64,000 nucleotides of DNA from Amycolatopsis sp. DSM 110486 (lineage in GTDB: Bacteria; Actinomycetota; Actinomycetes; Mycobacteriales; Pseudonocardiaceae). The stretch spans positions 4,231,001 through 4,295,000 of the forward strand of contig NZ_CP080519.1 in NCBI RefSeq assembly GCF_019468465.1, read 5' to 3'. The translations under genes were made by a program, and so were the position numbers. The number at the start of each line of letters is the position of its first letter. The stretch's first letter is position 1. Below, piece by piece: positions 1 through 64,000 of the stretch. The notes below the pieces were generated by a model. It saw only the letters and a program-made list of their open reading frames with translations. It was not told where the DNA came from and did not search any database.

Positions 1-366
1 GCCGGACCACGTGTAGGTCTTGCTGTAGCCGAGGTCCTCGGTGGTGGCCCAGCTCTTCTTGTCCGCCGACGGCTGGCCCTGCACCTGCTTGCCGTCCGGG
101 TTCGTCAGCGTGACGGAGTCGAGCGTGCCGTCCGCGACGGTCACCTTCACCGGATCGCCCGGCGCCACGTCCTTGGCGTTGGCCGCGGGCGCGAGCGTGA
201 GAGTGGCCGGCTTGGCGACCGGCGCGGCCTTCGTCGGGCCCCCGCCCGTGTTGCCGCTGGCGCTCACGGTGGTCGGATCGCTGCTGCACGCACCGAGCGT
301 GAGCGCGGCGACGACCCCCAGAACCGCGATGCCCGCTCTACGGCGCGCGAAGTGTCGGATAGTCAC
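1..366 (-). CDS. L,D-transpeptidase, N-terminal part (runs off left edge)
   Basis: Only the first 122 codons are in the window; the C-terminal catalytic domain lies beyond position 1. Translation from the GTG at 366 gives a basic start, a hydrophobic segment and a lipobox (LTLGACSS), so it is an exported lipoprotein. The Thr/Ala-rich linker is followed by an Ig-like domain with VTVADGTLDSVTLTNPDGK, a pattern typical of mycobacterial Ldt (LdtMt2/LppS-like) enzymes, which form 3-3 cross-links in peptidoglycan through a C-terminal YkuD Cys-His domain. That domain cannot be seen here, so the enzyme call rests on the N-terminal half. A GGGGA-rich stretch precedes the GTG. Confidence 0.8.
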   Translation of the reverse strand, partial: MTIRHFARRRAGIAVLGVVAALTLGACSSDPTTVSASGNTGGGPTKAAPVAKPATLTLAPAANAKDVAPGDPVKVTVADGTLDSVTLTNPDGKQVQGQPSADKKSWATTEDLGYSKTYTWSG

Positions 367-779
367 ACCGATCCCCAATCTCCCCGGGACAACCCCAACC
401 ACCCAGACGTCCCGAAGGGCCCGAACGTTGATCGATTGGATAGTGACCAACGTCACACCAACCTCGCGAAGCTCACGTACGGGGCCCAGGCGACTTCAGG
501 ACGTGCACGGTGATGTCCGGCGCGGCCGTGCGCGATCAGCCTAACCGGATGGACCGACCGCGCTGCGTAGGCGGCGATACGACGTTCCGGTGACGTGCGA
601 GTCTGTGAACCGATCTGCGAGATCACGGGCTTCAGATTTGGCCAGATCTCGGTAGGCTGCTGAGCAGGCCGTCGTTTTGCGTGTTCGTGGCTTCACACTC
701 GCGGAACTTCTGACGCGAGCCGTGGGGCCCGACAGCTCTTCGCTCGACTCGTTGGAACCGCCCGGGACGGCCTGGGGTG

Positions 780-803
780 CCGCTTCGGTGGCATTCGAAG
801 CGG
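780..803 (+). promoter_or_regulatory. Hairpin in the 5' leader of the cold-shock gene
   Basis: CCGCTTCG (780-787) and CGAAGCGG (796-803) form a perfect 8-bp stem around an 8-nt loop, ending 7 nt before the GAGGAG ribosome-binding site of the cold-shock gene. Cold-shock mRNAs often carry structured leaders; a role in thermal control here is inference. The rest of the gene-free stretch 367-825 shows no convincing reading frame and should hold the divergent promoters of the transpeptidase and cold-shock genes. Confidence 0.45.
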
Positions 804-825
804 ATCTGTTACGAGGAGTACAGCG

Positions 826-1029
826 GTGGCGCAAGGCACTGTGAAGTGGTTCAACGCGGAGAAGGGCTTCGGCTTCATCGCTCAGGACGGCGGTGAGGGT
901 GACGTGTTCGTGCACTACTCGGAGATCGACGGGCGCGGATTCCGCACCCTCGAGGAGAACCAGCGAGTGGAGTTCGAGGTCGGCCAGGGCCAGAAGGGCC
1001 CGCAGGCCCAGAAGGTCCGCCCGATCTGA
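826..1029 (+). CDS. Cold-shock protein (CspA family)
   Basis: A 67-residue single cold-shock domain, the usual length for the family. It carries RNP1 (KGFGFI, residues 14-19) and RNP2 (VFVHY), the aromatic residues that stack on single-stranded RNA or DNA. It acts in the cytoplasm as an RNA chaperone during cold shock and growth transitions. The GTG start is set by GAGGAG at 813-818. A long leader with a hairpin precedes it and a strong intrinsic terminator follows, so it is transcribed as a single gene. Confidence 0.97.
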
Positions 1030-1063
1030 GACAAGCCCAACGCGTTTGTTCAGGCCTGAGTAA

Positions 1064-1103
1064 GGAACTCCCGGTGAGTCACTCGCCGGGAGTTCCTTTT
1101 TTT
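1064..1103 (+). terminator. Intrinsic terminator after cold-shock gene
   Basis: An 11-bp perfect stem (GGAACTCCCGG / CCGGGAGTTCC) followed directly by seven T residues at 1097-1103. Confidence 0.95.
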
Positions 1104-1134
1104 CGTGACAAGTTGTTGTGTGACACCGTTTTGT

Positions 1135-1165
1135 TGACACAGCGTGGTTTCACTGACACAGCGTG
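1135..1165. repeat. Two direct copies of TGACACAGCGTG
   Basis: TGACACAGCGTG occurs at 1135-1146 and 1154-1165, 19 bp apart (about two helical turns), with a weaker relative (TGTGACACCG) just before. The copies lie between two terminators, so they do not sit in an obvious promoter. They could be a protein-binding site or remnants of duplication. Confidence 0.5.
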
Positions 1166-1179
1166 ACGTCCGGTCATGG

Positions 1180-1213
1180 AAAAGCCCCCGGCGCTGGTGC
1201 GCCGAGGGCTTTC
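1180..1213 (-). terminator. Intrinsic terminator for the leftward small gene
   Basis: AAAGCCC and CGGCGC pair with GCGCCG and GGGCTTT around a TGGT loop. Read leftward, the stem ends in a short T run, which suits the leftward gene ending at 1238. Confidence 0.8.
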
Positions 1214-1237
1214 TCGCCTGCGTTCGTCGCGCTTCGA

Positions 1238-1657
1238 TCAGCGGGGGAGAAGCGGTTCGTCGAAGGAACCCTGGGGGAAGCTGAACTCGTCGGTCATCGC
1301 GTCGGAGTGCCGGCGCTCCTGCGCCGACGCGGCCTGGCCCTCCCAGGAGAGGCGTTCCAGGATCCACTCCATCGCCAGCGCCTGAGGGGAAATGTCGCGC
1401 TCGTTGGCGATGTCCTTGAGCTGCTGGCTCGCGATGAGGTTCATGCGCAGCTGGTAGACCTGCGCCTCACCGAAGCGCTTGCCGGTCCCGGTGCTTTCGG
1501 GGTCGGAGTCCGGAGCGAGAGCCGCGAGGTAGCTGGTGAGCTCCTGGTCCTCGACGACTTCTTCGCCCGCCGACTTGGCGGCGTTGCGGTGCCGTCCGGA
1601 CGAGACGGCCTTGAGGTTCGTACGGCTGCCGAGGCGGCCGAGTGAGGGAAGAGGCAC
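1238..1657 (-). CDS. Conserved actinobacterial protein of unknown function
   Basis: A 139-residue soluble protein. The N-terminal 50 residues are basic and Ser/Ala-rich. The C-terminal half has two predicted helices, with QVYQLRMNLIASQQLKDIA and ISPQALAMEWILERLSWE, and may form a small helical or ribbon-helix-type domain. No enzymatic motif is visible and the family is not recognised. The GTG at 1657 was chosen because TATCGT lies exactly 6 nt upstream (1669-1664) with no Shine-Dalgarno sequence, the arrangement of leaderless actinobacterial genes. The frame extends further upstream to a TTG at 1717, but with poor support. It converges on the cold-shock gene, each with its own terminator. Confidence 0.7.
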   Translation of the reverse strand: MPLPSLGRLGSRTNLKAVSSGRHRNAAKSAGEEVVEDQELTSYLAALAPDSDPESTGTGKRFGEAQVYQLRMNLIASQQLKDIANERDISPQALAMEWILERLSWEGQAASAQERRHSDAMTDEFSFPQGSFDEPLLPR

Positions 1658-1858
1658 CCGAACACGATAACGGTTGGGTCTCGGCAAACAAACGACTGTG
1701 AGACACGACACAAGCAATTCGGTCGCTCATTGAGCCTATTCGATCACCTGATCAGCCCAACGGTAAACGCTGTTCAATAACCGTCTGTGGATGTGCTGTT
1801 CACGCCTTGCGCAAGGCGAGTTTCAGCAGGTCGCCACGCAAAAGTGCGGAAATGGAGA

Positions 1859-1891
1859 GACCCCCGCGCCAGGGGGAGGAACGCGGGGGTC
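1859..1891. other. GC-rich hairpin in a 480-bp gene-free stretch
   Basis: GACCCCCGCG (1859-1868) and CGCGGGGGTC (1882-1891) form a perfect 10-bp stem around a 13-nt purine-rich loop. The stretch 1658-2142 otherwise shows no convincing gene. A short leftward frame spans the hairpin but lacks similarity and codon bias. The hairpin could be part of a small RNA or an attenuator; no U tract follows on either strand. Confidence 0.4.
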
Positions 1892-2142
1892 GGAGGGGAT
1901 CTCCACAGGCGCTGACCGGGGGTGTGTCAGCACCATCGATTGTTGCACGAGTTTCGGGCTTGGGCGAGTGGAACCCGTGAGAAATCCACACTCCGGTTCA
2001 CATTCACGATCTTGTGAATGTGTTCGGCGATTGCACAGGGTTGTGCGGAGAGTGTTCCCAGGTTCACTCTCCGGGGGGCTGCCTGTGGCGCTTCGCTCTG
2101 GCTAGCCTCGCGGCCAGTTGTTCAGAACCGGGCGGAGGGGCC

Positions 2143-2397
2143 ATGAGCGGGTCTGTGGAAGTTCGACAGTTCCTCCTTCGGTACGAAGGTGCCGATGGCG
2201 GAAGCACGTCGCTGACCGGCGGCGGCGTGCCGACACAACGCGGGGCCACCGACGGCCAACGCGTCTCCGACGATCAAGTGCGGCGAGCCCGCCTTGCCGT
2301 CGCCAACGGCGCACTGGGGGTCGACGACTGCTCCCAGCTGTTGGAGATGCTCGGCCTCGATCTCGACGAGGGTGGACAGGCGCCGGTTCAGCGCTGA
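2143..2397 (+). CDS. Small conserved hypothetical protein
   Basis: An 84-residue acidic, soluble protein. The C-terminal half contains VRRARLAVANGALGVDDCSQ, followed by an acidic leucine-rich tail (LLEMLGLDLDEG). This type of short protein is common next to unrelated genes in actinomycetes; I do not know its function. The start at 2143 is fixed by GGCGGAGG at 2131-2138. An upstream extension of the frame to 2014 is rejected because it lacks a ribosome-binding site and codon bias. Confidence 0.65.
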   Translation: MSGSVEVRQFLLRYEGADGGSTSLTGGGVPTQRGATDGQRVSDDQVRRARLAVANGALGVDDCSQLLEMLGLDLDEGGQAPVQR

Positions 2398-2478
2398 GGT
2401 CTGTCGTCGGTTGGGATCGGGATTGCTCGGAGTGGCTCGACGGCTCGGCGTGGGCTGTCGTGTGACTTGTTGACGGTT

Positions 2479-2507
2479 CTCGAGGCGCCGGCTCTTCGGC
2501 GCCCGAG
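2479..2507 (+). terminator. Hairpin downstream of the small gene, before the tRNAs
   Basis: CTCG and GGCGCCG pair with CGGCGCC and CGAG around a CTCTT-type loop with one bulged A. There is no T run, so it may act as a weak terminator or merely be a structured tail. The remaining 2398-2735 region holds no gene and presumably contains the tRNA promoter. Confidence 0.4.
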
Positions 2508-2735
2508 GATCGGGGTTGATCGCTTCGCCTGCTTCGCGGCCGGCGCGAGCTTGATCGACGCCCGGTGGGGCCGACCTTCGGCTTGGCCGCCTCGCTGGTG
2601 CTGTTGTTGCAGGTCATGGGCTTGCCGGAGGGTTAGTCACCCCCCGGTGTAAAGCGGTGGGGGCGTGCCCTATGCTTGTAATCGCTCCCGGGGGAACCTG
2701 AGAGCGCAGTCGGTCGGTTCGCCGAAACCGGCTGG

Positions 2736-2808
2736 GCTCCCATCGTTCAGTGGCCTAGGACTCCGCCCTTTCAAGGCGGCAACGCGGGTTCGAATCCCGT
2801 TGGGAGTA
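2736..2808 (+). tRNA. tRNA-Glu (anticodon TTC)
   Basis: A complete 73-nt cloverleaf. The 7-bp acceptor stem is GCTCCCA / TGGGAGT with a terminal G-U pair. The anticodon stem CCGCC/GGCGG encloses CTTTCAA, giving anticodon TTC, and the T arm has GGTTCGAATCC. CCA is not encoded. It is first of three closely spaced tRNA genes. Confidence 0.96.
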
Positions 2809-2838
2809 CGCAGTACAAGCTAGACGCAGTACCAGTAA

Positions 2839-2912
2839 GGCCCTGTGGCGCAGTTGGTTAGCGCGTCGCCCTGTCACGGCGAAGGTCGCGGGTTCGAGTC
2901 CCGTCAGGGTCG
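2839..2912 (+). tRNA. tRNA-Asp (anticodon GTC)
   Basis: A complete 74-nt cloverleaf. Acceptor arms GGCCCTG and CAGGGTC pair, the anticodon loop CTGTCAC gives GTC, and the T arm has GGTTCGAGTCC. It lies 30 nt after tRNA-Glu and is probably co-transcribed with it. Confidence 0.97.
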
Positions 2913-2943
2913 CAAGATCGTTCGGCTACTAGCCGGCGTTCCC

Positions 2944-3017
2944 GGCCAGGTAGCTCAGTTGGTACGAGCGTCCGCCTGAAAAGCGGAAGGTCGCCGGTTC
3001 GACCCCGGCCCTGGCCA
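2944..3017 (+). tRNA. tRNA-Phe (anticodon GAA)
   Basis: A complete 74-nt cloverleaf. Acceptor arms GGCCAGG and CCTGGCC pair, the anticodon loop CTGAAAA gives GAA, and the T arm is CCGGTTCGACCCCGG. Its 3' half is repeated at 4012-4052, which marks this gene as a past integration target. Confidence 0.97.
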
Positions 3018-3026
3018 CGCTCGAAG

Positions 3027-3064
3027 AAGCCGTCTTGACTCACGTCAAGGCGGCTTTCTTGTTT
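3027..3064 (+). terminator. Intrinsic terminator after tRNA cluster
   Basis: AAGCCGTCTTGAC pairs with GTCAAGGCGGCTT around TCAC, followed by TCTTGTTTT. It resembles the hairpins at 4061 and 5408. Confidence 0.88.
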
Positions 3065-3231
3065 TCCGGGACCGAACTCGGCGCGCGTGGCACCAACGCC
3101 AGGTCGACGATCGCCGGCATGGTCGCGGGGATGTCGCGGTGGAAGCGGCTTGTGCTGCCCCGACGCGACGCGACATCCCCGATGATCGTGCTACTGGCTG
3201 CGTTTCGGTCCGGCCTCCGGCGTTGTCGTGA

Positions 3232-3843
3232 TCACAGCCGGTCGGCGAGGGTTTTCGCCAAGGTCACGTAGCCGTCGCGGTAACTGTCGTTGACGGGCGC
3301 GGCCAAGGAGAACATGGCGATGCGAGTCACACTGTGGCTCGGCACGGCGACCGTGATCGCGGTGCCGTTGTCCTTGCTGAGGCAGTAGACCGCGGCTTCG
3401 GTGAGCGACTGCGGTTTGTCGGCGCAGAGCTCGGTGGCCGTTTCCAGCGCCTTCTCCTGCGGGAGCTTTGTCGGCAGGGGGAGAACCGCGAGATCCGCCA
3501 GGTGGGAACCGGGGTCGTCGGCGCGGTTGTACTCGCAGGCGTAGGCGGTGAACCCGTACCCGGTTGGTTTCGGGGATAGTTCCCTGCTGTCGTAGATGTT
3601 CGGGTCCTCGATCGCCTTCGCGATCTCCTGTGGGCCCAGATACGGACATGCCGCAGTCACTTTGGCCGGTGACACCGCCGGCACGAACGGCGCCGGAGGA
3701 GGAGTACTCGAACTGGCGCTCGTGATGGGCGCAGGACTGCTGCTGGAGGCGGCCGCCACCACCGCTCCGCTCCCACCGTTCGAACACCCCGCGGCAGCCG
3801 CCGCCACGAAGGCGACGGCGATGAATCTTCGAGACAAACGCAT
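3232..3843 (-). CDS. Putative secreted lipoprotein (DUF2020/DUF3558-like)
   Basis: A 203-residue protein starting at ATG 3843 after GGCAGGA. It has a Lys/Arg start, an Ala-rich hydrophobic segment and the lipobox AAAAGCSN, so it is exported and lipidated. A Ser/Pro/Thr-rich linker (residues about 25-60) leads into a globular domain that begins with CPYLGPQEIAKAI and has four cysteines in total, suggesting disulfides outside the cell. The CPYL start recalls small actinobacterial lipoprotein families of unknown function; the exact family is not certain. It is the only gene between tRNA-Phe and the duplicated tRNA-Phe end, so it may be what remains of an integrated element. Confidence 0.75.
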   Translation of the reverse strand: MRLSRRFIAVAFVAAAAAGCSNGGSGAVVAAASSSSPAPITSASSSTPPPAPFVPAVSPAKVTAACPYLGPQEIAKAIEDPNIYDSRELSPKPTGYGFTAYACEYNRADDPGSHLADLAVLPLPTKLPQEKALETATELCADKPQSLTEAAVYCLSKDNGTAITVAVPSHSVTRIAMFSLAAPVNDSYRDGYVTLAKTLADRL

Positions 3844-4011
3844 GCACCGAATCCTGCCGGGCTTTCCCGGAATTCCCGCTCTCGGTGATCCACTCGTGAT
3901 CACACGGAGTGATCTGTTCGCGGGATTTATCCACTGTGTGTGAATAACTTTGCGCCATGCCCCTCACGCCCCGTTCCAGGCCTGACGGGCTCTGAGCAGC
4001 CTTGCCTAGGA

Positions 4012-4052
4012 CTGAAACCGGAATGTCGCCGGTTCGACCCCGGCCCTGGCTA
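4012..4052 (+). pseudogene. Duplicated 3' end of tRNA-Phe (probable attachment-site scar)
   Basis: 26 consecutive bases at 4025-4050 are identical to 2990-3015 of the intact tRNA-Phe (T arm and 3' acceptor strand). Similarity continues leftward to the anticodon loop (CTGAAA then CGGAA). The 5' half of a tRNA is absent. Identity from anticodon loop to 3' end is the footprint left by tyrosine-recombinase integration into a tRNA gene. No integrase gene remains between the copies. A decayed second tRNA-Phe gene is the alternative. Confidence 0.75.
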
Positions 4053-4060
4053 CAGCCCAG

Positions 4061-4098
4061 AACCGCCTCGACTTCGGTCGGGACGGTTTCTCGTTTCC
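4061..4098 (+). terminator. Terminator-like hairpin after the tRNA-Phe fragment
   Basis: AACCGCCTCGAC and GTCGGGACGGTT pair with two mismatches around TTCG, followed by TCTCGTTT. If the fragment is an attachment scar, this would be the original tRNA-Phe terminator. The gene-free stretch 3844-4367 otherwise shows nothing further except the promoter region of the next gene. Confidence 0.6.
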
Positions 4099-4367
4099 GG
4101 GGCCGATCAGGACTCTGGGCGAATTCGACCTCTGATCTGCGGAAACGTTCGCGAGCTCGGGCTTTGCGAGTGATGTGGCCCCTGAAGATGCTCCGCTCGC
4201 CGCATTCGTGACGCGTCCAAGACTGGGCCATCTGATCGAACATTTGTTCGATCCCTTGTTGCGCGCGTGCGTGATCCGCGAGGCTGGCTGAATGGGGGGA
4301 TGCCGTGCCGTCGAGGACGGCCGGTGGTGGTGCGGTCCTCCCGTGTTGTCCTAATGGGAGGGAACCC

Positions 4368-5390
4368 TTGCGAATGCTGAGATCCGGGTTGGTCGCGCTT
4401 GCCACGGCCGCCGTCGTCGCTTCAGTCACGCTCGTGGCGGTGGCCACGCCCGCAGCCGCGGAAGCGGCCTGCACCTACGTCGCCGAGCCTCTCGTGCTGC
4501 CTTCGGGTGTTACGAGTGCGCTCGTGTCGGCGACCGACGGGACCACCACTTTTGCCGGTCGGAGTATTACCAGTGGCCGACAACAGTTGATCCTCTGGCA
4601 TGACGGCGTTCCGGAAGGGCTGCCCTCCCCGAGCGGATCGCTGGCTCTGACGGGGATCAACGCGGCGGGTGACGTGGTCGGTGAGCGCTCCGGCGAGGCC
4701 GGGACTGGTTCGCCGCTGTGGTACCACGCCGGAGCGTTTCAGCCGGCTTCGGTGTTCGGAGGCGAATCCCCGAGTCTCAACGGGATCAACGGCGCCGGTG
4801 ACATCGTCGGCCTGATCTCGCGCGCCGGTGCTGCGAAGGTCGCAGTGTGGCGGGCCGGGCACCAGGCGGACCCGCCGGTCGTCCTGTCGACTCCGGACGG
4901 CTTCTTCCCGGCGTTCCCGCAGATCGGTGATGACGGGAGCGTCGCCATTTCCGGCGTGATCGACTCGGCTGCCTACGGGTACGTCTGGGCGCCGGATGGA
5001 ACTCGTCGAACCCTCACCGTGCCACCCGGCGGAGCCGTTTCGGGGGTGTCGGGCATCCGTGGCCAGCGGATCGTCGGATCCGTTCTGGGATACGGGGCGG
5101 TCGAATGGGACCTGTCCGGGGCGTTGCTCTCGACACCGGGGACGCCGACGACCGAGGGGCTCGCGGTGACTTCGACCGGTACGGTCCTGATGAGTTACCG
5201 GCAGCCGGGCGAGCAGACCACGTCACCGGTTGTCGTCACTCCTGGCGGGAACTGGCACAACCTGCCCGCCCCGGCCGGCTCTACCCGCGCGGTCGCCGCA
5301 TCGATCACCGAAGCCGGGGTCGTCGGCGGCGACTACGTTGACTCGGCGACTGGAAAGACGCTGCCCGTACGGTGGACGTGCGTTCCCTGA
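4368..5390 (+). CDS. Secreted HAF-repeat-like beta-propeller protein
   Basis: About 340 residues with a Sec signal peptide (hydrophobic core LVALATAAVVASVTLVAV, cleavage near AAAEAA). The mature part holds degenerate repeats of 40-50 residues built on L-x-G-I-N-x-x-G-D-V/I-V-G (ALTGINAAGDVVGERSG, SLNGINGAGDIVGLISR) with W-x-x-G strands, as in secreted HAF-repeat proteins that fold as propellers. No catalytic residues are evident and the function is unknown. GGGAGGG at 4356-4362 is best spaced for the TTG at 4368; the ATG at 4374 is an alternative in the same frame. A terminator follows at 5408. Confidence 0.75.
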   Translation: MRMLRSGLVALATAAVVASVTLVAVATPAAAEAACTYVAEPLVLPSGVTSALVSATDGTTTFAGRSITSGRQQLILWHDGVPEGLPSPSGSLALTGINAAGDVVGERSGEAGTGSPLWYHAGAFQPASVFGGESPSLNGINGAGDIVGLISRAGAAKVAVWRAGHQADPPVVLSTPDGFFPAFPQIGDDGSVAISGVIDSAAYGYVWAPDGTRRTLTVPPGGAVSGVSGIRGQRIVGSVLGYGAVEWDLSGALLSTPGTPTTEGLAVTSTGTVLMSYRQPGEQTTSPVVVTPGGNWHNLPAPAGSTRAVAASITEAGVVGGDYVDSATGKTLPVRWTCVP

Positions 5391-5407
5391 GACCGATCTG
5401 TGAGGCC

Positions 5408-5445
5408 AAAACCGCCTCGACTTCGGCCGAGGCGGTTTTCTCGTT
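5408..5445 (+). terminator. Intrinsic terminator after the secreted propeller protein
   Basis: AAAACCGCCTCG pairs with CGAGGCGGTTTT around ACTTCGGC, followed by CTCGTTTCT. The sequence is close to the hairpin at 4061 along its whole length. Confidence 0.9.
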
Positions 5446-5480
5446 TCTCCGCGCCGAATACGGCTGGCAGGATGCCGCAC

Positions 5481-6065
5481 GTGACGCAAGACCTCTGGGA
5501 CGCGCACGCCGCGGAGTTCGACGAGCAGCCGGATCACGGGTTGCGCGATCCGGCCGTGCGGGTGGCGTGGCGGGATCTCCTGCTGCCGCTCATGCCGAAG
5601 GAGCCGGCATCTGTGGTCGATCTGGGGTGTGGGACGGGAAGTCTCGCCGTGCTGCTGGCCGAGGCGGGGTACGAGGTGTCCGGAGTGGATCTGTCCCGCA
5701 GGATGCTTGAGCTCGCCGAGGCGAAGGCGGCGGCCAAGGAGGTCCACGTCGAGTTCAGGCACGGCGACGCGGCTGACCCACCGTGCGTGGCAGGCGCGTA
5801 CGACGTGGTCCTCGTCCGGCACGTGCTGTGGGCGATGCCCGATCCCGCCGCCGCGTTGGCGCGCTGGACCGGGCTGCTGCGCCCCGGCGGGCGTCTGGTG
5901 CTCGTCGAGGGGCGGTGGTCCACCGGGGCCGGGCTGACGGCGGCGCAGTGCCGGGCACTGGTGCTGGCCCACCGGCGAGAGGCACACGTCAAGAAGCTGG
6001 ACGACCCGGCGCTGTGGGGCGCGGAGATCGACGACGAGCGGTACGTGGTGATCAGCCGAGCCTGA
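5481..6065 (+). CDS. Class I SAM-dependent methyltransferase
   Basis: A 194-residue Rossmann methyltransferase. Motif I is VVDLGCGTGSLAVLLAE (near residue 45), motif II is the acidic GVDLS after strand 2, then RHGDAADPP and the post-I strand YDVVLVRHVLWAMP, with LRPGGRLVLVE in the expected place. The methyl acceptor is unknown. The length is near the minimum for the fold. GTG 5481 is preferred because AGG lies 9 nt upstream; an in-frame ATG at 5472 lacks a ribosome-binding site. Confidence 0.88.
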   Translation: MTQDLWDAHAAEFDEQPDHGLRDPAVRVAWRDLLLPLMPKEPASVVDLGCGTGSLAVLLAEAGYEVSGVDLSRRMLELAEAKAAAKEVHVEFRHGDAADPPCVAGAYDVVLVRHVLWAMPDPAAALARWTGLLRPGGRLVLVEGRWSTGAGLTAAQCRALVLAHRREAHVKKLDDPALWGAEIDDERYVVISRA

Positions 6066-6070
6066 AGGCG

Positions 6071-6430
6071 AGCCGTGGCTACGATCGCGTCGCGGAGCTG
6101 TCGAGGTGGCGGTTCTACGCCTGCCAGGACGGCTACACCGTCGATCGTTCCGAGACCCGAACGCTCCACCTCGACGTCCGGCGGTACAACGGCGAAGACG
6201 CCTTCTCCGACGCCGGCCACCGGTTCGGCAGGCCCTGGGACGACAAGGTCGCCGGGCCCTGGGACCACGCGAACATCCAAGACAGCCAAGCCGACGCAGT
6301 GTTCGACAACCTGCGCATCCACCTCGACATCTCCGACGTATCGAACGTGTCGCTCGGCCCGAGAACCGTCGCGGTGACCGCCGGCCTGCTCGGCGCCGTG
6401 GTGAACCGGCTGAAGGCCCACTACGGCTGA
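6071..6430 (+). pseudogene. Headless coding fragment of unknown function
   Basis: This frame has strong G/C-ending codon bias, so it has been protein-coding, and it runs to TGA at 6428-6430. It has no in-frame ATG, GTG or TTG between the end of the methyltransferase and the conserved-looking part starting near LSRWRFYACQDGYTVDRSE. About 110 residues remain, with WDDKVAGPWDHANIQDSQAD and a C-terminal GLLGAVVNRLKAHYG. I do not recognise the family. It is probably the 3' end of a gene whose start was lost, or it uses a rare start codon. Confidence 0.45.
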
Positions 6431-6520
6431 CGCGAGAAAAAACTTCGCGCAGCCATGTCCGGACCACCACCCCGGCTCCGACCACCCGGTGAAACCAACA
6501 CCGGACCGAAGGAGCCCACC

Positions 6521-6865
6521 ATGAAGTACCTGCTCACCATCAACATGACCCCCGCCGTCTGGGAGAACCTTCCCGAAAGCGCCAAGCAGGACGTGTACGA
6601 CGGCCACGACGCCTTCATGAAGAACAACGCCGCCGAGTTCGTCGAGACCAAGGCGCTGGCCGCGCCCGACGAGAGCGTCACCGTGCGGGTGCGCGATGGC
6701 AAGGCGCGGCAAGAGGCCGGCCTCATCCACGGCAGCGAGACCTTCTTCTGCGGCTTCTACCTCGTCGACGTCCCCACGAAGGAGCGGGCGATCGAGCTCG
6801 CCGCGCAGGTTCCGGAGGCGAAGCACACCGCGGTCGAGGTGCGGCCGGTGGTGCACGAGGCTTGA
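6521..6865 (+). CDS. YCII-related (DGPF-fold) protein
   Basis: A 114-residue protein of the YCII/DGPF ferredoxin-like fold: starts KYLLTINMTP, a central helix, then VRDGKARQE and the strand pair GFYLVDVPTKERAIELAAQ with EVRPV at the end. Members are dimeric, small, usually of unknown activity; in actinomycetes they often accompany ECF sigma factors, but none is seen here. AAGGAG at 6508-6513 fixes the ATG. Confidence 0.85.
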   Translation: MKYLLTINMTPAVWENLPESAKQDVYDGHDAFMKNNAAEFVETKALAAPDESVTVRVRDGKARQEAGLIHGSETFFCGFYLVDVPTKERAIELAAQVPEAKHTAVEVRPVVHEA

Positions 6866-6899
6866 TCTGCACCGCGGTGGAGGTAGCGCCCTGGTCGCC

Positions 6900-7043
6900 A
6901 TGACCGGGGAGTGGAACACCGCCGCAGTGGACGTCGACGCGTGCCTCGAGCGGGTCGGACGCCCGCGCCGGCCACCGTCAGCCGAGGCGCTGAGGGAGTT
7001 GGCGCGGGCGCACGTCGAGACGAGCCCGTTCGAGAACGTGGAG
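6900..7043 (+). pseudogene. Arylamine N-acetyltransferase, N-terminal stub
   Basis: From ATG 6900 the translation reads as the start of an arylamine N-acetyltransferase: W-N-x3-VDVDACLERVG, then ALRELARAHVETSPFENVE, the family hallmark ahead of the catalytic Cys. Homology stops after PFENVE (about 48 of about 270 residues). The Cys-His-Asp triad is absent. The reading frame stays open but the sequence changes and meets the convergent PAS-GGDEF-EAL gene at 7069. This is a truncated gene left by a deletion or rearrangement. TTGATC follows the YCII stop closely upstream. Confidence 0.7.
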
Positions 7044-7068
7044 AAAAACACGACGCACTGCGAAAGCG

Positions 7069-9396
7069 CTACTGAGCGAACAGCTCCGCGGCAGGCACCG
7101 GCCGACCCAGGTGGTAGCCCTGGGCCTGGTCGCAGCCGAGCTGACGCAGCAGCGCCAGCTCCTCGGCCGTCTCCACGCCCTCCGCCACCACGGTCAAGCC
7201 GACGGCGTGCGCCATCGCGATGATGCTCGCGACGATCGCCGCGGCGTCGCGGGAGTCGGCGATGCCGGTGATGAACGAGCGGTCGATCTTCAGCGTGTCG
7301 AGGGTCAGGCGGCGCAGCTGTGCCAACGAGGAATAGCCCGTGCCGAAGTCGTCGATCGCGAGCAGTACGCCGAGGGAACGCAGTGCTGCCAGCACTTCCG
7401 CGGCGGCGACCTCGTCGCGCATCAGCGCGCTTTCCGTCACCTCCAGGCACAGCGCGGACGGCGGCAGACCCGTCGTTGCCAGGGCGTCGCGCACGGCCGG
7501 CACCAGCTGCGGGTCTTCCAGCTGGCGCACGGAAAGGTTCACCTTCAGTGACAGGTCCAGACCGCGAGACGAGCGCAGGGCAGCCACCTCGCGCGTGGTG
7601 TCGCGCAGCACGAACTTGCCGATCTCGTTGATCAGCTCGCTTTCCTCGGCCAGCGGGATGAACTCCGCGGGCGAGATCGCGCCGTGGCCGGGATGGGTCC
7701 AGCGCAGCAACGCTTCCACGCCCACCATCTCGCCGGTGCGCAGGTCGACCACGGGCTGGTACGCGGGCCAAAGCTGTCCACTGTGGACCGCGTCGCGCAG
7801 GTCCTGCTCCATGCGCAGCCGTCGTTGCATGCGTTCGCGCAGCGCGACGTCGAAGAACTCGTACCGCCCGCGGCCGAGGGCTTTCGCTTGGTACATCGCG
7901 ACATCCGCGTCGCGCAGCAGGTCTTCGGCGCTGCGCTGGTCGCCCGCCGCGACGAGGACGATGCCGATGCTCGCGTTCACGTGGAGCTCGCGACCGTGCA
8001 CGGAAATGGGCTCCGCCAGCACCGAACGAAGGTGCGCCGCGAGCGAGCGCACCTCGGCGTCGGCCGTGGCCCCGGCCGTGACGACCACGAACTCGTCACC
8101 CCCGAAGCGCCCCACCACGTCGACCGCGGCGGTGGCGCGGCGCAGGCGCTCGCCGACGATTCGCAGCACCTGGTCGCCGACGGAGTGGCCGAGGGAATCG
8201 TTGATGATCTTGAACTTGTCGAGGTCGAGGAACAGCACCGTGGTCGGGCTGACGCGGTCGCGGCGATCGAGCCGGTCGAGCACGAGTGTGCGGTTGGCCA
8301 AGCGCGTCAACGGGTCGTGGGTCGCGTCGTGCGCCAGGCGGGCGCTGATCGCGCGCCGCTCGGTGATGTCGGTGAACGACGTGACCACGGAGACGCCGGC
8401 GGGGTCGTCCGGGTTGAGCAGCCGCGACGTCAGCGCCACCCACACGTCACGGCCGTCGGCGCGGCGCAAGCGCAGGACTAGGCCATTCTGCGTGATCCCG
8501 GTGCGACGCGTGGAGATCGACGGCAGCTCGTCCTCGGGCAGCCGGTGCCCGGACTCGTCGAAGAGCACGAGAGACGAGCACGGCACGCCGATCAGCTCGT
8601 CGGCCGGCACGCCGAGAATGCGGCTCGCCGCGGGGTTCACCGACTCGATCAGGCCTTTCGGGTCCACGACCAGCACGCCTTCGTCGAGCGCGGCGACCAC
8701 TGTGCGGTAGTGCTGCTCCGCTCGGCGGCGGGCCGTCTCGTCAGCGCACACGAGCACGTGGCCGTCATTCATCTCAGCTGCGGAAACGCGGATCGAGAGC
8801 GGAGCCCCTTCGCGATGGTGGTGCGTCTGCTGCACCACGCCTCCCGCGAGCTGGATCGCCGCGGGATCGGGATCGGCGCCGAGCACCTCGCGCGCCGGGC
8901 GGCCGACGGCCTCCCCGGCGATCCACCCGTACACGGTCTCGGCCGCGGGGTTCCAGCTCGTGACGATGCCGTCCGCGGTCACCGCCACGATCGCGTCGCT
9001 CACCTGCGACACCACAGCGGCCTGCGTGGCGGCGGCCCGGCGCGTGGCGACGTCGCGGATCACGACCTGGATCGCCGACGCGGCCTCGTCGCCGGTGCGC
9101 AGCGACACCGTCTCGACGGCGAACGTGCTGCCGTCCACTCGTTTCACGACCGTTTCGACCGGTTCGCCCCCGGGCTTCTCGTCGCGATCGCGTTCGGTCA
9201 CCACGAAGTCGGTGACCGGCCGGCCCACGACCTCAGTAGTCGACTGCGCGCCGAAGAGATCGAGCGCTGCGGGGTTGGCGTAGGTGATCACGCCGCATTC
9301 GTGCACGCAGGTGGCGTCGGCGCTCAGCTCCACGAGCCGCCGGTAGCGTTCGGCCAGCTCCGCGAGCTGCGCCTTGGCTAGGGCGTCGGCCTCCAT
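7069..9396 (-). CDS. PAS-GGDEF-EAL cyclic di-GMP signalling protein
   Basis: A 775-residue soluble protein with three PAS-like domains (about 10-115, 120-225, 225-345), a GGDEF domain (about 355-520, GGDEF intact at 432-436) and an EAL domain (about 535-775, EALLR at 561, DDFGTGYSS present). No membrane segment is visible, so it senses a cytoplasmic cue. The inhibitory RxxD site five residues before GGDEF is changed to AAVD, so product inhibition by c-di-GMP is likely lost. Both synthesis and hydrolysis residues are retained, so the net activity cannot be told from sequence. Start at ATG 9396. Confidence 0.95.
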   Translation of the reverse strand: MEADALAKAQLAELAERYRRLVELSADATCVHECGVITYANPAALDLFGAQSTTEVVGRPVTDFVVTERDRDEKPGGEPVETVVKRVDGSTFAVETVSLRTGDEAASAIQVVIRDVATRRAAATQAAVVSQVSDAIVAVTADGIVTSWNPAAETVYGWIAGEAVGRPAREVLGADPDPAAIQLAGGVVQQTHHHREGAPLSIRVSAAEMNDGHVLVCADETARRRAEQHYRTVVAALDEGVLVVDPKGLIESVNPAASRILGVPADELIGVPCSSLVLFDESGHRLPEDELPSISTRRTGITQNGLVLRLRRADGRDVWVALTSRLLNPDDPAGVSVVTSFTDITERRAISARLAHDATHDPLTRLANRTLVLDRLDRRDRVSPTTVLFLDLDKFKIINDSLGHSVGDQVLRIVGERLRRATAAVDVVGRFGGDEFVVVTAGATADAEVRSLAAHLRSVLAEPISVHGRELHVNASIGIVLVAAGDQRSAEDLLRDADVAMYQAKALGRGRYEFFDVALRERMQRRLRMEQDLRDAVHSGQLWPAYQPVVDLRTGEMVGVEALLRWTHPGHGAISPAEFIPLAEESELINEIGKFVLRDTTREVAALRSSRGLDLSLKVNLSVRQLEDPQLVPAVRDALATTGLPPSALCLEVTESALMRDEVAAAEVLAALRSLGVLLAIDDFGTGYSSLAQLRRLTLDTLKIDRSFITGIADSRDAAAIVASIIAMAHAVGLTVVAEGVETAEELALLRQLGCDQAQGYHLGRPVPAAELFAQ

Positions 9397-9520
9397 AGTG
9401 CGTCCGGTCCCCCTGTGTCGGCGTGTGGCCCGTCGATTACACCACCAAGGGATCTGTCATGTATATGCGCCGGGGAACCTTCGTATATCACGTGCCGTCG
9501 GGGCCGGCTCCGCGAATTCC

Positions 9521-10276
9521 CTAGGTGTCGCGCCCGGCAGGCGCCGATTCACGCCGGGCGCGAAGCCGCGGGCCCCAGTAGAAGAGGCCGAAGTGCGCCG
9601 CGCACGCGTGGCCGAGCACGGTGACCACGGAATCGAGGCTGCCGGGCGAATCGAACACCCAGACCGCCGCGATGAACAGCTCCATGACCACCAGCGCGAC
9701 GATCCGCGGCCGGCCGCGCAGCAGGAAAACGAGCGCGCCCGCGGTGGTGAAGAAGCCGTAGCTCACGCCGATGTCGAGCCAGCGGCTCGCGGTCGTCGGC
9801 AGCACGCCGCCGCTGATCAGCAGCATCACGGGCACTTCGGTGGCGAGCGTGGCCAGCACGTGGCCGCTGAAGAACACGATCGCCGTGCGGCCCGGCCCGA
9901 AGCGGCGTTCGAGCGGGGCGAGCGCGATGGTGAAGATGATCGCGTAGGCGAGCCAGCCGCCGTCTTCGAGCCACAGCGCGCTGCTGAGGAGGGAGACGAG
10001 GGGGCGGCGCCAAAGGTTGTGGGCGTCGGTGCTGGAGAGCTGCAGCAGCTTCGCCGTGACGACCGGGTCGGCGAAGCGCAGCACGAGCGTGGTGCCGAGC
10101 AGGATGATGAGGTAACCGAACGTGAACGGTGTGGACCGCGGGGTCGGCAGCGCCCGCGCAAAGCTGCGGACCACGGCTCGCCAGGTCAGCGTTACCCGGG
10201 CAGGCGCGGCCTCGCCCACGAGCCGGTGGGTCCACCAGTCTCGGAGGGTGACCGGCTGTCGGGCTCGCAGCAGCAT
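9521..10276 (-). CDS. Rhomboid-like integral membrane protein
   Basis: About 251 residues with six or more hydrophobic segments after a cytoplasmic N-terminus. A GVS motif (WLDIGVSYGFF) and a later helix with GHACAAHFGLFYWG resemble the catalytic Ser and His helices of rhomboid proteases, but the classical GxSG is GVSY here and the overall family is the actinobacterial rhomboid-like one, so protease activity is uncertain. ATG 10276 follows GGAGAG; ATG 10297 in frame is an alternative. It is divergent from the single-pass membrane protein at 10413. Confidence 0.75.
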   Translation of the reverse strand: MLLRARQPVTLRDWWTHRLVGEAAPARVTLTWRAVVRSFARALPTPRSTPFTFGYLIILLGTTLVLRFADPVVTAKLLQLSSTDAHNLWRRPLVSLLSSALWLEDGGWLAYAIIFTIALAPLERRFGPGRTAIVFFSGHVLATLATEVPVMLLISGGVLPTTASRWLDIGVSYGFFTTAGALVFLLRGRPRIVALVVMELFIAAVWVFDSPGSLDSVVTVLGHACAAHFGLFYWGPRLRARRESAPAGRDT

Positions 10277-10412
10277 TACTCCAGGCTCTCCGGGCATCCT
10301 GGGAGTTTCGCTAAGGGCAGCTGTGAAAGCGCTGTGATTCTCACCCGCTAGAGTGACGCACACTGCGTAGAACTTTCTGTCATTATTCACCCGTTCGGTG
10401 GCCCGGTGCGGT

Positions 10413-11015
10413 ATGAATGGCCCACTCCTGGTGAAAGGCCCGCTGGTGGACGAAGAGGTTTCGGTCGCCGAACTACTCGTGCGCGAAGGTTGGGGCGAAC
10501 GTCTGCCACCGCCTTCGCGCTCGCGCTGGCGCATGGTCGCGGTGATGGCGGCCGTGGTCGTGGGGTGTGGCGCCGCGGCGATCCTGGTGTCGTTCGGCAC
10601 CACGACGAACGACGAGGCCACGCGTCTCACCGAGATGAAGGTCATCGAGATGCCCGACCGCACCGACGGTGCAGGTGGCGTCTCGGAGTCGAGCCCGCCA
10701 CCGGCCTCGATCGCGGCGTCCGGAGACGGTCAGGACTCGGACTCCGGTTCGTCGAGCGACGACGAGACCACCGAGGCCAGCGCCCCGAAGATCACGTCCA
10801 TCATCGACCCGCTCAACCCGCGCGGCGGCGGCGAGCCCGGCACGACGTCGAGCAGCGACTCCGGCACCGCGACCAGCGGCTCCGACTCGCCGACCTCGCC
10901 CACCGGCTCGCAGCCCGGCTCGGGTGGTGCCTCGTCGGACAACCAGCCGCCGCCGCCTCCGTCGACCACGACGACGACCAAGCGGCCGTGTGTACTGGGC
11001 ATCCTCTGCATCTGA
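10413..11015 (+). CDS. Single-pass membrane protein with Ser/Thr/Pro-rich outer tail
   Basis: About 200 residues. A cytoplasmic N-terminus with VSVAELLVREGWGER, a single membrane segment (MVAVMAAVVVGCGAAAILVSF, about residues 42-62), then a long low-complexity tail rich in Ser, Thr, Gly and Asp that ends with a Thr/Pro stretch and KRPCVLGILCI. The VAELL segment is common to actinobacterial membrane proteins of unknown role. The start is uncertain: no clear ribosome-binding site precedes ATG 10413, and GTG 10398 is possible. Confidence 0.7.
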   Translation: MNGPLLVKGPLVDEEVSVAELLVREGWGERLPPPSRSRWRMVAVMAAVVVGCGAAAILVSFGTTTNDEATRLTEMKVIEMPDRTDGAGGVSESSPPPASIAASGDGQDSDSGSSSDDETTEASAPKITSIIDPLNPRGGGEPGTTSSSDSGTATSGSDSPTSPTGSQPGSGGASSDNQPPPPPSTTTTTKRPCVLGILCI

Positions 11016-11117
11016 GTCCGGCTGCTCCGACGCGTCGATTTCGCAACCACTCTGTGCGTCCCCGTGGCGCGGGAAGTGTTGCGGTGCGCGGAATCCGGCC
11101 CGGCGACCGCTCGTGGG

Positions 11118-11435
11118 TCAGCTGTCGTCGTCCGGCATCAGTGGGCGCATGAAGCTGCGGCGGTACCGCACGACGCAGCCCGATTCGTCGCGGATGCGGT
11201 CGGCCGCGACGAAGTCCGGGTCGACGCCGAAGAGCGCGCGGTACTGCTCGTACGCCGCGAGGCTTTCGAAGCTGAACAACGCCCTGGCCTCGTCACTCGC
11301 GCCCTCCGCGGGCAGGAAGTAGCCGTGGTGCACGCCGCCCTCGCGGGTGACCAGGCGCATCCACGCCTGCGCGAAGCGTTCGAACTCGGTGATCTTCGCG
11401 GGATCGATGACGTAGTCGACCACGCAGGTGATCAC
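11118..11435 (-). CDS. NIPSNAP-family protein
   Basis: A 105-residue dimeric alpha/beta-barrel (NIPSNAP) protein: VITCVVDYVIDPAKITEFERF at the start, then HHGYFLPAEG, ALFSFESLAAYEQYRALFG and a final RRSFMRPLM. The molecular function of bacterial members is unknown. The GTG start overlaps the stop codon of the MetE-like gene upstream (GTGA), so the two are translationally coupled. Confidence 0.85.
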   Translation of the reverse strand: MITCVVDYVIDPAKITEFERFAQAWMRLVTREGGVHHGYFLPAEGASDEARALFSFESLAAYEQYRALFGVDPDFVAADRIRDESGCVVRYRRSFMRPLMPDDDS

Positions 11436-12550
11436 CGGCCCCACACTCGTTCTGCGGTCGAGACGATCAGTTCGAGCTTGCGCAGCTGGTCGTCCGTGGT
11501 GAGCTCGTTGCCCTCCTCCGTGGAGGAAAAGCCGCACTGCGGCGAAAGGCAGAGCTGGTCGATGTCGACGAACCGCGCGGCTTCCTCGATGCGGCGCACC
11601 AGATCGTCCGCGTCTTCCAGCTCGGGGCGTTTCGTGGTCACCAACCCGAGCACCACGCGCTTTCCCGGCGGCACGAACCGCAGCGGCTCGAAGCCGCCGG
11701 AGCGTTCGTCGTCGAACTCCAGGAAGAAGCCGTCGACGCCGAGCTCGCCGAACAGGGCCTCGGCAACGAACTCGTAGCTGCCCGAAGCCGCCCACGACGA
11801 GCGGAAGTTGCCGCGGCACAGGTGGGTCGTCACGCTCATGCCCTCGGTCCGGCCGCGCAGCGCCGCGTTGATCTGCTGGATGTTGCGCAGATGCAGGGTG
11901 TCCGGGTCGCCGCCCATGCGCGCGACGAGCTCGCGCTGCGCAGGGTCGTTCAGGTACGCGAGGCTGGTGTCGTCGAGCTGCAGGTACGTGCAGCCGAGCT
12001 CGCCCATCGCCGTCAGCTGCGCCGCGTACGCCGTGGCCAGGTCGGCGAAGAACTCCTCCAGGTCCGGGTAGACGGTCTCGCTCACCGCCGCCCGGCCGCC
12101 GCGGTAGTAGATCATGCTCGGCGACGGGATCGTGAGCTTCGGCGTGATGCCGGAGTCCACGTGGGACTTCAGGAACTCGAAGTGCTCGGCGAAGATCGGC
12201 TGGTCCAGCCGCACACGGCCGTCGACCTGCAGGCCGGGCGGGCTGAACTCGAGGTCACCAGCGAGGTTGTGGAACTTCACGTGCAGGCGCTCGTCGCTCT
12301 GCGAGATGCCGCCGAGCGAGTAGATGAAGTCCATGTGCCACGACGCGCGGCGGAACTCGCCGTCGGTGGCCGAGGACAAGCCGGCGACCTTCTGCATCTT
12401 GATCACGTCGCGGATCGCGTCGTCTTCGACGGCCTTCAGCTGTTCGGAGGTGATCTCACCCGAGGTGTGCCGGCGGCGGGCGTCGCGCAGAACCGGCGGC
12501 CGCAGCAGGCTCCCGACGTGATCTGCGCGGAAGGGGGGACGCGGAGTCAT
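11432..12550 (-). CDS. MetE C-terminal-like methyltransferase (cobalamin-independent methionine synthase family)
   Basis: A 372-residue single-domain relative of the MetE C-terminal half (YxjG/YxjH group). It begins RADHVGSLLRP and ends around QLCLSPQCGFSS, where the Cys is one zinc ligand; the His-x-Cys pair is visible in VTTHLCRGN. Such proteins use zinc to activate a thiol, and members act on homocysteine or related thiols; the methyl donor is not certain without the MetE N-terminal domain. ATG 12550 is chosen; a GTG at 12568 is also in frame. It is coupled to the NIPSNAP gene and divergent from a nucleobase permease. Confidence 0.88.
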   Translation of the reverse strand: MTPRPPFRADHVGSLLRPPVLRDARRRHTSGEITSEQLKAVEDDAIRDVIKMQKVAGLSSATDGEFRRASWHMDFIYSLGGISQSDERLHVKFHNLAGDLEFSPPGLQVDGRVRLDQPIFAEHFEFLKSHVDSGITPKLTIPSPSMIYYRGGRAAVSETVYPDLEEFFADLATAYAAQLTAMGELGCTYLQLDDTSLAYLNDPAQRELVARMGGDPDTLHLRNIQQINAALRGRTEGMSVTTHLCRGNFRSSWAASGSYEFVAEALFGELGVDGFFLEFDDERSGGFEPLRFVPPGKRVVLGLVTTKRPELEDADDLVRRIEEAARFVDIDQLCLSPQCGFSSTEEGNELTTDDQLRKLELIVSTAERVWGR

Positions 12551-12629
12551 CCTCGCATCGTCACACACAAACCGGCGGTATGTGTCGTGAGAAGATGCGC
12601 GATCGGATCCGCGTGAAAGGGCTGCCCCC

Positions 12630-13970
12630 ATGACCAAACACCCGGTCGACCAAGGACTGCCCGCCGGGCGGCTGCTCCTGCTGGGCCTGCAGCACATGGC
12701 GATCATGTACACGGGGTCGGTCGCCGTGCCGCTCATCGTCGGCAGCGCCCTGAAGCTCGACGCGGCGACGATCGCGTTGCTGGTCAACGCAGACCTCTTC
12801 GTGGCCGGTATCGCCACGCTGGTCCAGTCCATCGGCATCGGCAAGCTCATCGGCGTGCGGCTGCCGGTGGTCGCGGGCGCGACGTTCACCGTGGTCAACC
12901 CGATGATCCTGATCGCCTCGCAGTACGGCCTCACCGCGGTGTACGGCTCGATGATCGCCTCGGGTGTTTTCGGGCTCCTGCTGGCGCGGCCGTTCGCGAA
13001 GATGATCCGGTTCTTCCCGCCGCTGGTCTCGGGCACGTTGCTGCTGGTCATCGGCGTCTCGCTGCTCGGCCCGGGCGCGGCGATGATCGCCGGCCACGAC
13101 ACGGAGGCACCCGACTACGCCACCCCGTCGCACGTCGCCATCGCCCTCGGCGTGGTGGCGCTGATCGTGCTCCTCACGCGGGTGCTGCGCGGGTTCGTCG
13201 CGCAGATCGCGCCGCTGGTGGCGCTCGCCGTCGGCCTGATCGTGGCGATTCCCCTTGGCCTGACGCAGTTCGGCGGTGTAGGGCAGGCGAGCTGGTTCGG
13301 GCTCGCGTCCCCGCTGCACTTCGGCGCGCCGACGTTCCCGATCGCCGCCGTGCTGTCGATGTGCGTGGTCATGCTGGTGACGTTCACCGAGTCCACCGCC
13401 GACATGATCGCCGTCGGCGAGATCACGGGCCGCCCGGCCACCGGCGCGGACGTCGCCCGCGGCCTCGCCACCGACGGCCTGTCGGCGATCCTCGGCGGCT
13501 TCATGAACTCCTTCCCCGACACCGCGTTCGCCCAGAACGTCGGCCTCGTCCAGATGACGCGCGTGCGCAGCCGCTGGGTCGTCGCCGTGACGGGCGGCCT
13601 GCTCGTGGTGATGGGCCTGATCCCGAAGGTCGGCGCCGCCATCGCCGCGATCCCCGAGCCGGTCGTCGGCGGCGTCGCGGTGATCATGTTCGCGATGGTC
13701 GCCGCGGTGGGCGTGCAGAACCTCAAGAAGGTCGAGTTCTCCGGCAACCACAACACGTTCATCGTCGCGGTGGCCCTCGGCGTCGGCCTCCTGCCCGCCT
13801 TCGCCACCGACCGCTTCGGCACGTCCATCTTCTTCCAGCACTTCCCCGCGTGGCTCCAGACCATCTGCGGCAGCCCGATCACGCTGGCGTCGATCCTGGC
13901 GTTCCTGCTGAACCTGCTGTTCAACCACCTGGGGGCGAGGAAGGATCCGGATCTGCTGTCGGCGCCGTAG
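12630..13970 (+). CDS. Nucleobase:cation symporter-2 (xanthine/uric acid permease type)
   Basis: A 446-residue inner-membrane transporter with about 12-14 hydrophobic segments. QHMAIMYTGSVAVPLIVG is the family start, TFTESTADMIAVGE carries the conserved Glu of helix 8, and QNVGLVQMTR matches the NAT signature motif. These define NCS2 carriers for purines (xanthine, urate) or uracil; the exact substrate cannot be read from sequence. AAAGGG precedes ATG 12630. Purine catabolic genes are not adjacent. Confidence 0.93.
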   Translation: MTKHPVDQGLPAGRLLLLGLQHMAIMYTGSVAVPLIVGSALKLDAATIALLVNADLFVAGIATLVQSIGIGKLIGVRLPVVAGATFTVVNPMILIASQYGLTAVYGSMIASGVFGLLLARPFAKMIRFFPPLVSGTLLLVIGVSLLGPGAAMIAGHDTEAPDYATPSHVAIALGVVALIVLLTRVLRGFVAQIAPLVALAVGLIVAIPLGLTQFGGVGQASWFGLASPLHFGAPTFPIAAVLSMCVVMLVTFTESTADMIAVGEITGRPATGADVARGLATDGLSAILGGFMNSFPDTAFAQNVGLVQMTRVRSRWVVAVTGGLLVVMGLIPKVGAAIAAIPEPVVGGVAVIMFAMVAAVGVQNLKKVEFSGNHNTFIVAVALGVGLLPAFATDRFGTSIFFQHFPAWLQTICGSPITLASILAFLLNLLFNHLGARKDPDLLSAP

Positions 13971-13989
13971 GGGTGCTTGACTGATACCC

Positions 13990-14781
13990 ATGCGGCACAA
14001 CGCGCAGCGGCCACCGTCGGTCGTGGAGCGGGTGTTGGACGTGCTGGGCGCGTTCACGTCCGAGCGACCGGTGTTGACGCTGTCCGAGCTGAGCCGGCGG
14101 GCCGGGCTGCCGTTGTCGACGACGCACCGGCTGGCGGGCGAACTCGTGCGGCGCGGGGCGTTGCAGCGCGACGAGCAGGGGCACTTCCGCGTCGGGCTGT
14201 GGCTGTGGGAGGTGGCGTCGCTCGCACCGCACGGGGCGCAGCTGCGGGAGAGCGCGATGCCGTTCCTCGAGGATCTCTACGAGGCCACGCACCAGAACGT
14301 GCAGCTCGCCGTGCTCGACGGGGCCGAGGTCGTGTACCTTGAACGCCTTTCCGGGCGCCGCGCGGTGAACGTGATCTCGCGCGTGGGTGGGCGGCTGCCG
14401 TTGCACGCGACGGGCGTGGGGCTGGTGCTGCTCGCGCACGCGCCGGCCGAGGTGCAGGAGCAGGTGCTCGGGCTGCCGCTCAAGCGCTACACCGGCAAGA
14501 CCATCCACTCGCCCGAGCAGCTGCGCCGCGTGCTCGCGGAAGTCCGCCGCAACGGCTACGCGGTGAGTGACGGCCAGATCGAGCTGCCCGCCCTCTCCGT
14601 CGCGGCGGCGGTGCACGGCGCGTCGGACACGGTGGTCGCGTCGATTTCCGTGGTCGTGCCGGCCGAGGGGACGGACCCGCTGACGCTGGTGCCGGCCGTG
14701 CGGGCGGCGGCGCGCGGTATTTCACGGACGCTCGGCGCCACGCTGCGGCTTTCCGAAGACGCGCATCGCGAGACGCACTGA
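13990..14781 (+). CDS. IclR-family transcriptional regulator
   Basis: A 263-residue regulator. The N-terminal winged helix (about 10-75) has LTLSELSRRAGLPLSTTHRL; the C-terminal effector domain (about 85-250) has LEDLYEATHQNVQLAVLDG and LPLHATGVGLVLLAHAP. IclR proteins commonly control aromatic catabolism (PcaR, PobR types). It lies 100 bp upstream of the P450/PobA genes on the same strand, with a fitting palindrome at 14799-14815, so it is the likely regulator of that cluster, with 4-methoxybenzoate, 4-hydroxybenzoate or protocatechuate as plausible effector (inference). Confidence 0.93.
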   Translation: MRHNAQRPPSVVERVLDVLGAFTSERPVLTLSELSRRAGLPLSTTHRLAGELVRRGALQRDEQGHFRVGLWLWEVASLAPHGAQLRESAMPFLEDLYEATHQNVQLAVLDGAEVVYLERLSGRRAVNVISRVGGRLPLHATGVGLVLLAHAPAEVQEQVLGLPLKRYTGKTIHSPEQLRRVLAEVRRNGYAVSDGQIELPALSVAAAVHGASDTVVASISVVVPAEGTDPLTLVPAVRAAARGISRTLGATLRLSEDAHRETH

Positions 14782-14798
14782 ACCTGAAACCACGCTTT

Positions 14799-14815
14799 CT
14801 TCCACTCAGTGGAAG
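14799..14815. promoter_or_regulatory. Candidate IclR operator (17-bp palindrome)
   Basis: CTTCCACT-C-AGTGGAAG is a perfect dyad with a one-base centre. The TTCCA/TGGAA half-sites match the general pattern of IclR-family sites. It lies between the regulator and the P450 gene. Confidence 0.6.
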
Positions 14816-14881
14816 GCATGCTGTGCTGAAGGGCGCCGACGCAGCACCCTGAGGGCCATCCCGACGACGTGAGGAGGCCCG

Positions 14882-16048
14882 GTGATCACGCTCGACGACG
14901 ATCCGTTCGCCGACGAAGTCCTCGCCGACCCCGTGCCGCTGCACCGACGGCTGCGCGACGCCGGTCCCGTCGTGCGCCTCGGCCGCTACGACGTGTGGGC
15001 GATGGCCCGCGCCGAAGAGGTCACGCAGGCGTTGAACGATCCCGCGACGTTCTGCTCGTCGGCCGGCGTCGGGCTCAGCGACTTCCGCAAGGAGACGCCG
15101 TGGCGCCCGCCGAGCCTGCTGCTCGAGGCCGACGCGCCGGAGCACGACCGGGCCCGCCACACCGTGACGAGCGTGCTCACGCCGAAGGTCGTGAAGACCT
15201 ACCGGGACACCTTCGCGCGTGAAGCGGAGAAGCTCGTGGCCGCGCTGGTGGCGCGCGGCGAGTTCGACGCCGTTGCCGACTTCGCGGAGGCCTTCCCGCT
15301 CAAGGTGTTCCCCGACGCCGTCGGCCTGCCCGCCGAAGGCCGTGAGCACCTCCTGCCGTACGGCGCCATGGTGTTCAACGGCTTCGGCCCCCGCAACCAC
15401 CTCTTCACCGAGGCGATGGAGCGCGGCGCGGTGGCCCGCGAGTGGATCGCCGAGCACTGCCGGGCCGAGAACCTCGCGCCGGGCGGGCTCGGCGCGCGGA
15501 TCCACGAAGCCGCTTCAGAGTTCACCGAGGAAGAGCGCGCGCTGCTCGTGCGCTCCTTCCTGAGCGCCGGCGTCGACACGACCGTCCACGCGCTGGGCAA
15601 CGCCGTGTTGTGCTTCGCGTTGTATCCCGACCAGTGGGCCGCCCTGCGCGAGAAGCCAGAAAGCTCGCGCGCGGCGTTCGAAGAGGTCGTGCGGTTCACG
15701 TCGCCGGTGCAGACGTTCTTCCGCACCACCACGCGCGACGTCGAGATCGGCGGCGTGCGCATCCCGGCGGGGGAGAAGGTGCTGCTCTTCCTGGCCGCCG
15801 CCAACCGCGACCCGCGGCGCTGGCCCGACGCGGACACGTTCGACATCACGCGGCGCGCGGCCGGGCACGTCGGGTTCGGCTCGGGTGTCCACGCGTGCGT
15901 CGGCCAGATGTTCGCGCGGCTCGAAGGCGAGGTGCTGCTCGCGGAGCTGGCCCGGCGCGTCACGACGATCGAGCTCGCCGGCGAGCCGCGGCCCCAGCTG
16001 TCCAACACGCTGCGCGGCCTCGCCTCGCTGCCGGTGCGGGTCCGGTGA
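14882..16048 (+). CDS. Cytochrome P450, CYP199A type (4-methoxybenzoate O-demethylase)
   Basis: A 388-residue soluble P450. The heme loop FGSGVHACVG (332-341) has the Cys ligand at 339; the I-helix has SAGVDTT with the acid-alcohol pair; the ExxR helix is seen as a shortened EK-type region before FEEVVRFTSPVQTFFRTTTR. FCSSAGVGLSDFRKE and PYGAMVFNGFGPRN are features I associate with the CYP199A family, whose members remove the methyl group of para-methoxybenzoate to give 4-hydroxybenzoate. GAGGAGG at 14871-14877 sets the GTG. It overlaps the ferredoxin start by 4 nt and is followed by its own redox partners and PobA, which uses the expected product. Confidence 0.92.
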   Translation: MITLDDDPFADEVLADPVPLHRRLRDAGPVVRLGRYDVWAMARAEEVTQALNDPATFCSSAGVGLSDFRKETPWRPPSLLLEADAPEHDRARHTVTSVLTPKVVKTYRDTFAREAEKLVAALVARGEFDAVADFAEAFPLKVFPDAVGLPAEGREHLLPYGAMVFNGFGPRNHLFTEAMERGAVAREWIAEHCRAENLAPGGLGARIHEAASEFTEEERALLVRSFLSAGVDTTVHALGNAVLCFALYPDQWAALREKPESSRAAFEEVVRFTSPVQTFFRTTTRDVEIGGVRIPAGEKVLLFLAAANRDPRRWPDADTFDITRRAAGHVGFGSGVHACVGQMFARLEGEVLLAELARRVTTIELAGEPRPQLSNTLRGLASLPVRVR

Positions 16049-16377
16049 CCGGGATGCCGAAGGTCACCTACGTGCAGTCCGACGGGACCTCCCGAACCGT
16101 CGAGGCCACGGTCGGTCGCTCCCTGATGCAGGTGGCGATCGACCACGGCGTCGACGGGATCGTGGCCGAGTGCGGCGGTAACGCCATGTGTGCGACCTGT
16201 CACGTCTACGTCGACCCGGCGCGCCTCGACGATCTTGGGCCCTTGTGCTCAGATGAAGAGGAGATGTTGGACTGCACGGCCAGCCCGAGGGCGGCCACCA
16301 GCAGGCTGTCCTGCCAGCTTCCGGTGACCGAGGACCTCGACGGTCTGGTCCTGCGCTTGCCGGAGGAGCAGTTATGA
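16045..16377 (+). CDS. [2Fe-2S] ferredoxin (P450 partner)
   Basis: About 110 residues of adrenodoxin/putidaredoxin type. The cluster ligands are visible as ECGGNAMCATCH (Cys-x5-Cys-x2-Cys) and the fourth Cys in RLSCQLPV. It shuttles electrons from the reductase encoded next to the P450. The GTG at 16045 overlaps the P450 stop (GTGA); an ATG at 16054 is the alternative start. The stop overlaps the reductase start (ATGA). The same order P450-ferredoxin-reductase occurs in class I bacterial P450 systems. Confidence 0.93.
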   Translation: MTGMPKVTYVQSDGTSRTVEATVGRSLMQVAIDHGVDGIVAECGGNAMCATCHVYVDPARLDDLGPLCSDEEEMLDCTASPRAATSRLSCQLPVTEDLDGLVLRLPEEQL

Positions 16378-17609
16378 CCACAGGATCCTCGCCCGAGACC
16401 GTCCTCGTCGCCGGCGGCGGGCAGAGCGGCTTCCAGGCCGCGGCTTCGTTGCGGGACAAGGGCTTCACCGGACGGGTGGTCCTGGTCGGCGACGAGCCGG
16501 GCGTGCCGTACCAGCGGCCGCCGCTGTCGAAGGCCTACCTCAAGGGCACGGCGGGCGACGAGCAGCTGCGGCTGCGGCCGGAGGACTTCTTCGCGGAGAA
16601 GGGCATCGAGCTCGTGCCGGGCCGGGTGGCTTCGGTGGATCGGGCTGCTTCGCGGGTGGTTCTCGAGTCGGGCGAGGAGCTTTCCTACGACCACCTCGTG
16701 CTGGCCACCGGCGCGCGGAACCGGGTGCTGCCAGTGCCCGGCGCGGATCTCGACGGCGTGCTGATGCTGCGGACGCGGGATGACGCGGATCGGCTGCGGG
16801 CTTCGCTGGAAGCGGCTTCGAACGTCGTGGTCATCGGCGGCGGCTTCATCGGCCTCGAATTCGCTTCGCACGCCGGACGGCCCGTGACGGTCGTCGAGGC
16901 GCAGGACCGGCTGCTGGCGCGTGTGGCGTCGCCGGAGGTGTCGTCGTTTTTCAAGGAGCTGCACGAAAAGGCCGGGCACACGGTACTGCTCGGAACAGGC
17001 GTTACGGCGTTGCACGGCGACGGGCACGTCTCGTCGGTCGAGCTGGCCGACGGCTCGCGGCTGCCGGCCGACCTGGTGGTGGTCGCCGTGGGTGTGGTGC
17101 CCGAGACGACGCTCGCTTCGCAGGCCGGGCTGACGGTGACCAACGGTGTGGTCGTCGACGAGCACCTGCGCACCGAAGACCCGAAGATCTTCGCGATCGG
17201 CGACTGCGCCAACTTCCCGTGCGTCCACGCGGGCGCGGCGACGCGGCTGGAGTCGGTGCAGAACGCCGTTGACCAGGCCCGATGCGTCGCCGCGGCGATC
17301 ACCGGCGACGCCGCGCCGTACGAGAGCCTGCCGTGGTTCTGGACCGACCAGACGGGCGCGAAGCTGCAGATCGTCGGCATCCTCGCGAACGCGGACAAGA
17401 CCGTGGTGACCGGCGACCGCGCCGAGGGACGGTTTTCCGTGCTGTCCTTCCGCGACGGCGTGCTGATCGCCGTCGAGTCCGTGAACCGCCCGCCTGACCA
17501 CATCGCCGCGCGCCGGCTGTTCACGGCGGAGCTGCGCCCGTCGTACGCCGACCTCGAAGCCAGCTCGTTCGATTTGAAAGCCCATGTGAAGTCGCGTTCC
17601 GCGGCTTGA
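16374..17609 (+). CDS. FAD-dependent ferredoxin reductase (P450 partner)
   Basis: A 411-residue reductase of the putidaredoxin/palustrisredoxin reductase family. FAD site VLVAGGGQSG at the N-terminus, NAD(P)H site VVVIGGGFIGLEFA near residue 160, then the second FAD motif IFAIGDCANFP and a C-terminal interface domain. It passes electrons from NAD(P)H to the ferredoxin. ATG overlaps the ferredoxin stop by 4 nt. Confidence 0.94.
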   Translation: MTTGSSPETVLVAGGGQSGFQAAASLRDKGFTGRVVLVGDEPGVPYQRPPLSKAYLKGTAGDEQLRLRPEDFFAEKGIELVPGRVASVDRAASRVVLESGEELSYDHLVLATGARNRVLPVPGADLDGVLMLRTRDDADRLRASLEAASNVVVIGGGFIGLEFASHAGRPVTVVEAQDRLLARVASPEVSSFFKELHEKAGHTVLLGTGVTALHGDGHVSSVELADGSRLPADLVVVAVGVVPETTLASQAGLTVTNGVVVDEHLRTEDPKIFAIGDCANFPCVHAGAATRLESVQNAVDQARCVAAAITGDAAPYESLPWFWTDQTGAKLQIVGILANADKTVVTGDRAEGRFSVLSFRDGVLIAVESVNRPPDHIAARRLFTAELRPSYADLEASSFDLKAHVKSRSAA

Positions 17610-17634
17610 CGTTATTCGTTCGGAGGTACCCCCG

Positions 17635-18810
17635 TTGCGCACCCAGGTCGCTGTGATCGGCGCCGGCCCGGCCGGTCTGCTGCTTTCGTACCTGCTCCAC
17701 TCCGAAGGCGTGGACGCCGTCGTACTGGAGGCGCGCGACCGCGAGTACGTGCGGCAACGCGTGCGCGCGGGGGTCTGCGAACAACCGACGGTCGAGCTGT
17801 TGACGGAGATCGGCCTCGGCGACCGGCTGGCCCGGGAAGGCCTGCCGCACGAGGGTTTTTCGCTGCGGTTCGACGGCCAGGACCACCGCATCGCGCTGAC
17901 CGAGCTCACCGGGCGGTCGATCACGGTGTACGGGCAGCAGGAGATCGTCAAGGACCTCGTGGACGCGCATGAGCGTCAGGGTTTGCCGTTGGAGTTCGAG
18001 GTTTCGGACGTCGCTGTGTCTGATGTGGACACTTCTCGGCCGGTGGTCCGGTATGTGGATTCCGCTGGTGTTTCGCAGGTTCTCGAATGCGATGCCATCA
18101 TCGGCTGCGACGGTTTCCACGGTGTGTCTCGTCCGTCCATTCCGGACGGTGTGTTGCAGTACTTCGAGCGGGAATACCCGTTCGCGTGGCTGGGTGTCCT
18201 GGCGCAGACGCCGCCTTCGCACGAGGAGCTGATTTATACGCATCACCCGCGTGGCTTCGCCTTGCACAGCATGCGCTCGCCGGAAATCACGCGCCTCTAC
18301 CTGCAGGTCGACCCTGGTGAGGACCTCGCGGCCTGGTCCGACGACCGCATCTGGTCCGAGCTGTCCGTGCGCCTGGCGGTCGACGGCGAATTCACCCTGC
18401 GCGAAGGCCCGATCCTCGACAAGGGCATCACGCCCATGCGCAGCTTCGTCGCCGAACCCATGCGCCACGGCCGGCTCTTCCTCGCCGGCGACGCCGCCCA
18501 CATCGTGCCGCCGACCGGCGCGAAGGGCATGAACCTGGCCGTCGCGGACGTCCGCGTGCTCTCACGTGCTTTGGTCACCCTGCTCAAAGGCGACCCTTCC
18601 CTGGCCGACGCCTACTCCGACACCTGCCTCCGCCGCGTCTGGCGCGCCGAACACTTCTCCTGGTTCATGACGACAATGCTCCACGTCGACCCGGGCGCCG
18701 ACGCTTTCGCCCGCCGGCTGCAGCTCTCGCAACTCCGCTACACGGCTTCGTCGCGTGCCGCGGCGACGAGCGTGGCGGAGAACTACGTGGGGTTGCCGTT
18801 CGGCGCCTGA
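17635..18810 (+). CDS. pobA: 4-hydroxybenzoate 3-monooxygenase
   Basis: A 391-residue flavoprotein monooxygenase, the family's usual length. FAD motif VAVIGAGPAGLLLSYLL at residues 4-20, RVRAGVCEQ after the first helix, the DG motif as AIIGCDGFHGVSR, and LFLAGDAAHIVPPTGAKGMN for the ribityl site. It converts 4-hydroxybenzoate to 3,4-dihydroxybenzoate (protocatechuate) with NAD(P)H and oxygen. The TTG start is supported by CGGAGG at 17620-17625. It is the last gene of the P450 cluster and consumes the P450 product. No protocatechuate ring-cleavage genes are in the window. Confidence 0.94.
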   Translation: MRTQVAVIGAGPAGLLLSYLLHSEGVDAVVLEARDREYVRQRVRAGVCEQPTVELLTEIGLGDRLAREGLPHEGFSLRFDGQDHRIALTELTGRSITVYGQQEIVKDLVDAHERQGLPLEFEVSDVAVSDVDTSRPVVRYVDSAGVSQVLECDAIIGCDGFHGVSRPSIPDGVLQYFEREYPFAWLGVLAQTPPSHEELIYTHHPRGFALHSMRSPEITRLYLQVDPGEDLAAWSDDRIWSELSVRLAVDGEFTLREGPILDKGITPMRSFVAEPMRHGRLFLAGDAAHIVPPTGAKGMNLAVADVRVLSRALVTLLKGDPSLADAYSDTCLRRVWRAEHFSWFMTTMLHVDPGADAFARRLQLSQLRYTASSRAAATSVAENYVGLPFGA

Positions 18811-18845
18811 TGCCTCACCGATTGCGAACCACCCGCCATGCGCGC

Positions 18846-18876
18846 TTGACTCTGACACCGTGTGAGACCCGAACGT
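18846..18876 (+). promoter_or_regulatory. MerR-type promoter with dyad in a long spacer
   Basis: TTGACT (18846-18851) is a good -35. CTGACAC-C-GTGTGAG (18852-18866), a dyad with one mismatch, fills the spacer, and a -10 at about 18871 (GAACGT) would give a 19-bp spacer. Over-long spacers with a central dyad are the hallmark of MerR-controlled promoters, here upstream of a MerR gene itself. Confidence 0.65.
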
Positions 18877-18886
18877 AGGTGGTGTC

Positions 18887-19711
18887 ATGTTCAGCATCGG
18901 AGAGTTCGCCAAGGTCGGCCGCGTGTCCGTGCGGATGTTGCGGCACTACGACGCGCTCGGGCTGCTGAGGCCGGCGCGGGTGGATCCGCACAGTGGGTAC
19001 CGCTACTACGCGGCGGACCAGCTCGCGCGGCTCAACCGCATCCTGGCGTTGAGTGATCTCGGCATCGGGCTGAAGCAGGTCGCCGAGGTGCTCGACGAGC
19101 GGCCCAGCGCGGAGCAGCTGCGCGGGATGCTCAGGTTGCGCCGCGGGGAGCTGGCGGAGCGGGTCGCGGCGGAGACGGCGCGGCTGGCGCGCGTCGAGGC
19201 GAGGCTCCGGTTGATCGAAGTGGAGGACACCATGTCCGAAGTGGACGTTGTGGTCAAGCCGGTCGAGGGTGCTCGCGTTGTTGCGGTCGGGGGGATTGCC
19301 GAGTCGTTCGAGTACGACGACATCGGGCCCGTCGTCGGCGGGCTGTGCGCGAGTCTCGCGGAACGGATGGAGCGCGCGGGCCTGAAGTTCGCCGGGCCGG
19401 CCATCGCTTGGTACGAGCCGGCCGACGATCGGGTGCACGTGCAGGCGTGCGCGCCCTACGTCGGGTCGTCGGAGGGTGCCGGGCTGGACGAGGTGGAGCT
19501 GCCGAGCCTCGCCCACGCCGCGACGCTCGTCCACCGCGGCACGATGGCCACCATCGCCGAGTCGTACCAGGCTCTCGCGCGCTGGATCGACGACAACGGC
19601 TACCGCGCCGAACCGGGCCACGCGCGCGAGGTCTACCTGCACACCGACGGCGACGAGACGGGCTGGGTCACCGAACTGCAGATCCCGGTGACGCCGTTCG
19701 CCGCGACCTGA
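18887..19711 (+). CDS. MerR-family regulator with GyrI-like effector domain
   Basis: A 274-residue BmrR-like regulator. The winged-helix part (1-75) has FSIGEFAKVGRVSVRMLRHY and SGYRYYAADQLARLNRI; a coiled-coil dimer helix (about 80-115) follows; the C-terminal domain (about 125-270) is the GyrI-like small-molecule binding fold (VVAVGGIAESFEYDDIGPV). It probably senses a hydrophobic or cationic compound and acts on the dyad promoter just upstream. No efflux gene is adjacent, so it may be autoregulated and control remote genes. Confidence 0.92.
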   Translation: MFSIGEFAKVGRVSVRMLRHYDALGLLRPARVDPHSGYRYYAADQLARLNRILALSDLGIGLKQVAEVLDERPSAEQLRGMLRLRRGELAERVAAETARLARVEARLRLIEVEDTMSEVDVVVKPVEGARVVAVGGIAESFEYDDIGPVVGGLCASLAERMERAGLKFAGPAIAWYEPADDRVHVQACAPYVGSSEGAGLDEVELPSLAHAATLVHRGTMATIAESYQALARWIDDNGYRAEPGHAREVYLHTDGDETGWVTELQIPVTPFAAT

Positions 19712-19716
19712 CCTGG

Positions 19717-19759
19717 TCAACTGTGGGTTGACGACACCAGATCGTCAACCTACAGTTGA
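19717..19759 (+). promoter_or_regulatory. Leaderless promoter with two TCAAC/GTTGA dyads
   Basis: TCAACTGTGGGTTGA (19717-19731) and TCAACCTACAGTTGA (19745-19759) are two 15-bp dyads; together they form a 19-bp near-perfect inverted repeat. The first covers the -35 TTGACG (19728-19733) and the second covers the -10 TACAGT (19751-19756), spacer 17 bp. The ATG at 19764 lies 7 nt after the -10, so the mRNA is probably leaderless. The design recurs at 42066-42107. Confidence 0.75.
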
Positions 19760-19763
19760 CGTT

Positions 19764-20483
19764 ATGACCTCTCCAGTGAAGCTCGACGACCTCATCAGCG
19801 CCATCAAGGCGAACAACGACAAGGACGCCCTCGCGCAGCTGTCCGACGCGGTGTACATGGGGGAGCACCTCGGTGAGCTGGCCGACCACCTCATCGGGCA
19901 CTTCGTGGACCAGGCGCGCCGCTCCGGCGCGTCGTGGACGGAGATCGGCGTGAGTATGGGGGTTTCCAAACAGGCCGCGCAGAAGCGGTTCGTGCCGAAG
20001 GACGACGCGGCGGGCAACATCCAGCGGGTGTACGGGCGCTACACCCTTCTTGCGCGAAATGTGGTCGTGGCGGCGCAGAGAGCCGCCAACGAGGCGCGCA
20101 GCCCGGGAATCGACACCGTGCACCTCGTGCTCGGGCTGATCACGGAGCCCTCCGCGCTGGCTGCGGGGATCATCGTTTTTCAGGGCGTGACCCTGGAAGC
20201 CGTGAAGGAAGCCGCGGAGGCGAAACTGCCCGAACCGGTCGATCCGGTGCCGGACCCGATGCCGTTCACGGCCGGCGCGAAGAAGACACTCGAGCTGACC
20301 CTGCGCGAAGGCTTGCGGATGGGCCACAACTACATCGGCACGGAGCACATCCTGCTGGCGCTCCTGGAACAGGGCGAAGGCGCCGGCTACGAGGTACTCA
20401 CCGGGCTGGGCATCACGAAGGAACCGGCCGAAGCGAAGATCCAGGAGGCCCTCGCGGAGATCGTTTCCGCGCGGGAGCAGTGA
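19764..20483 (+). CDS. HTH-Clp_N fusion protein
   Basis: A 239-residue soluble protein. Residues about 1-75 contain a helix-turn-helix, SGASWTEIGVSMGVSKQAAQ followed by KRF, of the sigma-region-4/XRE-like type. Residues about 80-235 hold a double Clp_N repeat: PGIDTVHLVLGLI in the first and FTAGAKKTLELTLREG with MGHNYIGTEHILLALLEQGEG in the second. Clp_N domains bind substrates or adaptors in ClpC/ClpA, but no AAA ATPase follows, so this is an unfoldase-free Clp_N protein tied to DNA binding. The promoter carries paired dyads, suggesting autoregulation. A split version of the same pair lies at 42112-42863. Confidence 0.88.
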   Translation: MTSPVKLDDLISAIKANNDKDALAQLSDAVYMGEHLGELADHLIGHFVDQARRSGASWTEIGVSMGVSKQAAQKRFVPKDDAAGNIQRVYGRYTLLARNVVVAAQRAANEARSPGIDTVHLVLGLITEPSALAAGIIVFQGVTLEAVKEAAEAKLPEPVDPVPDPMPFTAGAKKTLELTLREGLRMGHNYIGTEHILLALLEQGEGAGYEVLTGLGITKEPAEAKIQEALAEIVSAREQ

Positions 20484-20539
20484 GGTTCCTGCTTCTGGCG
20501 GTCGTCGTCGCCGGTTTCCTGGTGACGATGACCGCCTGA
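20480..20539 (+). CDS. Possible 19-residue membrane peptide
   Basis: A GTG at 20480 overlaps the stop of the HTH-Clp_N gene (GTGA) and opens a 19-codon frame encoding a single hydrophobic helix (RFLLLAVVVAGFLVTM) that ends at TGA 20539. The overlap and the clean hydrophobic content are consistent with a small membrane peptide made by coupled translation. A chance frame is the alternative. Confidence 0.3.
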   Translation: MRFLLLAVVVAGFLVTMTA

Positions 20540-20555
20540 CCCCTAGGCTGGCGCG

Positions 20556-21080
20556 ATGGCCGACCCGTTCATGGAGGAGTTCCGCCGAGCGTTCGAAGAC
20601 GCCCAAGGCGACGGCCCTCCCGCCATCCAGAGCTTCGAAATCGTGGACACCCCGCCGCCGGACAACGACGAAGCCCTCGCCGCCGAAGCCAGCCGTCTGC
20701 TCGAGCCGATCGTGCAACAGCTGGCGCTTCTCGGCCCGCAAGGCTGGGAATGGTTTTCCGCCGAGTTCTCCTTCACCGTGTCCGCCGAGATCGCGCTCCT
20801 GCGCTTCTTCGCGGGCAACCAGCAGCGCGACGCCTACGTCCCCGAGCCCATCACCGCGATGCTGCGCAACCAACGCCACGTCGCCGCGCAGATGTCCGCC
20901 GGCCCGTGGTGGCGCCTGATCCTGAGCGTGCTCAACAGCGGACAGCTCAGCGTCACCTACGACTACGGCGACGAACCCTTCCCGCCGCACCAGCTCCTGC
21001 CGCCGCAGCACTACCGCGACGACCTCAAGACCTACCGCCGTCCGCAGGTCCCGCCCTGGCTCACCCAGTACACGCAATGA
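20556..21080 (+). CDS. Conserved hypothetical protein
   Basis: A 174-residue acidic soluble protein. The N-terminal 45 residues are variable and acidic; the core has GWEWFSAEFSFTVSAEIA and a C-terminal TYDYGDEPFPPHQLLPP then YRDDLKTYRRPQVPPWL. The layout recalls small immunity-like proteins of the DUF600/YezG type, but I cannot confirm that. TAGGCT lies 6 nt before ATG 20556 with no Shine-Dalgarno, so the transcript is likely leaderless and independent of the gene before it. Confidence 0.75.
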   Translation: MADPFMEEFRRAFEDAQGDGPPAIQSFEIVDTPPPDNDEALAAEASRLLEPIVQQLALLGPQGWEWFSAEFSFTVSAEIALLRFFAGNQQRDAYVPEPITAMLRNQRHVAAQMSAGPWWRLILSVLNSGQLSVTYDYGDEPFPPHQLLPPQHYRDDLKTYRRPQVPPWLTQYTQ

Positions 21081-21082
21081 AA

Positions 21083-21117
21083 AAGGGACCCCCACCAAGA
21101 AACGGCGGGGGTCCCTT
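21083..21117. terminator. Bidirectional terminator between convergent genes
   Basis: AAGGGACCCCC and GGGGGTCCCTT form a perfect 11-bp stem around a 13-nt loop, with A-rich and T-poor flanks, between the stops of two convergent genes. Confidence 0.88.
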
Positions 21118-21127
21118 CAGCAAAAGA

Positions 21128-22564
21128 TCAAGCACCGACCTCGTCACGAGAATCCGTGGCCCACAGTGTGTGGAACGAACCCTCGCGGTCCACCCGCCGG
21201 TACGTGTGCGCACCGAAGAAGTCACGCTGAGCCTGCACCAGCGCCGCCGGGAGCCGGTCGGCGCGCAGGCCGTCGTAGTACGCCAGCGCGGTGGAGAAGC
21301 CCGGCGTCGGGATGCCGAGCCGCACCGCCGTGGAGATGACCGAACGCCAGGAGTCCTGCGCGTCTTCGACGGCCTTGCGGAACGCGCCCGCGGTCAGCAG
21401 CGTCGGGAGAGCCGGGTCCTCGGCGTAGGCCGCGGTGATGTCGTTCAGGAACTTCGCGCGGATGATGCAGCCCCCGCGCCAGATCGACGCGACGGCGCCC
21501 AGGTCGATGTCCCAGCCGTACTCCGTGGCGCCGGCCTGGATCTGGTTGAAGCCCTGCGCGTACGCGACGACCTTCGACGCGTACAGCGCCTGCTCGACGT
21601 CGTCGGCGAAGGTCTCCAGCGCGGCGCCCTTCAGCGGCGTACGCACCGGCCCCGCCAGCCCGCGAGCGGCTGCGCGAAGCGGCTTCGAGCCCGAAAGCGA
21701 ACGCGCGAACACGGCCTCGGCGATGCCACTGATCGGCACACCCAGGTCAAGCCCGATCTGCACGGTCCAGCGGCCGGTGCCCTTCTGCTCCGCCGCGTCC
21801 TCGACGATGTCGACGAACGACTTGCCCGAACCGTCGACGTGCTTGAGCACCTCGGCGGTGATCTCGATGAGGTACGACTCGAGCCGGCCGGTGTTCCACG
21901 TCGAGAACACGTCGGCGGTCTCCGCGGGCGAGTAGCCGGCGGCGCCGCGCAGCAGGTCGAACGACTCCGCGATCAGCTGCATGTCGGCGTACTCGATGCC
22001 GTTGTGGACCATCTTCACGAAGTGGCCCGCGCCGTCCGCGCCGATGTGCGTGCAGCACGGCTCGCCGTCGACCTTGGCCGAGATGTCCTCGAACAGCGGG
22101 CCGAGCGACTCGTACGACTCCTTCGACCCACCCGGCATGATGCTCGGGCCGTTGAGCGCGCCCTCCTCGCCGCCGGACACGCCCGTGCCGACGAAGTGCA
22201 GCCCGCGCTCGCGCAGCGCGGCCTCGCGCCGGCGGGTGTCCGCGAAGTGCGCGTTGCCGGCGTCGACGATCACGTCGCCCGGCTCCAGCAGCGGTGCGAA
22301 CTCCTCGATCACGGCGTCGGTGGGCCCACCGGCCTGCACCATGATCACGATCTGCCGCGGCCGCTCCAGCGCGTCGACGAACTCCTGCGCGGAGTACGCC
22401 GGGATGAAGTCGCCCTCGTCGCCGAACTGCTCGACGAGCGTGCGCGTGCGCGCCTCGGAGCGGTTGTGCAGGGCGACCGTGTGCCCGTGCCGGGCCAGGT
22501 TCCGCGCCAGGTTGCGGCCCATGACCGCCAAGCCGGTGACCCCGATGCTCGCCTTCTTGCTCAT
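21128..22564 (-). CDS. gnd: 6-phosphogluconate dehydrogenase, decarboxylating
   Basis: A 478-residue enzyme of the long form. NADP site GVTGLAVMGRNLARN at the N-terminus (the GxGxxG is GVTGLAVMG), the catalytic GTGVSGGEEGALNGPSIMPGG with the conserved Lys in GAGHFVKMVHNGIEYADMQ, and a C-terminal helical domain with the tail SFHTLWATD. It oxidises 6-phosphogluconate to ribulose 5-phosphate and CO2 in the oxidative pentose phosphate pathway, supplying NADPH. It stands alone, with its own terminator. Confidence 0.97.
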   Translation of the reverse strand: MSKKASIGVTGLAVMGRNLARNLARHGHTVALHNRSEARTRTLVEQFGDEGDFIPAYSAQEFVDALERPRQIVIMVQAGGPTDAVIEEFAPLLEPGDVIVDAGNAHFADTRRREAALRERGLHFVGTGVSGGEEGALNGPSIMPGGSKESYESLGPLFEDISAKVDGEPCCTHIGADGAGHFVKMVHNGIEYADMQLIAESFDLLRGAAGYSPAETADVFSTWNTGRLESYLIEITAEVLKHVDGSGKSFVDIVEDAAEQKGTGRWTVQIGLDLGVPISGIAEAVFARSLSGSKPLRAAARGLAGPVRTPLKGAALETFADDVEQALYASKVVAYAQGFNQIQAGATEYGWDIDLGAVASIWRGGCIIRAKFLNDITAAYAEDPALPTLLTAGAFRKAVEDAQDSWRSVISTAVRLGIPTPGFSTALAYYDGLRADRLPAALVQAQRDFFGAHTYRRVDREGSFHTLWATDSRDEVGA

Positions 22565-22638
22565 CCGAACCCTTTCCGAAGTCTCTTCTCCGGTGCGAGC
22601 CTAGCGTCGTTCGGGCCGCGGCGAACCTGCGAGAACAT

Positions 22639-23199
22639 TCACCGGGAGTTCGGGAATGGCCCGTCCTCGGCCGTTGTCGCCGGGGGCACGGTTTGTGCCC
22701 ACTCGGCCCAGTCGGCCATCGCCTGGTAGATCCGGATCGCCGCCTCCACGGCCACGCGCATCGCCTTCGTCTGCGGGCTCGTGCCGAAGTCACCGCGGTC
22801 CTTGGCCGCCGCGTAGGCGCGCATGGTTTCGGCGGTCTCGCTGAAGAACTCGTGCTCGCGACGCAGGTGCTCGGTCAGGTCGTCCTGCTCCATCAGCCAG
22901 AAGAAGAACGACCGCAGCACCGACTCGGTGCGCAACGTGTGGTCGACCTCGCCTGCGGCCAACCACGCACGCACGGCGGTGAGCCCGGTCTCGGTTATCC
23001 GGTACGCCTTGCGCCCGCGCGGGCCGTGGCTGTCGACCTCGATCAAGCCGGCCTCGGCCAGCCGGGACAGCTCGGCGTAGATCTTCGGGTGCTGCGCCGG
23101 CCACACCGGGCCGAGCGCCTCTTCGAACCGCCGGGCCAGGTCGTAGCCGCTGGCCGGCCCCTCGGCGAGCAGCCCGAGCAGCCCATACCGCAACGACAA
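22639..23199 (-). CDS. PadR-family transcriptional repressor
   Basis: A 186-residue PadR regulator. Winged helix at the N-terminus: LRYGLLGLLAEGPASGYDL and VWPAQHPKIYAELSRLAEAG; the C-terminal Vir_act_alpha_C helices (about 90-175) form the dimer interface. The TTG start at 23199 is chosen because GGAGGTG lies 6 nt upstream; no ATG or GTG is in frame there. It is divergent from the SDR gene, and two PadR-type sites lie between them, so it probably represses both until a small phenolic or other ligand binds. Confidence 0.92.
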   Translation of the reverse strand: MSLRYGLLGLLAEGPASGYDLARRFEEALGPVWPAQHPKIYAELSRLAEAGLIEVDSHGPRGRKAYRITETGLTAVRAWLAAGEVDHTLRTESVLRSFFFWLMEQDDLTEHLRREHEFFSETAETMRAYAAAKDRGDFGTSPQTKAMRVAVEAAIRIYQAMADWAEWAQTVPPATTAEDGPFPNSR

Positions 23200-23231
23200 G
23201 GCGACACCTCCGGTCCGAAGCCTACCTTGAC

Positions 23232-23291
23232 ATGTCCCTGGGGACATGTGGAAGATTCGTCGTGTCCTGGGGTACATGTCCTTGAGTACAT
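23232..23291. promoter_or_regulatory. Two PadR operators (ATGT-N8-ACAT)
   Basis: ATGTCCCTGGGGACAT (23232-23247) and ATGTCCTTGAGTACAT (23276-23291) both match the ATGT-N8-ACAT pattern known for PadR. They lie 44 bp apart in the shared promoter region of the PadR and SDR genes. Confidence 0.85.
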
Positions 23292-23303
23292 GTGGAGACG
23301 TTC

Positions 23304-24101
23304 ATGCTGGAACAGAAGGCATTGGTGACCGGCGCGACCGCCGGGCTCGGCCGCGCGGTGGCGCTGGCCCTCGCGGAGCAGGGCGCGCACGTCGTCGTGC
23401 ACGGGCGCGACGCCAAGCGCGCCAACGCGGTCGTCGAGCGGATCGCCGAGGCGGGCGGCAAGGCCGAGGCGTGCCTCGCCGACCTGGGTTCGCTCGCGCA
23501 GGTGCGTGACCTCGCCGAGCAGGTGGGCGAAGTCGGGTTGCTCGTCAACAACGCCGGGGTCGGCGCGGGCCGGCCGCCGTACCGCAAACGGGAGCTCAGC
23601 GCCGACGGCCACGAGCTGCGGCTGGCCGTGAACTACCTCGCGCCGGTGCTGCTCACCCGGCGGCTGCTGCCCGGGCTCGGCTCCGGCGCCCGGATCGTCA
23701 ACGTCGGCTCGGTCGGCCAGGCGCCGGTGGACTTCGCGGACCTGCGCCTGGACCGCGGCTACCGCGGCTCGGAGGCGTACTTCCGCAGCAAGTTCGCACT
23801 CGCCGCGTTCACCTTCGACCTCGCCGCCGAGCTCGACGGCAGCGACGTCACCGTCAACTGCGTGCACCCGGCGTCGCTGATGAACACGCACATGGTCCGC
23901 GAGTCGCTGATCCCGCCGATGTCGACCGTCGGCACCGGCACGAAGGCCGTGCTCAACGTGGCGACCGGCGCGGCCGGCGAGCGCACTGGCCGGTACTTCG
24001 ACGGACTGAACCCGGCCCGCGCGCACGAAGGGACTTACGACCTTGCAACGCGCGCACGGCTGCGCGAGGCCACGGCGGAGCTGCTCGCGTCTTTCCTGTG
24101 A
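23304..24101 (+). CDS. Short-chain dehydrogenase/reductase
   Basis: A 265-residue SDR. Cofactor motif TGATAGLG near the N-terminus, NNAG in the centre, and the catalytic set with Ser in VNVGSVGQAP and YFRSK (Tyr-x3-Lys). It resembles retinol-dehydrogenase/WWOX-like SDRs that use NADP. The substrate is unknown. GGAG lies 6 nt before ATG 23304. It is probably controlled by the divergent PadR repressor. Confidence 0.92.
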   Translation: MLEQKALVTGATAGLGRAVALALAEQGAHVVVHGRDAKRANAVVERIAEAGGKAEACLADLGSLAQVRDLAEQVGEVGLLVNNAGVGAGRPPYRKRELSADGHELRLAVNYLAPVLLTRRLLPGLGSGARIVNVGSVGQAPVDFADLRLDRGYRGSEAYFRSKFALAAFTFDLAAELDGSDVTVNCVHPASLMNTHMVRESLIPPMSTVGTGTKAVLNVATGAAGERTGRYFDGLNPARAHEGTYDLATRARLREATAELLASFL

Positions 24102-24104
24102 ACG

Positions 24105-25031
24105 TCAGGAGAAACAGCGGATGGGCGCGCCGTTGTAGGCGACCATGTCGGTGATCGCCGCGACCAGGTCGATCGGCGCGCCCCACTCCGCACCGTCCAG
24201 CTCGGCGTACGCGCGGTGCAGGTTGCCGGCCAGCCGTTCCTGTTCGGACAAGTCCGAAAAGGTCCCGAGGTCGGTCTCCTTCGCCAGCTGCAGCGGGGAA
24301 AGCCCCGCCGCCTTGCCGCGTTCGGCCGTTTCCTGGACGAACTTCAGGTACGCGTCGACGACGTCCACCGTCTCCAGTCCGCACGGGCCGCCGTGGCCGG
24401 GCAGGATCAGCGCCGGCTCCAGCTCGCGGATCACGTCGAGCGCCGCACGCCAGCCGGCGACCGAGCCCATCAACGCGAACGGGCTGCCGCCGTGGAAAAC
24501 CAGGTCACCCGCGAACAGCACGCGCTGCTCGGGCAGCCACGCGAGCACGTCGTTGGTGGTGTGGGCGGCGTGGCCGGGGTGCACGAGCTCGATCACGGTG
24601 TCGCCCGCGTGGACGGTCAGCCGGTCGTCGAACACGACGTCGGGCGCGCGCAGCTCCAGGTGGCCCCAGTCGTTGCCGACGAGCGCGCCTTCGTAGGTCT
24701 CGATGCCGGCGGCGAGCATCGCGTCCCGCGTCTTGCGCTGGCCGATGATCGTCGCGCCGCCGACGAGGTAGTTGCCGTTGGTGTGGTCGGAGTGGTGGTG
24801 GGTGTTCACGAGCGTCGTGACAGGTCCCGTCGTGGCCTCCGCGGCGGCCAGCAGAGCGCGCGTGCGCCGCTCGGTGGCACACGTGTCGATGAGCACGGTG
24901 TGGTCACCGGCCGCGACGAACCCGCAGTTGTTGATGAACCAGGAACCGTCGGGCTGCACGTAGCCGAAGACGCCGTCTGCGAGGCGCTCGACCTTCGCGG
25001 CGCCGGGGGAGCGATCGATCACGTCCGCCAC
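24105..25031 (-). CDS. Metallo-beta-lactamase-fold hydrolase
   Basis: A 308-residue MBL-fold enzyme. The metal site THHHSDHTNG (HxHxDH), a second His in VHPGHAAHT, Asp in LFAGDLVF and a final LPGHGG are all present, so two metals can bind. It may hydrolyse an ester, lactone or thioester; the substrate is not evident. The GTG start at 25031 follows GAGG. It converges on the SDR gene with only 3 nt between the stops. Confidence 0.9.
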   Translation of the reverse strand: MADVIDRSPGAAKVERLADGVFGYVQPDGSWFINNCGFVAAGDHTVLIDTCATERRTRALLAAAEATTGPVTTLVNTHHHSDHTNGNYLVGGATIIGQRKTRDAMLAAGIETYEGALVGNDWGHLELRAPDVVFDDRLTVHAGDTVIELVHPGHAAHTTNDVLAWLPEQRVLFAGDLVFHGGSPFALMGSVAGWRAALDVIRELEPALILPGHGGPCGLETVDVVDAYLKFVQETAERGKAAGLSPLQLAKETDLGTFSDLSEQERLAGNLHRAYAELDGAEWGAPIDLVAAITDMVAYNGAPIRCFS

Positions 25032-25296
25032 TATGCCTCAGAACCGAGCGTCGCAGCACCGGGCGCCGATGTAGTCCGGATGGAGCAGCGGCAGTGTCCG
25101 AAAGGCGCTGGATGGCCTGGTCCAGGCGAGTGATACCCGGGGTGACTGGCTTTTCGGATCATTTCCTGGAACGCTGCGCGGTGTCATCATCGAACCCCGT
25201 TGGGTAAAGGTACTAACCTGGGTGGTTCGAACGTTCGCGCGTCGGCAGTGGTCGAGAGACTGCTACGGCGGTTAGTGGTCCGGGAGAGCAAGGCTG

Positions 25297-26154
25297 ATGG
25301 CGAGCACCGTCACCTCGCGCCGGAAGCAGCTCGGAAACGAGCTCCGGCATGCTCGAAACGCCGCGCGGATGACACAGCAGCAGGTCGCCGAAGTTCTCGG
25401 CTGCACCCAGGGCAAGGTCAACAAGATCGAGTCCGGAGCAGTGGGGGTCAAGCTCGGAGATGTGCGATCGATGCTGAACGCGTTCGGGATCAACGGCGAA
25501 GAAGCCGACACCCTGATGAATCTGGCCCGCGCCGCCGCCGGGCAGCGCGGTCACTGGTCGGGCTACCGCTCGGTGGTGCCCCACTGGTTCCGCACCTTCA
25601 CCGACCTCGAGCCGGCGGCCGCGGAGATCCTCACCTGGCACGGTGAGCGCATCCCGGGCCCGCTGCAGTCCGAGCACTACATGCTCAAGCAGTTCACGGA
25701 GGCGGGTGCGACCGACGTCACGTCGCTGGTGCGCAACCGGCTCGACCGCAAGGCCGTGTTCGACCAGCAGCAGCCGCCGTACTACCGGTTCATCGTGAGC
25801 GAGGGCGCGCTGCGCCGCGCCCCGGGCGGGATCGCGCCGGCGGTGATGCTGGACCAGGTCGAGCACATGCTGGCGCTCGACCGCTACCCCCGCGTGTACG
25901 TGCACGTGCTGCCCTTCGGCGCGAAGCTCGCCGCGGTGCCCAACGACTTCACGATCATGCGCTTCCCAGACCGCACGCGGGACTTCGTCTACATCGAACA
26001 CTCCGCGGGCGGGCTCTACCTCGACGACGTCAAGGACTTCAACATCTTCGTCGACTCGTGGGACCGGCTGCGCGGTGCGGCGCTGGAGCGCGCCGAGACG
26101 CGGCAGTTCCTCAAGGAGCTCGCCGAGGGCTACCGGGCGCAGATGTCGCAGTGA
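25297..26154 (+). CDS. XRE-family regulator with DUF5753 domain
   Basis: A 285-residue actinobacterial regulator. The XRE helix-turn-helix (about 10-70) has MTQQQVAEVLGCTQGKVNKIE; the DUF5753 domain (about 85-280) has the typical ERIPGPLQSEHYMLKQF and VYVHVLPFGAKLAAVPNDF. These proteins usually pair with a DUF397 protein and belong to the WhiJ/AbaA-like families linked to development in Streptomyces. A DUF397 gene is present at 29127, but 3 kb away. The 3' end overlaps the convergent glycosyltransferase by 44 nt. Confidence 0.93.
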   Translation: MASTVTSRRKQLGNELRHARNAARMTQQQVAEVLGCTQGKVNKIESGAVGVKLGDVRSMLNAFGINGEEADTLMNLARAAAGQRGHWSGYRSVVPHWFRTFTDLEPAAAEILTWHGERIPGPLQSEHYMLKQFTEAGATDVTSLVRNRLDRKAVFDQQQPPYYRFIVSEGALRRAPGGIAPAVMLDQVEHMLALDRYPRVYVHVLPFGAKLAAVPNDFTIMRFPDRTRDFVYIEHSAGGLYLDDVKDFNIFVDSWDRLRGAALERAETRQFLKELAEGYRAQMSQ

Positions 26155-27265
26155 TTTCCAGCAGTGGCACGGTTTCTGCCGCGCCGGGCTGGCCGTTGAT
26201 CTCCTCCTGCACGCGCTGAGCCGCCTCGCGCCACTGCGGTTCGGTGAGCAGCCGCACCGCCGTTTCGTGGATTTCGTCCGGTGTCGCGGTTTCCGGGTCC
26301 AGCGCGACGCCGGTGCCGAGCCGGGTCGTCTGGCGGGCGTTGCCGGGCTGGTCGGCGCCCATGGCGAACACGAGCGACGGCAGCCCGTGGGCCAGCGCGC
26401 CCAGCAGGCTGCCGGACCCGCCGTGGGACACCACGAGGTCGACCGACGGCAGCAGCTCGGCTTGGGGCACGAAGCGTTCGACGCGCACGTGCGCGGGTTG
26501 CGGCCCGAAGACGGCCGGGTCGAGCTGGGTGCCGACGGTGGTGGTCACGTTCGCGTTCAGTCGGGCGAGCCCCGCCAGCGCGCGCTCGAAGAGGTCGCCG
26601 GACGCGGTGTTGAAGTCCGTGCCGAGCGTGAAGTACACGCCGGGCGGCTCGTGCGGTGGCCGCGGCGGGATCGGGTCGCCCTGGCGGAAGGAGAACGCGC
26701 CGGGCGGTAACGGCGAGGCCGGGTCGCGGACCGACGGCGGGACCGGCGACAGCACGAGCTGCCCCTCCAGCATCGTCAGCGCAGGGTCCGCAGGCAGGCC
26801 GTGCGCGGCGCGGATCTCGTGCAGTGGTTCGGCCACGAGGTCCTTGCGCAGCAACGTTCCCGCGGCGAGCACGAGGACGTTCACGCACGGCACGCCCAGC
26901 CGTTCGGCGGCGATCGCGGCACCGAAATCGACCTCGTCGCGGATCACGGCGTCGGGCCGCCAGTCGCGAATGATGTGCAGCAACGCGGCGGCGCGCTCAC
27001 GGCCGGCGCGGCGGGCGAAGAGCTCCTGGATCTCCCAGTCGTCGCGCGCCGGGTCGACGGGCGGCAGCGGCTCTCGGGCCGGCGCCACCTCAGGCCTGGG
27101 CGCGCTCGTGGCCAGCGCCGTGAACCCCGCGCGTTCGATCGCCGGCACGTGGCTGCCCGCCCCGGCCACGGCGACGGTGTGCCCGCGCGCTGCGGCGGCC
27201 CGCGCGACGGGTGCCATCGGATCGAAGTGGCCCCGGCCGCCGACGAAGGTGAAAAGGAAGCGCAT
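26111..27265 (-). CDS. Glycosyltransferase, MGT/UGT type (GT1-like)
   Basis: A 384-residue GT-B glycosyltransferase. The N-terminal half begins MRFLFTFVGGRGHFDPMAPVA (GHxxP-like acceptor side); the C-terminal half has VERFVPQAELLPSVDLVVSHGGSGS (nucleotide-sugar site, PQ...HGG) and the ADQPGNARQTTRLG segment. Such enzymes modify macrolides or other small molecules or confer resistance; no partner biosynthetic genes are nearby. ATG 27265 was chosen; a TTG at 27274 is possible. The last 44 nt overlap the end of the XRE gene on the other strand. Confidence 0.9.
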   Translation of the reverse strand: MRFLFTFVGGRGHFDPMAPVARAAAARGHTVAVAGAGSHVPAIERAGFTALATSAPRPEVAPAREPLPPVDPARDDWEIQELFARRAGRERAAALLHIIRDWRPDAVIRDEVDFGAAIAAERLGVPCVNVLVLAAGTLLRKDLVAEPLHEIRAAHGLPADPALTMLEGQLVLSPVPPSVRDPASPLPPGAFSFRQGDPIPPRPPHEPPGVYFTLGTDFNTASGDLFERALAGLARLNANVTTTVGTQLDPAVFGPQPAHVRVERFVPQAELLPSVDLVVSHGGSGSLLGALAHGLPSLVFAMGADQPGNARQTTRLGTGVALDPETATPDEIHETAVRLLTEPQWREAAQRVQEEINGQPGAAETVPLLEITATSAPGSPRRAP

Positions 27266-27434
27266 TCCCGGCAAAGTAGTGGTTGACGACGGGGCCGGTC
27301 TCGTCGTTTTCCTGGGATTCCGTCACCGCAAGCTCCGATCGGGTGTCACTCGATCAGGGGTCGGCTGCGGGACGGGCCGGGAGATCGGCAGACTGGTCCG
27401 CACCAGCACACCGCGGGTCGGAAAGGGACAGCTG

Positions 27435-28283
27435 ATGACACAGGTACCGGATTCCGAAGCCCCTGAGGGCATCGACCTCGATCGGCCCAACGCGGCCCGC
27501 ATCTACGACTGGTTCCTCGGCGGCACGGCCAACTGGGCCATCGACCGCGAGTTCGGCGAACGCGCGGTCCAGACCTTCCCCATGATCAAGACCATCGCGA
27601 AGTCGGGGCGCGAGCTGCTCGGCCGCACCGTGCGTTACATGGCGCGCAACGGCATCGACCAGTACCTCGACCTCGGCTCCGGCGTGCCGACGGCGGGCAA
27701 CGTGCACCAGATCGCCACGTCGGTGAACCCCGACGCGCGGTGCGTGTACGTGGACAACGAGCCCGTGGCCGTCGCCCACTCCCAGATCCTGCTGGAGCGC
27801 GAGGGCGTCGCCGACCGGCACGCGGTGCTGCAGGGCGACCTGCGCTACCCGGGTGACATCTGGCCGCGTGCGCTCGACACCGGCGTGCTGGACCCGAAAC
27901 GCCCGATCGGGTTGATCATGTCCGGCGTCCTGTACTTCATCGGCCGTGAGGAGGGGGCGCACGAGATGGTGCGCAAGTACCTCTCGCTCGTGCCTTCCGG
28001 CTCGTTCTTCATGGCCTCGCACATCACGCTCGACGGCGTGCCGGAGTCCGACGGCGACAGCCGCGCGTCGATCCACGAGCAGTACAAGCAGTCGAGCACC
28101 CCGATCCACTTCCGCTCGCGCGCGGAGTTCGCGGAGTTCTTCGACGGTCTGGAGCTCGTGGACCCCGGGGTGGTCTGGGTTTCGGAATGGCGGCCGGAGG
28201 AAGGCGAGTCGCGCAACAGCGACCGCATGGCCGCCGACCCGTCGTTCAGCGGCGGCATCTGCGCCGTGGGACGGAAGCCGTAA
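27435..28283 (+). CDS. S-adenosyl methyltransferase (DUF574 family)
   Basis: A 282-residue member of the actinobacterial DUF574 (SAM methyltransferase) family: DLDRPNAARIYDWFLGGTAN at the start, YLDLGSGVPTAGNVHQIA as motif I, VYVDNEPVAVAHSQ as motif II, and GLIMSGVLYFI. These genes are numerous in Streptomyces and relatives, usually next to XRE/DUF397 genes, with unknown substrates. GAAAGGGA at 27421-27428 sets the ATG. A strong hairpin follows. Confidence 0.93.
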   Translation: MTQVPDSEAPEGIDLDRPNAARIYDWFLGGTANWAIDREFGERAVQTFPMIKTIAKSGRELLGRTVRYMARNGIDQYLDLGSGVPTAGNVHQIATSVNPDARCVYVDNEPVAVAHSQILLEREGVADRHAVLQGDLRYPGDIWPRALDTGVLDPKRPIGLIMSGVLYFIGREEGAHEMVRKYLSLVPSGSFFMASHITLDGVPESDGDSRASIHEQYKQSSTPIHFRSRAEFAEFFDGLELVDPGVVWVSEWRPEEGESRNSDRMAADPSFSGGICAVGRKP

Positions 28284-28291
28284 CGACGAAT

Positions 28292-28325
28292 GCGCGCCCC
28301 GGGAGGGTGATGACCCGGGGCGCGC
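28292..28325. terminator. Bidirectional terminator hairpin
   Basis: GCGCGCCCCGGG and CCCGGGGCGCGC form a 12-bp perfect stem around AGGGTGATGA, between the convergent DUF574 gene and the small gene at 28349. No long T run. Confidence 0.75.
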
Positions 28326-28348
28326 TGGTTCGGTGGTCTGTGTCGCGC

Positions 28349-28603
28349 CTACGCGCGGGACGGGCCCAGTCCGTGGATGAGCGGTGCGAGGTCGACGCGC
28401 GCCTCCAGCGGCCTCGTGGCGCGGACCAGGTCCGGCTGGCGCGGGGCGGGCACGTCGAGGTCGGTGTCCCAAGTGACCGGGCTGCGCAGTGGCGCTTGGA
28501 TCAGGCTGAAGCCGAAGCGGCTGCGCAGCTCGTGGTTGATCCCACGCCGGCCGTGAGTGTGTTCATCCTCACGGCGGAAGAGCGTGGTGAGCCGGACGGC
28601 CAT
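28349..28603 (-). CDS. Small conserved hypothetical protein
   Basis: An 84-residue soluble basic protein: MAVRLTTLFRREDEHTHGRR at the start, RFGFSLIQAPLRSPVTWDTD in the middle. No family is recognised. It begins 4 nt after the stop of the preceding small gene, so the two form an operon and may act together. Confidence 0.65.
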   Translation of the reverse strand: MAVRLTTLFRREDEHTHGRRGINHELRSRFGFSLIQAPLRSPVTWDTDLDVPAPRQPDLVRATRPLEARVDLAPLIHGLGPSRA

Positions 28604-28607
28604 GAGA

Positions 28608-28874
28608 TCACACCCCCAGTTCCGATAGCGGTGACCGGGGCAGATCCGCTCCGGCCAGACCGAGACAGCTTTCGCATGGCATGCCCACGCCCGGCGCCAG
28701 CCACTCGACGTGCGTGCGGGAAAGTGATTCCCCGCACCGCGCGAGCACCACAGTGGAAGAACCCGCGGTGTCCACCTCGAACACGTGCACGACACGGCGG
28801 GATTCGCCGGCCCTGCCGGGAGCGAGCCTGCCCGTCATGAGCACGTTCGCCGTCATGCTGTCCTGGATGATCAC
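28608..28874 (-). CDS. Small Cys-containing conserved protein
   Basis: An 88-residue soluble protein. It has VVHVFEVDTAGSSTVVLARC in the middle and a C-terminal LAPGVGMPCESCLGLA, so it holds a CxxC pair plus an upstream Cys and might bind zinc. GTG 28874 is preferred because GGAGGG lies 5 nt upstream; ATG 28856 is an alternative. It is divergent from the DUF397 gene and near DUF574 and DUF5753 genes, a neighbourhood typical of actinobacterial developmental accessory genes. Function unknown. Confidence 0.68.
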   Translation of the reverse strand: MIIQDSMTANVLMTGRLAPGRAGESRRVVHVFEVDTAGSSTVVLARCGESLSRTHVEWLAPGVGMPCESCLGLAGADLPRSPLSELGV

Positions 28875-29126
28875 GCGGTCCCTCCCCCCGAGGTCGGCGA
28901 CGGTTCGTGGGCTCCGTTGGCGGGCTGGGCCGAATGCAGCAAGCCATTCACCCACCACCGACGCCCCGATCGATGCGATTAATCCTACTCCTGGAATAAT
29001 CTTCATGTCGAGATCGGGTCGAGTTGATCACCCGCTTGGCCCTGCGGTTTGCTCCGTAGTGACAGAAAGAAGCCGGGGACGTGCGTGGCGACCGCACACC
29101 CTGCAGGAGGCTCGGAGGTACGACCC

Positions 29127-29387
29127 ATGACGGATTATCCGTCGCTCCAGGATTACGACCCGGACAAGGCCGAGGGGCTGTTCGAGGACGCTGCCTGGGA
29201 GAAGTCGTTCGCCAGTGAGCCCAATGGCGGCAGCTGTGTCGAGGTCAACCTGGGCCGTTCCGACCTCGTCGGCGTCCGCGACACGAAGCTCGCGTCCAGT
29301 CCGGTCTTCGTGTTCGACCGGGGCGAGTGGGAGGCCTTCCTGGTCGCGGTGAAGGCCGGGCAGTTCGACCTGCCGCCCGGTGCTTGA
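29127..29387 (+). CDS. DUF397-domain protein
   Basis: An 86-residue DUF397 protein. The family marks are visible: WEKSFASEPNGGSCVEVNL, VGVRDTKLASSPVFVFDRGEWEAFL and VKAGQFD. DUF397 proteins are small partners of XRE-DUF5753 regulators (BldB-like neighbourhood). GGAGGT at 29107-29116 region sets the ATG. Confidence 0.93.
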   Translation: MTDYPSLQDYDPDKAEGLFEDAAWEKSFASEPNGGSCVEVNLGRSDLVGVRDTKLASSPVFVFDRGEWEAFLVAVKAGQFDLPPGA

Positions 29388-29512
29388 CGCTGGGTTCGCG
29401 ATTTACGCAAGAGTCCGCGTGCGGGCCTTGACGTGAGTGGTTCACCAACTGTCACTCGAACGAGTGAGTTGCGCTGACCCAGGGTGGTCAGCGGGAGAGG
29501 GCTGGTGATCAA

Positions 29513-29547
29513 CCGGCCGGGAGCACCTCATCGGTACCCCCGGCCGG
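29513..29547. terminator. GC hairpin between convergent genes
   Basis: CCGGCCGGG (29513-29521) and CCCGGCCGG (29539-29547) pair perfectly around 17 nt. It separates the DUF397 gene from the leftward operon ending at 29555. No T run. Confidence 0.45.
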
Positions 29548-29554
29548 AACCGGA

Positions 29555-30103
29555 TCAAGCGGCGGCCGGAACCCCGCCGCCACGCAGCTGGCCTCGCGTG
29601 CGGCGCCAGGCGATGACCACGAGCACCACCAGGCCGATCAGCGGCAGGCTGCTGATCGCCCAGCTCAGCCCCATCGGCGGTCCCGGCTGCGCCAGCACCG
29701 GCAGGCTCTTCAGCTCACCCGTGCTCTGACCCTGGGGGCCGTTGATCGTGAAGCGGAACGCCCATGTGCCTTCCGTCGGCAGGGCGCGGATGTCCAGACC
29801 CCAGACGTCGCGCTTGCGCGGGTGGCGCGCCAGCGGCTGCGGCCGTTGGAACGCGGCGACCGACGGGTTGTGCATGGCGAGCGTGCCCGTTTTGGTGCCG
29901 ATGCCGCCGTCGGGGATGAAGGTGAAGTCCAGCGACTGCATGGCCCGCAGGGGCCACGTCGAGAAGCCGACGGTGAGGCCGTAGGGCCCGGCCTGCACGC
30001 GTTCGGTGTGGACGATGTTCACCGGCTCGTACGCGTTGGCCGGCAGCGCGGTGGCGAGCAGCAGGCCGATGACCGCGCCCAGCGCCAGCAGTGTCTTACG
30101 CAT
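29555..30103 (-). CDS. Secreted, membrane-anchored protein (last gene of a 4-gene operon)
   Basis: A 182-residue protein with a signal peptide (KTLLALGAVIGLLLATALPANA), a beta-rich exported domain (about 30-140) and a C-terminal membrane helix (SWAISSLPLIGLVVLVVIAW) followed by Arg residues. Its outer domain contains TFIPDGGIGTKTGTL. The ATG at 30103 follows GGAGGTG and overlaps the stop of the upstream gene by 8 nt, so translation is coupled. Function unknown; see the operon finding. Confidence 0.75.
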   Translation of the reverse strand: MRKTLLALGAVIGLLLATALPANAYEPVNIVHTERVQAGPYGLTVGFSTWPLRAMQSLDFTFIPDGGIGTKTGTLAMHNPSVAAFQRPQPLARHPRKRDVWGLDIRALPTEGTWAFRFTINGPQGQSTGELKSLPVLAQPGPPMGLSWAISSLPLIGLVVLVVIAWRRTRGQLRGGGVPAAA

Positions 30104-31226
30104 GGGTCTGCACCTCCGAAGCCGGGGCGAGCAGGCGGAGCATGCCGCCGAAGCGCCAGCCCGCGAAGCCGCCCGCCGAACCCAGCACGCCGGCGGCGAG
30201 GCCGGTCGCGAGAACCGCCGTGAGGTCACCGACGTGACCGGAGTAGACCAAGCCGCGCTGCACCAGCAGGGTCGCGCCGACCAGCAGCCCGGCCAGCCCG
30301 CCCGCGAGCACGGACACGCGGCCGAGCTGCCAGCCCCGTCGTCGCGCGAGGAGCAGGTAGGCCTCGACCAATGCGGCCACCGGCAGGAGCGCCATCGGCA
30401 TCAGCGCGGGCATGTCGGGCACGCCGCTCACGTAGTCGCGCACCGGCAGCCCGACGAGGTCGGCGTACGAGCGCGCGGCCCACGGCGAGAACCACCAGAA
30501 GACGGCCTGGATCACGGCCAGGATCGCCGCTGTCGCCACGGCGCCGCCCGGCCGGCGCAGGAACCCGGCGCCGGCGAAGACGAGCAGTACGGACAACAGC
30601 GTCGACCCCACCGACGTCGCCTCCACCGGGTCGAGGTCCACCTGCTGCAACCCCAGCGCCGTCACCGCGCTGAACGCGATCAGCACGGCCAGCGAGCCGA
30701 ACACCCCGATCCGCCCCCAGCGGTGCTCCCGCGCGGCCGCGAAGACCATCGTGGTGCCGATGATCGACAGCGTCACCGAGAGCAGCAGCCCGATGTGCGG
30801 CGGCGAGTCGATCACGGCGTCGAAGCCGTACAGCCCGTGCCACCACTGGTCCCACAGCCCGTAGATCAGGAACAACGCGGCGCCGACGCCGGACACGAGG
30901 TAGCCCGCCGGCGCCGCGAACGTCCGGCCGAACACGCCGATCGCGCGCCCGCCGATGCGGGGGTCCACCGGCCGCCCGGCGCGTTGCGCGGCCGTGGTCA
31001 GCAGCACCACGGCCAGGCTCGCGAGCCCGACGATCGCGCTGCCCGAGTACAGGAACAGGTGCGGCAGCGTGAAGAACGTGTCCGGGCCGACGTCGTCGTG
31101 CCATTGCACGTCCCAGGTGAGCCCGACCATCGAGATCACCGACCCCGCGAGCACTGTGCACGCGGGTGCCAGCCCCGGCCTTCTCGTCGCGGTGACCACC
31201 CGGGCCCCCGACGCGGTGAGATCCAT
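30096..31226 (-). CDS. Polytopic membrane protein of the secreted/membrane operon
   Basis: A 376-residue protein with about ten hydrophobic segments. His and Trp residues sit in and beside several helices (WDVQWHDDVGPDTFFTLPHLF, WDQWWHGLYGFDAVIDSPPH), an arrangement that could bind heme or copper, though no known motif is matched. ATG 31226 follows AAGGAGG. It lies between the YtkA/FixH-like gene and the anchored secreted protein. Confidence 0.75.
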   Translation of the reverse strand: MDLTASGARVVTATRRPGLAPACTVLAGSVISMVGLTWDVQWHDDVGPDTFFTLPHLFLYSGSAIVGLASLAVVLLTTAAQRAGRPVDPRIGGRAIGVFGRTFAAPAGYLVSGVGAALFLIYGLWDQWWHGLYGFDAVIDSPPHIGLLLSVTLSIIGTTMVFAAAREHRWGRIGVFGSLAVLIAFSAVTALGLQQVDLDPVEATSVGSTLLSVLLVFAGAGFLRRPGGAVATAAILAVIQAVFWWFSPWAARSYADLVGLPVRDYVSGVPDMPALMPMALLPVAALVEAYLLLARRRGWQLGRVSVLAGGLAGLLVGATLLVQRGLVYSGHVGDLTAVLATGLAAGVLGSAGGFAGWRFGGMLRLLAPASEVQTHA

Positions 31227-31240
31227 CCCCAGCCCCCTCC

Positions 31241-31642
31241 TTACTGGTTGACCAACACGGGAAACACGACTTGACCGGTGCCCGCCGGCCCACGCAGGGA
31301 GACCGTGATCTCCCACTGGCCCGCCATCGGCAGGCCGACGTCGGCGGCGCGGAAGTGTCCCGGCCCGTCGGCAGTCGCCGGCACGGGCGTGACGGCGTGG
31401 CCCATCTGCGGCATCACCGGCTCCACCGTCACGCCGTCGACGGCGGGACCGGTCACCGCGAACGCGAACGTGTTGCCGCCGACGCGTGGCGCGTCCGCGG
31501 ACAGCTGCACGGTGTACGGGCCGGTCGTCGAGTTCAGCACGGTGGGACCGCTCGACCCGCCGCCGAACAGCAGCCAGCCCGCGATGACCGCGGCCACCAC
31601 CACGACGACGCCGATCAGCACCACCGGACGTTTCGTTTTCAT
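31241..31642 (-). CDS. YtkA/FixH-like membrane-anchored protein
   Basis: A 133-residue protein with one N-terminal membrane helix (residues 7-28) and an outer Ig-like domain with VEPVMPQMGHAVTPVPAT and GHFRAADVGLPMAGQWEITVSLRG, the pattern of YtkA/FixH-like domains. Met and His residues (MPQMGH) on that domain suggest metal (copper) binding. The start overlaps the upstream stop by 4 nt (ATGA). Confidence 0.8.
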   Translation of the reverse strand: MKTKRPVVLIGVVVVVAAVIAGWLLFGGGSSGPTVLNSTTGPYTVQLSADAPRVGGNTFAFAVTGPAVDGVTVEPVMPQMGHAVTPVPATADGPGHFRAADVGLPMAGQWEITVSLRGPAGTGQVVFPVLVNQ

Positions 31643-33054
31643 TGGCCCCCTCCAGGAACAGCCGGCACGTCGAGCACCACCGGCACGGTCAGCACGGACC
31701 AGTTGCGTTCGGCCTGCAGCCACAGCCGGTAGCGGCCGGGCGCGGGGAAGGTGAACGTGAAAGGCACGTCGGGCCCGTACGCGGCGACGGTCTCGTCCGG
31801 CACGCCCGTGAGGCCCGGTACGTACGGCGGCATCGCGTGCGCGTGGGCCCACGTCGGTGCGGTGGCGGCCGCGGCGCCGAGGTTGTTTGCCGAGGGCAGC
31901 GGCCCGACGACGATCAGGTGGCCCAGCATGCCCAGCCACGGCTGGAGATCGCCGGTGGGGAAGTGCGCGGTGACGGTGACGGGCGTGCGGGCTTGCACGG
32001 CCGTGGTCGTCACGTCGATCCGCACTCCGTCGACGACGCGTTTTCCCGGCCCTGCGGGGACTTCGGCGGGGTTGCCGGTGCCGCCGCTGAAGTCCACAGT
32101 GGACCTCGCCAGCTGAACGCCGCCGCCGCGTCGCTCGAGTTCCGCGGCGACCGCGTAGGTCCCGGACTCCGGCGGGGTGAAGTCGACGCGGTATTCGCCG
32201 GGTGCCACCCGCACCGGGTGCAGGTGCCACAGGCGGCCCGAAGGTGAGACGACGATGAGGTGCACCAGCGCGTCGTCGTGGATCACGAGGTCGTCGGCGG
32301 GCCGGCCGGTGGAGCCGTCGGTGAAGTGCAGGGCGATCGACTTTCCTTGCGCGCCAACGGTCAGGTTCACCGGCGGCCGCGAGTAGTCCGTGCCGGGCAG
32401 GCGTGACAGCGCGTACGGATCGGTGACGTTGTCGACGGTCGCGTCGAGCTGTGCGCCCGGCGCGGGCGGCGGGGGAGTGCCGGTGGACAGCAGCGCGCCG
32501 GTGACCGCGACGGCCAGTGCCGCGACCATCCCGCCCGTCGGCAGCAGGGCGTAGGCGGTTCTGCGTGACCGCACCGCCACGACCAAGGCGATGAGCAGAA
32601 GCGCTCCTGCCGCAACGAAACCGCCGTACGCCGCCTTCTCCCACGGCGGCACCACGCGCGCCGGGACGACGAACGGAATGGTCGCGGTCGTCGTCCCGTC
32701 GGTCAGCCGCAGTTCCCATGGCCCGGCGTGGTCGACGCCGACCGTGCCCGAGTAGAGCCCGGGTGTCGCGCCGAGCACGACGTCGCCGCGGGAGAACACG
32801 ATGCCGTCGGCGGCCGCCGCCAGGCGCAGCGTCCCGGGCGCGGTGCCCGCGTGCGTGGCGATGTCGACGTGCAGGTCGCCCGGTGTCACGTCGATCCGCC
32901 GGATGATCACGGTCAGCTCGCGGGCGCCGAGCGTTTGCGCCACCTGGATGTCCGCGCCGACCGGCGCCCCGTCGGCGTGCGCGGTGCCGCCGCCGAGCGC
33001 GATCCCCAGCGCGCACAGCACCATCAGTAGCGCCGTTCTCTTTGTGGTCCCCAT
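31639..33054 (-). CDS. Large exported membrane protein (first gene of the operon)
   Basis: A 471-residue protein. Signal peptide (TALLMVLCALGIALGGGTAHA), outer beta domain (about 30-145), two central membrane helices (AAYGGFVAAGALLLIALVVA and LLPTGGMVAALAVAVTGALL), then a C-terminal outer region with two similar domains containing LVHLIVVSPSGRLWHLHP and LGHLIVVGPLPSANN, plus a His/Met-rich loop (TWAHAHAMPPY). The repeated HLIVV-x-P-x segments and the His-rich loop suggest a metal-handling surface. ATG 33054 has no clear ribosome-binding site. Function unknown. Confidence 0.75.
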   Translation of the reverse strand: MGTTKRTALLMVLCALGIALGGGTAHADGAPVGADIQVAQTLGARELTVIIRRIDVTPGDLHVDIATHAGTAPGTLRLAAAADGIVFSRGDVVLGATPGLYSGTVGVDHAGPWELRLTDGTTTATIPFVVPARVVPPWEKAAYGGFVAAGALLLIALVVAVRSRRTAYALLPTGGMVAALAVAVTGALLSTGTPPPPAPGAQLDATVDNVTDPYALSRLPGTDYSRPPVNLTVGAQGKSIALHFTDGSTGRPADDLVIHDDALVHLIVVSPSGRLWHLHPVRVAPGEYRVDFTPPESGTYAVAAELERRGGGVQLARSTVDFSGGTGNPAEVPAGPGKRVVDGVRIDVTTTAVQARTPVTVTAHFPTGDLQPWLGMLGHLIVVGPLPSANNLGAAAATAPTWAHAHAMPPYVPGLTGVPDETVAAYGPDVPFTFTFPAPGRYRLWLQAERNWSVLTVPVVLDVPAVPGGGQ

Positions 33055-33168
33055 CACGGGAAAAGGTAGCGAGGTCACGGCAGCCGAATCGTCACGGAAG
33101 CGGGGGAAGATCCATCCCCGGTTCGGGGGATGTAGACCCTGAGGTGCCGGTCCCCTTGCACGGTGTCC

Positions 33169-33214
33169 TTGCAAAGCGGAACAATGCTCCGTATGGTTAA
33201 CGGAGCAACGTTCC
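33169..33214 (+). promoter_or_regulatory. Promoter with paired dyads upstream of aldo/keto reductase
   Basis: TTGCAA (33169-33174) and TATGGT (33192-33197) with a 17-bp spacer form a promoter. GGAACAATGCTCC (33178-33190) lies in the spacer and GGAGCAACGTTCC (33202-33214) just after the -10; they are mirror images and together form a long dyad centred near 33196. This looks like a repressor site; the regulator is not identified. Confidence 0.7.
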
Positions 33215-33238
33215 GCTTGTTTCTCGGAGGACCATCCC

Positions 33239-34258
33239 ATGCAGTACCGCACCTTGGGTCGTACCGGCGTGCAGGTCAGCGCGCTCTCGCTCGGCGCCAT
33301 GAACTTCGGCGCGATCGGCCGCACCACGCAGGACGACGCCACGACCATCGTCGACGCCGCGCTCGAAGGCGGCATCAACGTCGTCGACACGGCCGACATG
33401 TACGGCACCGGCGAGTCGGAGGTGATGGTCGGCAAGGCCATCGCCGGCCGCCGCGACGACCTCGTGCTGGCCACGAAGGCCGCCATGCCGATGGGCGACG
33501 AGCGCAACCACCGCGGCAGCTCGCGCCGCTGGCTCGTCACGGAGCTCGACAACAGCCTGCGCCGGCTCGGCGTCGACCACGTCGACCTCTACCAGATCCA
33601 CCGCTGGGACCCCGCGACCAGCGACGAGGAGACGCTTTCCGCGCTCACTGACCTGCAGCGCGCCGGGAAGATCCGCTACTTCGGCTCGTCGACCTTCCCC
33701 GCGTACAAGATCGTGCAGGCGCAGTGGGCGGCGCGTGAGCACCACCTGAGCCGCTACGTGACCGAGCAGCCCAGCTACTCGATCCTGCAACGCGGCATCG
33801 AGGCCGACGTGCTGCCGATGACCGCGGAGTACAGCCTCGGCGTGCTGGCGTGGAGCCCGCTCGCGTCCGGCTGGCTGTCGGGCGCCGTCCGCGAGGGGCG
33901 CGAGATCACGACGAGCCGCTCTCAGGTTCTGCCTCAGCGTTTCGACCTGACGCTGCCCGCCAACCAGGCTCGCCTCGACGCCGTGGAGCGCCTGGCGAAG
34001 GTCGCCGCCGCCGCCGGGCTCACGCTGATCCAGCTCGCGCTCGGGTTCGTGACCGCGCACCCGGCCGTGACCAGCGCGATTATCGGCCCGCGCACGCTGG
34101 AGCACCTGCGTTCGCACCTCGCGGCCGCCGACACCGTGCTGTCCGCCGACGTGCTGGACGCGATCGACGAGATCGTCGCGCCCGGTGTGGACCTGGCTGC
34201 GCACGAGAAGTTCGACACCCCACCCGCTCTGCTCGACCCGGCCCTGCGTCGCCGCTGA
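33239..34258 (+). CDS. Aldo/keto reductase
   Basis: A 339-residue TIM-barrel oxidoreductase of the AKR superfamily (YajO/YhdN-like). It has the DTADMYGTGESE motif with catalytic Asp and Tyr, KAAMPMGDERN with the Lys, VDLYQIHRWDP with the His, and SSTFPAYKIV. It uses NADPH to reduce aldehydes or ketones; the substrate is unknown. GGAGG at 33226-33230 sets the ATG. It forms an operon with the luciferase-like oxidoreductase 13 nt downstream. Confidence 0.93.
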   Translation: MQYRTLGRTGVQVSALSLGAMNFGAIGRTTQDDATTIVDAALEGGINVVDTADMYGTGESEVMVGKAIAGRRDDLVLATKAAMPMGDERNHRGSSRRWLVTELDNSLRRLGVDHVDLYQIHRWDPATSDEETLSALTDLQRAGKIRYFGSSTFPAYKIVQAQWAAREHHLSRYVTEQPSYSILQRGIEADVLPMTAEYSLGVLAWSPLASGWLSGAVREGREITTSRSQVLPQRFDLTLPANQARLDAVERLAKVAAAAGLTLIQLALGFVTAHPAVTSAIIGPRTLEHLRSHLAAADTVLSADVLDAIDEIVAPGVDLAAHEKFDTPPALLDPALRRR

Positions 34259-34271
34259 AAGGAACCTCTCC

Positions 34272-35129
34272 ATGTCACCTCGGTTCGGCATCATGACCGC
34301 CCCGATGCAGGTGGGCTACGACGACCTCGTGCGCGTCTGGCGCGAAGCCGACGCACTGCCGGAGATCGAGCACGCCTGGCTCTTCGACCACCTCCTGCCC
34401 ATCGCCGGCGACCCCGACGGCCCGATTTTCGAAGGCTGGACCCTGCTTTCGGCCCTCGCCGCGCAAACTTCGCGCCTGCGCCTGGGCCTCATGGTCACCA
34501 GCAACCGCTTTCGCCCGCCCGCCGTGCTCGCCAAGATCGCCACGACCGTCGACGTGGTTTCCGCCGGCCGCTTGGACTTCGGCATCGGCGTCGGCTCACG
34601 CCCGAGCCATCCGCTGGCGAGGCGCGAATACGAAGCCCACGGCTTGCCGTTCCACGAGACCGCGCACGCGGTCCAGGCCCTCGCCGAAGCCTGCACGGTC
34701 ATCCGTCGCTTGTGGACGGACGACGCGCCCTTCGACTTCGCCGGCGACACCGTCCGGCTGAAGGGTGCGTTCGGCAACCCCAAGCCCGTGCAGCGCCCCC
34801 ACCCCCCGATCGTCATCGGCGGCCGCGCGGCCGCCACCCTGCGCGTGGCCGCCGCCCACGCCGACATCTGGAACATCCCGGGCGGCGACCTCGAAGACGC
34901 CGTGAGCCGCAGCGCCCTTCTCGACCGCTACTGCACCGAGCTCAGCCGTGACCCGGCGGAGATCACCCGCTCGATCCACCTGCAGGCGTCCTACGAGGAC
35001 CCCGGCCACACGCGCAAAGCCATCGCCGAGGCCGTCGACGCCGGCTTCGAACACGTGGTTCTCGGGCTGCCGTCGCCGTTCCCCGAGGGCGTCGCGCACT
35101 GGGTCGTCGACGAGCTGATCAAGGTCTAG
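34272..35129 (+). CDS. LLM-class flavin/F420-dependent oxidoreductase
   Basis: A 285-residue luciferase-like monooxygenase/oxidoreductase. It has HAWLFDHLLPIAGD, LRLGLMVTSNRFRPPAVLAK and GRLDFGIGVGSRPSHPLARR, the pattern of F420-dependent actinobacterial members, then RPHPPIVIGG. It probably uses F420H2 or FMNH2; the substrate is unknown. AAAGGA precedes ATG 34272. The stop overlaps the convergent hydrolase by 4 nt. Confidence 0.92.
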   Translation: MSPRFGIMTAPMQVGYDDLVRVWREADALPEIEHAWLFDHLLPIAGDPDGPIFEGWTLLSALAAQTSRLRLGLMVTSNRFRPPAVLAKIATTVDVVSAGRLDFGIGVGSRPSHPLARREYEAHGLPFHETAHAVQALAEACTVIRRLWTDDAPFDFAGDTVRLKGAFGNPKPVQRPHPPIVIGGRAAATLRVAAAHADIWNIPGGDLEDAVSRSALLDRYCTELSRDPAEITRSIHLQASYEDPGHTRKAIAEAVDAGFEHVVLGLPSPFPEGVAHWVVDELIKV

Positions 35130-35959
35130 CCCAAGAACTCCCGCAGGTGCGACACCACCACCTCCGGTTGTTCCTCCGGCAGGAAGTGGCCGCAGTTGTC
35201 GAGGCCGACGCCGGTGACGTTGTCGGCGTAGTCGCGCCAGATGTCGAGGGTCGGGAGTTTGCCGAGAAGGCCGGCCTGGCCCCACATCGCGAGCAGGGGC
35301 TGGCTGAGGCGCTTGCCCGCGGCGTAGTCGGCGTCGTCGAGGGTGGCGTCGTCCGGGAAGGAGGCGCGGTAGTCGTCGAAGCCGGCGCGCAGGGCGCCCG
35401 GGGCGGAGAACGCGCGCACGTACTCGTCGACGTCCTCGGCGGGCAGGCCCTGGCGCTGGAACGTCCAGCGTTCGAAGAAGTAGCCGAGGTACGCGGCGAT
35501 GTTGCTGCCCGCCAGCAGCTCCGGCAGGTCGGGCTGCAGGTGGAACAGCCAGTGCCAGTAGCCCTTCGCGACGTCGGAGTCGAGCCGCTTCCACATCTCG
35601 CGCGTCGGCGCGATGTCGAGTACGGCCAGGCGCTCGACCTGCTCGGGCCGGTCCAGCGCCCAGCGGTGCCCGACGCGGCCGCCGCGGTCGTGGCCGACGA
35701 CGGCCAGCCGGTCGAAGCCGAGCTGCTCGGCGAGCTGCGCGAGGTCGGCGGCCATCGTGTGCTTGTCGTAGCCGCCACGCGGCTTGTCGGTGCGGCCGTA
35801 GCCGCGCAGGTCGGGCGCGATCACGGTGTGGGTTTCGGCGAGCGGGCCCGCGACGCGGTGCCAGCAGTGCGACGTCTGCGGCCAGCCGTGCAGCAGGAAC
35901 ACGGGCGGGCCGTCGCCGCCGCGCAGGTAGTGCATCCGGAGGTCGCCGACCTGGGCCAT
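35126..35959 (-). CDS. Haloacetate dehalogenase-type alpha/beta hydrolase
   Basis: A 277-residue alpha/beta hydrolase with Asp as nucleophile: VVGHDRGGRVGHRW places Asp91, Arg92 and Arg95, and H136-W137 (KGYWHWLF) follow at the same spacing as Arg111, Arg114, His155 and Trp156 in fluoroacetate dehalogenase; the catalytic His is His258 in GHFLPEEQPE. This set of residues hydrolyses 2-haloacetates to glycolate. Epoxide hydrolase is the main alternative. ATG 35959 is 5 nt after a TAGAAT -10 and lacks a Shine-Dalgarno, so it is likely leaderless; an earlier ATG at 35980 lies inside the operator. It is divergent from a CGNR regulator. Confidence 0.85.
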   Translation of the reverse strand: MAQVGDLRMHYLRGGDGPPVFLLHGWPQTSHCWHRVAGPLAETHTVIAPDLRGYGRTDKPRGGYDKHTMAADLAQLAEQLGFDRLAVVGHDRGGRVGHRWALDRPEQVERLAVLDIAPTREMWKRLDSDVAKGYWHWLFHLQPDLPELLAGSNIAAYLGYFFERWTFQRQGLPAEDVDEYVRAFSAPGALRAGFDDYRASFPDDATLDDADYAAGKRLSQPLLAMWGQAGLLGKLPTLDIWRDYADNVTGVGLDNCGHFLPEEQPEVVVSHLREFLG

Positions 35960-35966
35960 CGAAGAT

Positions 35967-36028
35967 TCTAACCGGATCATGAGGTTAGACGCTACCGGAT
36001 GTAGCTAACCGGTGGCAAGGGTTAGAAT
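35967..36028. promoter_or_regulatory. Divergent promoters with two CTAACC-N9-GGTTAG dyads
   Basis: CTAACC...GGTTAG occurs at 35968-35988 and 36005-36025, each with exactly 9 bp between arms and centres 37 bp apart. The outer arms run into a TAGAAT -10 on each side (35970-35965 leftward, 36023-36028 rightward). Both start codons follow at 5-6 nt. A protein on these sites would cover both -10 boxes. Confidence 0.8.
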
Positions 36029-36034
36029 CCACCC

Positions 36035-36574
36035 ATGGAGTGGGTCTTCGACGGCGGCCGGCCGAGTCTCGACCTCGTCAACACGCTGCGCAACCGCTAC
36101 CAGGCCGAGGGGTTCGAGCAGCTGACGTCGCCCGAAGCGCTCGCCGAGTGGCTGTCGCTCGCCGGCCTCACCGAGGGCCGGGTGCCCGTCACGGAGGAAG
36201 ACCTCGAAACGGCGAAATGGCTCAGGGAGGCAGTGAACCGGCTGGTCACCACCCCGCCGGCGCAGCAGGACGTCGAGCTCGTCAACAAAGCCGTCGAGGA
36301 GCCGCTGCCCAACGCGCGCCTGCAGTTGTCGGGCGGTGAACTGCACAAAGCGGCACCCATTCCCCGTAACCCGGTCGCCGCCGCCTTCGCGCTGATCGCC
36401 GCCGACGTGATCGAACTGGTGACCAGTCCGGTGGACGTCCGCGTCTGCGCGGCCGAAGACTGCGGCCTCCGCTTCGCGGACGCATCACCCCGCCGCACCC
36501 GCCAATGGTGCTCGATGTCCCGCTGCGGCAACCGCGCCAAGGCCCGAGCGCACTACGCCCGCACCCGAGCCTGA
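36035..36574 (+). CDS. CGNR zinc-finger/ABATE-domain regulator
   Basis: A 179-residue protein. The N-terminal ABATE domain (about 5-120) begins FDGGRPSLDLVNTLRNRY; the C-terminal zinc finger has VCAAEDCGLRFAD then RQWCSMSRCGNRAKARAHY, the CGNR motif with four Cys ligands. Members are thought to be stress-type transcription regulators. Divergent from the haloacetate-dehalogenase-type hydrolase and flanked by two identical-architecture dyads, it is the likely repressor of both genes (inference). Confidence 0.93.
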   Translation: MEWVFDGGRPSLDLVNTLRNRYQAEGFEQLTSPEALAEWLSLAGLTEGRVPVTEEDLETAKWLREAVNRLVTTPPAQQDVELVNKAVEEPLPNARLQLSGGELHKAAPIPRNPVAAAFALIAADVIELVTSPVDVRVCAAEDCGLRFADASPRRTRQWCSMSRCGNRAKARAHYARTRA

Positions 36575-36575
36575 G

Positions 36576-37421
36576 TCAGGAGATCAGCCGGTAGGCCCAC
36601 GGATGGGCGCGCAGCCACACGTTCAGCTTGCCGATCCACCGCATGTGCGCCGTCCGCAACGGCACTGGCACCAACCAGCCGACAATCCGCACCACACGGC
36701 AGAATCGCGCGAACCGCAGCTGGTCACGAGAAGTCCACTGTAGACCGAGCTGCTCCCGCAAAGCCGACGGCAACGTCGCCCGGATCAAGAAAAGCTGCCC
36801 CGCGGCCTGCGCGCTCCGCAGTCGAGGCCACCACCGATCCGGCAGCCACCGCACGGGTTTCGGCACGGTGTGGATGGTCTCGAACAACGTCGTCATCGTC
36901 TCGTTCGGCCGGAACGACGCGACCATCTCGTCGTAGTACCGCTCGAACGCGGCCCAGTCCGCCGGCAGATCCCGCTCCCGCACGCCGAGCACCCGGCCGA
37001 TATCGCACATCTGCGCGTAGTACTCGTCAAGCTCGGCAAGACTCAACGGACGGCCGAAAAACCGTTGCACATCAACCGGAACCTTCACCAGCGTCGCATG
37101 CACCCACGCATACGCGCCGGGGTCGAGACCGCTGTACCGCCGCCCGTCGGCCACTCCGGTGAACGTCCGATGCAGCTCCCGCAACCGCGAAGCCTCGAAC
37201 CGCGCGCCCGAAGCACCGCCGTACACGTAAATCGACAGCGAAGCCCCCGTGCGCATCAATCGCGTCCAGGGATCCGAAACATAGTCCGAGTGGTCCCGCA
37301 CCCCAGCCGCGACCACGGGGTGCGCCACCTGCAGCACCAGCACCTGCCCCGCCAGCAGGAGGTCGCGGAAGTCGCCGAAGTACCGCCACGCAGCGGTGCC
37401 CGGCACGACCGGCGGCCCCAC
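36576..37421 (-). CDS. MpaB/latex-clearing-type oxygenase family (DUF2236)
   Basis: A 281-residue member of the DUF2236 heme-b family, which includes fungal MpaB and the rubber oxygenase Lcp. Visible features are LQVAHPVVAAGVRDHSDY with the likely heme-ligand His, RLMRT, the KVPVDVQRFFG helix and WTSRDQ. Bacterial members are mostly uncharacterised oxygenases. The GTG start sits 1 nt after the stop of the TetR gene, so it is the third gene of the amidase-TetR operon. Confidence 0.88.
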   Translation of the reverse strand: MGPPVVPGTAAWRYFGDFRDLLLAGQVLVLQVAHPVVAAGVRDHSDYVSDPWTRLMRTGASLSIYVYGGASGARFEASRLRELHRTFTGVADGRRYSGLDPGAYAWVHATLVKVPVDVQRFFGRPLSLAELDEYYAQMCDIGRVLGVRERDLPADWAAFERYYDEMVASFRPNETMTTLFETIHTVPKPVRWLPDRWWPRLRSAQAAGQLFLIRATLPSALREQLGLQWTSRDQLRFARFCRVVRIVGWLVPVPLRTAHMRWIGKLNVWLRAHPWAYRLIS

Positions 37422-37422
37422 G

Positions 37423-37965
37423 TCAGGCCCCGCGCAGCAGCATCATCAGCGGCTCGGCGGCCGCCACGTCGGTGCCCGTCGACAGCCGGCGCAGCTGCAA
37501 CCCGGCGATGAGCGCGACGACGGGACCCGCCACCCGCGCGGGATCAGCCACGCCGAGCGCACGCAGGATCGTCGTGGCCAGATCGTCGTACGCGGCGAAG
37601 CAGCGCGCGGACGCTTCGCGCAGCCCGGGATCGCGCGCGGCCTGGAGGTAGAGCTCGTGGGGCGCGAGGTCGTCGGTGCCGAACGGCAGCTGCTCGATCA
37701 CGTGCTCCACCACGGCCGCGGCCTGCTCGAGGCTGAGGCCGTCGGCTCGGTGGGCGTCGGCGATCGCGGCGAGCTTCGCCGTCTCCTCCTCGGCGAACAG
37801 CAGCATCGCCTCGCGCAGGAGCGCCGTCTGGCTGGGGAAGTGGTAGGTCAGTGTGCCGAGCGAGACGCCCGCGGCGGCCACGATGCGCCGGTTGGTGAGC
37901 CCGCCGACGCCTTGTTCGCCGACGACCTCGAGCGTCGCCCGCAGGATCGCGTCGCGGGTGTTCAC
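37423..37965 (-). CDS. TetR-family transcriptional regulator
   Basis: A 180-residue TetR repressor. The helix-turn-helix is in RDAILRATLEVVGEQGVGG then LTNRRIVAAAGVSLGTLTYHF; the rest is the helical ligand domain (TetR_C_6-like). GTG 37965 overlaps the amidase stop (GTGA). It is encoded within the operon it probably controls; an 18-bp palindrome lies in front of the first gene. Confidence 0.93.
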   Translation of the reverse strand: MNTRDAILRATLEVVGEQGVGGLTNRRIVAAAGVSLGTLTYHFPSQTALLREAMLLFAEEETAKLAAIADAHRADGLSLEQAAAVVEHVIEQLPFGTDDLAPHELYLQAARDPGLREASARCFAAYDDLATTILRALGVADPARVAGPVVALIAGLQLRRLSTGTDVAAAEPLMMLLRGA

Positions 37966-39350
37966 CACACCCTTGCGGGCCGGCGCAGGTGCCACCGTTG
38001 GACCTCTTCCAGTTGCGCGGCAACGGAGATCAGCCGCTCCTCGGCGTGCGACGGGCCCAGCAGCTGGGCGCCGAGGGGGAGCCCGTCCGCCGTCTGTCCG
38101 GCCGGGACGTTGATTCCCGGCCAGCCCAGCACGTTCCACGGCCAAGCGTAGGGGCACGCGGCGATCATCGTCTGGTCGGTGCGCCAGCCGGTGAGGCCGT
38201 CGAACGCGCCGGTCTTCGGCGGCGGCGTCGCGGTGGTCGGGGTGAGCAGCACGTCGACGCGTCCGAACACCGAGCCGATGCGGCGCTGCAGCGCGGGTTC
38301 GAGCGCGCGGGCGAGTTTCAACGCGCCGGCGAGCACGGTGCCCTGCTGCGCGTTGCCGCGGGTGCGCGGGTCGAGCTTGGCCTTCTCGGGGACGCGAGCG
38401 GCCCAGTCGCGCACGCCGGTGAGCGAGCGAGGCAGGAAGGTGAGCCCGATGAGCCCGTAGTCCGGATCGATCTCGACGATTTCGTGGCCCATGTTCGCGA
38501 GCGCCTCCGCGGTGTTGCGCACGGCCGCTTCGACCATCGGGTCGAGGGTGGTTTTCGTTGCGGTGAAGGGAATCCTCGTCGACAGCCCGATGCGCAGCCG
38601 GCCGGGTTCGCGGCGGGCCGCACTGCGGAAGGTGCTGTCGGAGCCCGTGGTGACGTCGAGCAGGGTCGCCGCGTCGGCCACGGTCCGGGCGAGCGGCCCG
38701 AGCACGGTGAGGCCGTGGAACAGCTCCCCGCCCAGCGGCACGCGTCCGCGCTGCGTCTTGATGCCGACGAGCCCCGTCCACGCTGCCGGGATGCGCACCG
38801 ACCCGGCGCCGTCCGAGCCCAGCGCGGCCGCGACCACGCGGCCGGCCACCGCGGCCGCCGAGCCGCCGGAGGACCCGCCGGGCGTGTGGTCGGGGTGCCA
38901 CGGGTTGCGCGTGACCCCGAACGCCGGCCCTTCCGTGAACGGCCATTGCCCCAGCTCAGGCGTGTTCGTCTTGCCGATGATCACCGCGCCGGCCCGCTTG
39001 AGCAGCCCTACGGCCGGCGCGTCCTGCGTCGCGGCGGGGAAGTCGCCCGCGCAGCCGAACGCCGTCGGCAGGCCCGCGAGGTCCACGTCGTCCTTGATCG
39101 CGACGGGCACGCCCAGCAACGGCGTTCGGTCACCTCGCGCCCGGCGTCGATCGGCTTCTTCGGCCTCAACGAGGGCTTCCTCGTCCCGGATCCGGCGGAA
39201 GGCGTTCAGTACAGGTTGGCTCGCGTGCGCCTCTGCCAGGGCCGCGGCCGTGAGCGCCACGGACGTCGTTTCGCCTGCTTCAAGCGCCGCCACCTGCTCG
39301 GAGACGGTCGTGAACGCGACTGCGCTGATCTCAGAAGCCCTGACGGTCAT
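37962..39350 (-). CDS. Amidase (amidase signature family)
   Basis: A 462-residue amidase signature enzyme. The Ser-cisSer-Lys triad is visible: VAIKDDVDLAG (Lys), TPGGSSGGSAAAVA (cis-Ser) and GSDGAGSVRIPAAWTGLVG (nucleophile Ser region). It hydrolyses an amide, possibly a nylon-oligomer-like or drug-like substrate; the true substrate is unknown. It is the first gene of the amidase-TetR-MpaB operon. Confidence 0.93.
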   Translation of the reverse strand: MTVRASEISAVAFTTVSEQVAALEAGETTSVALTAAALAEAHASQPVLNAFRRIRDEEALVEAEEADRRRARGDRTPLLGVPVAIKDDVDLAGLPTAFGCAGDFPAATQDAPAVGLLKRAGAVIIGKTNTPELGQWPFTEGPAFGVTRNPWHPDHTPGGSSGGSAAAVAGRVVAAALGSDGAGSVRIPAAWTGLVGIKTQRGRVPLGGELFHGLTVLGPLARTVADAATLLDVTTGSDSTFRSAARREPGRLRIGLSTRIPFTATKTTLDPMVEAAVRNTAEALANMGHEIVEIDPDYGLIGLTFLPRSLTGVRDWAARVPEKAKLDPRTRGNAQQGTVLAGALKLARALEPALQRRIGSVFGRVDVLLTPTTATPPPKTGAFDGLTGWRTDQTMIAACPYAWPWNVLGWPGINVPAGQTADGLPLGAQLLGPSHAEERLISVAAQLEEVQRWHLRRPARVW

Positions 39351-39370
39351 CGGGCCACCCCCGGGGTTCT

Positions 39371-39388
39371 CGTTCGTTCGAACGAACG
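39371..39388. promoter_or_regulatory. 18-bp palindrome, probable TetR operator
   Basis: CGTTCGTTCGAACGAACG is a perfect self-complementary 18-mer, 21 bp upstream of the amidase start. The TetR gene lies in the same operon. Confidence 0.75.
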
Positions 39389-39497
39389 TTACCACCGGAC
39401 TGTGATTCCGGCTCCCTGGTTCGACAGCCGCCCTGCCCGAGGCTGACGATTGTGTCCGAATCCCGGCACCAGCCCGCCCCAGCACCACGGAGGATCG

Positions 39498-40526
39498 ATG
39501 ACGTTCGACTTCGACCGGTTTCCCGTTTTCGACGCGTTCCCGCGGGCGGGGCTCGGCAGCGGACCGACGCCGCTGCTGGCAGCGCCGCGGCTGGGCGAGG
39601 CGCTCGGGCTGCCGCGGCTGCTGCTCAAGCGCGACGACGTGCACCCGCTCGGCGTCGGGGGCAACAAGCTGCGCAAACTCGACTTCCACCTCGGCGCGGC
39701 GCTCGCGGCCGGCGCCGACACGGTGATCACCTTCGGCGCCCTGCAGACCAACCACGGACGCCAGACCGCGGCCGCGTGTGCGCGGCTCGGGCTGCGCTGC
39801 GAGCTCGTGCTCACGGCGAAGGTGCCGCGCGAGGGCGAGGCCTACGAGCACTCCGGCAACATCCCGCTCGACCTGCTCTTCGGCGCTCGCGTGCACATCT
39901 GCGCCACGGCCGAAGAAGCTGACCGCACGTACGAAGAGCTGCTCGCGTCGGCCGACTACGAGGGCCGCAAGGTCTTCACCGTCCCCGTCGGCGGGTCCGA
40001 CGCGCTCGGCACGCTCGGCTACGTCGCCGCGTCCCACGAGCTCGCGCAGCAGCTCTCGGCGCTCGGCATCGACAGCGCGCGCATCGTCGCGCCCCACGCG
40101 AGTGGCGGCACGTCCGCCGGCCTCTCGCTCGGCACGGCGCTGCTCGGCAACCTCGGCGCCGATTTCGCGTGCGTGAGCCACCCGCTCGACGAGGCCACCG
40201 ACAACCTCACGCACCTCGTCACGTCGGCCGCGCAGCTGCTCGGCGTCGACACCCCGTCGCTCGACCACGTGCGCATGAGCGACTCCACCCTGGGCGAGGG
40301 CTACGGCATTCCGGCGCCGTCGACGTGGGGCGCGCTGCGGCTGTTCGGCCGCACCGAAGGCGTGGTGCTGGACCCGGTCTACTCCGGCAAGGCCGCCGCC
40401 GCGCTCGTCGAATGGGCCGCCGACGGCCGGTTCGACCCGGAGGAGACCGTGGTGTTCGTGCACACCGGCGGCCTGCCCGGGCTTTACGGCTACGCGCCGG
40501 AATTCGTCGCCGCGATGCAGGAGTGA
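39498..40526 (+). CDS. PLP-dependent D-cysteine desulfhydrase / ACC deaminase family
   Basis: A 342-residue type II PLP enzyme. The Schiff-base Lys is Lys57 in GGNKLRKLDF; a Gln-Thr-Asn-His segment (QTNHGRQTAAACARLG) and the phosphate-binding GGTSAG follow. D-cysteine desulfhydrase (giving pyruvate, sulfide and ammonia) and 1-aminocyclopropane-1-carboxylate deaminase share this fold; a C-terminal TGGLPGLYGY is typical. Which activity holds cannot be settled by eye. GGAGGA sets the ATG. Confidence 0.88.
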   Translation: MTFDFDRFPVFDAFPRAGLGSGPTPLLAAPRLGEALGLPRLLLKRDDVHPLGVGGNKLRKLDFHLGAALAAGADTVITFGALQTNHGRQTAAACARLGLRCELVLTAKVPREGEAYEHSGNIPLDLLFGARVHICATAEEADRTYEELLASADYEGRKVFTVPVGGSDALGTLGYVAASHELAQQLSALGIDSARIVAPHASGGTSAGLSLGTALLGNLGADFACVSHPLDEATDNLTHLVTSAAQLLGVDTPSLDHVRMSDSTLGEGYGIPAPSTWGALRLFGRTEGVVLDPVYSGKAAAALVEWAADGRFDPEETVVFVHTGGLPGLYGYAPEFVAAMQE

Positions 40527-40527
40527 G

Positions 40528-41205
40528 TCAGTCCCGCGCGGTGGCCGGTTGCAGCTCGGCCGCCGCGCGGGTGGCGTCGACCCGCACCGCCACGCGGATC
40601 AAGCCCAGCAGCAGCACGACGTCGGCGACGAGCATCAACCGTTGCGTGGCCCCGGCCGGCAGCAGCTCGGTGACGGTGTGGACCGGCAGCCCGGCCTCGT
40701 CGAGGCGCGCGAACAGGAAACTCACGCCGAACACCACCAAAACGGCCACTCCGAACCGCAGCCACCGCGCCACGAGCGCGCGTTCGGCCGTGCCGCGCAA
40801 CGGTTCCAGCAACGTCAGCGCCGCGGCCGGCAGGCTCGCGAATGCCACCACACACGAGTACAGGTGGATCTCGCCGCTCGCCAGGTCCGGGTGCGGCGGG
40901 TAGCTCGCCGGAAACACCGCGGCCGTTGCCAAACCCAAGGCCCACAACGAAATCAGCACCCGCGTGGTCCGCGGCAGCGGCACGCCACCGGCGGCCAGGC
41001 AACCGAGCACGGCCAGCGAACCGACGGCGAGCGCCAGCACGCTCGCGCTCAGCAGGCCGGGGTCGGTGGTGGTGTAGCTGGACAACGTGTCGTGGATCGG
41101 GTCGCGCGAGCTGATCACGTGCATCAGGGTGATCGTGAACAGCCCCCACCCGATCGCCACCAGCGCGCCCGTCCGCCAGATCCGCAACCCCCGTGAAATC
41201 CCCAT
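40528..41205 (-). CDS. DUF998 membrane protein
   Basis: About 225 residues with six hydrophobic segments. ISSRDPIHDTLSSYTTTDPG after the first helix and FPASYPPHPDLASGEIHLY between helices match the DUF998 family. Function unknown. A GTG 6 nt upstream (41211) is an alternative start. It converges on the desulfhydrase with 1 nt between stops. Confidence 0.85.
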   Translation of the reverse strand: MGISRGLRIWRTGALVAIGWGLFTITLMHVISSRDPIHDTLSSYTTTDPGLLSASVLALAVGSLAVLGCLAAGGVPLPRTTRVLISLWALGLATAAVFPASYPPHPDLASGEIHLYSCVVAFASLPAAALTLLEPLRGTAERALVARWLRFGVAVLVVFGVSFLFARLDEAGLPVHTVTELLPAGATQRLMLVADVVLLLGLIRVAVRVDATRAAAELQPATARD

Positions 41206-41265
41206 GGCCACCAGCGTCGCGGGGTTGGCGCGATCCGTGATCCGGGATCACCCTGAATTCGACCC

Positions 41266-42039
41266 CTATTCGACCGCGCTGGTGAACTCCGCGAGCACCA
41301 GCGCCTGGTCGTCGTGGCGCTTCGCGCGCGGCCAGCGTGAACCGTCGGGATCCTGCGTTTCCGCAGTTCGCACGACATCCAGCACCGCGTTCGGGCCGCT
41401 CGCGCGAGCCAGCCGCAGGACGTCGGGCCAGCCGAAGAGGCCGTAGTCGTCGACCCCGGTGGACACGCCGTCGGTGGCGAGCAGCACGGCGTCGACCTCA
41501 GGGCGGGGCCACGAGCGCCGCACGGCCCTCGACGCCGCCGCGGGATCGGCTTCGGCGACCCAGAAGCCGCCCTCGGCGTTGCGGCGGCGGCGGACGTCGG
41601 CGCCGGTCTGGAGCAGGCCGCCGTCGCGCAGGGAGACCAGCCGGTCGTCGGCCACGACGTCCACCCCGAACTGTCCGAACGCGACAACCGGACTGTCCGC
41701 GAGCACAAGGGATTCGACCTCGGCCGCGTCCCAGCGCAGGATCGACACGGTGCTCGACGGCGAGTGCCCGGGCTCCAGCCCGTGCTCCGCCGCGACGCCG
41801 GCGATGGACGACGCCAGCGCGACGGCGAGGTCCTCCTTGGGACTTTCTCTCAGCTCGTCCGCCAGCCGGCGCACCAGCAGGTCCGCGTACCAGCCGCCGG
41901 GCGGCAGGTCCGGGCTCGGTGACGTGGCGCCGTCCAGCAGCAGCACGGCGTTGTCCAGCACCACGACGTGGTCTTCGCTCGCGCGAGGCAGGCCGTCCGC
42001 GCCTACTCCCGCGCGCTCCGCGATCGCGATCTCGGGCAT
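41266..42039 (-). CDS. PP2C-like protein phosphatase
   Basis: A 257-residue PP2C-type protein. It has the metal-binding VLLLDGATSPSPD (DGAT), a central LVLADSPVVAFG, the DAVLLATDGVSTGVDD motif with the second Asp, and a C-terminal RHDDQALVLAEF. Such enzymes dephosphorylate Ser/Thr residues using Mn/Mg. TAGCAT lies 6 nt before ATG 42039, so the mRNA is probably leaderless. It is divergent from the split HTH/Clp_N pair and one of their dyads (42066-42079) lies close to its promoter. Confidence 0.85.
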   Translation of the reverse strand: MPEIAIAERAGVGADGLPRASEDHVVVLDNAVLLLDGATSPSPDLPPGGWYADLLVRRLADELRESPKEDLAVALASSIAGVAAEHGLEPGHSPSSTVSILRWDAAEVESLVLADSPVVAFGQFGVDVVADDRLVSLRDGGLLQTGADVRRRRNAEGGFWVAEADPAAASRAVRRSWPRPEVDAVLLATDGVSTGVDDYGLFGWPDVLRLARASGPNAVLDVVRTAETQDPDGSRWPRAKRHDDQALVLAEFTSAVE

Positions 42040-42065
42040 CACTCGATGCTAACCCGAGTGCGCTG

Positions 42066-42107
42066 TCAACTTGAGTTGACAGAAGCGAGGATGTCAACCT
42101 AGATTGA
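42066..42107 (+). promoter_or_regulatory. Leaderless promoter with two TCAAC/TTGA dyads (second copy)
   Basis: TCAACTTGAGTTGA (42066-42079) and TCAACCTAGATTGA (42094-42107) are 14-bp dyads. The first overlaps the perfect -35 TTGACA (42076-42081), the second overlaps the -10 TAGATT (42100-42105), spacer 18 bp, and ATG 42112 follows 6 nt after. Architecture and half-sites match the promoter at 19717-19759. Confidence 0.8.
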
Positions 42108-42111
42108 CACT

Positions 42112-42321
42112 ATGACGGAAGCAACAGACCTGGCCGCGAGGGCGGGCGACCGTGATCCCCGAGTGGGGCTTCGCGCGGTCGCGGCGCTTCGTCGGCTCCT
42201 TGAACAACTCGAAGCCGTGCAGGTGCGCAGCGCCCGCGTGCACGGCTGGTCCTGGCAGGAGATCGCCGCCGAGCTGGGGGTCAGCCGGCAGGCCGTCCAC
42301 AAGAAGTACGGGAGGCACTGA
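42112..42321 (+). CDS. Small helix-turn-helix protein, partner of a Clp_N protein
   Basis: A 69-residue protein. Helical N-terminus, then VHGWSWQEIAAELGVSRQAV and HKKYGRH, a helix-turn-helix like the one inside the fusion protein at 19764 (SWTEIGVSMGVSKQAAQKRF). Leaderless start. Its stop overlaps the start of the Clp_N gene (TGATG). It is probably the DNA-binding half of a two-protein unit. Confidence 0.88.
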   Translation: MTEATDLAARAGDRDPRVGLRAVAALRRLLEQLEAVQVRSARVHGWSWQEIAAELGVSRQAVHKKYGRH

Positions 42322-42863
42322 TGTTCGAACGGTTCACGCTCGACGCGCGGCTGGCCGTGGTCGAGGCCCAGATCGTGGCGCGCGAAGCCGGCGCGCGGCA
42401 GATCGAGCTCACCGACGTGCTGGCCGGGCTCGCGCGCACCGAGAACGGCGCCGGCCTGCGGCTGCTGGAGGAGCTCGGCGTTTCGCGGGAGGACGTGCTC
42501 GCCGAGCTCGACCGTATCCGCCGGCGCGGCGGGATCAGCGACGCCGACGTGGCCGCGCTCACCGAGTTCGGCATCGACGTGGAGCAGATCGTCGAGCGCG
42601 TCGAGGAGACCCACGGCCCGGGCGCGCTCGCCGGTGGTGGCAGACGCGCCAAACGCGGCCACATCCCGTTCGCCGCCGACGCGAAGCGCACGATGGAGCT
42701 CAGCCTGCGCGAAGCCGTGAAGCTGGGGGACAAGCACCTGGGCCAGGAGCACCTGCTGCTCGCGTTGGTGCAGCAGAAGGGCCCGGTGCCCGATCTGCTG
42801 GCCGCGCACGGCGTCGACTACGTGTCGGTGCGGCGCGTGGTCGCGCAACGGGAGGCGGGCTAG
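42321..42863 (+). CDS. Clp_N-domain protein without ATPase
   Basis: A 180-residue protein with a double Clp_N repeat: FTLDARLAVVEAQIVAREAG with IELTDVLAGLARTENGAG, then IPFAADAKRTMELSLREAVK with LGDKHLGQEHLLLALVQQKG. No Walker motifs are present, unlike ClpC. Together with the preceding HTH protein it is the split equivalent of the fusion at 19764-20483. It could be an adaptor or ligand-sensing half controlling the HTH protein. The end overlaps the convergent YczE gene by 4 nt. Confidence 0.9.
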   Translation: MFERFTLDARLAVVEAQIVAREAGARQIELTDVLAGLARTENGAGLRLLEELGVSREDVLAELDRIRRRGGISDADVAALTEFGIDVEQIVERVEETHGPGALAGGGRRAKRGHIPFAADAKRTMELSLREAVKLGDKHLGQEHLLLALVQQKGPVPDLLAAHGVDYVSVRRVVAQREAG

Positions 42864-43501
42864 TGCTGCTGCTCTTCGCGGCGCCCGGTCCGCCATGTGA
42901 CCAGCGGCAACAGGGCCTGCGTGAGCGGTCCGATCGTGAGCGCGTAGAGCACGGTCCCCACGCCGAAGGTGCCGCCGAGCAGCCAGCCGACGGCGAGCAC
43001 GGTCACCTCGATCCCGGTGCGCACCAGCCGCACCGACCAGCCGGTGCGCGCGGTGAGGCCGGTCATCAGCCCGTCGCGCGGCCCGGGGCCGAGCCGGGTC
43101 CCGACGTAGACGGCGGTGGCCACGGCGTTGAGCACCACGCCGCCGACCAGCAGCAGGATTTGGAGGGCGAGCGCGTGCTGGTCGGGCAACACCGCGCGTA
43201 CGGCGTCGACGGTCACGGAGATCACCACGACGTTGGCCACGGTGCCGATGCCGGGCCGCTGGCGTAGCGGGATCCACAGCAGCAGCACGAACACCGACGC
43301 GATGGCCGTGACCGTGCCGAAGCTCAGGCCGGTGAGCTTGGTGATGCCTTCGTGGAGTACGTCCCACGGGTCGAGGCCGAGGTGGGCGCGGGTGAGCATG
43401 GCCATGCTGGCGCCGTAGAGCGCGAGCCCGGCCAGGAGCTGGGCACCACGGCGGACGGGTGCCCGGCGGACGCTGAGGGGACTGAGGTCGACAACTGCCA
43501 C
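42860..43501 (-). CDS. YczE-like membrane protein
   Basis: A 213-residue protein with about five to six hydrophobic segments: QLLAGLALYGASMAMLTRAHLG and DPWDVLHEGI at the start, then LLWIPLRQRPGIGTVANVVV and LGPGPRDGLMTGL, which I associate with the YczE/YyaS/YitT-like (DUF161-related) family. Such genes often sit divergent from a MocR regulator, as here, and are thought to be transporters with unknown substrate. GTG 43501 chosen. Confidence 0.85.
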   Translation of the reverse strand: MAVVDLSPLSVRRAPVRRGAQLLAGLALYGASMAMLTRAHLGLDPWDVLHEGITKLTGLSFGTVTAIASVFVLLLWIPLRQRPGIGTVANVVVISVTVDAVRAVLPDQHALALQILLLVGGVVLNAVATAVYVGTRLGPGPRDGLMTGLTARTGWSVRLVRTGIEVTVLAVGWLLGGTFGVGTVLYALTIGPLTQALLPLVTWRTGRREEQQH

Positions 43502-43558
43502 TTCTCCACTATCGGCCACAAGTGGACTGGTAATCCATGGCCAATGTCGGATAATTGG
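43498..43558. promoter_or_regulatory. YczE-MocR intergenic region with two inverted repeats
   Basis: CCACTT (43498-43503) pairs with AAGTGG (43520-43525), and CCAAT (43541-43545) pairs with ATTGG (43554-43558). GATAAT (43550-43555) would be the -10 of the MocR gene, 7 nt from its ATG. MocR proteins bind spaced repeats in such regions; assignment is inference. Confidence 0.5.
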
Positions 43559-43562
43559 TCTT

Positions 43563-45017
43563 ATGACCTCGCATCTTCCGCTGGGTAGCCGCGTATCTGG
43601 CACTCGATTGGCTGTGTTGCTCGGGGAGTGGCGTCGTCGCGGCTCTCGCCAGGGCGCGGCGGATCTGGCCGCGGCCGTCGAGCTGCAGGTGCTCGACGGC
43701 CAGCTCCCCATCGGCACCCGGCTGCCCGCGGAACGTGAGCTCGCCGACGCCCTCGGCGTCAGCCGCACGCTCATCGGCGCGGCGCTGGACCGGCTGCGTT
43801 CCACGGGTGTCGTCGCCAGCCGTCGTGGAGCCGGTTCGTGGATCTCCGGTGCCGGCCACCGTTCGGCCGCGCCGGCCCAGCACGAACGCGATGGCCTGAT
43901 CGACCTCGCGCGCGCCGCGCCACCCGCGTTGCCCGGCCTGATCAACGCCGTCGACGCCGCGCGGCGCGACCTCGTGGAGCACCTGAGCGGCAACGGCTAC
44001 CTCACCGGCGGCCTGCCGCTGCTGCGCGAGCGGATCGCCGAGCGCTACACCGCGCGTGGGCTGCCGACGTCTCCCGACCAGGTGATGCTGACGGCCGGCG
44101 CGTACTCGGCTTTCGTGCTGTGCCTGCGCATGCTGGCCGGCCCCGGCGACCGCGTGCTGGTGGAGCAGCCGACGTACCCCAACGCGATCGACGCCGTGCG
44201 CGCCGCCCACGCGTTGCCCGTGCCGGTGGCGCTCGACCCCGTGCGCGGCTGGGACCTCACCGGCATCGAGGCGGCGCTGCGCCAGGCGTCGCCGCGGTTC
44301 GGCTACCTCGTGGTCGACTTCCAGAACCCCACGGGCCTGCGCCTCGACGCCGCCGGCCGCGAACGCCTCGGCGGCCTCCTCGCGCGCTCGCGCACGCCCG
44401 TGGTGGTCGACGAATCGTTGGTGGAGCTGGATTACGAGGGTGATCCGCTCGACGCGCCGCCGCCGCTGGCCGCGTTCGCGGGGGACTTGGCCTTGACGGT
44501 CGGTTCGGCCGCGAAGTCGCAGTGGGGCGGGCTGCGGCTGGGCTGGATCCGCGCGTCGGCCGAACTGCTCGACCGGTTGCTGTCGTCGCGCTTCGCCGTG
44601 GACCTGGGGGCGCCGGTGTTCGAACAGCTGGTGCTGGCTTCGCTGTTGGAGCCGGAGGGGTACGCGGCGTTGGCCCAGCGTCGCGTGGATTTCCGGCTGC
44701 AGCGCGATTCCCTGATCGACGCCGTGCACGCCTACTGTCCTGAGTGGACGTTCGAGGTTCCGGCCGGCGGCCTGTCGCTGTGGTGCCGCCTGCCGGAACC
44801 GATGAGCACGCGCCTCGCCGTCTCGGCGGCGAACCACGGCGTGCAGCTGGCGCCCGCCTCGCGCTTCGGCGTGCACGGCGGCCTCGAACGCTGGCTGCGC
44901 CTGCCGTTCGGCCTGCCGCCCGACCAGCTGCTCGAGGCCGTGCGGCGGCTGAGCCTGGCCGTCGAGTCGGTGCGCGGCTACGCGGACGTGCCCGCGGCGA
45001 ACGTGCCGGTGACCTGA
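43563..45017 (+). CDS. MocR-type regulator (GntR HTH + aminotransferase domain)
   Basis: A 484-residue chimeric regulator. The N-terminal winged helix (about 30-100) has LPIGTRLPAERELADALGVS; the C-terminal aminotransferase-like domain (about 115-475) has YLTGGLPLLRERIAERY, DFQNPTGLRL and the PLP Lys in TVGSAAKSQWGGLRLGWIR. MocR proteins bind PLP and an amino compound to control transcription. Divergent from the YczE-like gene, it is the likely YczR-type regulator of it. Confidence 0.93.
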   Translation: MTSHLPLGSRVSGTRLAVLLGEWRRRGSRQGAADLAAAVELQVLDGQLPIGTRLPAERELADALGVSRTLIGAALDRLRSTGVVASRRGAGSWISGAGHRSAAPAQHERDGLIDLARAAPPALPGLINAVDAARRDLVEHLSGNGYLTGGLPLLRERIAERYTARGLPTSPDQVMLTAGAYSAFVLCLRMLAGPGDRVLVEQPTYPNAIDAVRAAHALPVPVALDPVRGWDLTGIEAALRQASPRFGYLVVDFQNPTGLRLDAAGRERLGGLLARSRTPVVVDESLVELDYEGDPLDAPPPLAAFAGDLALTVGSAAKSQWGGLRLGWIRASAELLDRLLSSRFAVDLGAPVFEQLVLASLLEPEGYAALAQRRVDFRLQRDSLIDAVHAYCPEWTFEVPAGGLSLWCRLPEPMSTRLAVSAANHGVQLAPASRFGVHGGLERWLRLPFGLPPDQLLEAVRRLSLAVESVRGYADVPAANVPVT

Positions 45018-45106
45018 GGTTCGGATCCGGGCGTCTCGACCGGGCCCGCGCAGCCGGATTTTGTTGCTGCGGCGCCGTTTCCCCCGGAACAGGGCCGTAA
45101 ACGATA

Positions 45107-45176
45107 AACAGCCGGTGCACCGGATGTTCCAACCACTCCAGGGATGGTGGTGGTCGCATCCGGCGCACCGGCTGTT
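45107..45176. repeat. Long inverted repeat (20-bp arms)
   Basis: Arms at 45107-45126 and 45157-45176 are reverse complements over 20 bp with one mismatch, around a 30-nt centre that itself can pair (CCAC/GTGG). There is no T run. It opens a run of hairpins in the gap between MocR and the anchored Ser/Thr-rich protein. Confidence 0.85.
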
Positions 45177-45181
45177 CGTCA

Positions 45182-45365
45182 CCCGCTCCGTTCAGAGCGG
45201 GCGCCGCGGCGGCTTCCCGGCACAGCCCCTCGACGTGCCGGGAAGCGCCGACGGCTCAGGCGGGCTTCGGTTGGCGCAGGTTCCCGCTCGGCGCGGTGAG
45301 CGGGAACCTCCGGAGCACGCCCGTTGTGGGTCCCGGCGCCGCGGGGGCAGCGCGGCGCCGGGACC
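45182..45365. repeat. Array of four further perfect hairpins
   Basis: Successive perfect stems: CCCGCTC/GAGCGGG (45182-45201), GCTTCCCGGCAC/GTGCCGGGAAGC (45212-45246), GGTTCCCGCTC/GAGCGGGAACC (45279-45308) and GGTCCCGGCGCCGCG/CGCGGCGCCGGGACC (45329-45365), with loops of 6 to 11 nt. The stems differ in sequence, so this is not one repeat copied. No integrase or transposase is near. The array may be a structured RNA or DNA element. Confidence 0.8.
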
Positions 45366-45420
45366 AGGACCCGATCCGGCCGGGCGCGGTCGGCCGGTCG
45401 GGAAGGCTGGGCGTACGCAT
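45256..45420 (-). CDS. Possible 54-residue basic protein overlapping the hairpins
   Basis: A frame with G/C-ending codons starts at ATG 45420 after AAGGGG and runs to TGA at 45256. The peptide is Arg/Pro/Ala-rich with no recognisable domain. The last two hairpins of the array lie inside it, and GC-rich hairpins alone can mimic codon bias, so it may not be real. Confidence 0.3.
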   Translation of the reverse strand: MRTPSLPDRPTAPGRIGSWSRRRAAPAAPGPTTGVLRRFPLTAPSGNLRQPKPA

Positions 45421-45539
45421 GGATCGCCCCTTGTCGAATGATTGGTGCGAAAGGGTGAGCCAGGCGCAGCGAACGGGCGCGCGCTCCAAGAAGTTGATCT
45501 TGGTTTGGACGTGGCTCTCCCCGGTGGACCGGGTGCCGG

Positions 45540-47063
45540 TCAGTCCGGGGAGGTGGTGGGCAGGGCTGCGTCCCTGCCCGCGCCGTCGACCTCGTGGTCG
45601 CGGCTGACGCCGATCAGCTTGAGCTGCGTGGTGGTCACGCTGTCCCCGACGACGGCGAACGGCTGCCGCGCGCCGCCCGAGCCGTCGTGGCCCGGGTTGA
45701 CGGTGGTGGTCGGCGCGACGGGCGCGCTGGGCGCCGCGGGCAGGCCACCGCCGCCCCCACTACCGCCGCCACCTGTGACGCCGACGTGGGAGTTCTCGTT
45801 GTTCGCGTGCTGCGCGCCGGTGCTGCGCTGCTGCACGGGAATCAGGTGCACGACACTCGGGTAGTGCACCAGTGCGGCCGCCTTGGGCACGGTCATCGGC
45901 GCCGGCTGAGGCACGACCACCGGAACCACGGCACTCACCACTTCACCGGGCTGGACCGTCAGCTCGGGCACGGTCGCCGTGACCCCGCCACTCACCGTCC
46001 CGCCCGAGAACACCGGCCCGAGCACATCCCCGATCGGGATCAACGGCGGCGCGTCATCCGCACCCGGCACCGTCGTGACCGTCGGCAACACGGTGTCCCC
46101 GACGTCGCCCACGGTTCCGGCCACGCCGGTGATCGAGTGCACCGTGTTGTCGACCAGCCCGAGCACGCCGCCGAGCAACCCGCCCTGCGACGGCGTGGCA
46201 CGCAGCAGCGCCTCGGTGTCGGTGCTGGTGGTGTCGGTGGTGCTGGGAGCCGTGGCGGGGTCGGTCGCCGTGGTGTCGGTGGTGGTCTGGTCGGTCGCGC
46301 TGTGGTGGGTCCCGTCGCAGTCGCCGGTCTCGTGTTGCTTCGCTCCGCCTGACTCGCCGGGTACGACCTGAGCGGAGCCGGCGTTGGCGCCGCCCTGGCT
46401 CGCGCCGGTCGTGGCAGCGGAGTCGGTGCTGCCGCCGGAACTGGCGGGCGTCTCGGCCTGGTCCGACTCGCTCGTGCCGGACGTGCTCGGCGCGCCGGAA
46501 GTGGTCGTGTCCGAGGCGCTCGTGTCAGGAGTGCTCTCGTCGGAAGCGCTCGTGCCGGAAGTGTTCGGCGTGGCGGCGGCCGAGTCGGTGCTGTCGCTGG
46601 AAGTTCCGGTCGCCGAACCCTTGCTGCCACCGGAAGTTCCCGTGGCACGCGAGTCCGCAGTGGACCCAGTCGAAACGCCGTGCCAAGGATGTCCGCGCGG
46701 TTCTCGACGGTGCTCCCGAGCCTCGCCGTGCCAGGTATGCCCCGGCGCGGTCGCCACGGTGTTCCCCGGCGCGCCCAGGCCGTGCGGCTGTTCCGCTGCC
46801 TCCGCGCCGGCCCCGGCGACCAACGCGCCGAGCAGCCACCCGGCCAACGTCAACCCGCCTGCCAGCGCGATCCGCGCGGCCGGCCTCGCCAACGGGGCCG
46901 CCCACGGCCGCGGCCTGCGCACCGAAGCGAGGTCGCTCGAACCCGACCCCATCGCGGGAGCGCTGGCGGGCGGAAGTACAGAAGCCACCACGGCAGGAGC
47001 CGGTCCGGGATCAGCGCTGTTCAGGAGTGGTGTGTCGGTGCGTGCGGCAGCTGTGTCGCTCAC
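45540..47063 (-). CDS. Membrane-anchored Ser/Thr-rich low-complexity protein
   Basis: A 507-residue protein. A cytoplasmic N-terminus of about 65 residues, one membrane helix (ARIALAGGLTLAGWLLGALVAGAG, about 65-90), then a long outer region of Ser/Thr/Asp/Gly repeats (about 130-290), a Gly-rich hydrophobic part (LLGGVLGLVDNTVHSITGVAG) and a proline/valine-rich end. It looks like a surface or wall-associated protein of an actinomycete; no domain is recognised. GTG 47063. A structured leader with a short upstream frame precedes it. Confidence 0.75.
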   Translation of the reverse strand: MSDTAAARTDTPLLNSADPGPAPAVVASVLPPASAPAMGSGSSDLASVRRPRPWAAPLARPAARIALAGGLTLAGWLLGALVAGAGAEAAEQPHGLGAPGNTVATAPGHTWHGEAREHRREPRGHPWHGVSTGSTADSRATGTSGGSKGSATGTSSDSTDSAAATPNTSGTSASDESTPDTSASDTTTSGAPSTSGTSESDQAETPASSGGSTDSAATTGASQGGANAGSAQVVPGESGGAKQHETGDCDGTHHSATDQTTTDTTATDPATAPSTTDTTSTDTEALLRATPSQGGLLGGVLGLVDNTVHSITGVAGTVGDVGDTVLPTVTTVPGADDAPPLIPIGDVLGPVFSGGTVSGGVTATVPELTVQPGEVVSAVVPVVVPQPAPMTVPKAAALVHYPSVVHLIPVQQRSTGAQHANNENSHVGVTGGGGSGGGGGLPAAPSAPVAPTTTVNPGHDGSGGARQPFAVVGDSVTTTQLKLIGVSRDHEVDGAGRDAALPTTSPD

Positions 47064-47090
47064 GCCACCACCACCGTCCGCGCCTGAAGC

Positions 47091-47195
47091 TCATGCGGCT
47101 ACCGCACGAGACTGATCCAACTGGGGTTCTTCTCCGGCCAGGTCGCAGTTCCCCTGGGGCTGCACTCTTTCTAGCACCGGTCGCGAGTGTTTCAT
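47091..47195 (-). CDS. Possible 34-residue upstream open reading frame
   Basis: AGGG lies 3-4 nt before ATG 47195, and the frame runs 34 codons to TGA at 47091, 28 nt before the main gene's GTG. Codon bias is weaker than in genes nearby (about 60% G/C at third positions), so it is either a leader peptide or chance. Confidence 0.35.
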   Translation of the reverse strand: MKHSRPVLERVQPQGNCDLAGEEPQLDQSRAVAA

Positions 47196-47289
47196 CTTCC
47201 CTGCGTTCGATCCACCCCGTAAGGCGGAACGGACTTACCGGCTCCGGTGTCCGATCAGCCGAAGTTGATCACTCAGCGTGCGCCCGATG
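47196..47289 (-). ncRNA. Candidate structured leader, partly ydaO-like
   Basis: Read leftward, the leader has GGACACCGGAGCCGGT, then ACGGGGTGGATCG and ACGCAGGGAA. This order recalls the first half of the c-di-AMP (ydaO/yuaA) riboswitch, which in actinomycetes precedes cell-wall genes. The later conserved segments of that riboswitch are not recognisable, so the call is tentative. The rest of the gene-free stretch to 47441 is AT-richer and may hold the promoter. Confidence 0.3.
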
Positions 47290-47441
47290 GGACCCTCTGC
47301 GGCCATCCGGGCGGACCCCCGCATGGCCGTTGACCTGATGTTTCACCCCAAAACCATACTCTCGGTATCGCATCACTAACGCACCGTCGATGAATCTGGA
47401 GCGTAACCGCCTTGCAACTCGTTATTCGGTAACCGCAGTGG

Positions 47442-48608
47442 TCAGACGAGTTGGCGCAGCCGCCCGACGGCCTCGTCGATGACTTCGTTCCGCTTGCAGA
47501 ACGCGAAACGCAGCAGGTGTTTCCACTCGTCCGGGTGATCTGTGAACACCTTCACGGGCACGGCCGCGACGCCGACGCGTTCGGGCAGCGCCCACGCCAG
47601 CTCGGCGGCGTCGGTGAAACCGAGCGGGCGGACGTCGGCCGTCAAGAAGTACGTGCCGCTGCTGGGGCGAACGGCGAAACCCGCGTCCGCGAGTCCCGCC
47701 GACAGCCGGTCGCGCTTGTCCTGCAGGCTCGTCCGCAGCTCTTCGACCCACGGCAGCTCGTGGTCCAGCGCGTACGCCACCGCCGGCTGCAGCGGCCCGC
47801 CCGAGACGAACGTGATGAACTGCTTCGCCGCCTTCACCGCGGCCACGAGCTCGGGCGTCGAGCAGACCCAGCCGATCTTCCAGCCGGTGCAGTTGAACGT
47901 CTTGCCGGCGCTGGAGATCGACACCGTCCGCTCGCGCATGCCGGGCAGGGTGGCGAGCGGGATGTGGGACGCGTCGTCGAACACGAGGTGCTCGTAGACC
48001 TCGTCGGTCACCGCGATGAGGTCGTGCTCCACGCACAGCGCCGCCACGGCCTCCAGCTGCGCGCGAGAGAACACGGTGCCGGTCGGGTTGTGCGGCGAGT
48101 TCAGCAGCACCGCGCGGGTGCGCGGCGTGATGGCGTCGCGCAGGGCGTCGAGGTCGAGCTCGAGGCGTCCGTCGGCCGTCTCGACCAGGCCGATCACGCG
48201 CCGCTGGGCGCCGGCCATCGCGACGGCCGCGGCGTAGGAGTCGTAGTACGGCTCGACCACGATCACCTCGTCGCCGGCCTCGGTCAACGCGATGAGCGCG
48301 GCCGTGATGGCCTCGGTCGCACCCGTCGTGACCAGGACTTCCGTGTCCGGGTCGTACTCGGTGCCGTAGCGCAGCCGATGTCGCGCGATGGCGGCGCGCA
48401 GCTCGGGGCGGCCCGGGCCCGGCGGGTACTGGTTGTCGCCGCCGAACAGGGAGTTCTTCGCCGCTTCGAGCATGCCGGCGGGCCCGTCGGTGTCGGGAAA
48501 ACCCTGGCCGAGGTTCACGGCGCCGTGCTTCACGGCGAGCGCCGTCATCTCGGCGAAGATCGTCGCGGTGAAGGGGCGGAGGCGGGGGACGAGAGCTGGT
48601 TCACGCAC
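47442..48608 (-). CDS. PLP-dependent aminotransferase, class I (DapC-like)
   Basis: A 388-residue fold-type I aminotransferase. NLGQGFPDTDGP at the start, GATEAITAALIAL, NSPHNPTGTVF, DEVYEHLVFD and the PLP Lys in SISSAGKTFNCTGWKIGW are all present. It resembles actinobacterial N-succinyldiaminopimelate aminotransferase DapC and kynurenine aminotransferase-like enzymes; adjacent lysine genes are absent, so the exact substrate is open. GTG 48608. Divergent from the DUF445 gene. Confidence 0.9.
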   Translation of the reverse strand: MREPALVPRLRPFTATIFAEMTALAVKHGAVNLGQGFPDTDGPAGMLEAAKNSLFGGDNQYPPGPGRPELRAAIARHRLRYGTEYDPDTEVLVTTGATEAITAALIALTEAGDEVIVVEPYYDSYAAAVAMAGAQRRVIGLVETADGRLELDLDALRDAITPRTRAVLLNSPHNPTGTVFSRAQLEAVAALCVEHDLIAVTDEVYEHLVFDDASHIPLATLPGMRERTVSISSAGKTFNCTGWKIGWVCSTPELVAAVKAAKQFITFVSGGPLQPAVAYALDHELPWVEELRTSLQDKRDRLSAGLADAGFAVRPSSGTYFLTADVRPLGFTDAAELAWALPERVGVAAVPVKVFTDHPDEWKHLLRFAFCKRNEVIDEAVGRLRQLV

Positions 48609-48637
48609 GAAAACGCATCCTCACGGACAATGGCGTC

Positions 48638-49936
48638 GTGGAGCAACTCACCCCAGCCAAGGTCACGCCCGCAGACCCGCCCGGTGGCGCCGCCGGTGAC
48701 GCGGAAAAACGGCGCGGCTTGCGGAGGATGAAGCAGGTCGCGCTGTCCTTCCTCCTCGGCGCCACGGTCGTCTTCCTGCTCACGAGCTGGGCGGAGTCGG
48801 CCGGCTGGCCCGCGTGGGTCGGCTATGTGAAGGCGGCCGCCGAGGCCGGCATGGTCGGTGCGCTCGCCGACTGGTTCGCCGTCACCGCGCTGTTCCGCCA
48901 CCCGCTGGGCCTGCGGATCCCGCACACGGCGATCATCCCGAACAAGAAAGACCAGCTCGGCGACAGCCTGGGCGACTTCGTCGGCTCGAACTTCCTCTCC
49001 GAGGACGTGATCCGCGACAAGCTCAAGCGCGTCGAGATCTCGCGCCGCCTCGGCGGGTGGCTTTCGCAGCCGGACAACGCCGAGCGTGTGACGTCGGAGC
49101 TGGCCACGGTCGTGCGCGGCGCCGTCACGGTCCTGCGCGACGAGGACGTGCAGGCGATCATGGAACAGGCTGTGGTCAAGCGCATCGTCGACCGGCCGTG
49201 GGGTCCGCCGCTGGGCAAGATCCTCGCGGGTGTGTTCGAGGACGGCGCGCACCACAAGCTCGTGGACCTGATGTGCGACCGGGCCTACGAGTGGGTGCGC
49301 GACAACCACCAGGCGATGCTGCGGGTCGTCTCCGACCGCGCGCCGAGTTGGTCGCCGAAGTTCGTCGACGAGATGCTGGCGGACAAGGTCTACGGCGAGG
49401 TGCTGTCGTTCGCGTGGGCCGTGAAGACGGACGTGAACCACCCGATGCGCCTGGCGCTGGACAAGTTCCTCGGCGAGTTCGCGCAGGACCTGCAGAACGA
49501 CCCGAAGACCATGGAGCGCGCCGAGCAGATCAAGGGCCAGATCGTGCACCACGACGAGGTGCAGAAGCTGATCGGCAACGCGTGGGCCACGGCGAAGGAG
49601 ATGCTGCTCAACGCGGCCGAGGACCCGTCGAGCGAGCTGCGCCGGCGCGTGCGCGCGGGCCTGCAGTCGCTCGGCGAGCGGCTGATCACGGACGACTCGC
49701 TGGCGTCGAAGGTCGACAGCTGGGTCGAGGGCGCTGCGGCGTATCTGGTGAAGAACTACTCCAAGGAGATCACCACGATCATCACCGATACCGTCGAGCG
49801 CTGGGACGCCGAGGAGACGTCGCGGAAGATCGAGCTGCAGGTGGGTCGCGACCTCCAGTTCATCCGCATCAACGGCACGGTGGTGGGCGCGTTGGCCGGT
49901 CTGGTGATCTACACGGTGGCGCAGCTGCTGTTCTGA
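48638..49936 (+). CDS. DUF445 membrane protein
   Basis: A 432-residue protein with an N-terminal membrane helix (VALSFLLGATVVFLLTSW), VKAAAEAGMVGALADWFAVT then ALFRHPLGLRIPHTAIIP of the DUF445 family, a long helical soluble middle and a C-terminal membrane helix (GTVVGALAGLVIYTVAQLLF). Function unknown; a relation to envelope or prophage-like exclusion has not been shown. GACAAT lies 6 nt before GTG 48638, so it is likely leaderless. Confidence 0.9.
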   Translation: MEQLTPAKVTPADPPGGAAGDAEKRRGLRRMKQVALSFLLGATVVFLLTSWAESAGWPAWVGYVKAAAEAGMVGALADWFAVTALFRHPLGLRIPHTAIIPNKKDQLGDSLGDFVGSNFLSEDVIRDKLKRVEISRRLGGWLSQPDNAERVTSELATVVRGAVTVLRDEDVQAIMEQAVVKRIVDRPWGPPLGKILAGVFEDGAHHKLVDLMCDRAYEWVRDNHQAMLRVVSDRAPSWSPKFVDEMLADKVYGEVLSFAWAVKTDVNHPMRLALDKFLGEFAQDLQNDPKTMERAEQIKGQIVHHDEVQKLIGNAWATAKEMLLNAAEDPSSELRRRVRAGLQSLGERLITDDSLASKVDSWVEGAAAYLVKNYSKEITTIITDTVERWDAEETSRKIELQVGRDLQFIRINGTVVGALAGLVIYTVAQLLF

Positions 49937-50034
49937 TTTGGGCTTTTCGTAGTTTTCGCCGGTTCTGGGTGCCGGAGCGTGGCCGCTCATGCGCAGCTGG
50001 TGCGTATACCACACCCAGGGGACCTTCAAACCAG

Positions 50035-50188
50035 TTGTCCACAGGAAGCTGAGTTATCCCCCGGGTTATCCACAACTTTTCACGGATCTGGCCTAACGCC
50101 CATCCACAAGTTGTGGGGATCCGGTGCGCCTGCACGTGCATATCTGGTGGCTGTGCATTAGTTGTCCACAGGCTCTCAGTTGTGCACA
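50035..50188. promoter_or_regulatory. Cluster of DnaA-box sequences
   Basis: TTGTCCACA at 50035-50043 and 50162-50170 and TTATCCACA at 50066-50074 are perfect boxes in the same orientation; TTATCCCCC (50054) and TTGTGCACA (50180) are degenerate ones, and CCACAA-G-TTGTGG lies at 50104-50116. All fall in the gap after DUF445, the last reaching into the CGNR coding end. No dnaA or dnaN is near. Another perfect box lies at 52252-52260. Confidence 0.65.
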
Positions 50189-50643
50189 CCCGTCGCGCGG
50201 GCGCGCCAGGTCCGGGCCTTCTCGCGGTTGCCGCAGACGCGCATGGAGCACCACGTGCGCGAGCGGTTGCGGGACTCGTCGTAGAAGGCTTCGAGGCAGT
50301 CGTCGGCCGGGCAGATCTTGAGTCGGACCCAGTCTCCGCGGATGGAGAGCCGCGTGGCCGCGACCAGCACCGCGGACACTGCGGTTGTCCCGAGGAGCTG
50401 CGGGCCTTGGTTGTTCAGCGAGAAGGTCAGCGGGACTTCGAGCTGTTCCACGGGGAGTCGCGGATCTCCGACGGCGGCGCGCAGCCCGTCGCGGATGGCG
50501 CGGGCTTCGTCCGCGTTGCTCGGGGAGACGCCGCGTTCGGCTGACCAGCGTTGCCACAGCCCGGGGTCGTCCAGCAGGTCCTCGCCGCGCTCGATGTCGA
50601 CGGTGTTGAGGAAGTCCACCACCAGGGTCGCGTCGGTGTGCAC
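50176..50643 (-). CDS. CGNR zinc-finger/ABATE-domain regulator (second copy)
   Basis: A 155-residue regulator of the same family as the one at 36035. ABATE part VVDFLNTVDIERGEDLLDDP; zinc finger ICPADDCLEAFYDE then RTWCSMRVCGNREKARTW. GTG 50643 lies 6 nt after TACACT (50655-50650), so it is probably leaderless; a longer frame to 50694 would cross the operator. Divergent from a glyoxalase-fold gene. Confidence 0.92.
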   Translation of the reverse strand: MHTDATLVVDFLNTVDIERGEDLLDDPGLWQRWSAERGVSPSNADEARAIRDGLRAAVGDPRLPVEQLEVPLTFSLNNQGPQLLGTTAVSAVLVAATRLSIRGDWVRLKICPADDCLEAFYDESRNRSRTWCSMRVCGNREKARTWRARATGVHN

Positions 50644-50712
50644 GCAACCAGTGTACGAGCGAGGGTGGTTGCTTCGTCGGCTGGTAACTCCCATACTCCG
50701 TATACTGGTTAC
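50644..50712. promoter_or_regulatory. Divergent promoters with mirrored GTAACC/GGTTAC-type sites
   Basis: GCAACCAGTGTA (50644-50655) and TATACTGGTTAC (50701-50712) are near-perfect mirror images, each combining a -10 (TACACT leftward, TATACT rightward) with an adjacent GGTT half-site. GCAACCA/TGGTTGC (50644-50672) is a further perfect 7-bp dyad. Layout parallels the CGNR locus at 35967-36028. Confidence 0.7.
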
Positions 50713-50729
50713 TGGAGGGAGTCACGATC

Positions 50730-51098
50730 ATGGGTGCTGTTCCGACGTTCGGCTCGACCGTCTTCGACTGCCCGGACCCCGCCGCGCTCGCCGGCTTCTA
50801 CCGCGCGGTGCTCGACTGGCCCGAGCCCGCGGTGCACGCGGACGGCTCCTGGGCCCGGCTCGTCAACCCGACCGGCGGTGCGCGCTTGGAGTTCCAGCAG
50901 GTGGCGGACTACCGCGCGCCCGAGTGGCCCTCGGCTTCGTTGCCCCAGCAGGCCCACCTCGACCTGGACGTCGACGACCTGGAGGCCGCGCACACCCGCG
51001 TGCTCTCCCTGGGCGCCAAGCTGCTCGACGACTCGCCCTCGACCTTCCGCGTCTACGCCGATCCGGTGGGTCATCCGTTCTGCCTGTGCGCCTGCTGA
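50730..51098 (+). CDS. VOC/glyoxalase-fold protein
   Basis: A 122-residue single VOC protein of the common actinobacterial type: FGSTVFDCPDPAALAGFYRAVLDWPE at the start, RLEFQQV, then PQQAHLDLDVDDLEAAH and YADPVGHPFCLC at the end. The His in HLDLDV and the acidic groups could bind a metal; function unknown (possibly resistance or detoxification). GGAGGGAG sets the ATG. Divergent from the CGNR gene and likely its target. Confidence 0.9.
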   Translation: MGAVPTFGSTVFDCPDPAALAGFYRAVLDWPEPAVHADGSWARLVNPTGGARLEFQQVADYRAPEWPSASLPQQAHLDLDVDDLEAAHTRVLSLGAKLLDDSPSTFRVYADPVGHPFCLCAC

Positions 51099-51131
51099 CG
51101 CGCCGGGCGGAATCTGCGTAGTCTCGGATGC

Positions 51132-51518
51132 GTGATTTGTCCGAAGTGTCAGAACCGGATGCGGACCGTCGACAAGAACGGCATCCACATCGAACAGTGC
51201 GAGGCGTGCCGGGGGATCTTCTTGGACCACGGTGAGCTGGAGCAGATCGCCGGAGCCGAGAGCTCGTACTACGGCGGGGCGCAGCCACCGCCGCGCTACG
51301 GGCGGGCGGACTCGCCGCGCCCGTACCGGGGTGGGCACGGGGACTCGCCGAAGCCCTATCGCGGTGGTGGGTATTCGGATTCGCCTAGGCCTTATGGGGG
51401 CGGTGGGGGTTACTCGGACTCGCCGCGGCCCTACGGCGGGCATCGCGGCTACGCGGACTCACCTCGGCCCCATGGAGGGCACCGCAAACGCGGCTTCCTC
51501 GAGAACCTGTTCGACTGA
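51132..51518 (+). CDS. TFIIB-type zinc-ribbon protein with DSPRPY repeats
   Basis: A 128-residue protein. The N-terminal zinc ribbon is MICPKCQNRMRTVDKNGIHI followed by EQCEACRGIFLDHGELEQIA (CxxC...CxxC), as in zf-TFIIB proteins. Residues about 55-115 are tandem copies of an 11-17-residue unit around DSPRPYGG/YRGG (five to six units), an intrinsically flexible tail, and the end is RKRGFLENLFD. GTG 51132. Function unknown; length variation by repeat number is expected. Confidence 0.85.
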   Translation: MICPKCQNRMRTVDKNGIHIEQCEACRGIFLDHGELEQIAGAESSYYGGAQPPPRYGRADSPRPYRGGHGDSPKPYRGGGYSDSPRPYGGGGGYSDSPRPYGGHRGYADSPRPHGGHRKRGFLENLFD

Positions 51519-51555
51519 GTTGCGTTCCGTCGATCCGGTTCCCGGCGCGGGCTCG

Positions 51556-52176
51556 GTGTCCGCTCTTGATCCAGCGCCCGCCCTCGACCTGCGGATTTGT
51601 CCCGCGTGCGGCGATCGTGCCGACCGCCCGCGGGTCGAGGGCGCGGTGCTGGGGTGTGTCCTCTGTGGACATCGGTGGCCGTTCCGGCGGCTGCCGCTGT
51701 TCGCGCTCACCGGCCCGAGCGGCGCGGGCAAGTCCACTGTCGGCCCGGCGCTGGCCGCGCGGCTGGCCGGGGATGCGGTGGTGCTGGAACAGGACGTCCT
51801 GTGGACGGGCGCCCTCCGCGACGACATCCCGGGCTTCCGCGCGGCCTGGCTCCGCATGGCGGCGATGCTGCACCAGAACGGCCGGCCGGTCGTCCTGTGC
51901 GGCACCGTCGCCCCGCAGGAAATCGAGCCCCTGCCGGAACGCGCCTTCTTCTCCGACGTGCACTACCTCGCCCTCGTCGCCGATGACGAGGCTCTCCGCA
52001 AACGCTTGCGAGCCCGCCCCGCGTGGCGTGAATGGGACGAGCCGCGCATCGACGAGATGCTCGAGTTCAACCAGTGGATCCGCACTCAGGTCCCGCACCT
52101 CGATACCACCGCCACCCCGCTCGATGACGTGGTCACCCAGGCGGAGAAGTGGGTTAGGTCGAACCTGACTGGCTGA
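51556..52176 (+). CDS. P-loop kinase-like protein with zinc-ribbon N-terminus
   Basis: About 206 residues. An N-terminal zinc ribbon (RICPACGDRADRPRVEG and CVLCGHRW, CxxC...CxxC) precedes a P-loop NTPase domain: LFALTGPSGAGKST (Walker A), then RPVVLCGTVAPQE and RLRARPAWREW. It resembles small-molecule or nucleoside kinases; the substrate is unknown. The start is uncertain: GTG 51556, or a TTG at 51520 overlapping the previous gene's end. It is co-directional with the zinc-ribbon gene just before. Confidence 0.8.
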   Translation: MSALDPAPALDLRICPACGDRADRPRVEGAVLGCVLCGHRWPFRRLPLFALTGPSGAGKSTVGPALAARLAGDAVVLEQDVLWTGALRDDIPGFRAAWLRMAAMLHQNGRPVVLCGTVAPQEIEPLPERAFFSDVHYLALVADDEALRKRLRARPAWREWDEPRIDEMLEFNQWIRTQVPHLDTTATPLDDVVTQAEKWVRSNLTG

Positions 52177-52288
52177 CCGGCAAGTGGGGATGGGCTGGGT
52201 CGAACCCAGCAACCGTCCACAGCCCCCGCCGGTTGGGTCGGACCTACTGACTTGTCCACAAGTACAGCGAGCATCCGTCGGGTCCGGC

Positions 52289-53464
52289 CTAACTCAACTC
52301 CCACTGAAGCCCATCCGGCTCATCCAGCCAGAACTCCTGCCGTGAGCCATCCACAGTCAGGCCGAAGCGGTCGCGCTCCGGGCGGCCCAGGGAGTTCCAC
52401 AGGACGAGGGCGCGCTCGGCGAGGTCCCACAAGCCGCGGGGGCCGCCTTGGGCGGTTTCGAGCGTGTCGCCGTGGTTGCGGAAGCGGGCCCACGAGCCGT
52501 CGGGGTGGGTGAGGGCGAAGGGGCCTGCATGGGGGTCCCCCGAGGAAATCGCGTCGGTCGAGCCGTCGGGGAGTTCGCGGACCGGGTGGACGCCCGGGAG
52601 TTCCAAGGAGGCGAAGAACTCGAACTTCAAGTGAGGCTTCAGCAGCAAATCAATCGGCAGCTGCGTCGGCCGCCAATCCGCAGAAGCGGGCGAAGGTAGA
52701 GCCGCCGGAGCCGGAAGGCGGTGGGCGCGCAGGGGCATGAAGCGACCGTCGCGGGCCAGGACCCGCCCGTGGCCCGTCGCGCCTGAGCCGGCGACCAGCC
52801 GGACCAGCCCCGCGCCCAACGGCCGGTTCAACGTCGTCACCACGAGGCCGCCCGGCACCGTCTGCTCAAGCCAGGCCGGCGGCACCGAAGAAACCGAGGC
52901 TGTACACAACACCCGGTCGAACAGGACCCCGGCCGGAAACCCGAGCGCCCCGTCGCCAACCTCGCACGACGGCGCATACCCCGCCTCCTGCAGATGCCCA
53001 CGCGCAGCCGAAACCAGCCCCGCGTCGACGTCCACAGTGGACACTGAACCCGACCCGCAACGATGGCTCAGCAGCGCCGCGTTGTACCCCGTCCCGGTCC
53101 CGATCTCCAGCACCCGCTGCCGGTCCTCCACGCGCAGCTCCTCGAGCATGATCGCCATGATCGCGGGCATGCTCGAAGAACTTGTCGGTACTCCGTCGAT
53201 CGGCCCCTCGCGTCGAGCCTTGTCCCACAGGGACGAATCGTCGTCGAGCTGCGTCACCAGCACGTCGGGGGAGTAGACCCGCTCCAGCCACCCCGGATCG
53301 TCGCGGTCGACAGCCGCCCAGCCCTCGTCGACGCGCGTGAAGAACTGCGGCAGGAACACGTGGCGCGGCACGCCGCGAAAGGCCTCGACCCACTTCGGGT
53401 CGTGCAGCACGTCCTCGTCGACCAGGTGCTTGACCAGCCTGCGGCGCAACCGCTGAGTCGCCAT
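52289..53464 (-). CDS. PCMT-like (protein-L-isoaspartate) methyltransferase
   Basis: A 391-residue protein. The N-terminal part has FRGVPRHVFLPQFF as in protein-L-isoaspartate O-methyltransferases; the Rossmann core has VLEIGTGTGYNAALLSHRCG, VSTVDVD and FDRVLCTASVSSVPPAWLEQ then TVPGGLVVTTL. A C-terminal extension of about 150 residues (LDEPDGLQWEL at the end) is shared by a group of actinobacterial and RiPP-associated PCMT-like enzymes. A substrate is not evident. ATG 53464 chosen. The gap 52177-52288 holds only a DnaA-box-like sequence. Confidence 0.87.
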   Translation of the reverse strand: MATQRLRRRLVKHLVDEDVLHDPKWVEAFRGVPRHVFLPQFFTRVDEGWAAVDRDDPGWLERVYSPDVLVTQLDDDSSLWDKARREGPIDGVPTSSSSMPAIMAIMLEELRVEDRQRVLEIGTGTGYNAALLSHRCGSGSVSTVDVDAGLVSAARGHLQEAGYAPSCEVGDGALGFPAGVLFDRVLCTASVSSVPPAWLEQTVPGGLVVTTLNRPLGAGLVRLVAGSGATGHGRVLARDGRFMPLRAHRLPAPAALPSPASADWRPTQLPIDLLLKPHLKFEFFASLELPGVHPVRELPDGSTDAISSGDPHAGPFALTHPDGSWARFRNHGDTLETAQGGPRGLWDLAERALVLWNSLGRPERDRFGLTVDGSRQEFWLDEPDGLQWELS

Positions 53465-53505
53465 GGGGACCACCGTAGCCGGGTGAGCGGAACCACACCT
53501 GAAAG

Positions 53506-53548
53506 TGCAAGCAGGGTGCTTGCAATAGCTAGCACGTCCGCGTACGGT
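53506..53548 (+). promoter_or_regulatory. XRE promoter with TGCAAGCA-N3-TGCTTGCA operator
   Basis: TGCAAGCA (53506-53513), GGG, TGCTTGCA (53517-53524) form a perfect 19-bp dyad that overlaps the -35 TTGCAA (53520-53525); TACGGT (53543-53548) is the -10, spacer 17 bp. Fits autorepression by the XRE protein. A TGCAAGCAGG copy also lies inside the gene near 53816. Confidence 0.75.
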
Positions 53549-53574
53549 CGGAAGTGTCGCGAGGAGGTGACCGG

Positions 53575-54015
53575 ATGACAGAACCCGGCGGGACCCAAAA
53601 CCCGATCGAGAAGGTCGCGGACATCGCCTCCGACATCGGCGAGTACATCCGCCAGCAGCGGAGTTCGGCGAAGATTTCGTTGCGGCAGTTGTCGAAGCTC
53701 GCCGGCGTGTCCAATCCGTACCTGAGCCAGATCGAGCGCGGGGTCCGCAAACCCAGCGCGGAGATCCTGCAGCAGATCGCCAAAGGTCTGCGGATTTCGG
53801 CCGAAGCGCTTTACGTGCAAGCAGGAATTCTCGACTTGCCCACGGGAGGCCCGGTCGGCGACGCGATTCGCGCCGACACCGTGCTGACCGAGCGGCAGAA
53901 GCAGGTTCTGCTCGACGTCTACGAGTCCTTCCGGCGGGAGAACGCCGCCGGCACGCCCGCTGAGCCACCGACGACCACCAAGACCACCCACGACACCACA
54001 GAGGAGTCGGCATGA
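53575..54015 (+). CDS. XRE-family regulator upstream of hbhA
   Basis: A 146-residue regulator. The helix-turn-helix is about 25-80 (KISLRQLSKLAGVSNPYLSQ and IERGVRKPSAEILQQIA); a Thr-rich end follows. GAGGAGGTGACC sets the ATG, and its stop overlaps the HbhA start (ATGA). The arrangement XRE then hbhA matches the order known in mycobacteria (Rv0474-Rv0475). Confidence 0.93.
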   Translation: MTEPGGTQNPIEKVADIASDIGEYIRQQRSSAKISLRQLSKLAGVSNPYLSQIERGVRKPSAEILQQIAKGLRISAEALYVQAGILDLPTGGPVGDAIRADTVLTERQKQVLLDVYESFRRENAAGTPAEPPTTTKTTHDTTEESA

Positions 54016-54677
54016 CCACGCCCAAGACCGAGGACGTCCGCAAGGCCGTCAGCACCGCCATCGACCAGGTCCGCACCCCGCTGCTCGCCGCGCTCGGCGC
54101 CGGCAACCTCGCGAGCCAGGCCGTGACCGACGCCGTCGCGAAGGCCCGCAAGAGCGGCGAGAACGCCCGCAAGAACCTCGAAGAGCTGCCCACCGACGTC
54201 GAGAGCCTGCGCGGCAAGCTCGACCCGGCCGAGCTGCGCAAGGTCATCGACGAGTACACCGAGGCCGCGCTCAAGCTCTACAACAAGCTGGCCGAGTCCG
54301 GCGAGCAGACCTGGGACAAGATCTCCGCGCAGCCGCAGGTGAAGAAGGCCCTCGACCAGCTCGAGGACGCCCTGACCACCGCGCAGGAGCGCGTGGACGG
54401 CCTGGCCGGCGAGACCCGCGAGCGCGTCGACGGCGTGCTCGCCAAGGTCACCAAGCGCACCCGCTCCGTCGGCGAGAAGACCGCCCGCAAGGTGACCGAG
54501 GTCGCCGACGAGACCGCCGAAGCCGTCGAGGACCTCGGCGACGACCTCGCCCACGAGACCCGCTCGGTCGCGCGCAAGACCGCCAACCGCACGGCGCCGA
54601 AGACCGCTTCGCCCGCCCGCCGCACCACCACGACGGTCGCGAAGAAGCCGGCCGCCGCGCCGAAGACCGAGAAGTAA
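54012..54677 (+). CDS. hbhA: Heparin-binding hemagglutinin-like protein
   Basis: A 221-residue protein, mostly long amphipathic helices (coiled coil about 10-165, RKAVSTAIDQVRTPLLAALG, AELRKVIDEYTEAALKLYNK) with a Lys/Pro/Ala/Thr-rich tail (about 180-221, KKPAAAPKTEK). Mycobacterial HbhA has the same length and order, with the Lys-rich tail binding heparan sulfate and methylated in vivo. In a soil actinomycete it is more likely a surface or lipid-body-associated helical protein; adhesion is not implied. Coupled to the XRE gene. Confidence 0.85.
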   Translation: MTTPKTEDVRKAVSTAIDQVRTPLLAALGAGNLASQAVTDAVAKARKSGENARKNLEELPTDVESLRGKLDPAELRKVIDEYTEAALKLYNKLAESGEQTWDKISAQPQVKKALDQLEDALTTAQERVDGLAGETRERVDGVLAKVTKRTRSVGEKTARKVTEVADETAEAVEDLGDDLAHETRSVARKTANRTAPKTASPARRTTTTVAKKPAAAPKTEK

Positions 54678-54693
54678 GCCCGAGAACGACACC

Positions 54694-54748
54694 AGCCCGC
54701 TCCCCGGCGCGCCGCACCGACAGGTCGGCCGCCGGGGAGCGGGCTTCT
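54694..54748 (+). terminator. Intrinsic terminator after hbhA
   Basis: AGCCCGCTCCCCGGCG (54694-54709) and CGCCGGGGAGCGGGCT (54730-54745) pair perfectly over 16 bp, followed by TCTCTTGG. Confidence 0.9.
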
Positions 54749-54757
54749 CTTGGTTGG

Positions 54758-55100
54758 GGTGGCAAGAGCGGCAACGTGGGAGCCGCATCCACGCGCCGGC
54801 TGGCGAGATCGGTCACAAGGAGGCCCGCTCCCGATGGCCGGCAAGGAGGGACGGCCGCCTTTTGGGACACGCGCCACAACCCTGCCCGTTCGCTGGCAGC
54901 CGCTCGTGATGGCGGACAAACGGGGAGAGGCCGCTTTCCAGCCGCGGTACGACCCGCGCAACCGCTCGCGATGGTCGAGAAGCAGATGCGGATTCCCCCG
55001 TGCTGTGCGGCGCAACCCCGCCTTTTCGGCGGGCAGGTGTGCGTCCCGCTGTAAGGCCGGCAACGGTGAGACCGCGTTTCCCGCGCGACTGCCCGCCCCG
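54758..55100. repeat. Degenerate tandem repeats, about 63-79 bp units
   Basis: Related blocks begin near 54758, 54834, 54909, 54972 and 55051. The core is CCGCTCnCG-ATGGC(C/G)GRCAA, a purine run, then GGCCGC(C/T)TTTCC and CGCG; each unit diverges by 30% or more. Spacing is about 63-79 bp. The 610-bp gap between hbhA and DUF2516 has open frames on both strands but none with a recognisable product or coherent codon bias. Confidence 0.6.
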
Positions 55101-55287
55101 GTTCAAAAGCCGGCCCGAAGAGCCCGTTCCCCGCCCGCCACACCGCCGCATCGGCACACCCGAACCACAGGGCCGAACGCAAGACCCCCACCAGGACAGA
55201 GAACTAGGTCACACCCACCCCACACCGCGGCGCTTGTGAAGTGCCGGGCCACCGGCGCGTTGGGTGGTTTGCCGTAAGCTGGCGTCC

Positions 55288-55587
55288 GTGCTGGTTGCCG
55301 CTTGGATACTTCAGGTCATCCACTGGGGCAGCGCCTTGGTCGGGCTTTTCGCCTTCGTTCACGCGCTGCTGCAGCGGTCCGACGCGTACCAGGCGGCCGA
55401 CCGCAAGACCAAGCCGATCTGGTTGCTGATCACCGGCGGCGCCACGCTCGCGATGGTTCTGTTCGGCAACGACGTCAGCGGTGTCGGGTTCATCTTCTGG
55501 GTGCCCGCGATGGCCGCCGCGCTCGTGTACCTGGTGGACGTCCGTCCGAGGCTCATCGAGGTGCAGCGGGGCAAGCGCAACTGGTAG
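55288..55587 (+). CDS. DUF2516 membrane protein
   Basis: A 99-residue protein with three hydrophobic segments (WILQVIHWGSALVGLFAFVH, IWLLITGGATLAMVLF, GFIFWVPAMAAALVYLVDV) and the VRPRLIEVQRG end. This matches the small DUF2516 family that follows hbhA in mycobacteria (Rv0476). GTG 55288 lies 7 nt after TAAGCT and lacks a Shine-Dalgarno, so it is likely leaderless. Function unknown. Confidence 0.88.
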   Translation: MLVAAWILQVIHWGSALVGLFAFVHALLQRSDAYQAADRKTKPIWLLITGGATLAMVLFGNDVSGVGFIFWVPAMAAALVYLVDVRPRLIEVQRGKRNW

Positions 55588-55606
55588 CCGCGTAGATTCT
55601 CTCAAT

Positions 55607-56152
55607 GTGACCACCTGGACCATCGCCGGGAGCCTCACGGTCGTCCCCGCGCCCACCCGCACCGACCTGCTCGCCGAACCCGTCGCGAAGGCGCTCGCCG
55701 CCCTCGCGGAGCCCGACGCGGTCGGCGTCGCGGAGATCGACCCCGAGCTCGCCGACACCGCGGCCTTCTGCGAGACCTACGGCTCGCCGCTCGAAGCGTC
55801 GGCCAACTGCGTCGTCGTCGCCGGCAAGCGGGCCGGCGAAGTGCGCTTCGCGGCCGCCCTTGTGCTCGCCACCACGCGCGCCGACGTGAACGGCGTGATC
55901 AAGCGCCGCCTCGACGTGCGCAAGGCGTCTTTCGCGCCCATGGACGAAGCCGTGTCCCTCACCGGCATGGAGTACGGCGGCATCACGCCCGTCGGCCTGC
56001 CCGCCGAGTGGCCGATCCTCATCGACGCCCGCGTGGCCGCCGCGCCGGAGCTCGTGATCGGCAGCGGCATCCGCGGCAGCAAGCTCCTCATCTCCGGCGC
56101 CGCCCTGCAGACGCTCCCCAACGCCGAGGTCATCGAGGACCTCGCCCGGTGA
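55607..56152 (+). CDS. YbaK/aminoacyl-tRNA editing-domain protein
   Basis: A 181-residue protein with the YbaK/EbsC fold: FCETYGSPLEASANCVVVAGK, then VIKRRLDVRKASFAPMDEAV, GMEYGGITPVGLP and LIDARVAAAPELVIGSGIRGSKL. The Lys in VRKAS and the GGITPVG loop are family marks. Members hydrolyse misacylated tRNA such as Cys-tRNA(Pro) or Ala-tRNA; which tRNA is unknown. Its stop overlaps the next gene's start (GTGA). Confidence 0.88.
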   Translation: MTTWTIAGSLTVVPAPTRTDLLAEPVAKALAALAEPDAVGVAEIDPELADTAAFCETYGSPLEASANCVVVAGKRAGEVRFAAALVLATTRADVNGVIKRRLDVRKASFAPMDEAVSLTGMEYGGITPVGLPAEWPILIDARVAAAPELVIGSGIRGSKLLISGAALQTLPNAEVIEDLAR

Positions 56153-57165
56153 CTGTGCCGCACTCGGTCTGGCTCCGCTACCTGACCGGCGACGACATCG
56201 ACAGCCTCGGCATCACCGACGCCGACATCGTGGGCGCCGTCGAGGACGTGCTGGCCGACCACGGCCGCGGCGAGGTCGTGTTCGAGCCGCGCACGCACCT
56301 CGTGCCCGACAACGGCGGCAAGGGCCACTTCAACATCCTGCGCGGCCACCTCTCGGCCAAGCAGGTCAGTGGCGTGAAGGTGGTGGGCGACTTCGTCGGC
56401 AACTTCGAACGCGGCCTGCCCAGCGAGATGGCCCTGATCCTCCTGCTCGACCCCGAGACGGGCATGCCGCGCGCGATCGTCGACGGCACCATGATCACCG
56501 AGGCCCGCACGGGCGCGATGACGGCCGTCGGCGCGAAACACCTGGCGCGGCCGGGTTCGAAGGTGCTGGGCCACGTCGGCGCGCGCGGCACGGCGTGGTG
56601 GAACGTGGTGCTGCTCGACTCGCTCTTCGACTTCGACGAGATCCGCGTGACGAGCAAACGCCCCGAGTCCCGCGAGGACTTCGCGCACCGGCTCACCGAG
56701 CACCTCGGCAAGCAGGTCCGCGTCTGCGAAACCGCCGCCGAAACCCTCGACGGCGCCGACGTGCTCGTCGAAGCCTCCCGCCTGACGGAGCCGGAAGCGT
56801 TGGTGCGCAAGGAGTTCCTGCGGCCCGGCGCGTTCCTCGTGCCCTACGGCACCATCAGCGCGCTGGAGCTCACGCTGCTCGACGCCGTGGACAAGGTCGT
56901 GGTCGACAACTGGCGAGAGTCGCAGTCGGGCAACCCCCGCTTCGGCGCCCTGCGGCCGCACCTCAACGCCGGGCTGCTCACCGAAACCGGTGTCCACGCC
57001 GAGATCGGCGACGTCGTCGCGGGCAACCGCCCCGGCCGCGAAAGCGACGACGAGCGCATCCTCTTCTGGCACCGCGGACTGTCCACAACGGACGTCGCCG
57101 TCGCGCACATGATCCTGCAACGCGCGGAAGCGGCGGACGTCGGCACGATGCTGCCGTACCGGTGA
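56149..57165 (+). CDS. Ornithine cyclodeaminase / mu-crystallin-like protein
   Basis: A 338-residue member of the OCD/mu-crystallin family. It has GVKVVGDFVGNFERGLPSEMA with the conserved Lys, MITEARTGAMTAVGAKHLARPG, and a modified dinucleotide motif KVLGHVGARGTAWWNVVLL in place of the usual GxGxxxxQ. It may act as a ketimine reductase or cyclodeaminase on an amino acid; the modified motif leaves the activity uncertain. GTG 56149 overlaps the YbaK stop, and its stop overlaps the lyase-like start (GTGA). Confidence 0.85.
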   Translation: MTVPHSVWLRYLTGDDIDSLGITDADIVGAVEDVLADHGRGEVVFEPRTHLVPDNGGKGHFNILRGHLSAKQVSGVKVVGDFVGNFERGLPSEMALILLLDPETGMPRAIVDGTMITEARTGAMTAVGAKHLARPGSKVLGHVGARGTAWWNVVLLDSLFDFDEIRVTSKRPESREDFAHRLTEHLGKQVRVCETAAETLDGADVLVEASRLTEPEALVRKEFLRPGAFLVPYGTISALELTLLDAVDKVVVDNWRESQSGNPRFGALRPHLNAGLLTETGVHAEIGDVVAGNRPGRESDDERILFWHRGLSTTDVAVAHMILQRAEAADVGTMLPYR

Positions 57166-58619
57166 TCGTCCGCGAACCCGCCGACGTCCTCGCGGCCGGC
57201 AGCGAGCCGGGGGAACCCCTCGAACTGCACCCGGACCTGCTCAGGCGCGTCAAAGAGAACCGCGCCGCGATGCTGGCCGTGCTCGACGCCGCCGACGGCC
57301 CGGTCTACGGCGTCAACACCGGCATGGGCCGCCTCGCCGGCGTCAAGCTCACCGTCACCCAGCAGTCCGAGCACCAGCACAACCTGCTGGTCGGCCGCGC
57401 GGTCGGCGGCCCGCCGTGGCTGTCCTCGGAGCTCACGCGCGCGCTCCTGCTCATGCGCCTGCGCGGGTTCCTGCGGCCCGAAGCGGCCGTGAGCCCGGAG
57501 CTCGTCACGTTCCTCGCCGACCGCCTCAACGACGGCTTCCTCCCCGCCGTCCCCCGGGACGGCCTCGGCAGCGCCGGCGAGATCATCCCACTGGCGCACG
57601 CGTTCCAGACGTTCACCGGCCTCGGCACCGTGCTGGAGGACGGCGTCGAAACACCCGCCGCGGCCGCCCTCGCCGACAGGAACGCAAAGCCGCTCAAGCT
57701 CGGCCCCAAGGAAGGCGCGAGCCTCATCCAGGGCTCCCCGCTGGCCCAGGCCTACGCGTGGACGCTCTCCGGCCGCGTGCGCCAACTGGTCGACCTGCAG
57801 ACGCTGTGCGCCGCCATCGCCGTGGACGTGCTCGGCGCGCCGCGCGAGGTGTACCGCTACCCGGTGGCGAACCGGCACGCCCAAGCCGTGCTGTCCGAAG
57901 TGCTGTCCCTCACGAGCGGCTCCTCCACGCGCCCGGTGGTCCAGGCACCGGTTTCGGTGCGGGTCGGCCCGCGGGTGATCGGCTTCGTGGACCAGGTGTG
58001 CGCCGACCTCGTCGAAACGCTCGGGGAAACCTGGCAGACGCCGGACGACTCACCGTCCTTTGTGGATGGAAAGCTCGTGCCCACGACCGGCTACCACGCG
58101 GCGGAGCTGGGGCTGCGCATGGACGCGATGAAAGCCGCGCTCGTGCACGCCGGCGAGATCTCCGTGCAGCGCACCCACCGGCTCCTCGACCCGCAGTTCA
58201 GCGGCCTGCCCCCGCAGCTGGCCGTGGACCCCGGCCCGCAGGCGGGCCTGACGCCGCTGCACAAGCGTGCGGTCGGCGAGCTGCACTCGCTGCGCCGCCT
58301 CGCCGCGCCGGCGACCCCGGGCTCGCTGGACACGTCGGCCGGCCAGGAGGACGTGCAGGCCTTCGCCTGGGCCGCGGGCCACGAGCTGGAAGTGGCCGTG
58401 GACCACGTCTTCGCCATCACCGCGTGTGAGCTGATCGCCGGCGCGCAGGCCCGCCACCTCGGCGACGGCCCCGGCAGCCCCGGACTCCGCGCGATCTACG
58501 AGTGGATCACCGAACGGGTGCCGCCGGTCCTGGTCGACCGGCCCCTGGGCCCGGACGTCGAACGGCTCGTGGCGGCCTGCCGCGAGGCGTACTTCAACGA
58601 CCTCAGGGACCTCAGCTAG
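57162..58619 (+). CDS. Aromatic amino acid ammonia-lyase-fold protein with altered MIO site
   Basis: A 485-residue protein of the histidine/phenylalanine ammonia-lyase fold: VYGVNTGMGRLAGVKL (Tyr49 kept), EHQHNLLVG, GLGSAGEIIPLAHAF, PKEGASLIQGSPLA, SVRVGPRVIGF, GLPPQL and SLDTSAGQEDVQAF. In active family members the tripeptide Ala-Ser-Gly forms the MIO electrophile; here residues 137-139 are Ser-Ala-Gly, so the Ser that becomes dehydroalanine is shifted and the central residue is Ala. The Asn of the NGT motif is Gln (190) and the YS of the QD-x-YS loop is VS. It is probably not a classical MIO lyase. It closes a coupled trio with YbaK and OCD-like genes. Confidence 0.87.
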   Translation: MIVREPADVLAAGSEPGEPLELHPDLLRRVKENRAAMLAVLDAADGPVYGVNTGMGRLAGVKLTVTQQSEHQHNLLVGRAVGGPPWLSSELTRALLLMRLRGFLRPEAAVSPELVTFLADRLNDGFLPAVPRDGLGSAGEIIPLAHAFQTFTGLGTVLEDGVETPAAAALADRNAKPLKLGPKEGASLIQGSPLAQAYAWTLSGRVRQLVDLQTLCAAIAVDVLGAPREVYRYPVANRHAQAVLSEVLSLTSGSSTRPVVQAPVSVRVGPRVIGFVDQVCADLVETLGETWQTPDDSPSFVDGKLVPTTGYHAAELGLRMDAMKAALVHAGEISVQRTHRLLDPQFSGLPPQLAVDPGPQAGLTPLHKRAVGELHSLRRLAAPATPGSLDTSAGQEDVQAFAWAAGHELEVAVDHVFAITACELIAGAQARHLGDGPGSPGLRAIYEWITERVPPVLVDRPLGPDVERLVAACREAYFNDLRDLS

Positions 58620-59326
58620 TCGCGCCGAGCCGTCTGCAGCGCGACACCCTTCGGCGTCGCCCAACGAGTCAGTAACGCGAAGATCCCTTCGCACAGCAGC
58701 GCCAGGATGATCACGGCCAGACCGCCGCCGAAGATTTCGCCGTAGCCCTGGGCGCCTTCGGCGAAGCCGTCGACGATGTAGCGGCCGAGGCCGCCGCCGT
58801 CGTTGACGATTGCGCCGATCGCGACGGTGGCCACCAGCTGCAGGAACGCCACGCGGGCGCCGGCGACGATCACCGGGGAGGCCAGCGGCAGTTCCAAGCG
58901 AAGCATGATCTGCCACTCGCGGTAGCCGGTGCCGCGCGCCGCGTCGATGGTCTCCTGTTCCAGCTGCACCACGCCGGCGTAGGTGTTGGTGAACAGCGGT
59001 GGCAGCGCCAGGCCGACGAGCGCGAGCAGCAGCGGCCAGAAGTCCGTGTCGGCGCCCCAGCGGCTGGCCAGGAACCAGAACAGGATGATCAGGCCGAAGC
59101 TCGGGATCGCGCGCCCGATGTTCACGGCGCTGCTCGCGAGGAACGCGCCGCGACGGTAGTGCGCGAGCCACAGCGCGAGCGGGATCGTGAGCACGGCCGC
59201 GACCACCAGCGACAGCACGGAGAACCACAGGTGTTCCACCGTCCGGTACGGCACCCCCGCGGGGTCGGTCCAGCTCCAGCGGTTCGGCGCCGAGAGCCAC
59301 TCGCCCAGCTGCGTGAAGACGTTCAT
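58616..59326 (-). CDS. OpuC/ProW-type ABC permease
   Basis: A 236-residue permease with about six membrane segments. LEQETIDAARGTGYREWQIMLRLELPLASPVIVAG is split here as EQETIDAARGTGYREW and LRLELPLASPVIVAG, the EAA loop that contacts the ATPase. It belongs to the glycine betaine/choline/proline uptake family. Start overlaps the stop of the second permease gene (ATGA). The end overlaps the ammonia-lyase-like gene by 4 nt. No ATPase gene is adjacent. Confidence 0.9.
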   Translation of the reverse strand: MNVFTQLGEWLSAPNRWSWTDPAGVPYRTVEHLWFSVLSLVVAAVLTIPLALWLAHYRRGAFLASSAVNIGRAIPSFGLIILFWFLASRWGADTDFWPLLLALVGLALPPLFTNTYAGVVQLEQETIDAARGTGYREWQIMLRLELPLASPVIVAGARVAFLQLVATVAIGAIVNDGGGLGRYIVDGFAEGAQGYGEIFGGGLAVIILALLCEGIFALLTRWATPKGVALQTARRD

Positions 59327-60024
59327 CGCGCCCGCACCTTCCGCACCCACGGCGCCAGCGCGCGCTCGCTCAGCCACAACAACAGGTCGACGACCACCGC
59401 GAGCACCACCGACAGCACCACGCCGACGATGATCGGGCTCGGGTTCGGCGTGGTCGTCTGGATGCCGGCGCGGATGAAGTACCCGAGCCCGCCCATGCCG
59501 AGCAGCGACGTGACCGCGACCAGGCCGATCGTGGTCACGGCGGCCACGCGCAGGCCCGCGATCACCACGGGCAGCGCCAGCGGCAGCTCCACCTGCCACA
59601 GCAGCCGCCCGCGTGTGAAGCCCATGCCGATCGCCGCCTCGCGCACCTCGGCGGGCACCTGCTGCACGCCCGTGACGATGTTGCGGATCAGGATCAGCAG
59701 CGTGTAAGTGGCCAGCGGGATCACCGCCGTGGTGAACGTGAGCCCGAAGAACGGCACCAGCAGCGCGAAGGCCCCCAGGCTCGGGATCACGTACAGGGCA
59801 CCCGCCGTGCCCAGCACCAACGGGTAGAACCAGCGGTACCGCAGGCAGAGCGTGGCCAGCGCCAGCGACACCACCAAGCCGATGCCCAGGGCCGTGGCCG
59901 TGAGGGCGATGTGTTCACCGAGGCGTTGGCCGATGGCGTCGGCGTTGCGCTCGACCCACCGCCACTCGAAGATCGGCCGGCTGCTCTCGGTGAGCAGCGG
60001 GGTGACCGAAGACGCATGCACCAC
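59323..60024 (-). CDS. OpuC/ProW-type ABC permease (second)
   Basis: A 233-residue permease with about five to six membrane segments. EVREAAIGMGFTRGRLLWQVELPLALPVVIAG carries the EAA loop (EVREAAIGMGFT then QVELPLALPVVIAG). It pairs with the permease above and the binding protein at 60158 in the opposite direction. GTG 60024 or 60021 starts; no clear ribosome-binding site. Confidence 0.88.
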   Translation of the reverse strand: MVHASSVTPLLTESSRPIFEWRWVERNADAIGQRLGEHIALTATALGIGLVVSLALATLCLRYRWFYPLVLGTAGALYVIPSLGAFALLVPFFGLTFTTAVIPLATYTLLILIRNIVTGVQQVPAEVREAAIGMGFTRGRLLWQVELPLALPVVIAGLRVAAVTTIGLVAVTSLLGMGGLGYFIRAGIQTTTPNPSPIIVGVVLSVVLAVVVDLLLWLSERALAPWVRKVRAR

Positions 60025-60157
60025 GGAAGGTTACCCCGTTCGAGCGCTGCGATTTCGGTTGTTGAGATTCGATGCCGGTGATTCCCGGTATGTGGTTTCT
60101 GTCGTGGCTCACGGTTAGGGTCCAATCCTCTGTTCGTGACACGAGGAGTGTGGGGAC

Positions 60158-61084
60158 GTGCGCTGGACCCGGAAAATCCGAGCGGCCGCGTGGGTGGCGG
60201 TGGCCGCGCTCGGCCTGACCGCGTGCGGGGGTGGGGGCTCCGACAGTGGCCAGCCCGCCGCGCAGAGCAAGGGCGGGGCGCCGATTGTCGTCGCGTCGTT
60301 CAACTTCACCGACAGTCAGATCCTGGCGGAGATCTACGCGGGCGCGCTCGAGGCCAAGGGCTACCCCGTCACGCGCAAGCTGAACCTGGGTTCGCGGGAG
60401 CTGATCTACCCGTCGCTCAAGTCGGGTGAGCTGCAGTTCCTGCCCGAGTACCAGGGCGCGGCGATCACCACGGGCTTCGGCAAGGACGCCGTGAAGACGG
60501 CCGACGGAGAGCACCAGCAGCTCACGGACCTGTTCGCGCCGGACGGCATCGCGCTGCTGAACTACGCCGCGGCCGAGGACAAGAACACCTACATCATGAA
60601 GGCCGACGTCGCGAAGGCCAACGGCATCACGAGCATCAGCGACCTCAAGAAGCTGCCCAAGGTCGTCATGGCCGGGCCGCCGGAGTGCGAGTCGCGGCTG
60701 CCTTGCTACAAGGGCTTCACCGACGTCTACAAGCTGACGAACACCTCGTTCCAGACCGTGCAGGAAGCCGGGCCGCGCGTGCAGCAGCTCGACTCCGGCG
60801 CGGCGACCGTGATCCCGGTCGACTCGGTGAGCCCGCTGGTCGGCGACCCGCAGTACGTGGCGCTCAAGGACGACCTGCAGATCGTGCCGACGGAGAACGT
60901 GGTGCCGGCGGTGAACAAGAAGGTGCTCGACGAGCGTGGCGCCGACTTCGCGGCCGCGGTCAACGCCGTTTCGGCGAAGCTGACCACCGACGGCATGCGC
61001 GAGCTGAACAAGCGTGTGGACTCCGACGGTGACCCGGCTGCCGACGTGGCGAAGGACTGGCTGACGCAGCAGGGCCTCGCCTGA
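60158..61084 (+). CDS. OpuBC/ProX-type substrate-binding lipoprotein
   Basis: A 308-residue lipoprotein. Signal peptide with lipobox LTACGGG, then the OpuBC fold: IVVASFNFTDSQILAEIYAG, LIYPSLKSGELQFLPEYQG and AGPPECESRLPCYKGF, TVIPVDSVSPLVGD. It binds quaternary amines such as glycine betaine or choline; aromatic box residues are not resolved by eye. GAGGAG precedes GTG 60158. Divergent from the two permease genes; an ATP-binding subunit is missing from the window. Confidence 0.92.
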   Translation: MRWTRKIRAAAWVAVAALGLTACGGGGSDSGQPAAQSKGGAPIVVASFNFTDSQILAEIYAGALEAKGYPVTRKLNLGSRELIYPSLKSGELQFLPEYQGAAITTGFGKDAVKTADGEHQQLTDLFAPDGIALLNYAAAEDKNTYIMKADVAKANGITSISDLKKLPKVVMAGPPECESRLPCYKGFTDVYKLTNTSFQTVQEAGPRVQQLDSGAATVIPVDSVSPLVGDPQYVALKDDLQIVPTENVVPAVNKKVLDERGADFAAAVNAVSAKLTTDGMRELNKRVDSDGDPAADVAKDWLTQQGLA

Positions 61085-61099
61085 TCTCTCGCGCCGACG

Positions 61100-61136
61100 A
61101 CGGGCCGTCCGGGGACTTCCCCGGGCGGCCCGTTTT
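61100..61136 (+). terminator. Intrinsic terminator after binding protein gene
   Basis: CGGGCCGTCCGGGG pairs with CCCCGGGCGGCCCG around ACTT with one G-U pair, followed by TTTT. Confidence 0.9.
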
Positions 61137-61236
61137 GCGTGTGACCCTCGGCGGGAAACCCCTGGTGACGCGGTGCCCGACCGGGTGGTGTGCGAAGGTG
61201 GCGCGTGAGGGGTTCTCCAGTACAGCGAGGAGCGAG

Positions 61237-61671
61237 ATGGGTAAGGTCACGGCCACCGCGGAGCGCACGATCGACGCGCCGGTGGACAGGGTTCGCGAGC
61301 TGGTCGCCGACTACGCCGAGACCCGGCCGAAGCTGCTCACCGAGCACTACCGCGACTACGAAGTCACCGAAGGTGGCGTGGGTGCGGGCACCAAGGCGAG
61401 CTGGAAGCTGCAGGCCACGTCCAAGCGGGTGCGTGACGTCGCCGCGACCGTGACCGAGCCGGCGCCGGGCACCCTCGTGGAGACCGACGCGAACTCCAGC
61501 ATGGTCACGACCTGGACCGTTTCGCCTTCGGGCTCGGGCAGCGTCGTGCGGATCCAGACCAGCTGGGACGGTGCCGGCGGCGTCGGCGGCTTCTTCGAGA
61601 AGACGTTCGCGCCCGGTGGGCTGAAGAAGATCTACGACGGCGTGCTCGGCAAGCTCGAGGAGATCGTGTAG
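61237..61671 (+). CDS. SRPBCC (polyketide cyclase/START-like) protein
   Basis: A 144-residue protein of the SRPBCC fold: ATAERTIDAPVDRVRELVAD at the start, YEVTEGGVGAGTKASWKLQA in the middle and a C-terminal helix (GFFEKTFAPGGLKKIYDGVL). Such proteins bind hydrophobic ligands; ligand unknown. GAGGAGCGAG precedes ATG 61237. Confidence 0.9.
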   Translation: MGKVTATAERTIDAPVDRVRELVADYAETRPKLLTEHYRDYEVTEGGVGAGTKASWKLQATSKRVRDVAATVTEPAPGTLVETDANSSMVTTWTVSPSGSGSVVRIQTSWDGAGGVGGFFEKTFAPGGLKKIYDGVLGKLEEIV

Positions 61672-61803
61672 CGCTTGCCACACGACCGGGCATAATCGGA
61701 ATGATCGCCCCGGTTGGCTCGTTGGGGCGGGTGTATGCGGGGCGATGGCCCCGGTTCTTACCCAGTCTCAGGAAACCAGTCTTGTCATGAACGGAGTCCC
61801 GTG

Positions 61804-62809
<1,006 letters not shown>

Positions 62810-62817
<8 letters not shown>

Positions 62818-63454
62818 TTTTCGCGGCCAGCTCGGGCAGGCTCGTCGCCGTGTAGGTGGCGGGCCGGCCTGGGAGTGGCCGCTGGTTGTCCCTCGCGATG
62901 AGGGCGGTCTCCATCCCGACCGCCGCCGCCCCCGCCAGGTCCCACCCGTGCGCGGCGATCATCACGGCTTTCGTTGTGCCGCAAGCGCTCAGCACCTGGC
63001 GGTACGGCTCGGGCGCGGGCTTGAGCCGGCTGACCTGCTGCGCCGAGAAGATCCGGTCGAACCTCGTCGCGAGCCCCGCGTTCTGCAACTGCGCCTCCGC
63101 GGTGGCGAGCGGCGAGTTCGTCAACGCGACGACTTGGTGGCCGGCTTGCTTGAGCGTTCGGAGGGCTTCGTCGACATCGGCGTGGGCGGGCAGCGACCGC
63201 AGCCCGTCGCCGATCCTGGCCAGGTTGTTGTCCGTGAGCTCGCGGCCGTACCGGCCTGCGGTATCCATGGCGGCCAGCCCGGCGATCTCGGCGAAGTCCC
63301 GGTAGCCCCCGGTCGCCGTCACGGTCAACGCCGTGTGCACCACCAGCGCGAACCACTCCTGCCGCGCGGTGGGGCTCCCGGTGAGCTCGCGGAACAGCGG
63401 ATCGAGCGCCCGGAGGTCGAGCAGCGTCTCGTTCACGTCGAACACGCAGAGCAT
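62810..63454 (-). CDS. Haloacid dehalogenase, type II
   Basis: A 214-residue HAD hydrolase. The nucleophile Asp6 is in CVFDVNETLLD, motif II is ALTNSPL, the Lys is in RLKPAPEPY, and the acidic motif HGWDLAGAAAVGMETA matches type II haloacid dehalogenases. It hydrolyses (S)-2-haloacids or a related substrate. The ATG at 63454 is 11 nt after the TetR stop and follows GAGGTGA, so it is in one operon with the TetR gene. Confidence 0.88.
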
Positions 63455-63465
63455 GCGCACTCACC

Positions 63466-64000
63466 TCACTGCGTCCGGTAGGCCTCGATCACGATCCGCG
63501 CCGCCCTCGTCGACTTGGCCACCACCTGGTCCGCCGAGTAGCCCATGCGGGGCGACACCCCGTCCAGGTACAGCGAGCCGTAGCCGTGGGACTGGGCGTT
63601 GAGTTGTTCGAGTAGTTCGAGGGCCGTGGCGTGGCCGTCGGTGACGGCGAGGCTGAGGGTGAGGAACGTGCTGAACATGGCGCGGCGCTGGTCGTGCATC
63701 TCGGTGTACTCGGGGTTGGCCAGGCCGTCGGCGAAGAGGACCGGGAAGCCGAGGCGCGTGTCGATGAAGAAGCGTGTGTAGGTGCCCTGCGCGGAGGCCA
63801 GGCGGGTGACCGGGTCGGGCTCCTCGGCGATGACCTTGTCGACCAGGTCCCGCAGCCGGCAGGCGGCCGCGGCGGCGACGGCGGCCATCAGGCTGGACCG
63901 GTCGGGGAAGTGGCGGTACGGCGCGGCGGCGGAGACGTTCGCGCGCTTCGCGACCTGGGCGACGGAGAACCCCTCCACGCCCTGCTCGGCGATCAGGTCG
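63466..64000 (-). CDS. TetR-family regulator (N-terminus cut by right edge)
   Basis: 178 codons of a TetR repressor remain; the first residues are outside the window. The helix-turn-helix end reads GFSVAQVAKRANVSAAAPYRHF, and the ligand domain resembles TetR_C_33-type domains. It precedes the haloacid dehalogenase gene on the same strand, suggesting control of it, though targets are unproven. Confidence 0.88.
   Translation of the reverse strand, partial: DLIAEQGVEGFSVAQVAKRANVSAAAPYRHFPDRSSLMAAVAAAAACRLRDLVDKVIAEEPDPVTRLASAQGTYTRFFIDTRLGFPVLFADGLANPEYTEMHDQRRAMFSTFLTLSLAVTDGHATALELLEQLNAQSHGYGSLYLDGVSPRMGYSADQVVAKSTRAARIVIEAYRTQ

Follow-up and report, generated by a model that had tools for sequence, protein, structure and literature searches.

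A pair of overlapping genes in the 64,000-nucleotide stretch of Amycolatopsis sp. DSM 110486 DNA analysed here (the window), one for a very small helix-turn-helix (HTH) protein and the other for a free double Clp_N domain, is a widespread actinomycete operon and not a broken copy of the gene, also in the window, in which the two parts are fused. By sequence homology the fusion is a ClpC2 (Rv2667) homologue, and that half of the original observation is already known through published ClpC2. The split pair appears to be undescribed so far: no description of it or of its operator was found among the literature matches listed, which were partly judged by title. The reading that we favour, with somewhat better than even confidence, is that each locus is a self-contained, autorepressed circuit with a decoy for ClpC ligands. 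The features concerned are as follows.

19715-19733, no strand: fusion operator 1, core GTCAAC-N5-GTTGAC at 19716-19732, with the -35 TTGACG (19728-19733) in its right half
19743-19761, no strand: fusion operator 2, an exact CGTCAAC-N5-GTTGACG (0 mismatches), with the -10 TACAGT (19751-19756) inside it
19764-20483, plus strand: clpC2 homologue, HTH/dimerisation domain at about residues 1-80, double Clp_N at about 89-236, no AAA domain
40528-41211, minus strand: gene for a DUF998 membrane protein, located behind the PP2C-like gene
41266-42042, minus strand: PP2C-like gene (PF13672 below cut-off), divergent, its start about 22 nt from split-pair operator 1
42065-42080, no strand: split-pair operator 1, GTCAAC-TTGA-GTTGAC (N4), with the -35 TTGACA at 42076-42081
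42093-42108, no strand: split-pair operator 2, GTCAAC-CTAG-ATTGAC (N4), ending 3 nt before the ATG
42112-42321, plus strand: HTH protein of 69 aa on its own, with recognition helix SRQAVHKKY and a predicted role as autorepressor
42321-42863, plus strand: double Clp_N protein of 180 aa on its own, predicted to have the ClpC1-NTD fold plus an extra helix pair between the repeats

The 239 amino acids encoded by the fusion gene include two stretches of Clp_N (PF02861 in Pfam, E 8.8e-22). No Pfam HTH model matched it at E <= 1, and the HTH is called from the homology of residues 3-67 to the N-domain of Rv2667 (PDB 8ada, E 2.4e-23) and from a comparison of its profile with that of the split HTH (probability 96 and E 3.7e-9 in hhalign, over 44 columns); the Clp_N part also matches ClpC2 structures in the PDB. 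On that basis the HTH and double Clp_N fusion proposed in the first-pass annotation is real, and its statement that neither Clp_N protein carries AAA motifs agrees with Pfam, where Clp_N was the only family matched and no AAA family was found in either. With numbering matched by alignment, the cyclomarin contact residues F172 and E181 of ClpC2 are Phe and Glu in the fusion, and the place of F96 is occupied by Tyr90, with Phe there in 12 other aligned ClpC2 homologues. Fusion operator 1 has one mismatch to the published CGTCAAC-n5-GTTGACG, and operator 2 ends 2 nt before the ATG; the published ClpC2 operator stands 1-2 nt upstream and is often doubled, and the fusion agrees with it in both.

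In the split pair the HTH scores above cut-off with two Pfam models (PF08281, 29.0 bits; PF13384, 25.7 bits), its partner is a double Clp_N (E 2.3e-18), and the genes overlap by one base, the A of the stop codon TGA being the A of the ATG, so that the two separate overlapping genes noticed at first reading are confirmed. The pair is not due to chance, since 1172 of 5667 candidates are homologues of its Clp_N and 3495 of 3520 are homologues of its HTH at E <= 1e-3. Clp_N comes next after the HTH in 161 of 164 and 32 of 35 distinct loci, that is in 193 of the 199 examined; the absence of such co-occurrence across genomes had been named beforehand as refuting, and HTH plus Clp_N is a real unit. 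The suggestion of a Clp_N domain serving as sensor for a DNA-binding protein is already in print for the fused kind, ClpC2 (PMC10030653), but the epithet ‘uncommon’ is not borne out: the split HTH of the window is matched in 54 of 198 genomes sampled phylum-wide (E <= 1e-3) and a paralogous HTH, that of locus L010, in 122 of 296 genomes of the class (E <= 1e-12).

The two genes are separate and directly adjoining in all 80 named loci, and none among 112 listed split loci has HTH and Clp_N in one ORF. A frameshifted ClpC2 was considered as the origin of the pair and rejected on the adjoining genes of those 80 loci, a different recognition helix and a different operator spacing. That fused and split forms are versions of one gene, as was first supposed, does not hold either; their operators are spaced N5 and N4, respectively, and their Clp_N parts fall in different lineages of a poorly resolved tree, 46 of whose 93 inner branches, at the deep level of the domain, are drawn open. 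In three sampled genomes with both on one contig (G128, G193 and G074) fusion and split pair are at least 0.9 Mb apart, and so their 22 kb closeness in the window looks incidental. In the window's own genome a single fusion and three split pairs use three types of operator between them. Comparing 10 Amycolatopsis with 70 Streptomycetaceae rows, the HTH is 92.8% and the Clp_N 42.5% conserved, the former figure being inflated as the 80 loci were picked by HTH similarity.

At least two N4 dyads stand upstream of the split pair in 147 of 164 loci, one in 13 and none in 4, while mononucleotide shuffles of the same upstream stretches give 0.001-0.002 dyads per spacing. The spacing is N4 in 160/164 and N5 in 1/164 split loci, as against 0/16 and 12/16, respectively, for fused loci. 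TTGAC and TAnnnT are 17-18 nt apart in 102 of 111 split loci (a 112th, without a recognised start, is omitted), and 6-8 nt separate the end of the -10 from the start in 101 of those 102; in the window the -10 is TAGATT (42100-42105), in the region of operator 2, with a spacer of 18. Tandem GTCAAC-N4-GTTGAC dyads thus cover the -35 and -10 of a leaderless promoter in these 102 loci. Across this set and a later one nine loci have no N4 dyad, and the seven of them that were inspected (L231, L232, L286, L292, L296, L297 and L298) have variant half-sites [AG]GCAAC, L198 and L227 being the other two.

Small HTH gene first, overlapping genes and a promoter lying under operators are also features that a toxin-antitoxin-like system would have, with the HTH as autorepressing antitoxin and the free Clp_N as a growth-inhibiting blocker of ClpC1P, and the HTH is related (E 2e-4) to the antitoxin RelI (PMC13284704). 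This is the least probable of the alternatives weighed, and we consider it very unlikely. Mobile presence is usual, though not obligatory, for such systems, but searches with the split HTH found nothing at E <= 1e-5 among 72,556 plasmid records or at E <= 1e-3 among 50,697 phage records, the neighbouring genes are common to most of the 80 named loci, and ClpC2, also with a free Clp_N, protects cells instead of harming them.

Beyond the module there are few other operator sites per genome. Within the genus of G128 (26 genomes) 38 of 43 sites, counted by eye, are tandem pairs, and HTH plus Clp_N are present at 18 of 20 fetched operator loci. The corresponding figure for the window's genus is 16 of 25, made up of 16 of 17 loci with full GTCAAC palindromes and 0 of 8 with GTCAGC only. 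The output of the split-pair operators is the module itself. The divergent PP2C-like gene, which with the DUF998 gene is also near the split pair in other loci of the genus, is possibly co-regulated. Elsewhere in the genome of the window two sites are weak candidates: an N4 dyad standing alone some 17 nt ahead of a uppP/BacA gene (L017), and a lone N5 site close to a TetR gene (L016). The sequence GTCAGCCGAAGTTGAC, considered as a conserved extra target in the window's genus, was discarded as the four copies viewed (L162, L165, L169 and L179) span the end of a conserved reading frame.

In the ClpC2 paper it is the Clp_N domain that is proposed for DNA reading, two CTD arginines matter for DNA binding and the term helix-turn-helix is not used (PMC10030653). 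Covariation and the finding of the same HTH and operators before a beta-lactamase-fold gene that replaces Clp_N point to a different assignment, with the HTH probably reading the operator. Where helix residue 4 is not Ala, operator position 5 is G in 10/11 loci, against 6/146 of the others (p 4.5e-11), and in later loci the figures are 9/9 against 5/21 (p 1.4e-4). The first set counts 157 of the 164 split loci, leaving out four with no N4 dyad (L198, L227, L231 and L232), two with no Clp_N (L130 and L233) and L224, whose helix does not match the pattern and whose residue 4 is Thr, all four of its half-sites being GTCAGC. The later set counts 30 of 35; the five left out, all with Ala at residue 4, lack an N4 dyad. 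For this set 20 regions were picked knowing the hypothesis with operators unseen, and most of the set belongs to families already sampled, so that it is not an independent phylogenetic test. Specificity is not clean: residue 7 also tracks position 5 (p 7e-5), and 8 of 22 half-sites in TVHR-type loci remain GTCAA[CT]. The later loci show a weaker relation of residue 7 to operator position 6 (3/10 against 0/20, p 0.03). On the partner tree residue 4 changes three times and residue 7 five times, with one and two independent pairs, respectively, on supported branches and never the opposite direction, events too few for significance by independent pairs; position 5 changes eight times, and so operators also shift with no change of residue 4.

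Substitution of the second gene could also mean that the HTH is a general autoregulated driver with a varying neighbour, Clp_N being merely its commonest cargo and having no regulatory role. In two loci Pfam puts a PF00144 beta-lactamase-fold gene after the HTH, and inspection by eye adds two more such loci; an AAA gene is near the HTH in L301 (Pfam) and L299 (by eye), and L253 has a tandem operator before a DUF998 gene. We regard this as unlikely given the near constancy of Clp_N as next gene, in all but six of the loci examined, and the report that in fused ClpC2 ligand binding to Clp_N controls repression (PMC10030653).

The AF2 model of the split Clp_N has a pLDDT of 90.7, and its best PDB matches are ClpC1 NTDs, including complexes with ecumicin, rufomycin, lassomycin and cyclomarin. 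ClpC1 pocket residues F2, R10, V13, F80, K85 and E89 are kept in 53, 58, 58, 52, 54 and 49, respectively, of 70 diverse split Clp_N proteins, and the signature of the extra helix pair, which in the model separates the repeats at residues 74-98, is in 56 of the 70. An alignment of 22 close relatives shows the Glu/His of the second repeat (E143, H144) to be conserved, and the first-repeat Glu in only about 8, counted by eye; all three are putative phospho-arginine sites. The HTH could dock on the modelled helix pair, as would suit a split Clp_N that acts as co-repressor or adaptor, holding the HTH or delivering it to ClpC1P, with proteolysis setting the repressor level and ligands blocking delivery. 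The ClpC1 NTD does associate with adaptors and is needed to deliver some substrates, according to the ClpC2 paper (PMC10030653), but the fused homologue described there acts by direct ligand binding, and a role as co-repressor or adaptor is judged improbable.

In the favoured decoy circuit, an HTH dimer would bind the two tandem GTCAAC dyads over the -35 and -10 and keep the gene off. Clp_N, in effect the ligand-binding domain of ClpC in free form, would be occupied by a ClpC-directed ligand, perhaps a cyclomarin-like peptide or else unfolded or adaptor clients, whereupon repression would be lifted, the level of Clp_N would rise and ligand would be titrated away from ClpC1. Coupling of HTH to Clp_N would be covalent in the fusion, as published for mycobacteria, and in the split pair, where both come from one mRNA, would have to be by contact, perhaps via the modelled extra helix pair. 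For the split Clp_N, the sensing of a ligand and a decoy role are predictions of this reading. ClpC2 is bound by ecumicin and ilamycin and yet is not induced by them, and so a pocket ligand need not derepress.

ClpC1 is an antitubercular drug target. ClpC2 is a known decoy that blunts cyclomarin, and the split pair is its commoner relative, in Streptomyces and Amycolatopsis; with its parts naturally separate, each of three functions, DNA reading, sensing of ligand and decoy action, is open to a test of its own. Operator covariation allows a test of whether the ClpC2 operator is read by the HTH domain rather than by Clp_N. A broader idea, tentative and with the odds against it, is of a phylum-wide chassis for inducible self-protection with a highly conserved tiny HTH that drives its own leaderless operon and a readable operator code that lets several insulated copies share a genome (here GTCAAC-N4, GTCAGC-N4 and the N5 of ClpC2). 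Its cargo would usually be a free ClpC receptor domain, as both sensor and decoy for ClpC-targeting peptides produced by actinomycetes or by neighbouring organisms; now and then it would be a hydrolase of beta-lactamase fold. ClpC2 would be a fused offshoot of this older unstudied system.

Of known systems, the AAA+ unfoldase ClpC has AAA modules that, by Pfam, both window proteins lack, while fold and pocket residues of the ClpC1/ClpC N-terminal domain are common to the split Clp_N. ClpC3 (MSMEG_3761), likened here by description, is a small Clp protein reported to bind cyclomarin and ecumicin (PMC10864484). RelS-RelI (Rv2663-Rv2664), with its related HTH, differs from the split pair in having no Clp_N and the toxin gene first, and its authors found no inverted repeats upstream (PMC13284704). 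Closest is ClpC2 (PDB 8ada, 8ad9 and 8b9o), an autorepressor that senses and titrates cyclomarin and is derepressed by it (PMC10030653). The fusion shares with it both domains, tandem N5 operators by the ATG and leaderless promoter geometry. The split pair shares the half-site GTCAAC, the tandem layout, a ClpC1-NTD-like ligand domain and an HTH homologous to the ClpC2 DNA-binding domain by the above profile comparison. In contrast to ClpC2 it is two proteins instead of one polypeptide, with N4 instead of N5 spacers, QAVHKK instead of QAAQKRF in the recognition helix and an extra helix pair in Clp_N, and in the sample of 198 genomes it is the wider of the two, its 54 compared with 13 for ClpC2 at different thresholds.

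Two arrangements of the same kind of parts are present in the window: a 239-residue fusion with a double Clp_N and, as the first-pass annotation had also proposed, separate overlapping helix-turn-helix (HTH) and Clp_N genes with one base in common.

19764-20483, plus strand: fusion ORF, 239 aa, two Clp_N stretches (Pfam) with an N-terminal domain ahead of them
42112-42321, plus strand: ORF of the split HTH protein, 69 aa
42321-42863, plus strand: ORF of the split double Clp_N protein, 180 aa

Pfam finds no AAA family in the fusion or the split Clp_N protein, in keeping with the claimed lack of AAA motifs. The front domain of the fusion has no Pfam name; its structural match is 8ada, the solved N-domain of M. 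tuberculosis ClpC2 (Rv2667; E 2.4e-23). The remainder is closer to the solved ClpC2 C-domains 9p2p, 8ad9 and 8b9o (by its title, ClpC2 of M. smegmatis) than to ClpC1. According to PMC10030653, the gene of ClpC2, for which a leaderless transcript is suggested, is repressed by its own product via CGTCAAC-n5-GTTGACG sites, often two, 1-2 nt before the start; cyclomarin binding to the Clp_N part of ClpC2 lifts the repression, and surplus ClpC2 titrates cyclomarin off ClpC1. The fusion is preceded by two such operators:

19743-19761: fusion operator, exact published form, 0 mismatches
19715-19733: second copy, one mismatch

At up to three mismatches the window has six matches, no more than chance (mean 5.4), those with 0 or 1 mismatch being only the two at the fusion. 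A promoter with -35 TTGACG and -10 TACAGT, spaced by 17 nt, lies within the two dyads.

The proposed search for adjacent HTH and Clp_N genes in other genomes found them at 193 of 199 distinct HTH loci, and, judged by gene order, the split pair is a widespread operon separating the parts of ClpC2. Clp_N follows the HTH directly at all 80 named loci, at 28 of 29 phylum-wide loci beyond these, at 161 of the 164 distinct split loci of the enlarged set and at 32 of 35 in a later set (two of these by Pfam), the exceptions over the last two sets being L130, L227, L233, L299, L300 and L301. One locus, L114, has two consecutive Clp_N reading frames after the split HTH. The plasmid and phage records searched held no match to the split HTH. 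Streptomyces neighbourhoods have in common a zinc alcohol dehydrogenase ORF (67/80 named loci) and a PadR regulator ORF (65/80); in the window's genus PP2C-like and DUF998 genes are divergent to the pair, with matches in 27 and 24 of 234 loci compared, some of which are the same place.

Upstream of 42112 are GTCAAC-TTGA-GTTGAC and GTCAAC-CTAG-ATTGAC. Among the 164 distinct split loci, N4 dyads number at least two in 147, one in 13 and none in 4, and an N5 dyad occurs in one. The 16 fused loci have N5 in 12 and N4 in 0; for the remaining four, an N5 dyad is visible in the printed sequence of L132 and L154, L136 has near-matches and L141, within the stretch printed, a mere half-site. A TTGAC -35 and TAnnnT -10, at 17 or 18 nt spacing, fall within the dyads at 102 of 111 split loci, so that the repressor sites coincide with the promoter; in 101 of those 102 the -10 ends 6-8 nt from the start codon. 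We infer that the split-pair mRNA is leaderless, and by its operators the pair carries the marks of autoregulation.

It is probably the HTH that reads the operator. At most loci residue 4 of the recognition helix, which comes right behind [ST][KR]Q, is Ala, with AVHK-type HTHs having GTCAA[CT] in 534/544 half-sites, and Thr/Ser there pairs with GTCAG: position 5 of the half-site is G at 10/11 non-Ala loci versus 6/146 Ala loci (p 4.5e-11), and among later loci at 9/9 versus 5/21 (p 1.4e-4). Position 6 is G at 6/10 loci whose residue 7 is not Lys/Arg versus 0/147 others (p 1e-8), with 3/10 versus 0/20 among later loci (p 0.03). Against this, TVHR-type loci keep GTCAA[CT] in 8/22 half-sites, and residue 7 is associated with position 5 too (p 7e-5). 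The p values overstate independence, because changes on the Clp_N tree are few (three for residue 4, five for residue 7, eight for position 5) and supported independent residue/base change pairs fewer, one for residue 4 and two for residue 7. PMC10030653 assigns the DNA contact of ClpC2 to a pair of arginines in Clp_N, and the term helix-turn-helix does not occur in it; the N-domain mutant R57A described there loses repression as well, which the HTH-reader model fits equally well. A second argument for reading by the HTH needs no statistics: operators are kept where a beta-lactamase-fold gene replaces Clp_N. In 4/22 genomes of one family, f72, such a gene (PF00144 by Pfam in L233 and L300, by eye in two other genomes), not Clp_N, comes after a related HTH that has tandem GTCAA[CT]-N4 dyads and overlaps the second start.

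L305-L308: f72 beta-lactamase-fold serine hydrolase loci (L305 = L233, L306 = L300, and two more genomes)

The serine hydrolase in place of Clp_N is, on gene content, an effector swap. At L309 and L324, weaker HTH matches in f72, the stretch printed has neither such dyads nor a beta-lactamase-fold gene. In genus g5, L299 and L301 have an HTH with GTCATC/GTCAAC operators and a putative AAA (MoxR-like) gene next instead of Clp_N, supported by Pfam for L301 alone.

The 10.98-Mb genome of the window contains another two split pairs, at C1:8.47 Mb and C1:10.23 Mb, each with two copies of GTCAGC-TTAT-GTTGAC; their HTHs are identical to each other, and both pairs are divergent from the window pair:

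C1:8471735-8471956, minus strand: split pair, 74-aa HTH, GTCAGC-type operators
C1:10234016-10234237, plus strand: split pair, 74-aa HTH, GTCAGC-type operators

GTCAAC-N3-6-GTTGAC has five sites in this whole genome (two at the fusion, one at the split pair, two lone) and its reversed-pattern control zero. One lone site, a perfect N4 dyad at C1:8462327 (L017:1501-1516), is about 17 nt before an uppP/BacA gene (TTG start assumed) and 9 kb from another split pair; the other, an N5 dyad at C1:5451239 (L016), precedes a TetR-family gene by about 30 nt. Across 26 genomes of the genus of G128, GTCAAY-N4-RTTGAC gave 43 sites, 38 in tandem pairs by hand count, with 4 forward matches for the reversed-pattern control and no exact site in six genomes. 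HTH and Clp_N are present at 18 of 20 loci fetched there, one per genome with a match, the exceptions being L239 (a lone site) and L253, where a tandem operator pair stands directly before a GTG start and the 1866-base locus has no HTH or Clp_N:

L253:883-1550, minus strand: DUF998 membrane protein gene

The window also has a DUF998 gene close to the split pair, at 40528-41211. For GTCARC-N4-GTTGAC in 20 genomes of the window's genus the pair is present at 16 of 25 loci fetched, a set that leaves out further lone sites of some genomes; eight of the nine pair-less loci have the GTCAGC form only and L174 a lone full palindrome. The regulon thus appears to be mainly the HTH-Clp_N operon. No other target recurred consistently, so what the switch controls should be the amounts of HTH and Clp_N themselves, which favours a sensor doubling as effector.

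The nearest named relatives of the split Clp_N are from Amycolatopsis, most likely the window's own genus. Its AF2 model (22-row alignment, pLDDT 90.7) has two four-helix repeats as in the ClpC NTD and an additional helix pair at 74-98; the top PDB matches are ClpC1 NTDs, including complexes with ecumicin, rufomycin, lassomycin and cyclomarin. Eight of 14 invariant columns among 22 relatives fall within residues 67-99; in 70 diverse split Clp_N the inter-repeat region is no more conserved than the repeats, and 56 carry the extra-helix signature. Between Amycolatopsis and Streptomycetaceae rows, picked by HTH similarity, identity is 92.8% for the HTH and 42.5% for Clp_N. Most split Clp_N retain the equivalents of ClpC1 F2, R10, V13, F80, K85 and E89; R10, V13 and K85 we take to be ClpC1 pocket residues. 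F2, F80 and E89 match by alignment ClpC2 contact residues named in PMC10030653. That the split Clp_N acts as a decoy has about an even chance of being right.

That fusion and split pair are versions of the same gene is not supported. By profile comparison their HTH domains are homologous, and the Clp_N part of each resembles ClpC, but in the Clp_N tree, built from 96 of 209 rows, 13 of 16 fused rows, including the window's, form one supported separate group (SH-aLRT 99) and the window's split protein is not placed near it. Fused rows L144, L154 and L159 fall outside this group. The full-length fusion (E < 1e-60) is found in 13 of 198 phylum-wide genomes, nine of which also have the split HTH (E <= 1e-10); co-occurrence of the two is therefore common, and that they lie close together in the window is probably an accident. 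Compared with ClpC2, the fusion has all membership sequence features looked at except one of three pocket residues (Tyr for Phe) and is, on this sequence evidence, a ClpC2 homologue, which adds a member to a known family; the split pair, whose operators share the half-site of ClpC2 and the fusion with a spacer of 4 nt, is a new variant, undescribed within the literature searched.
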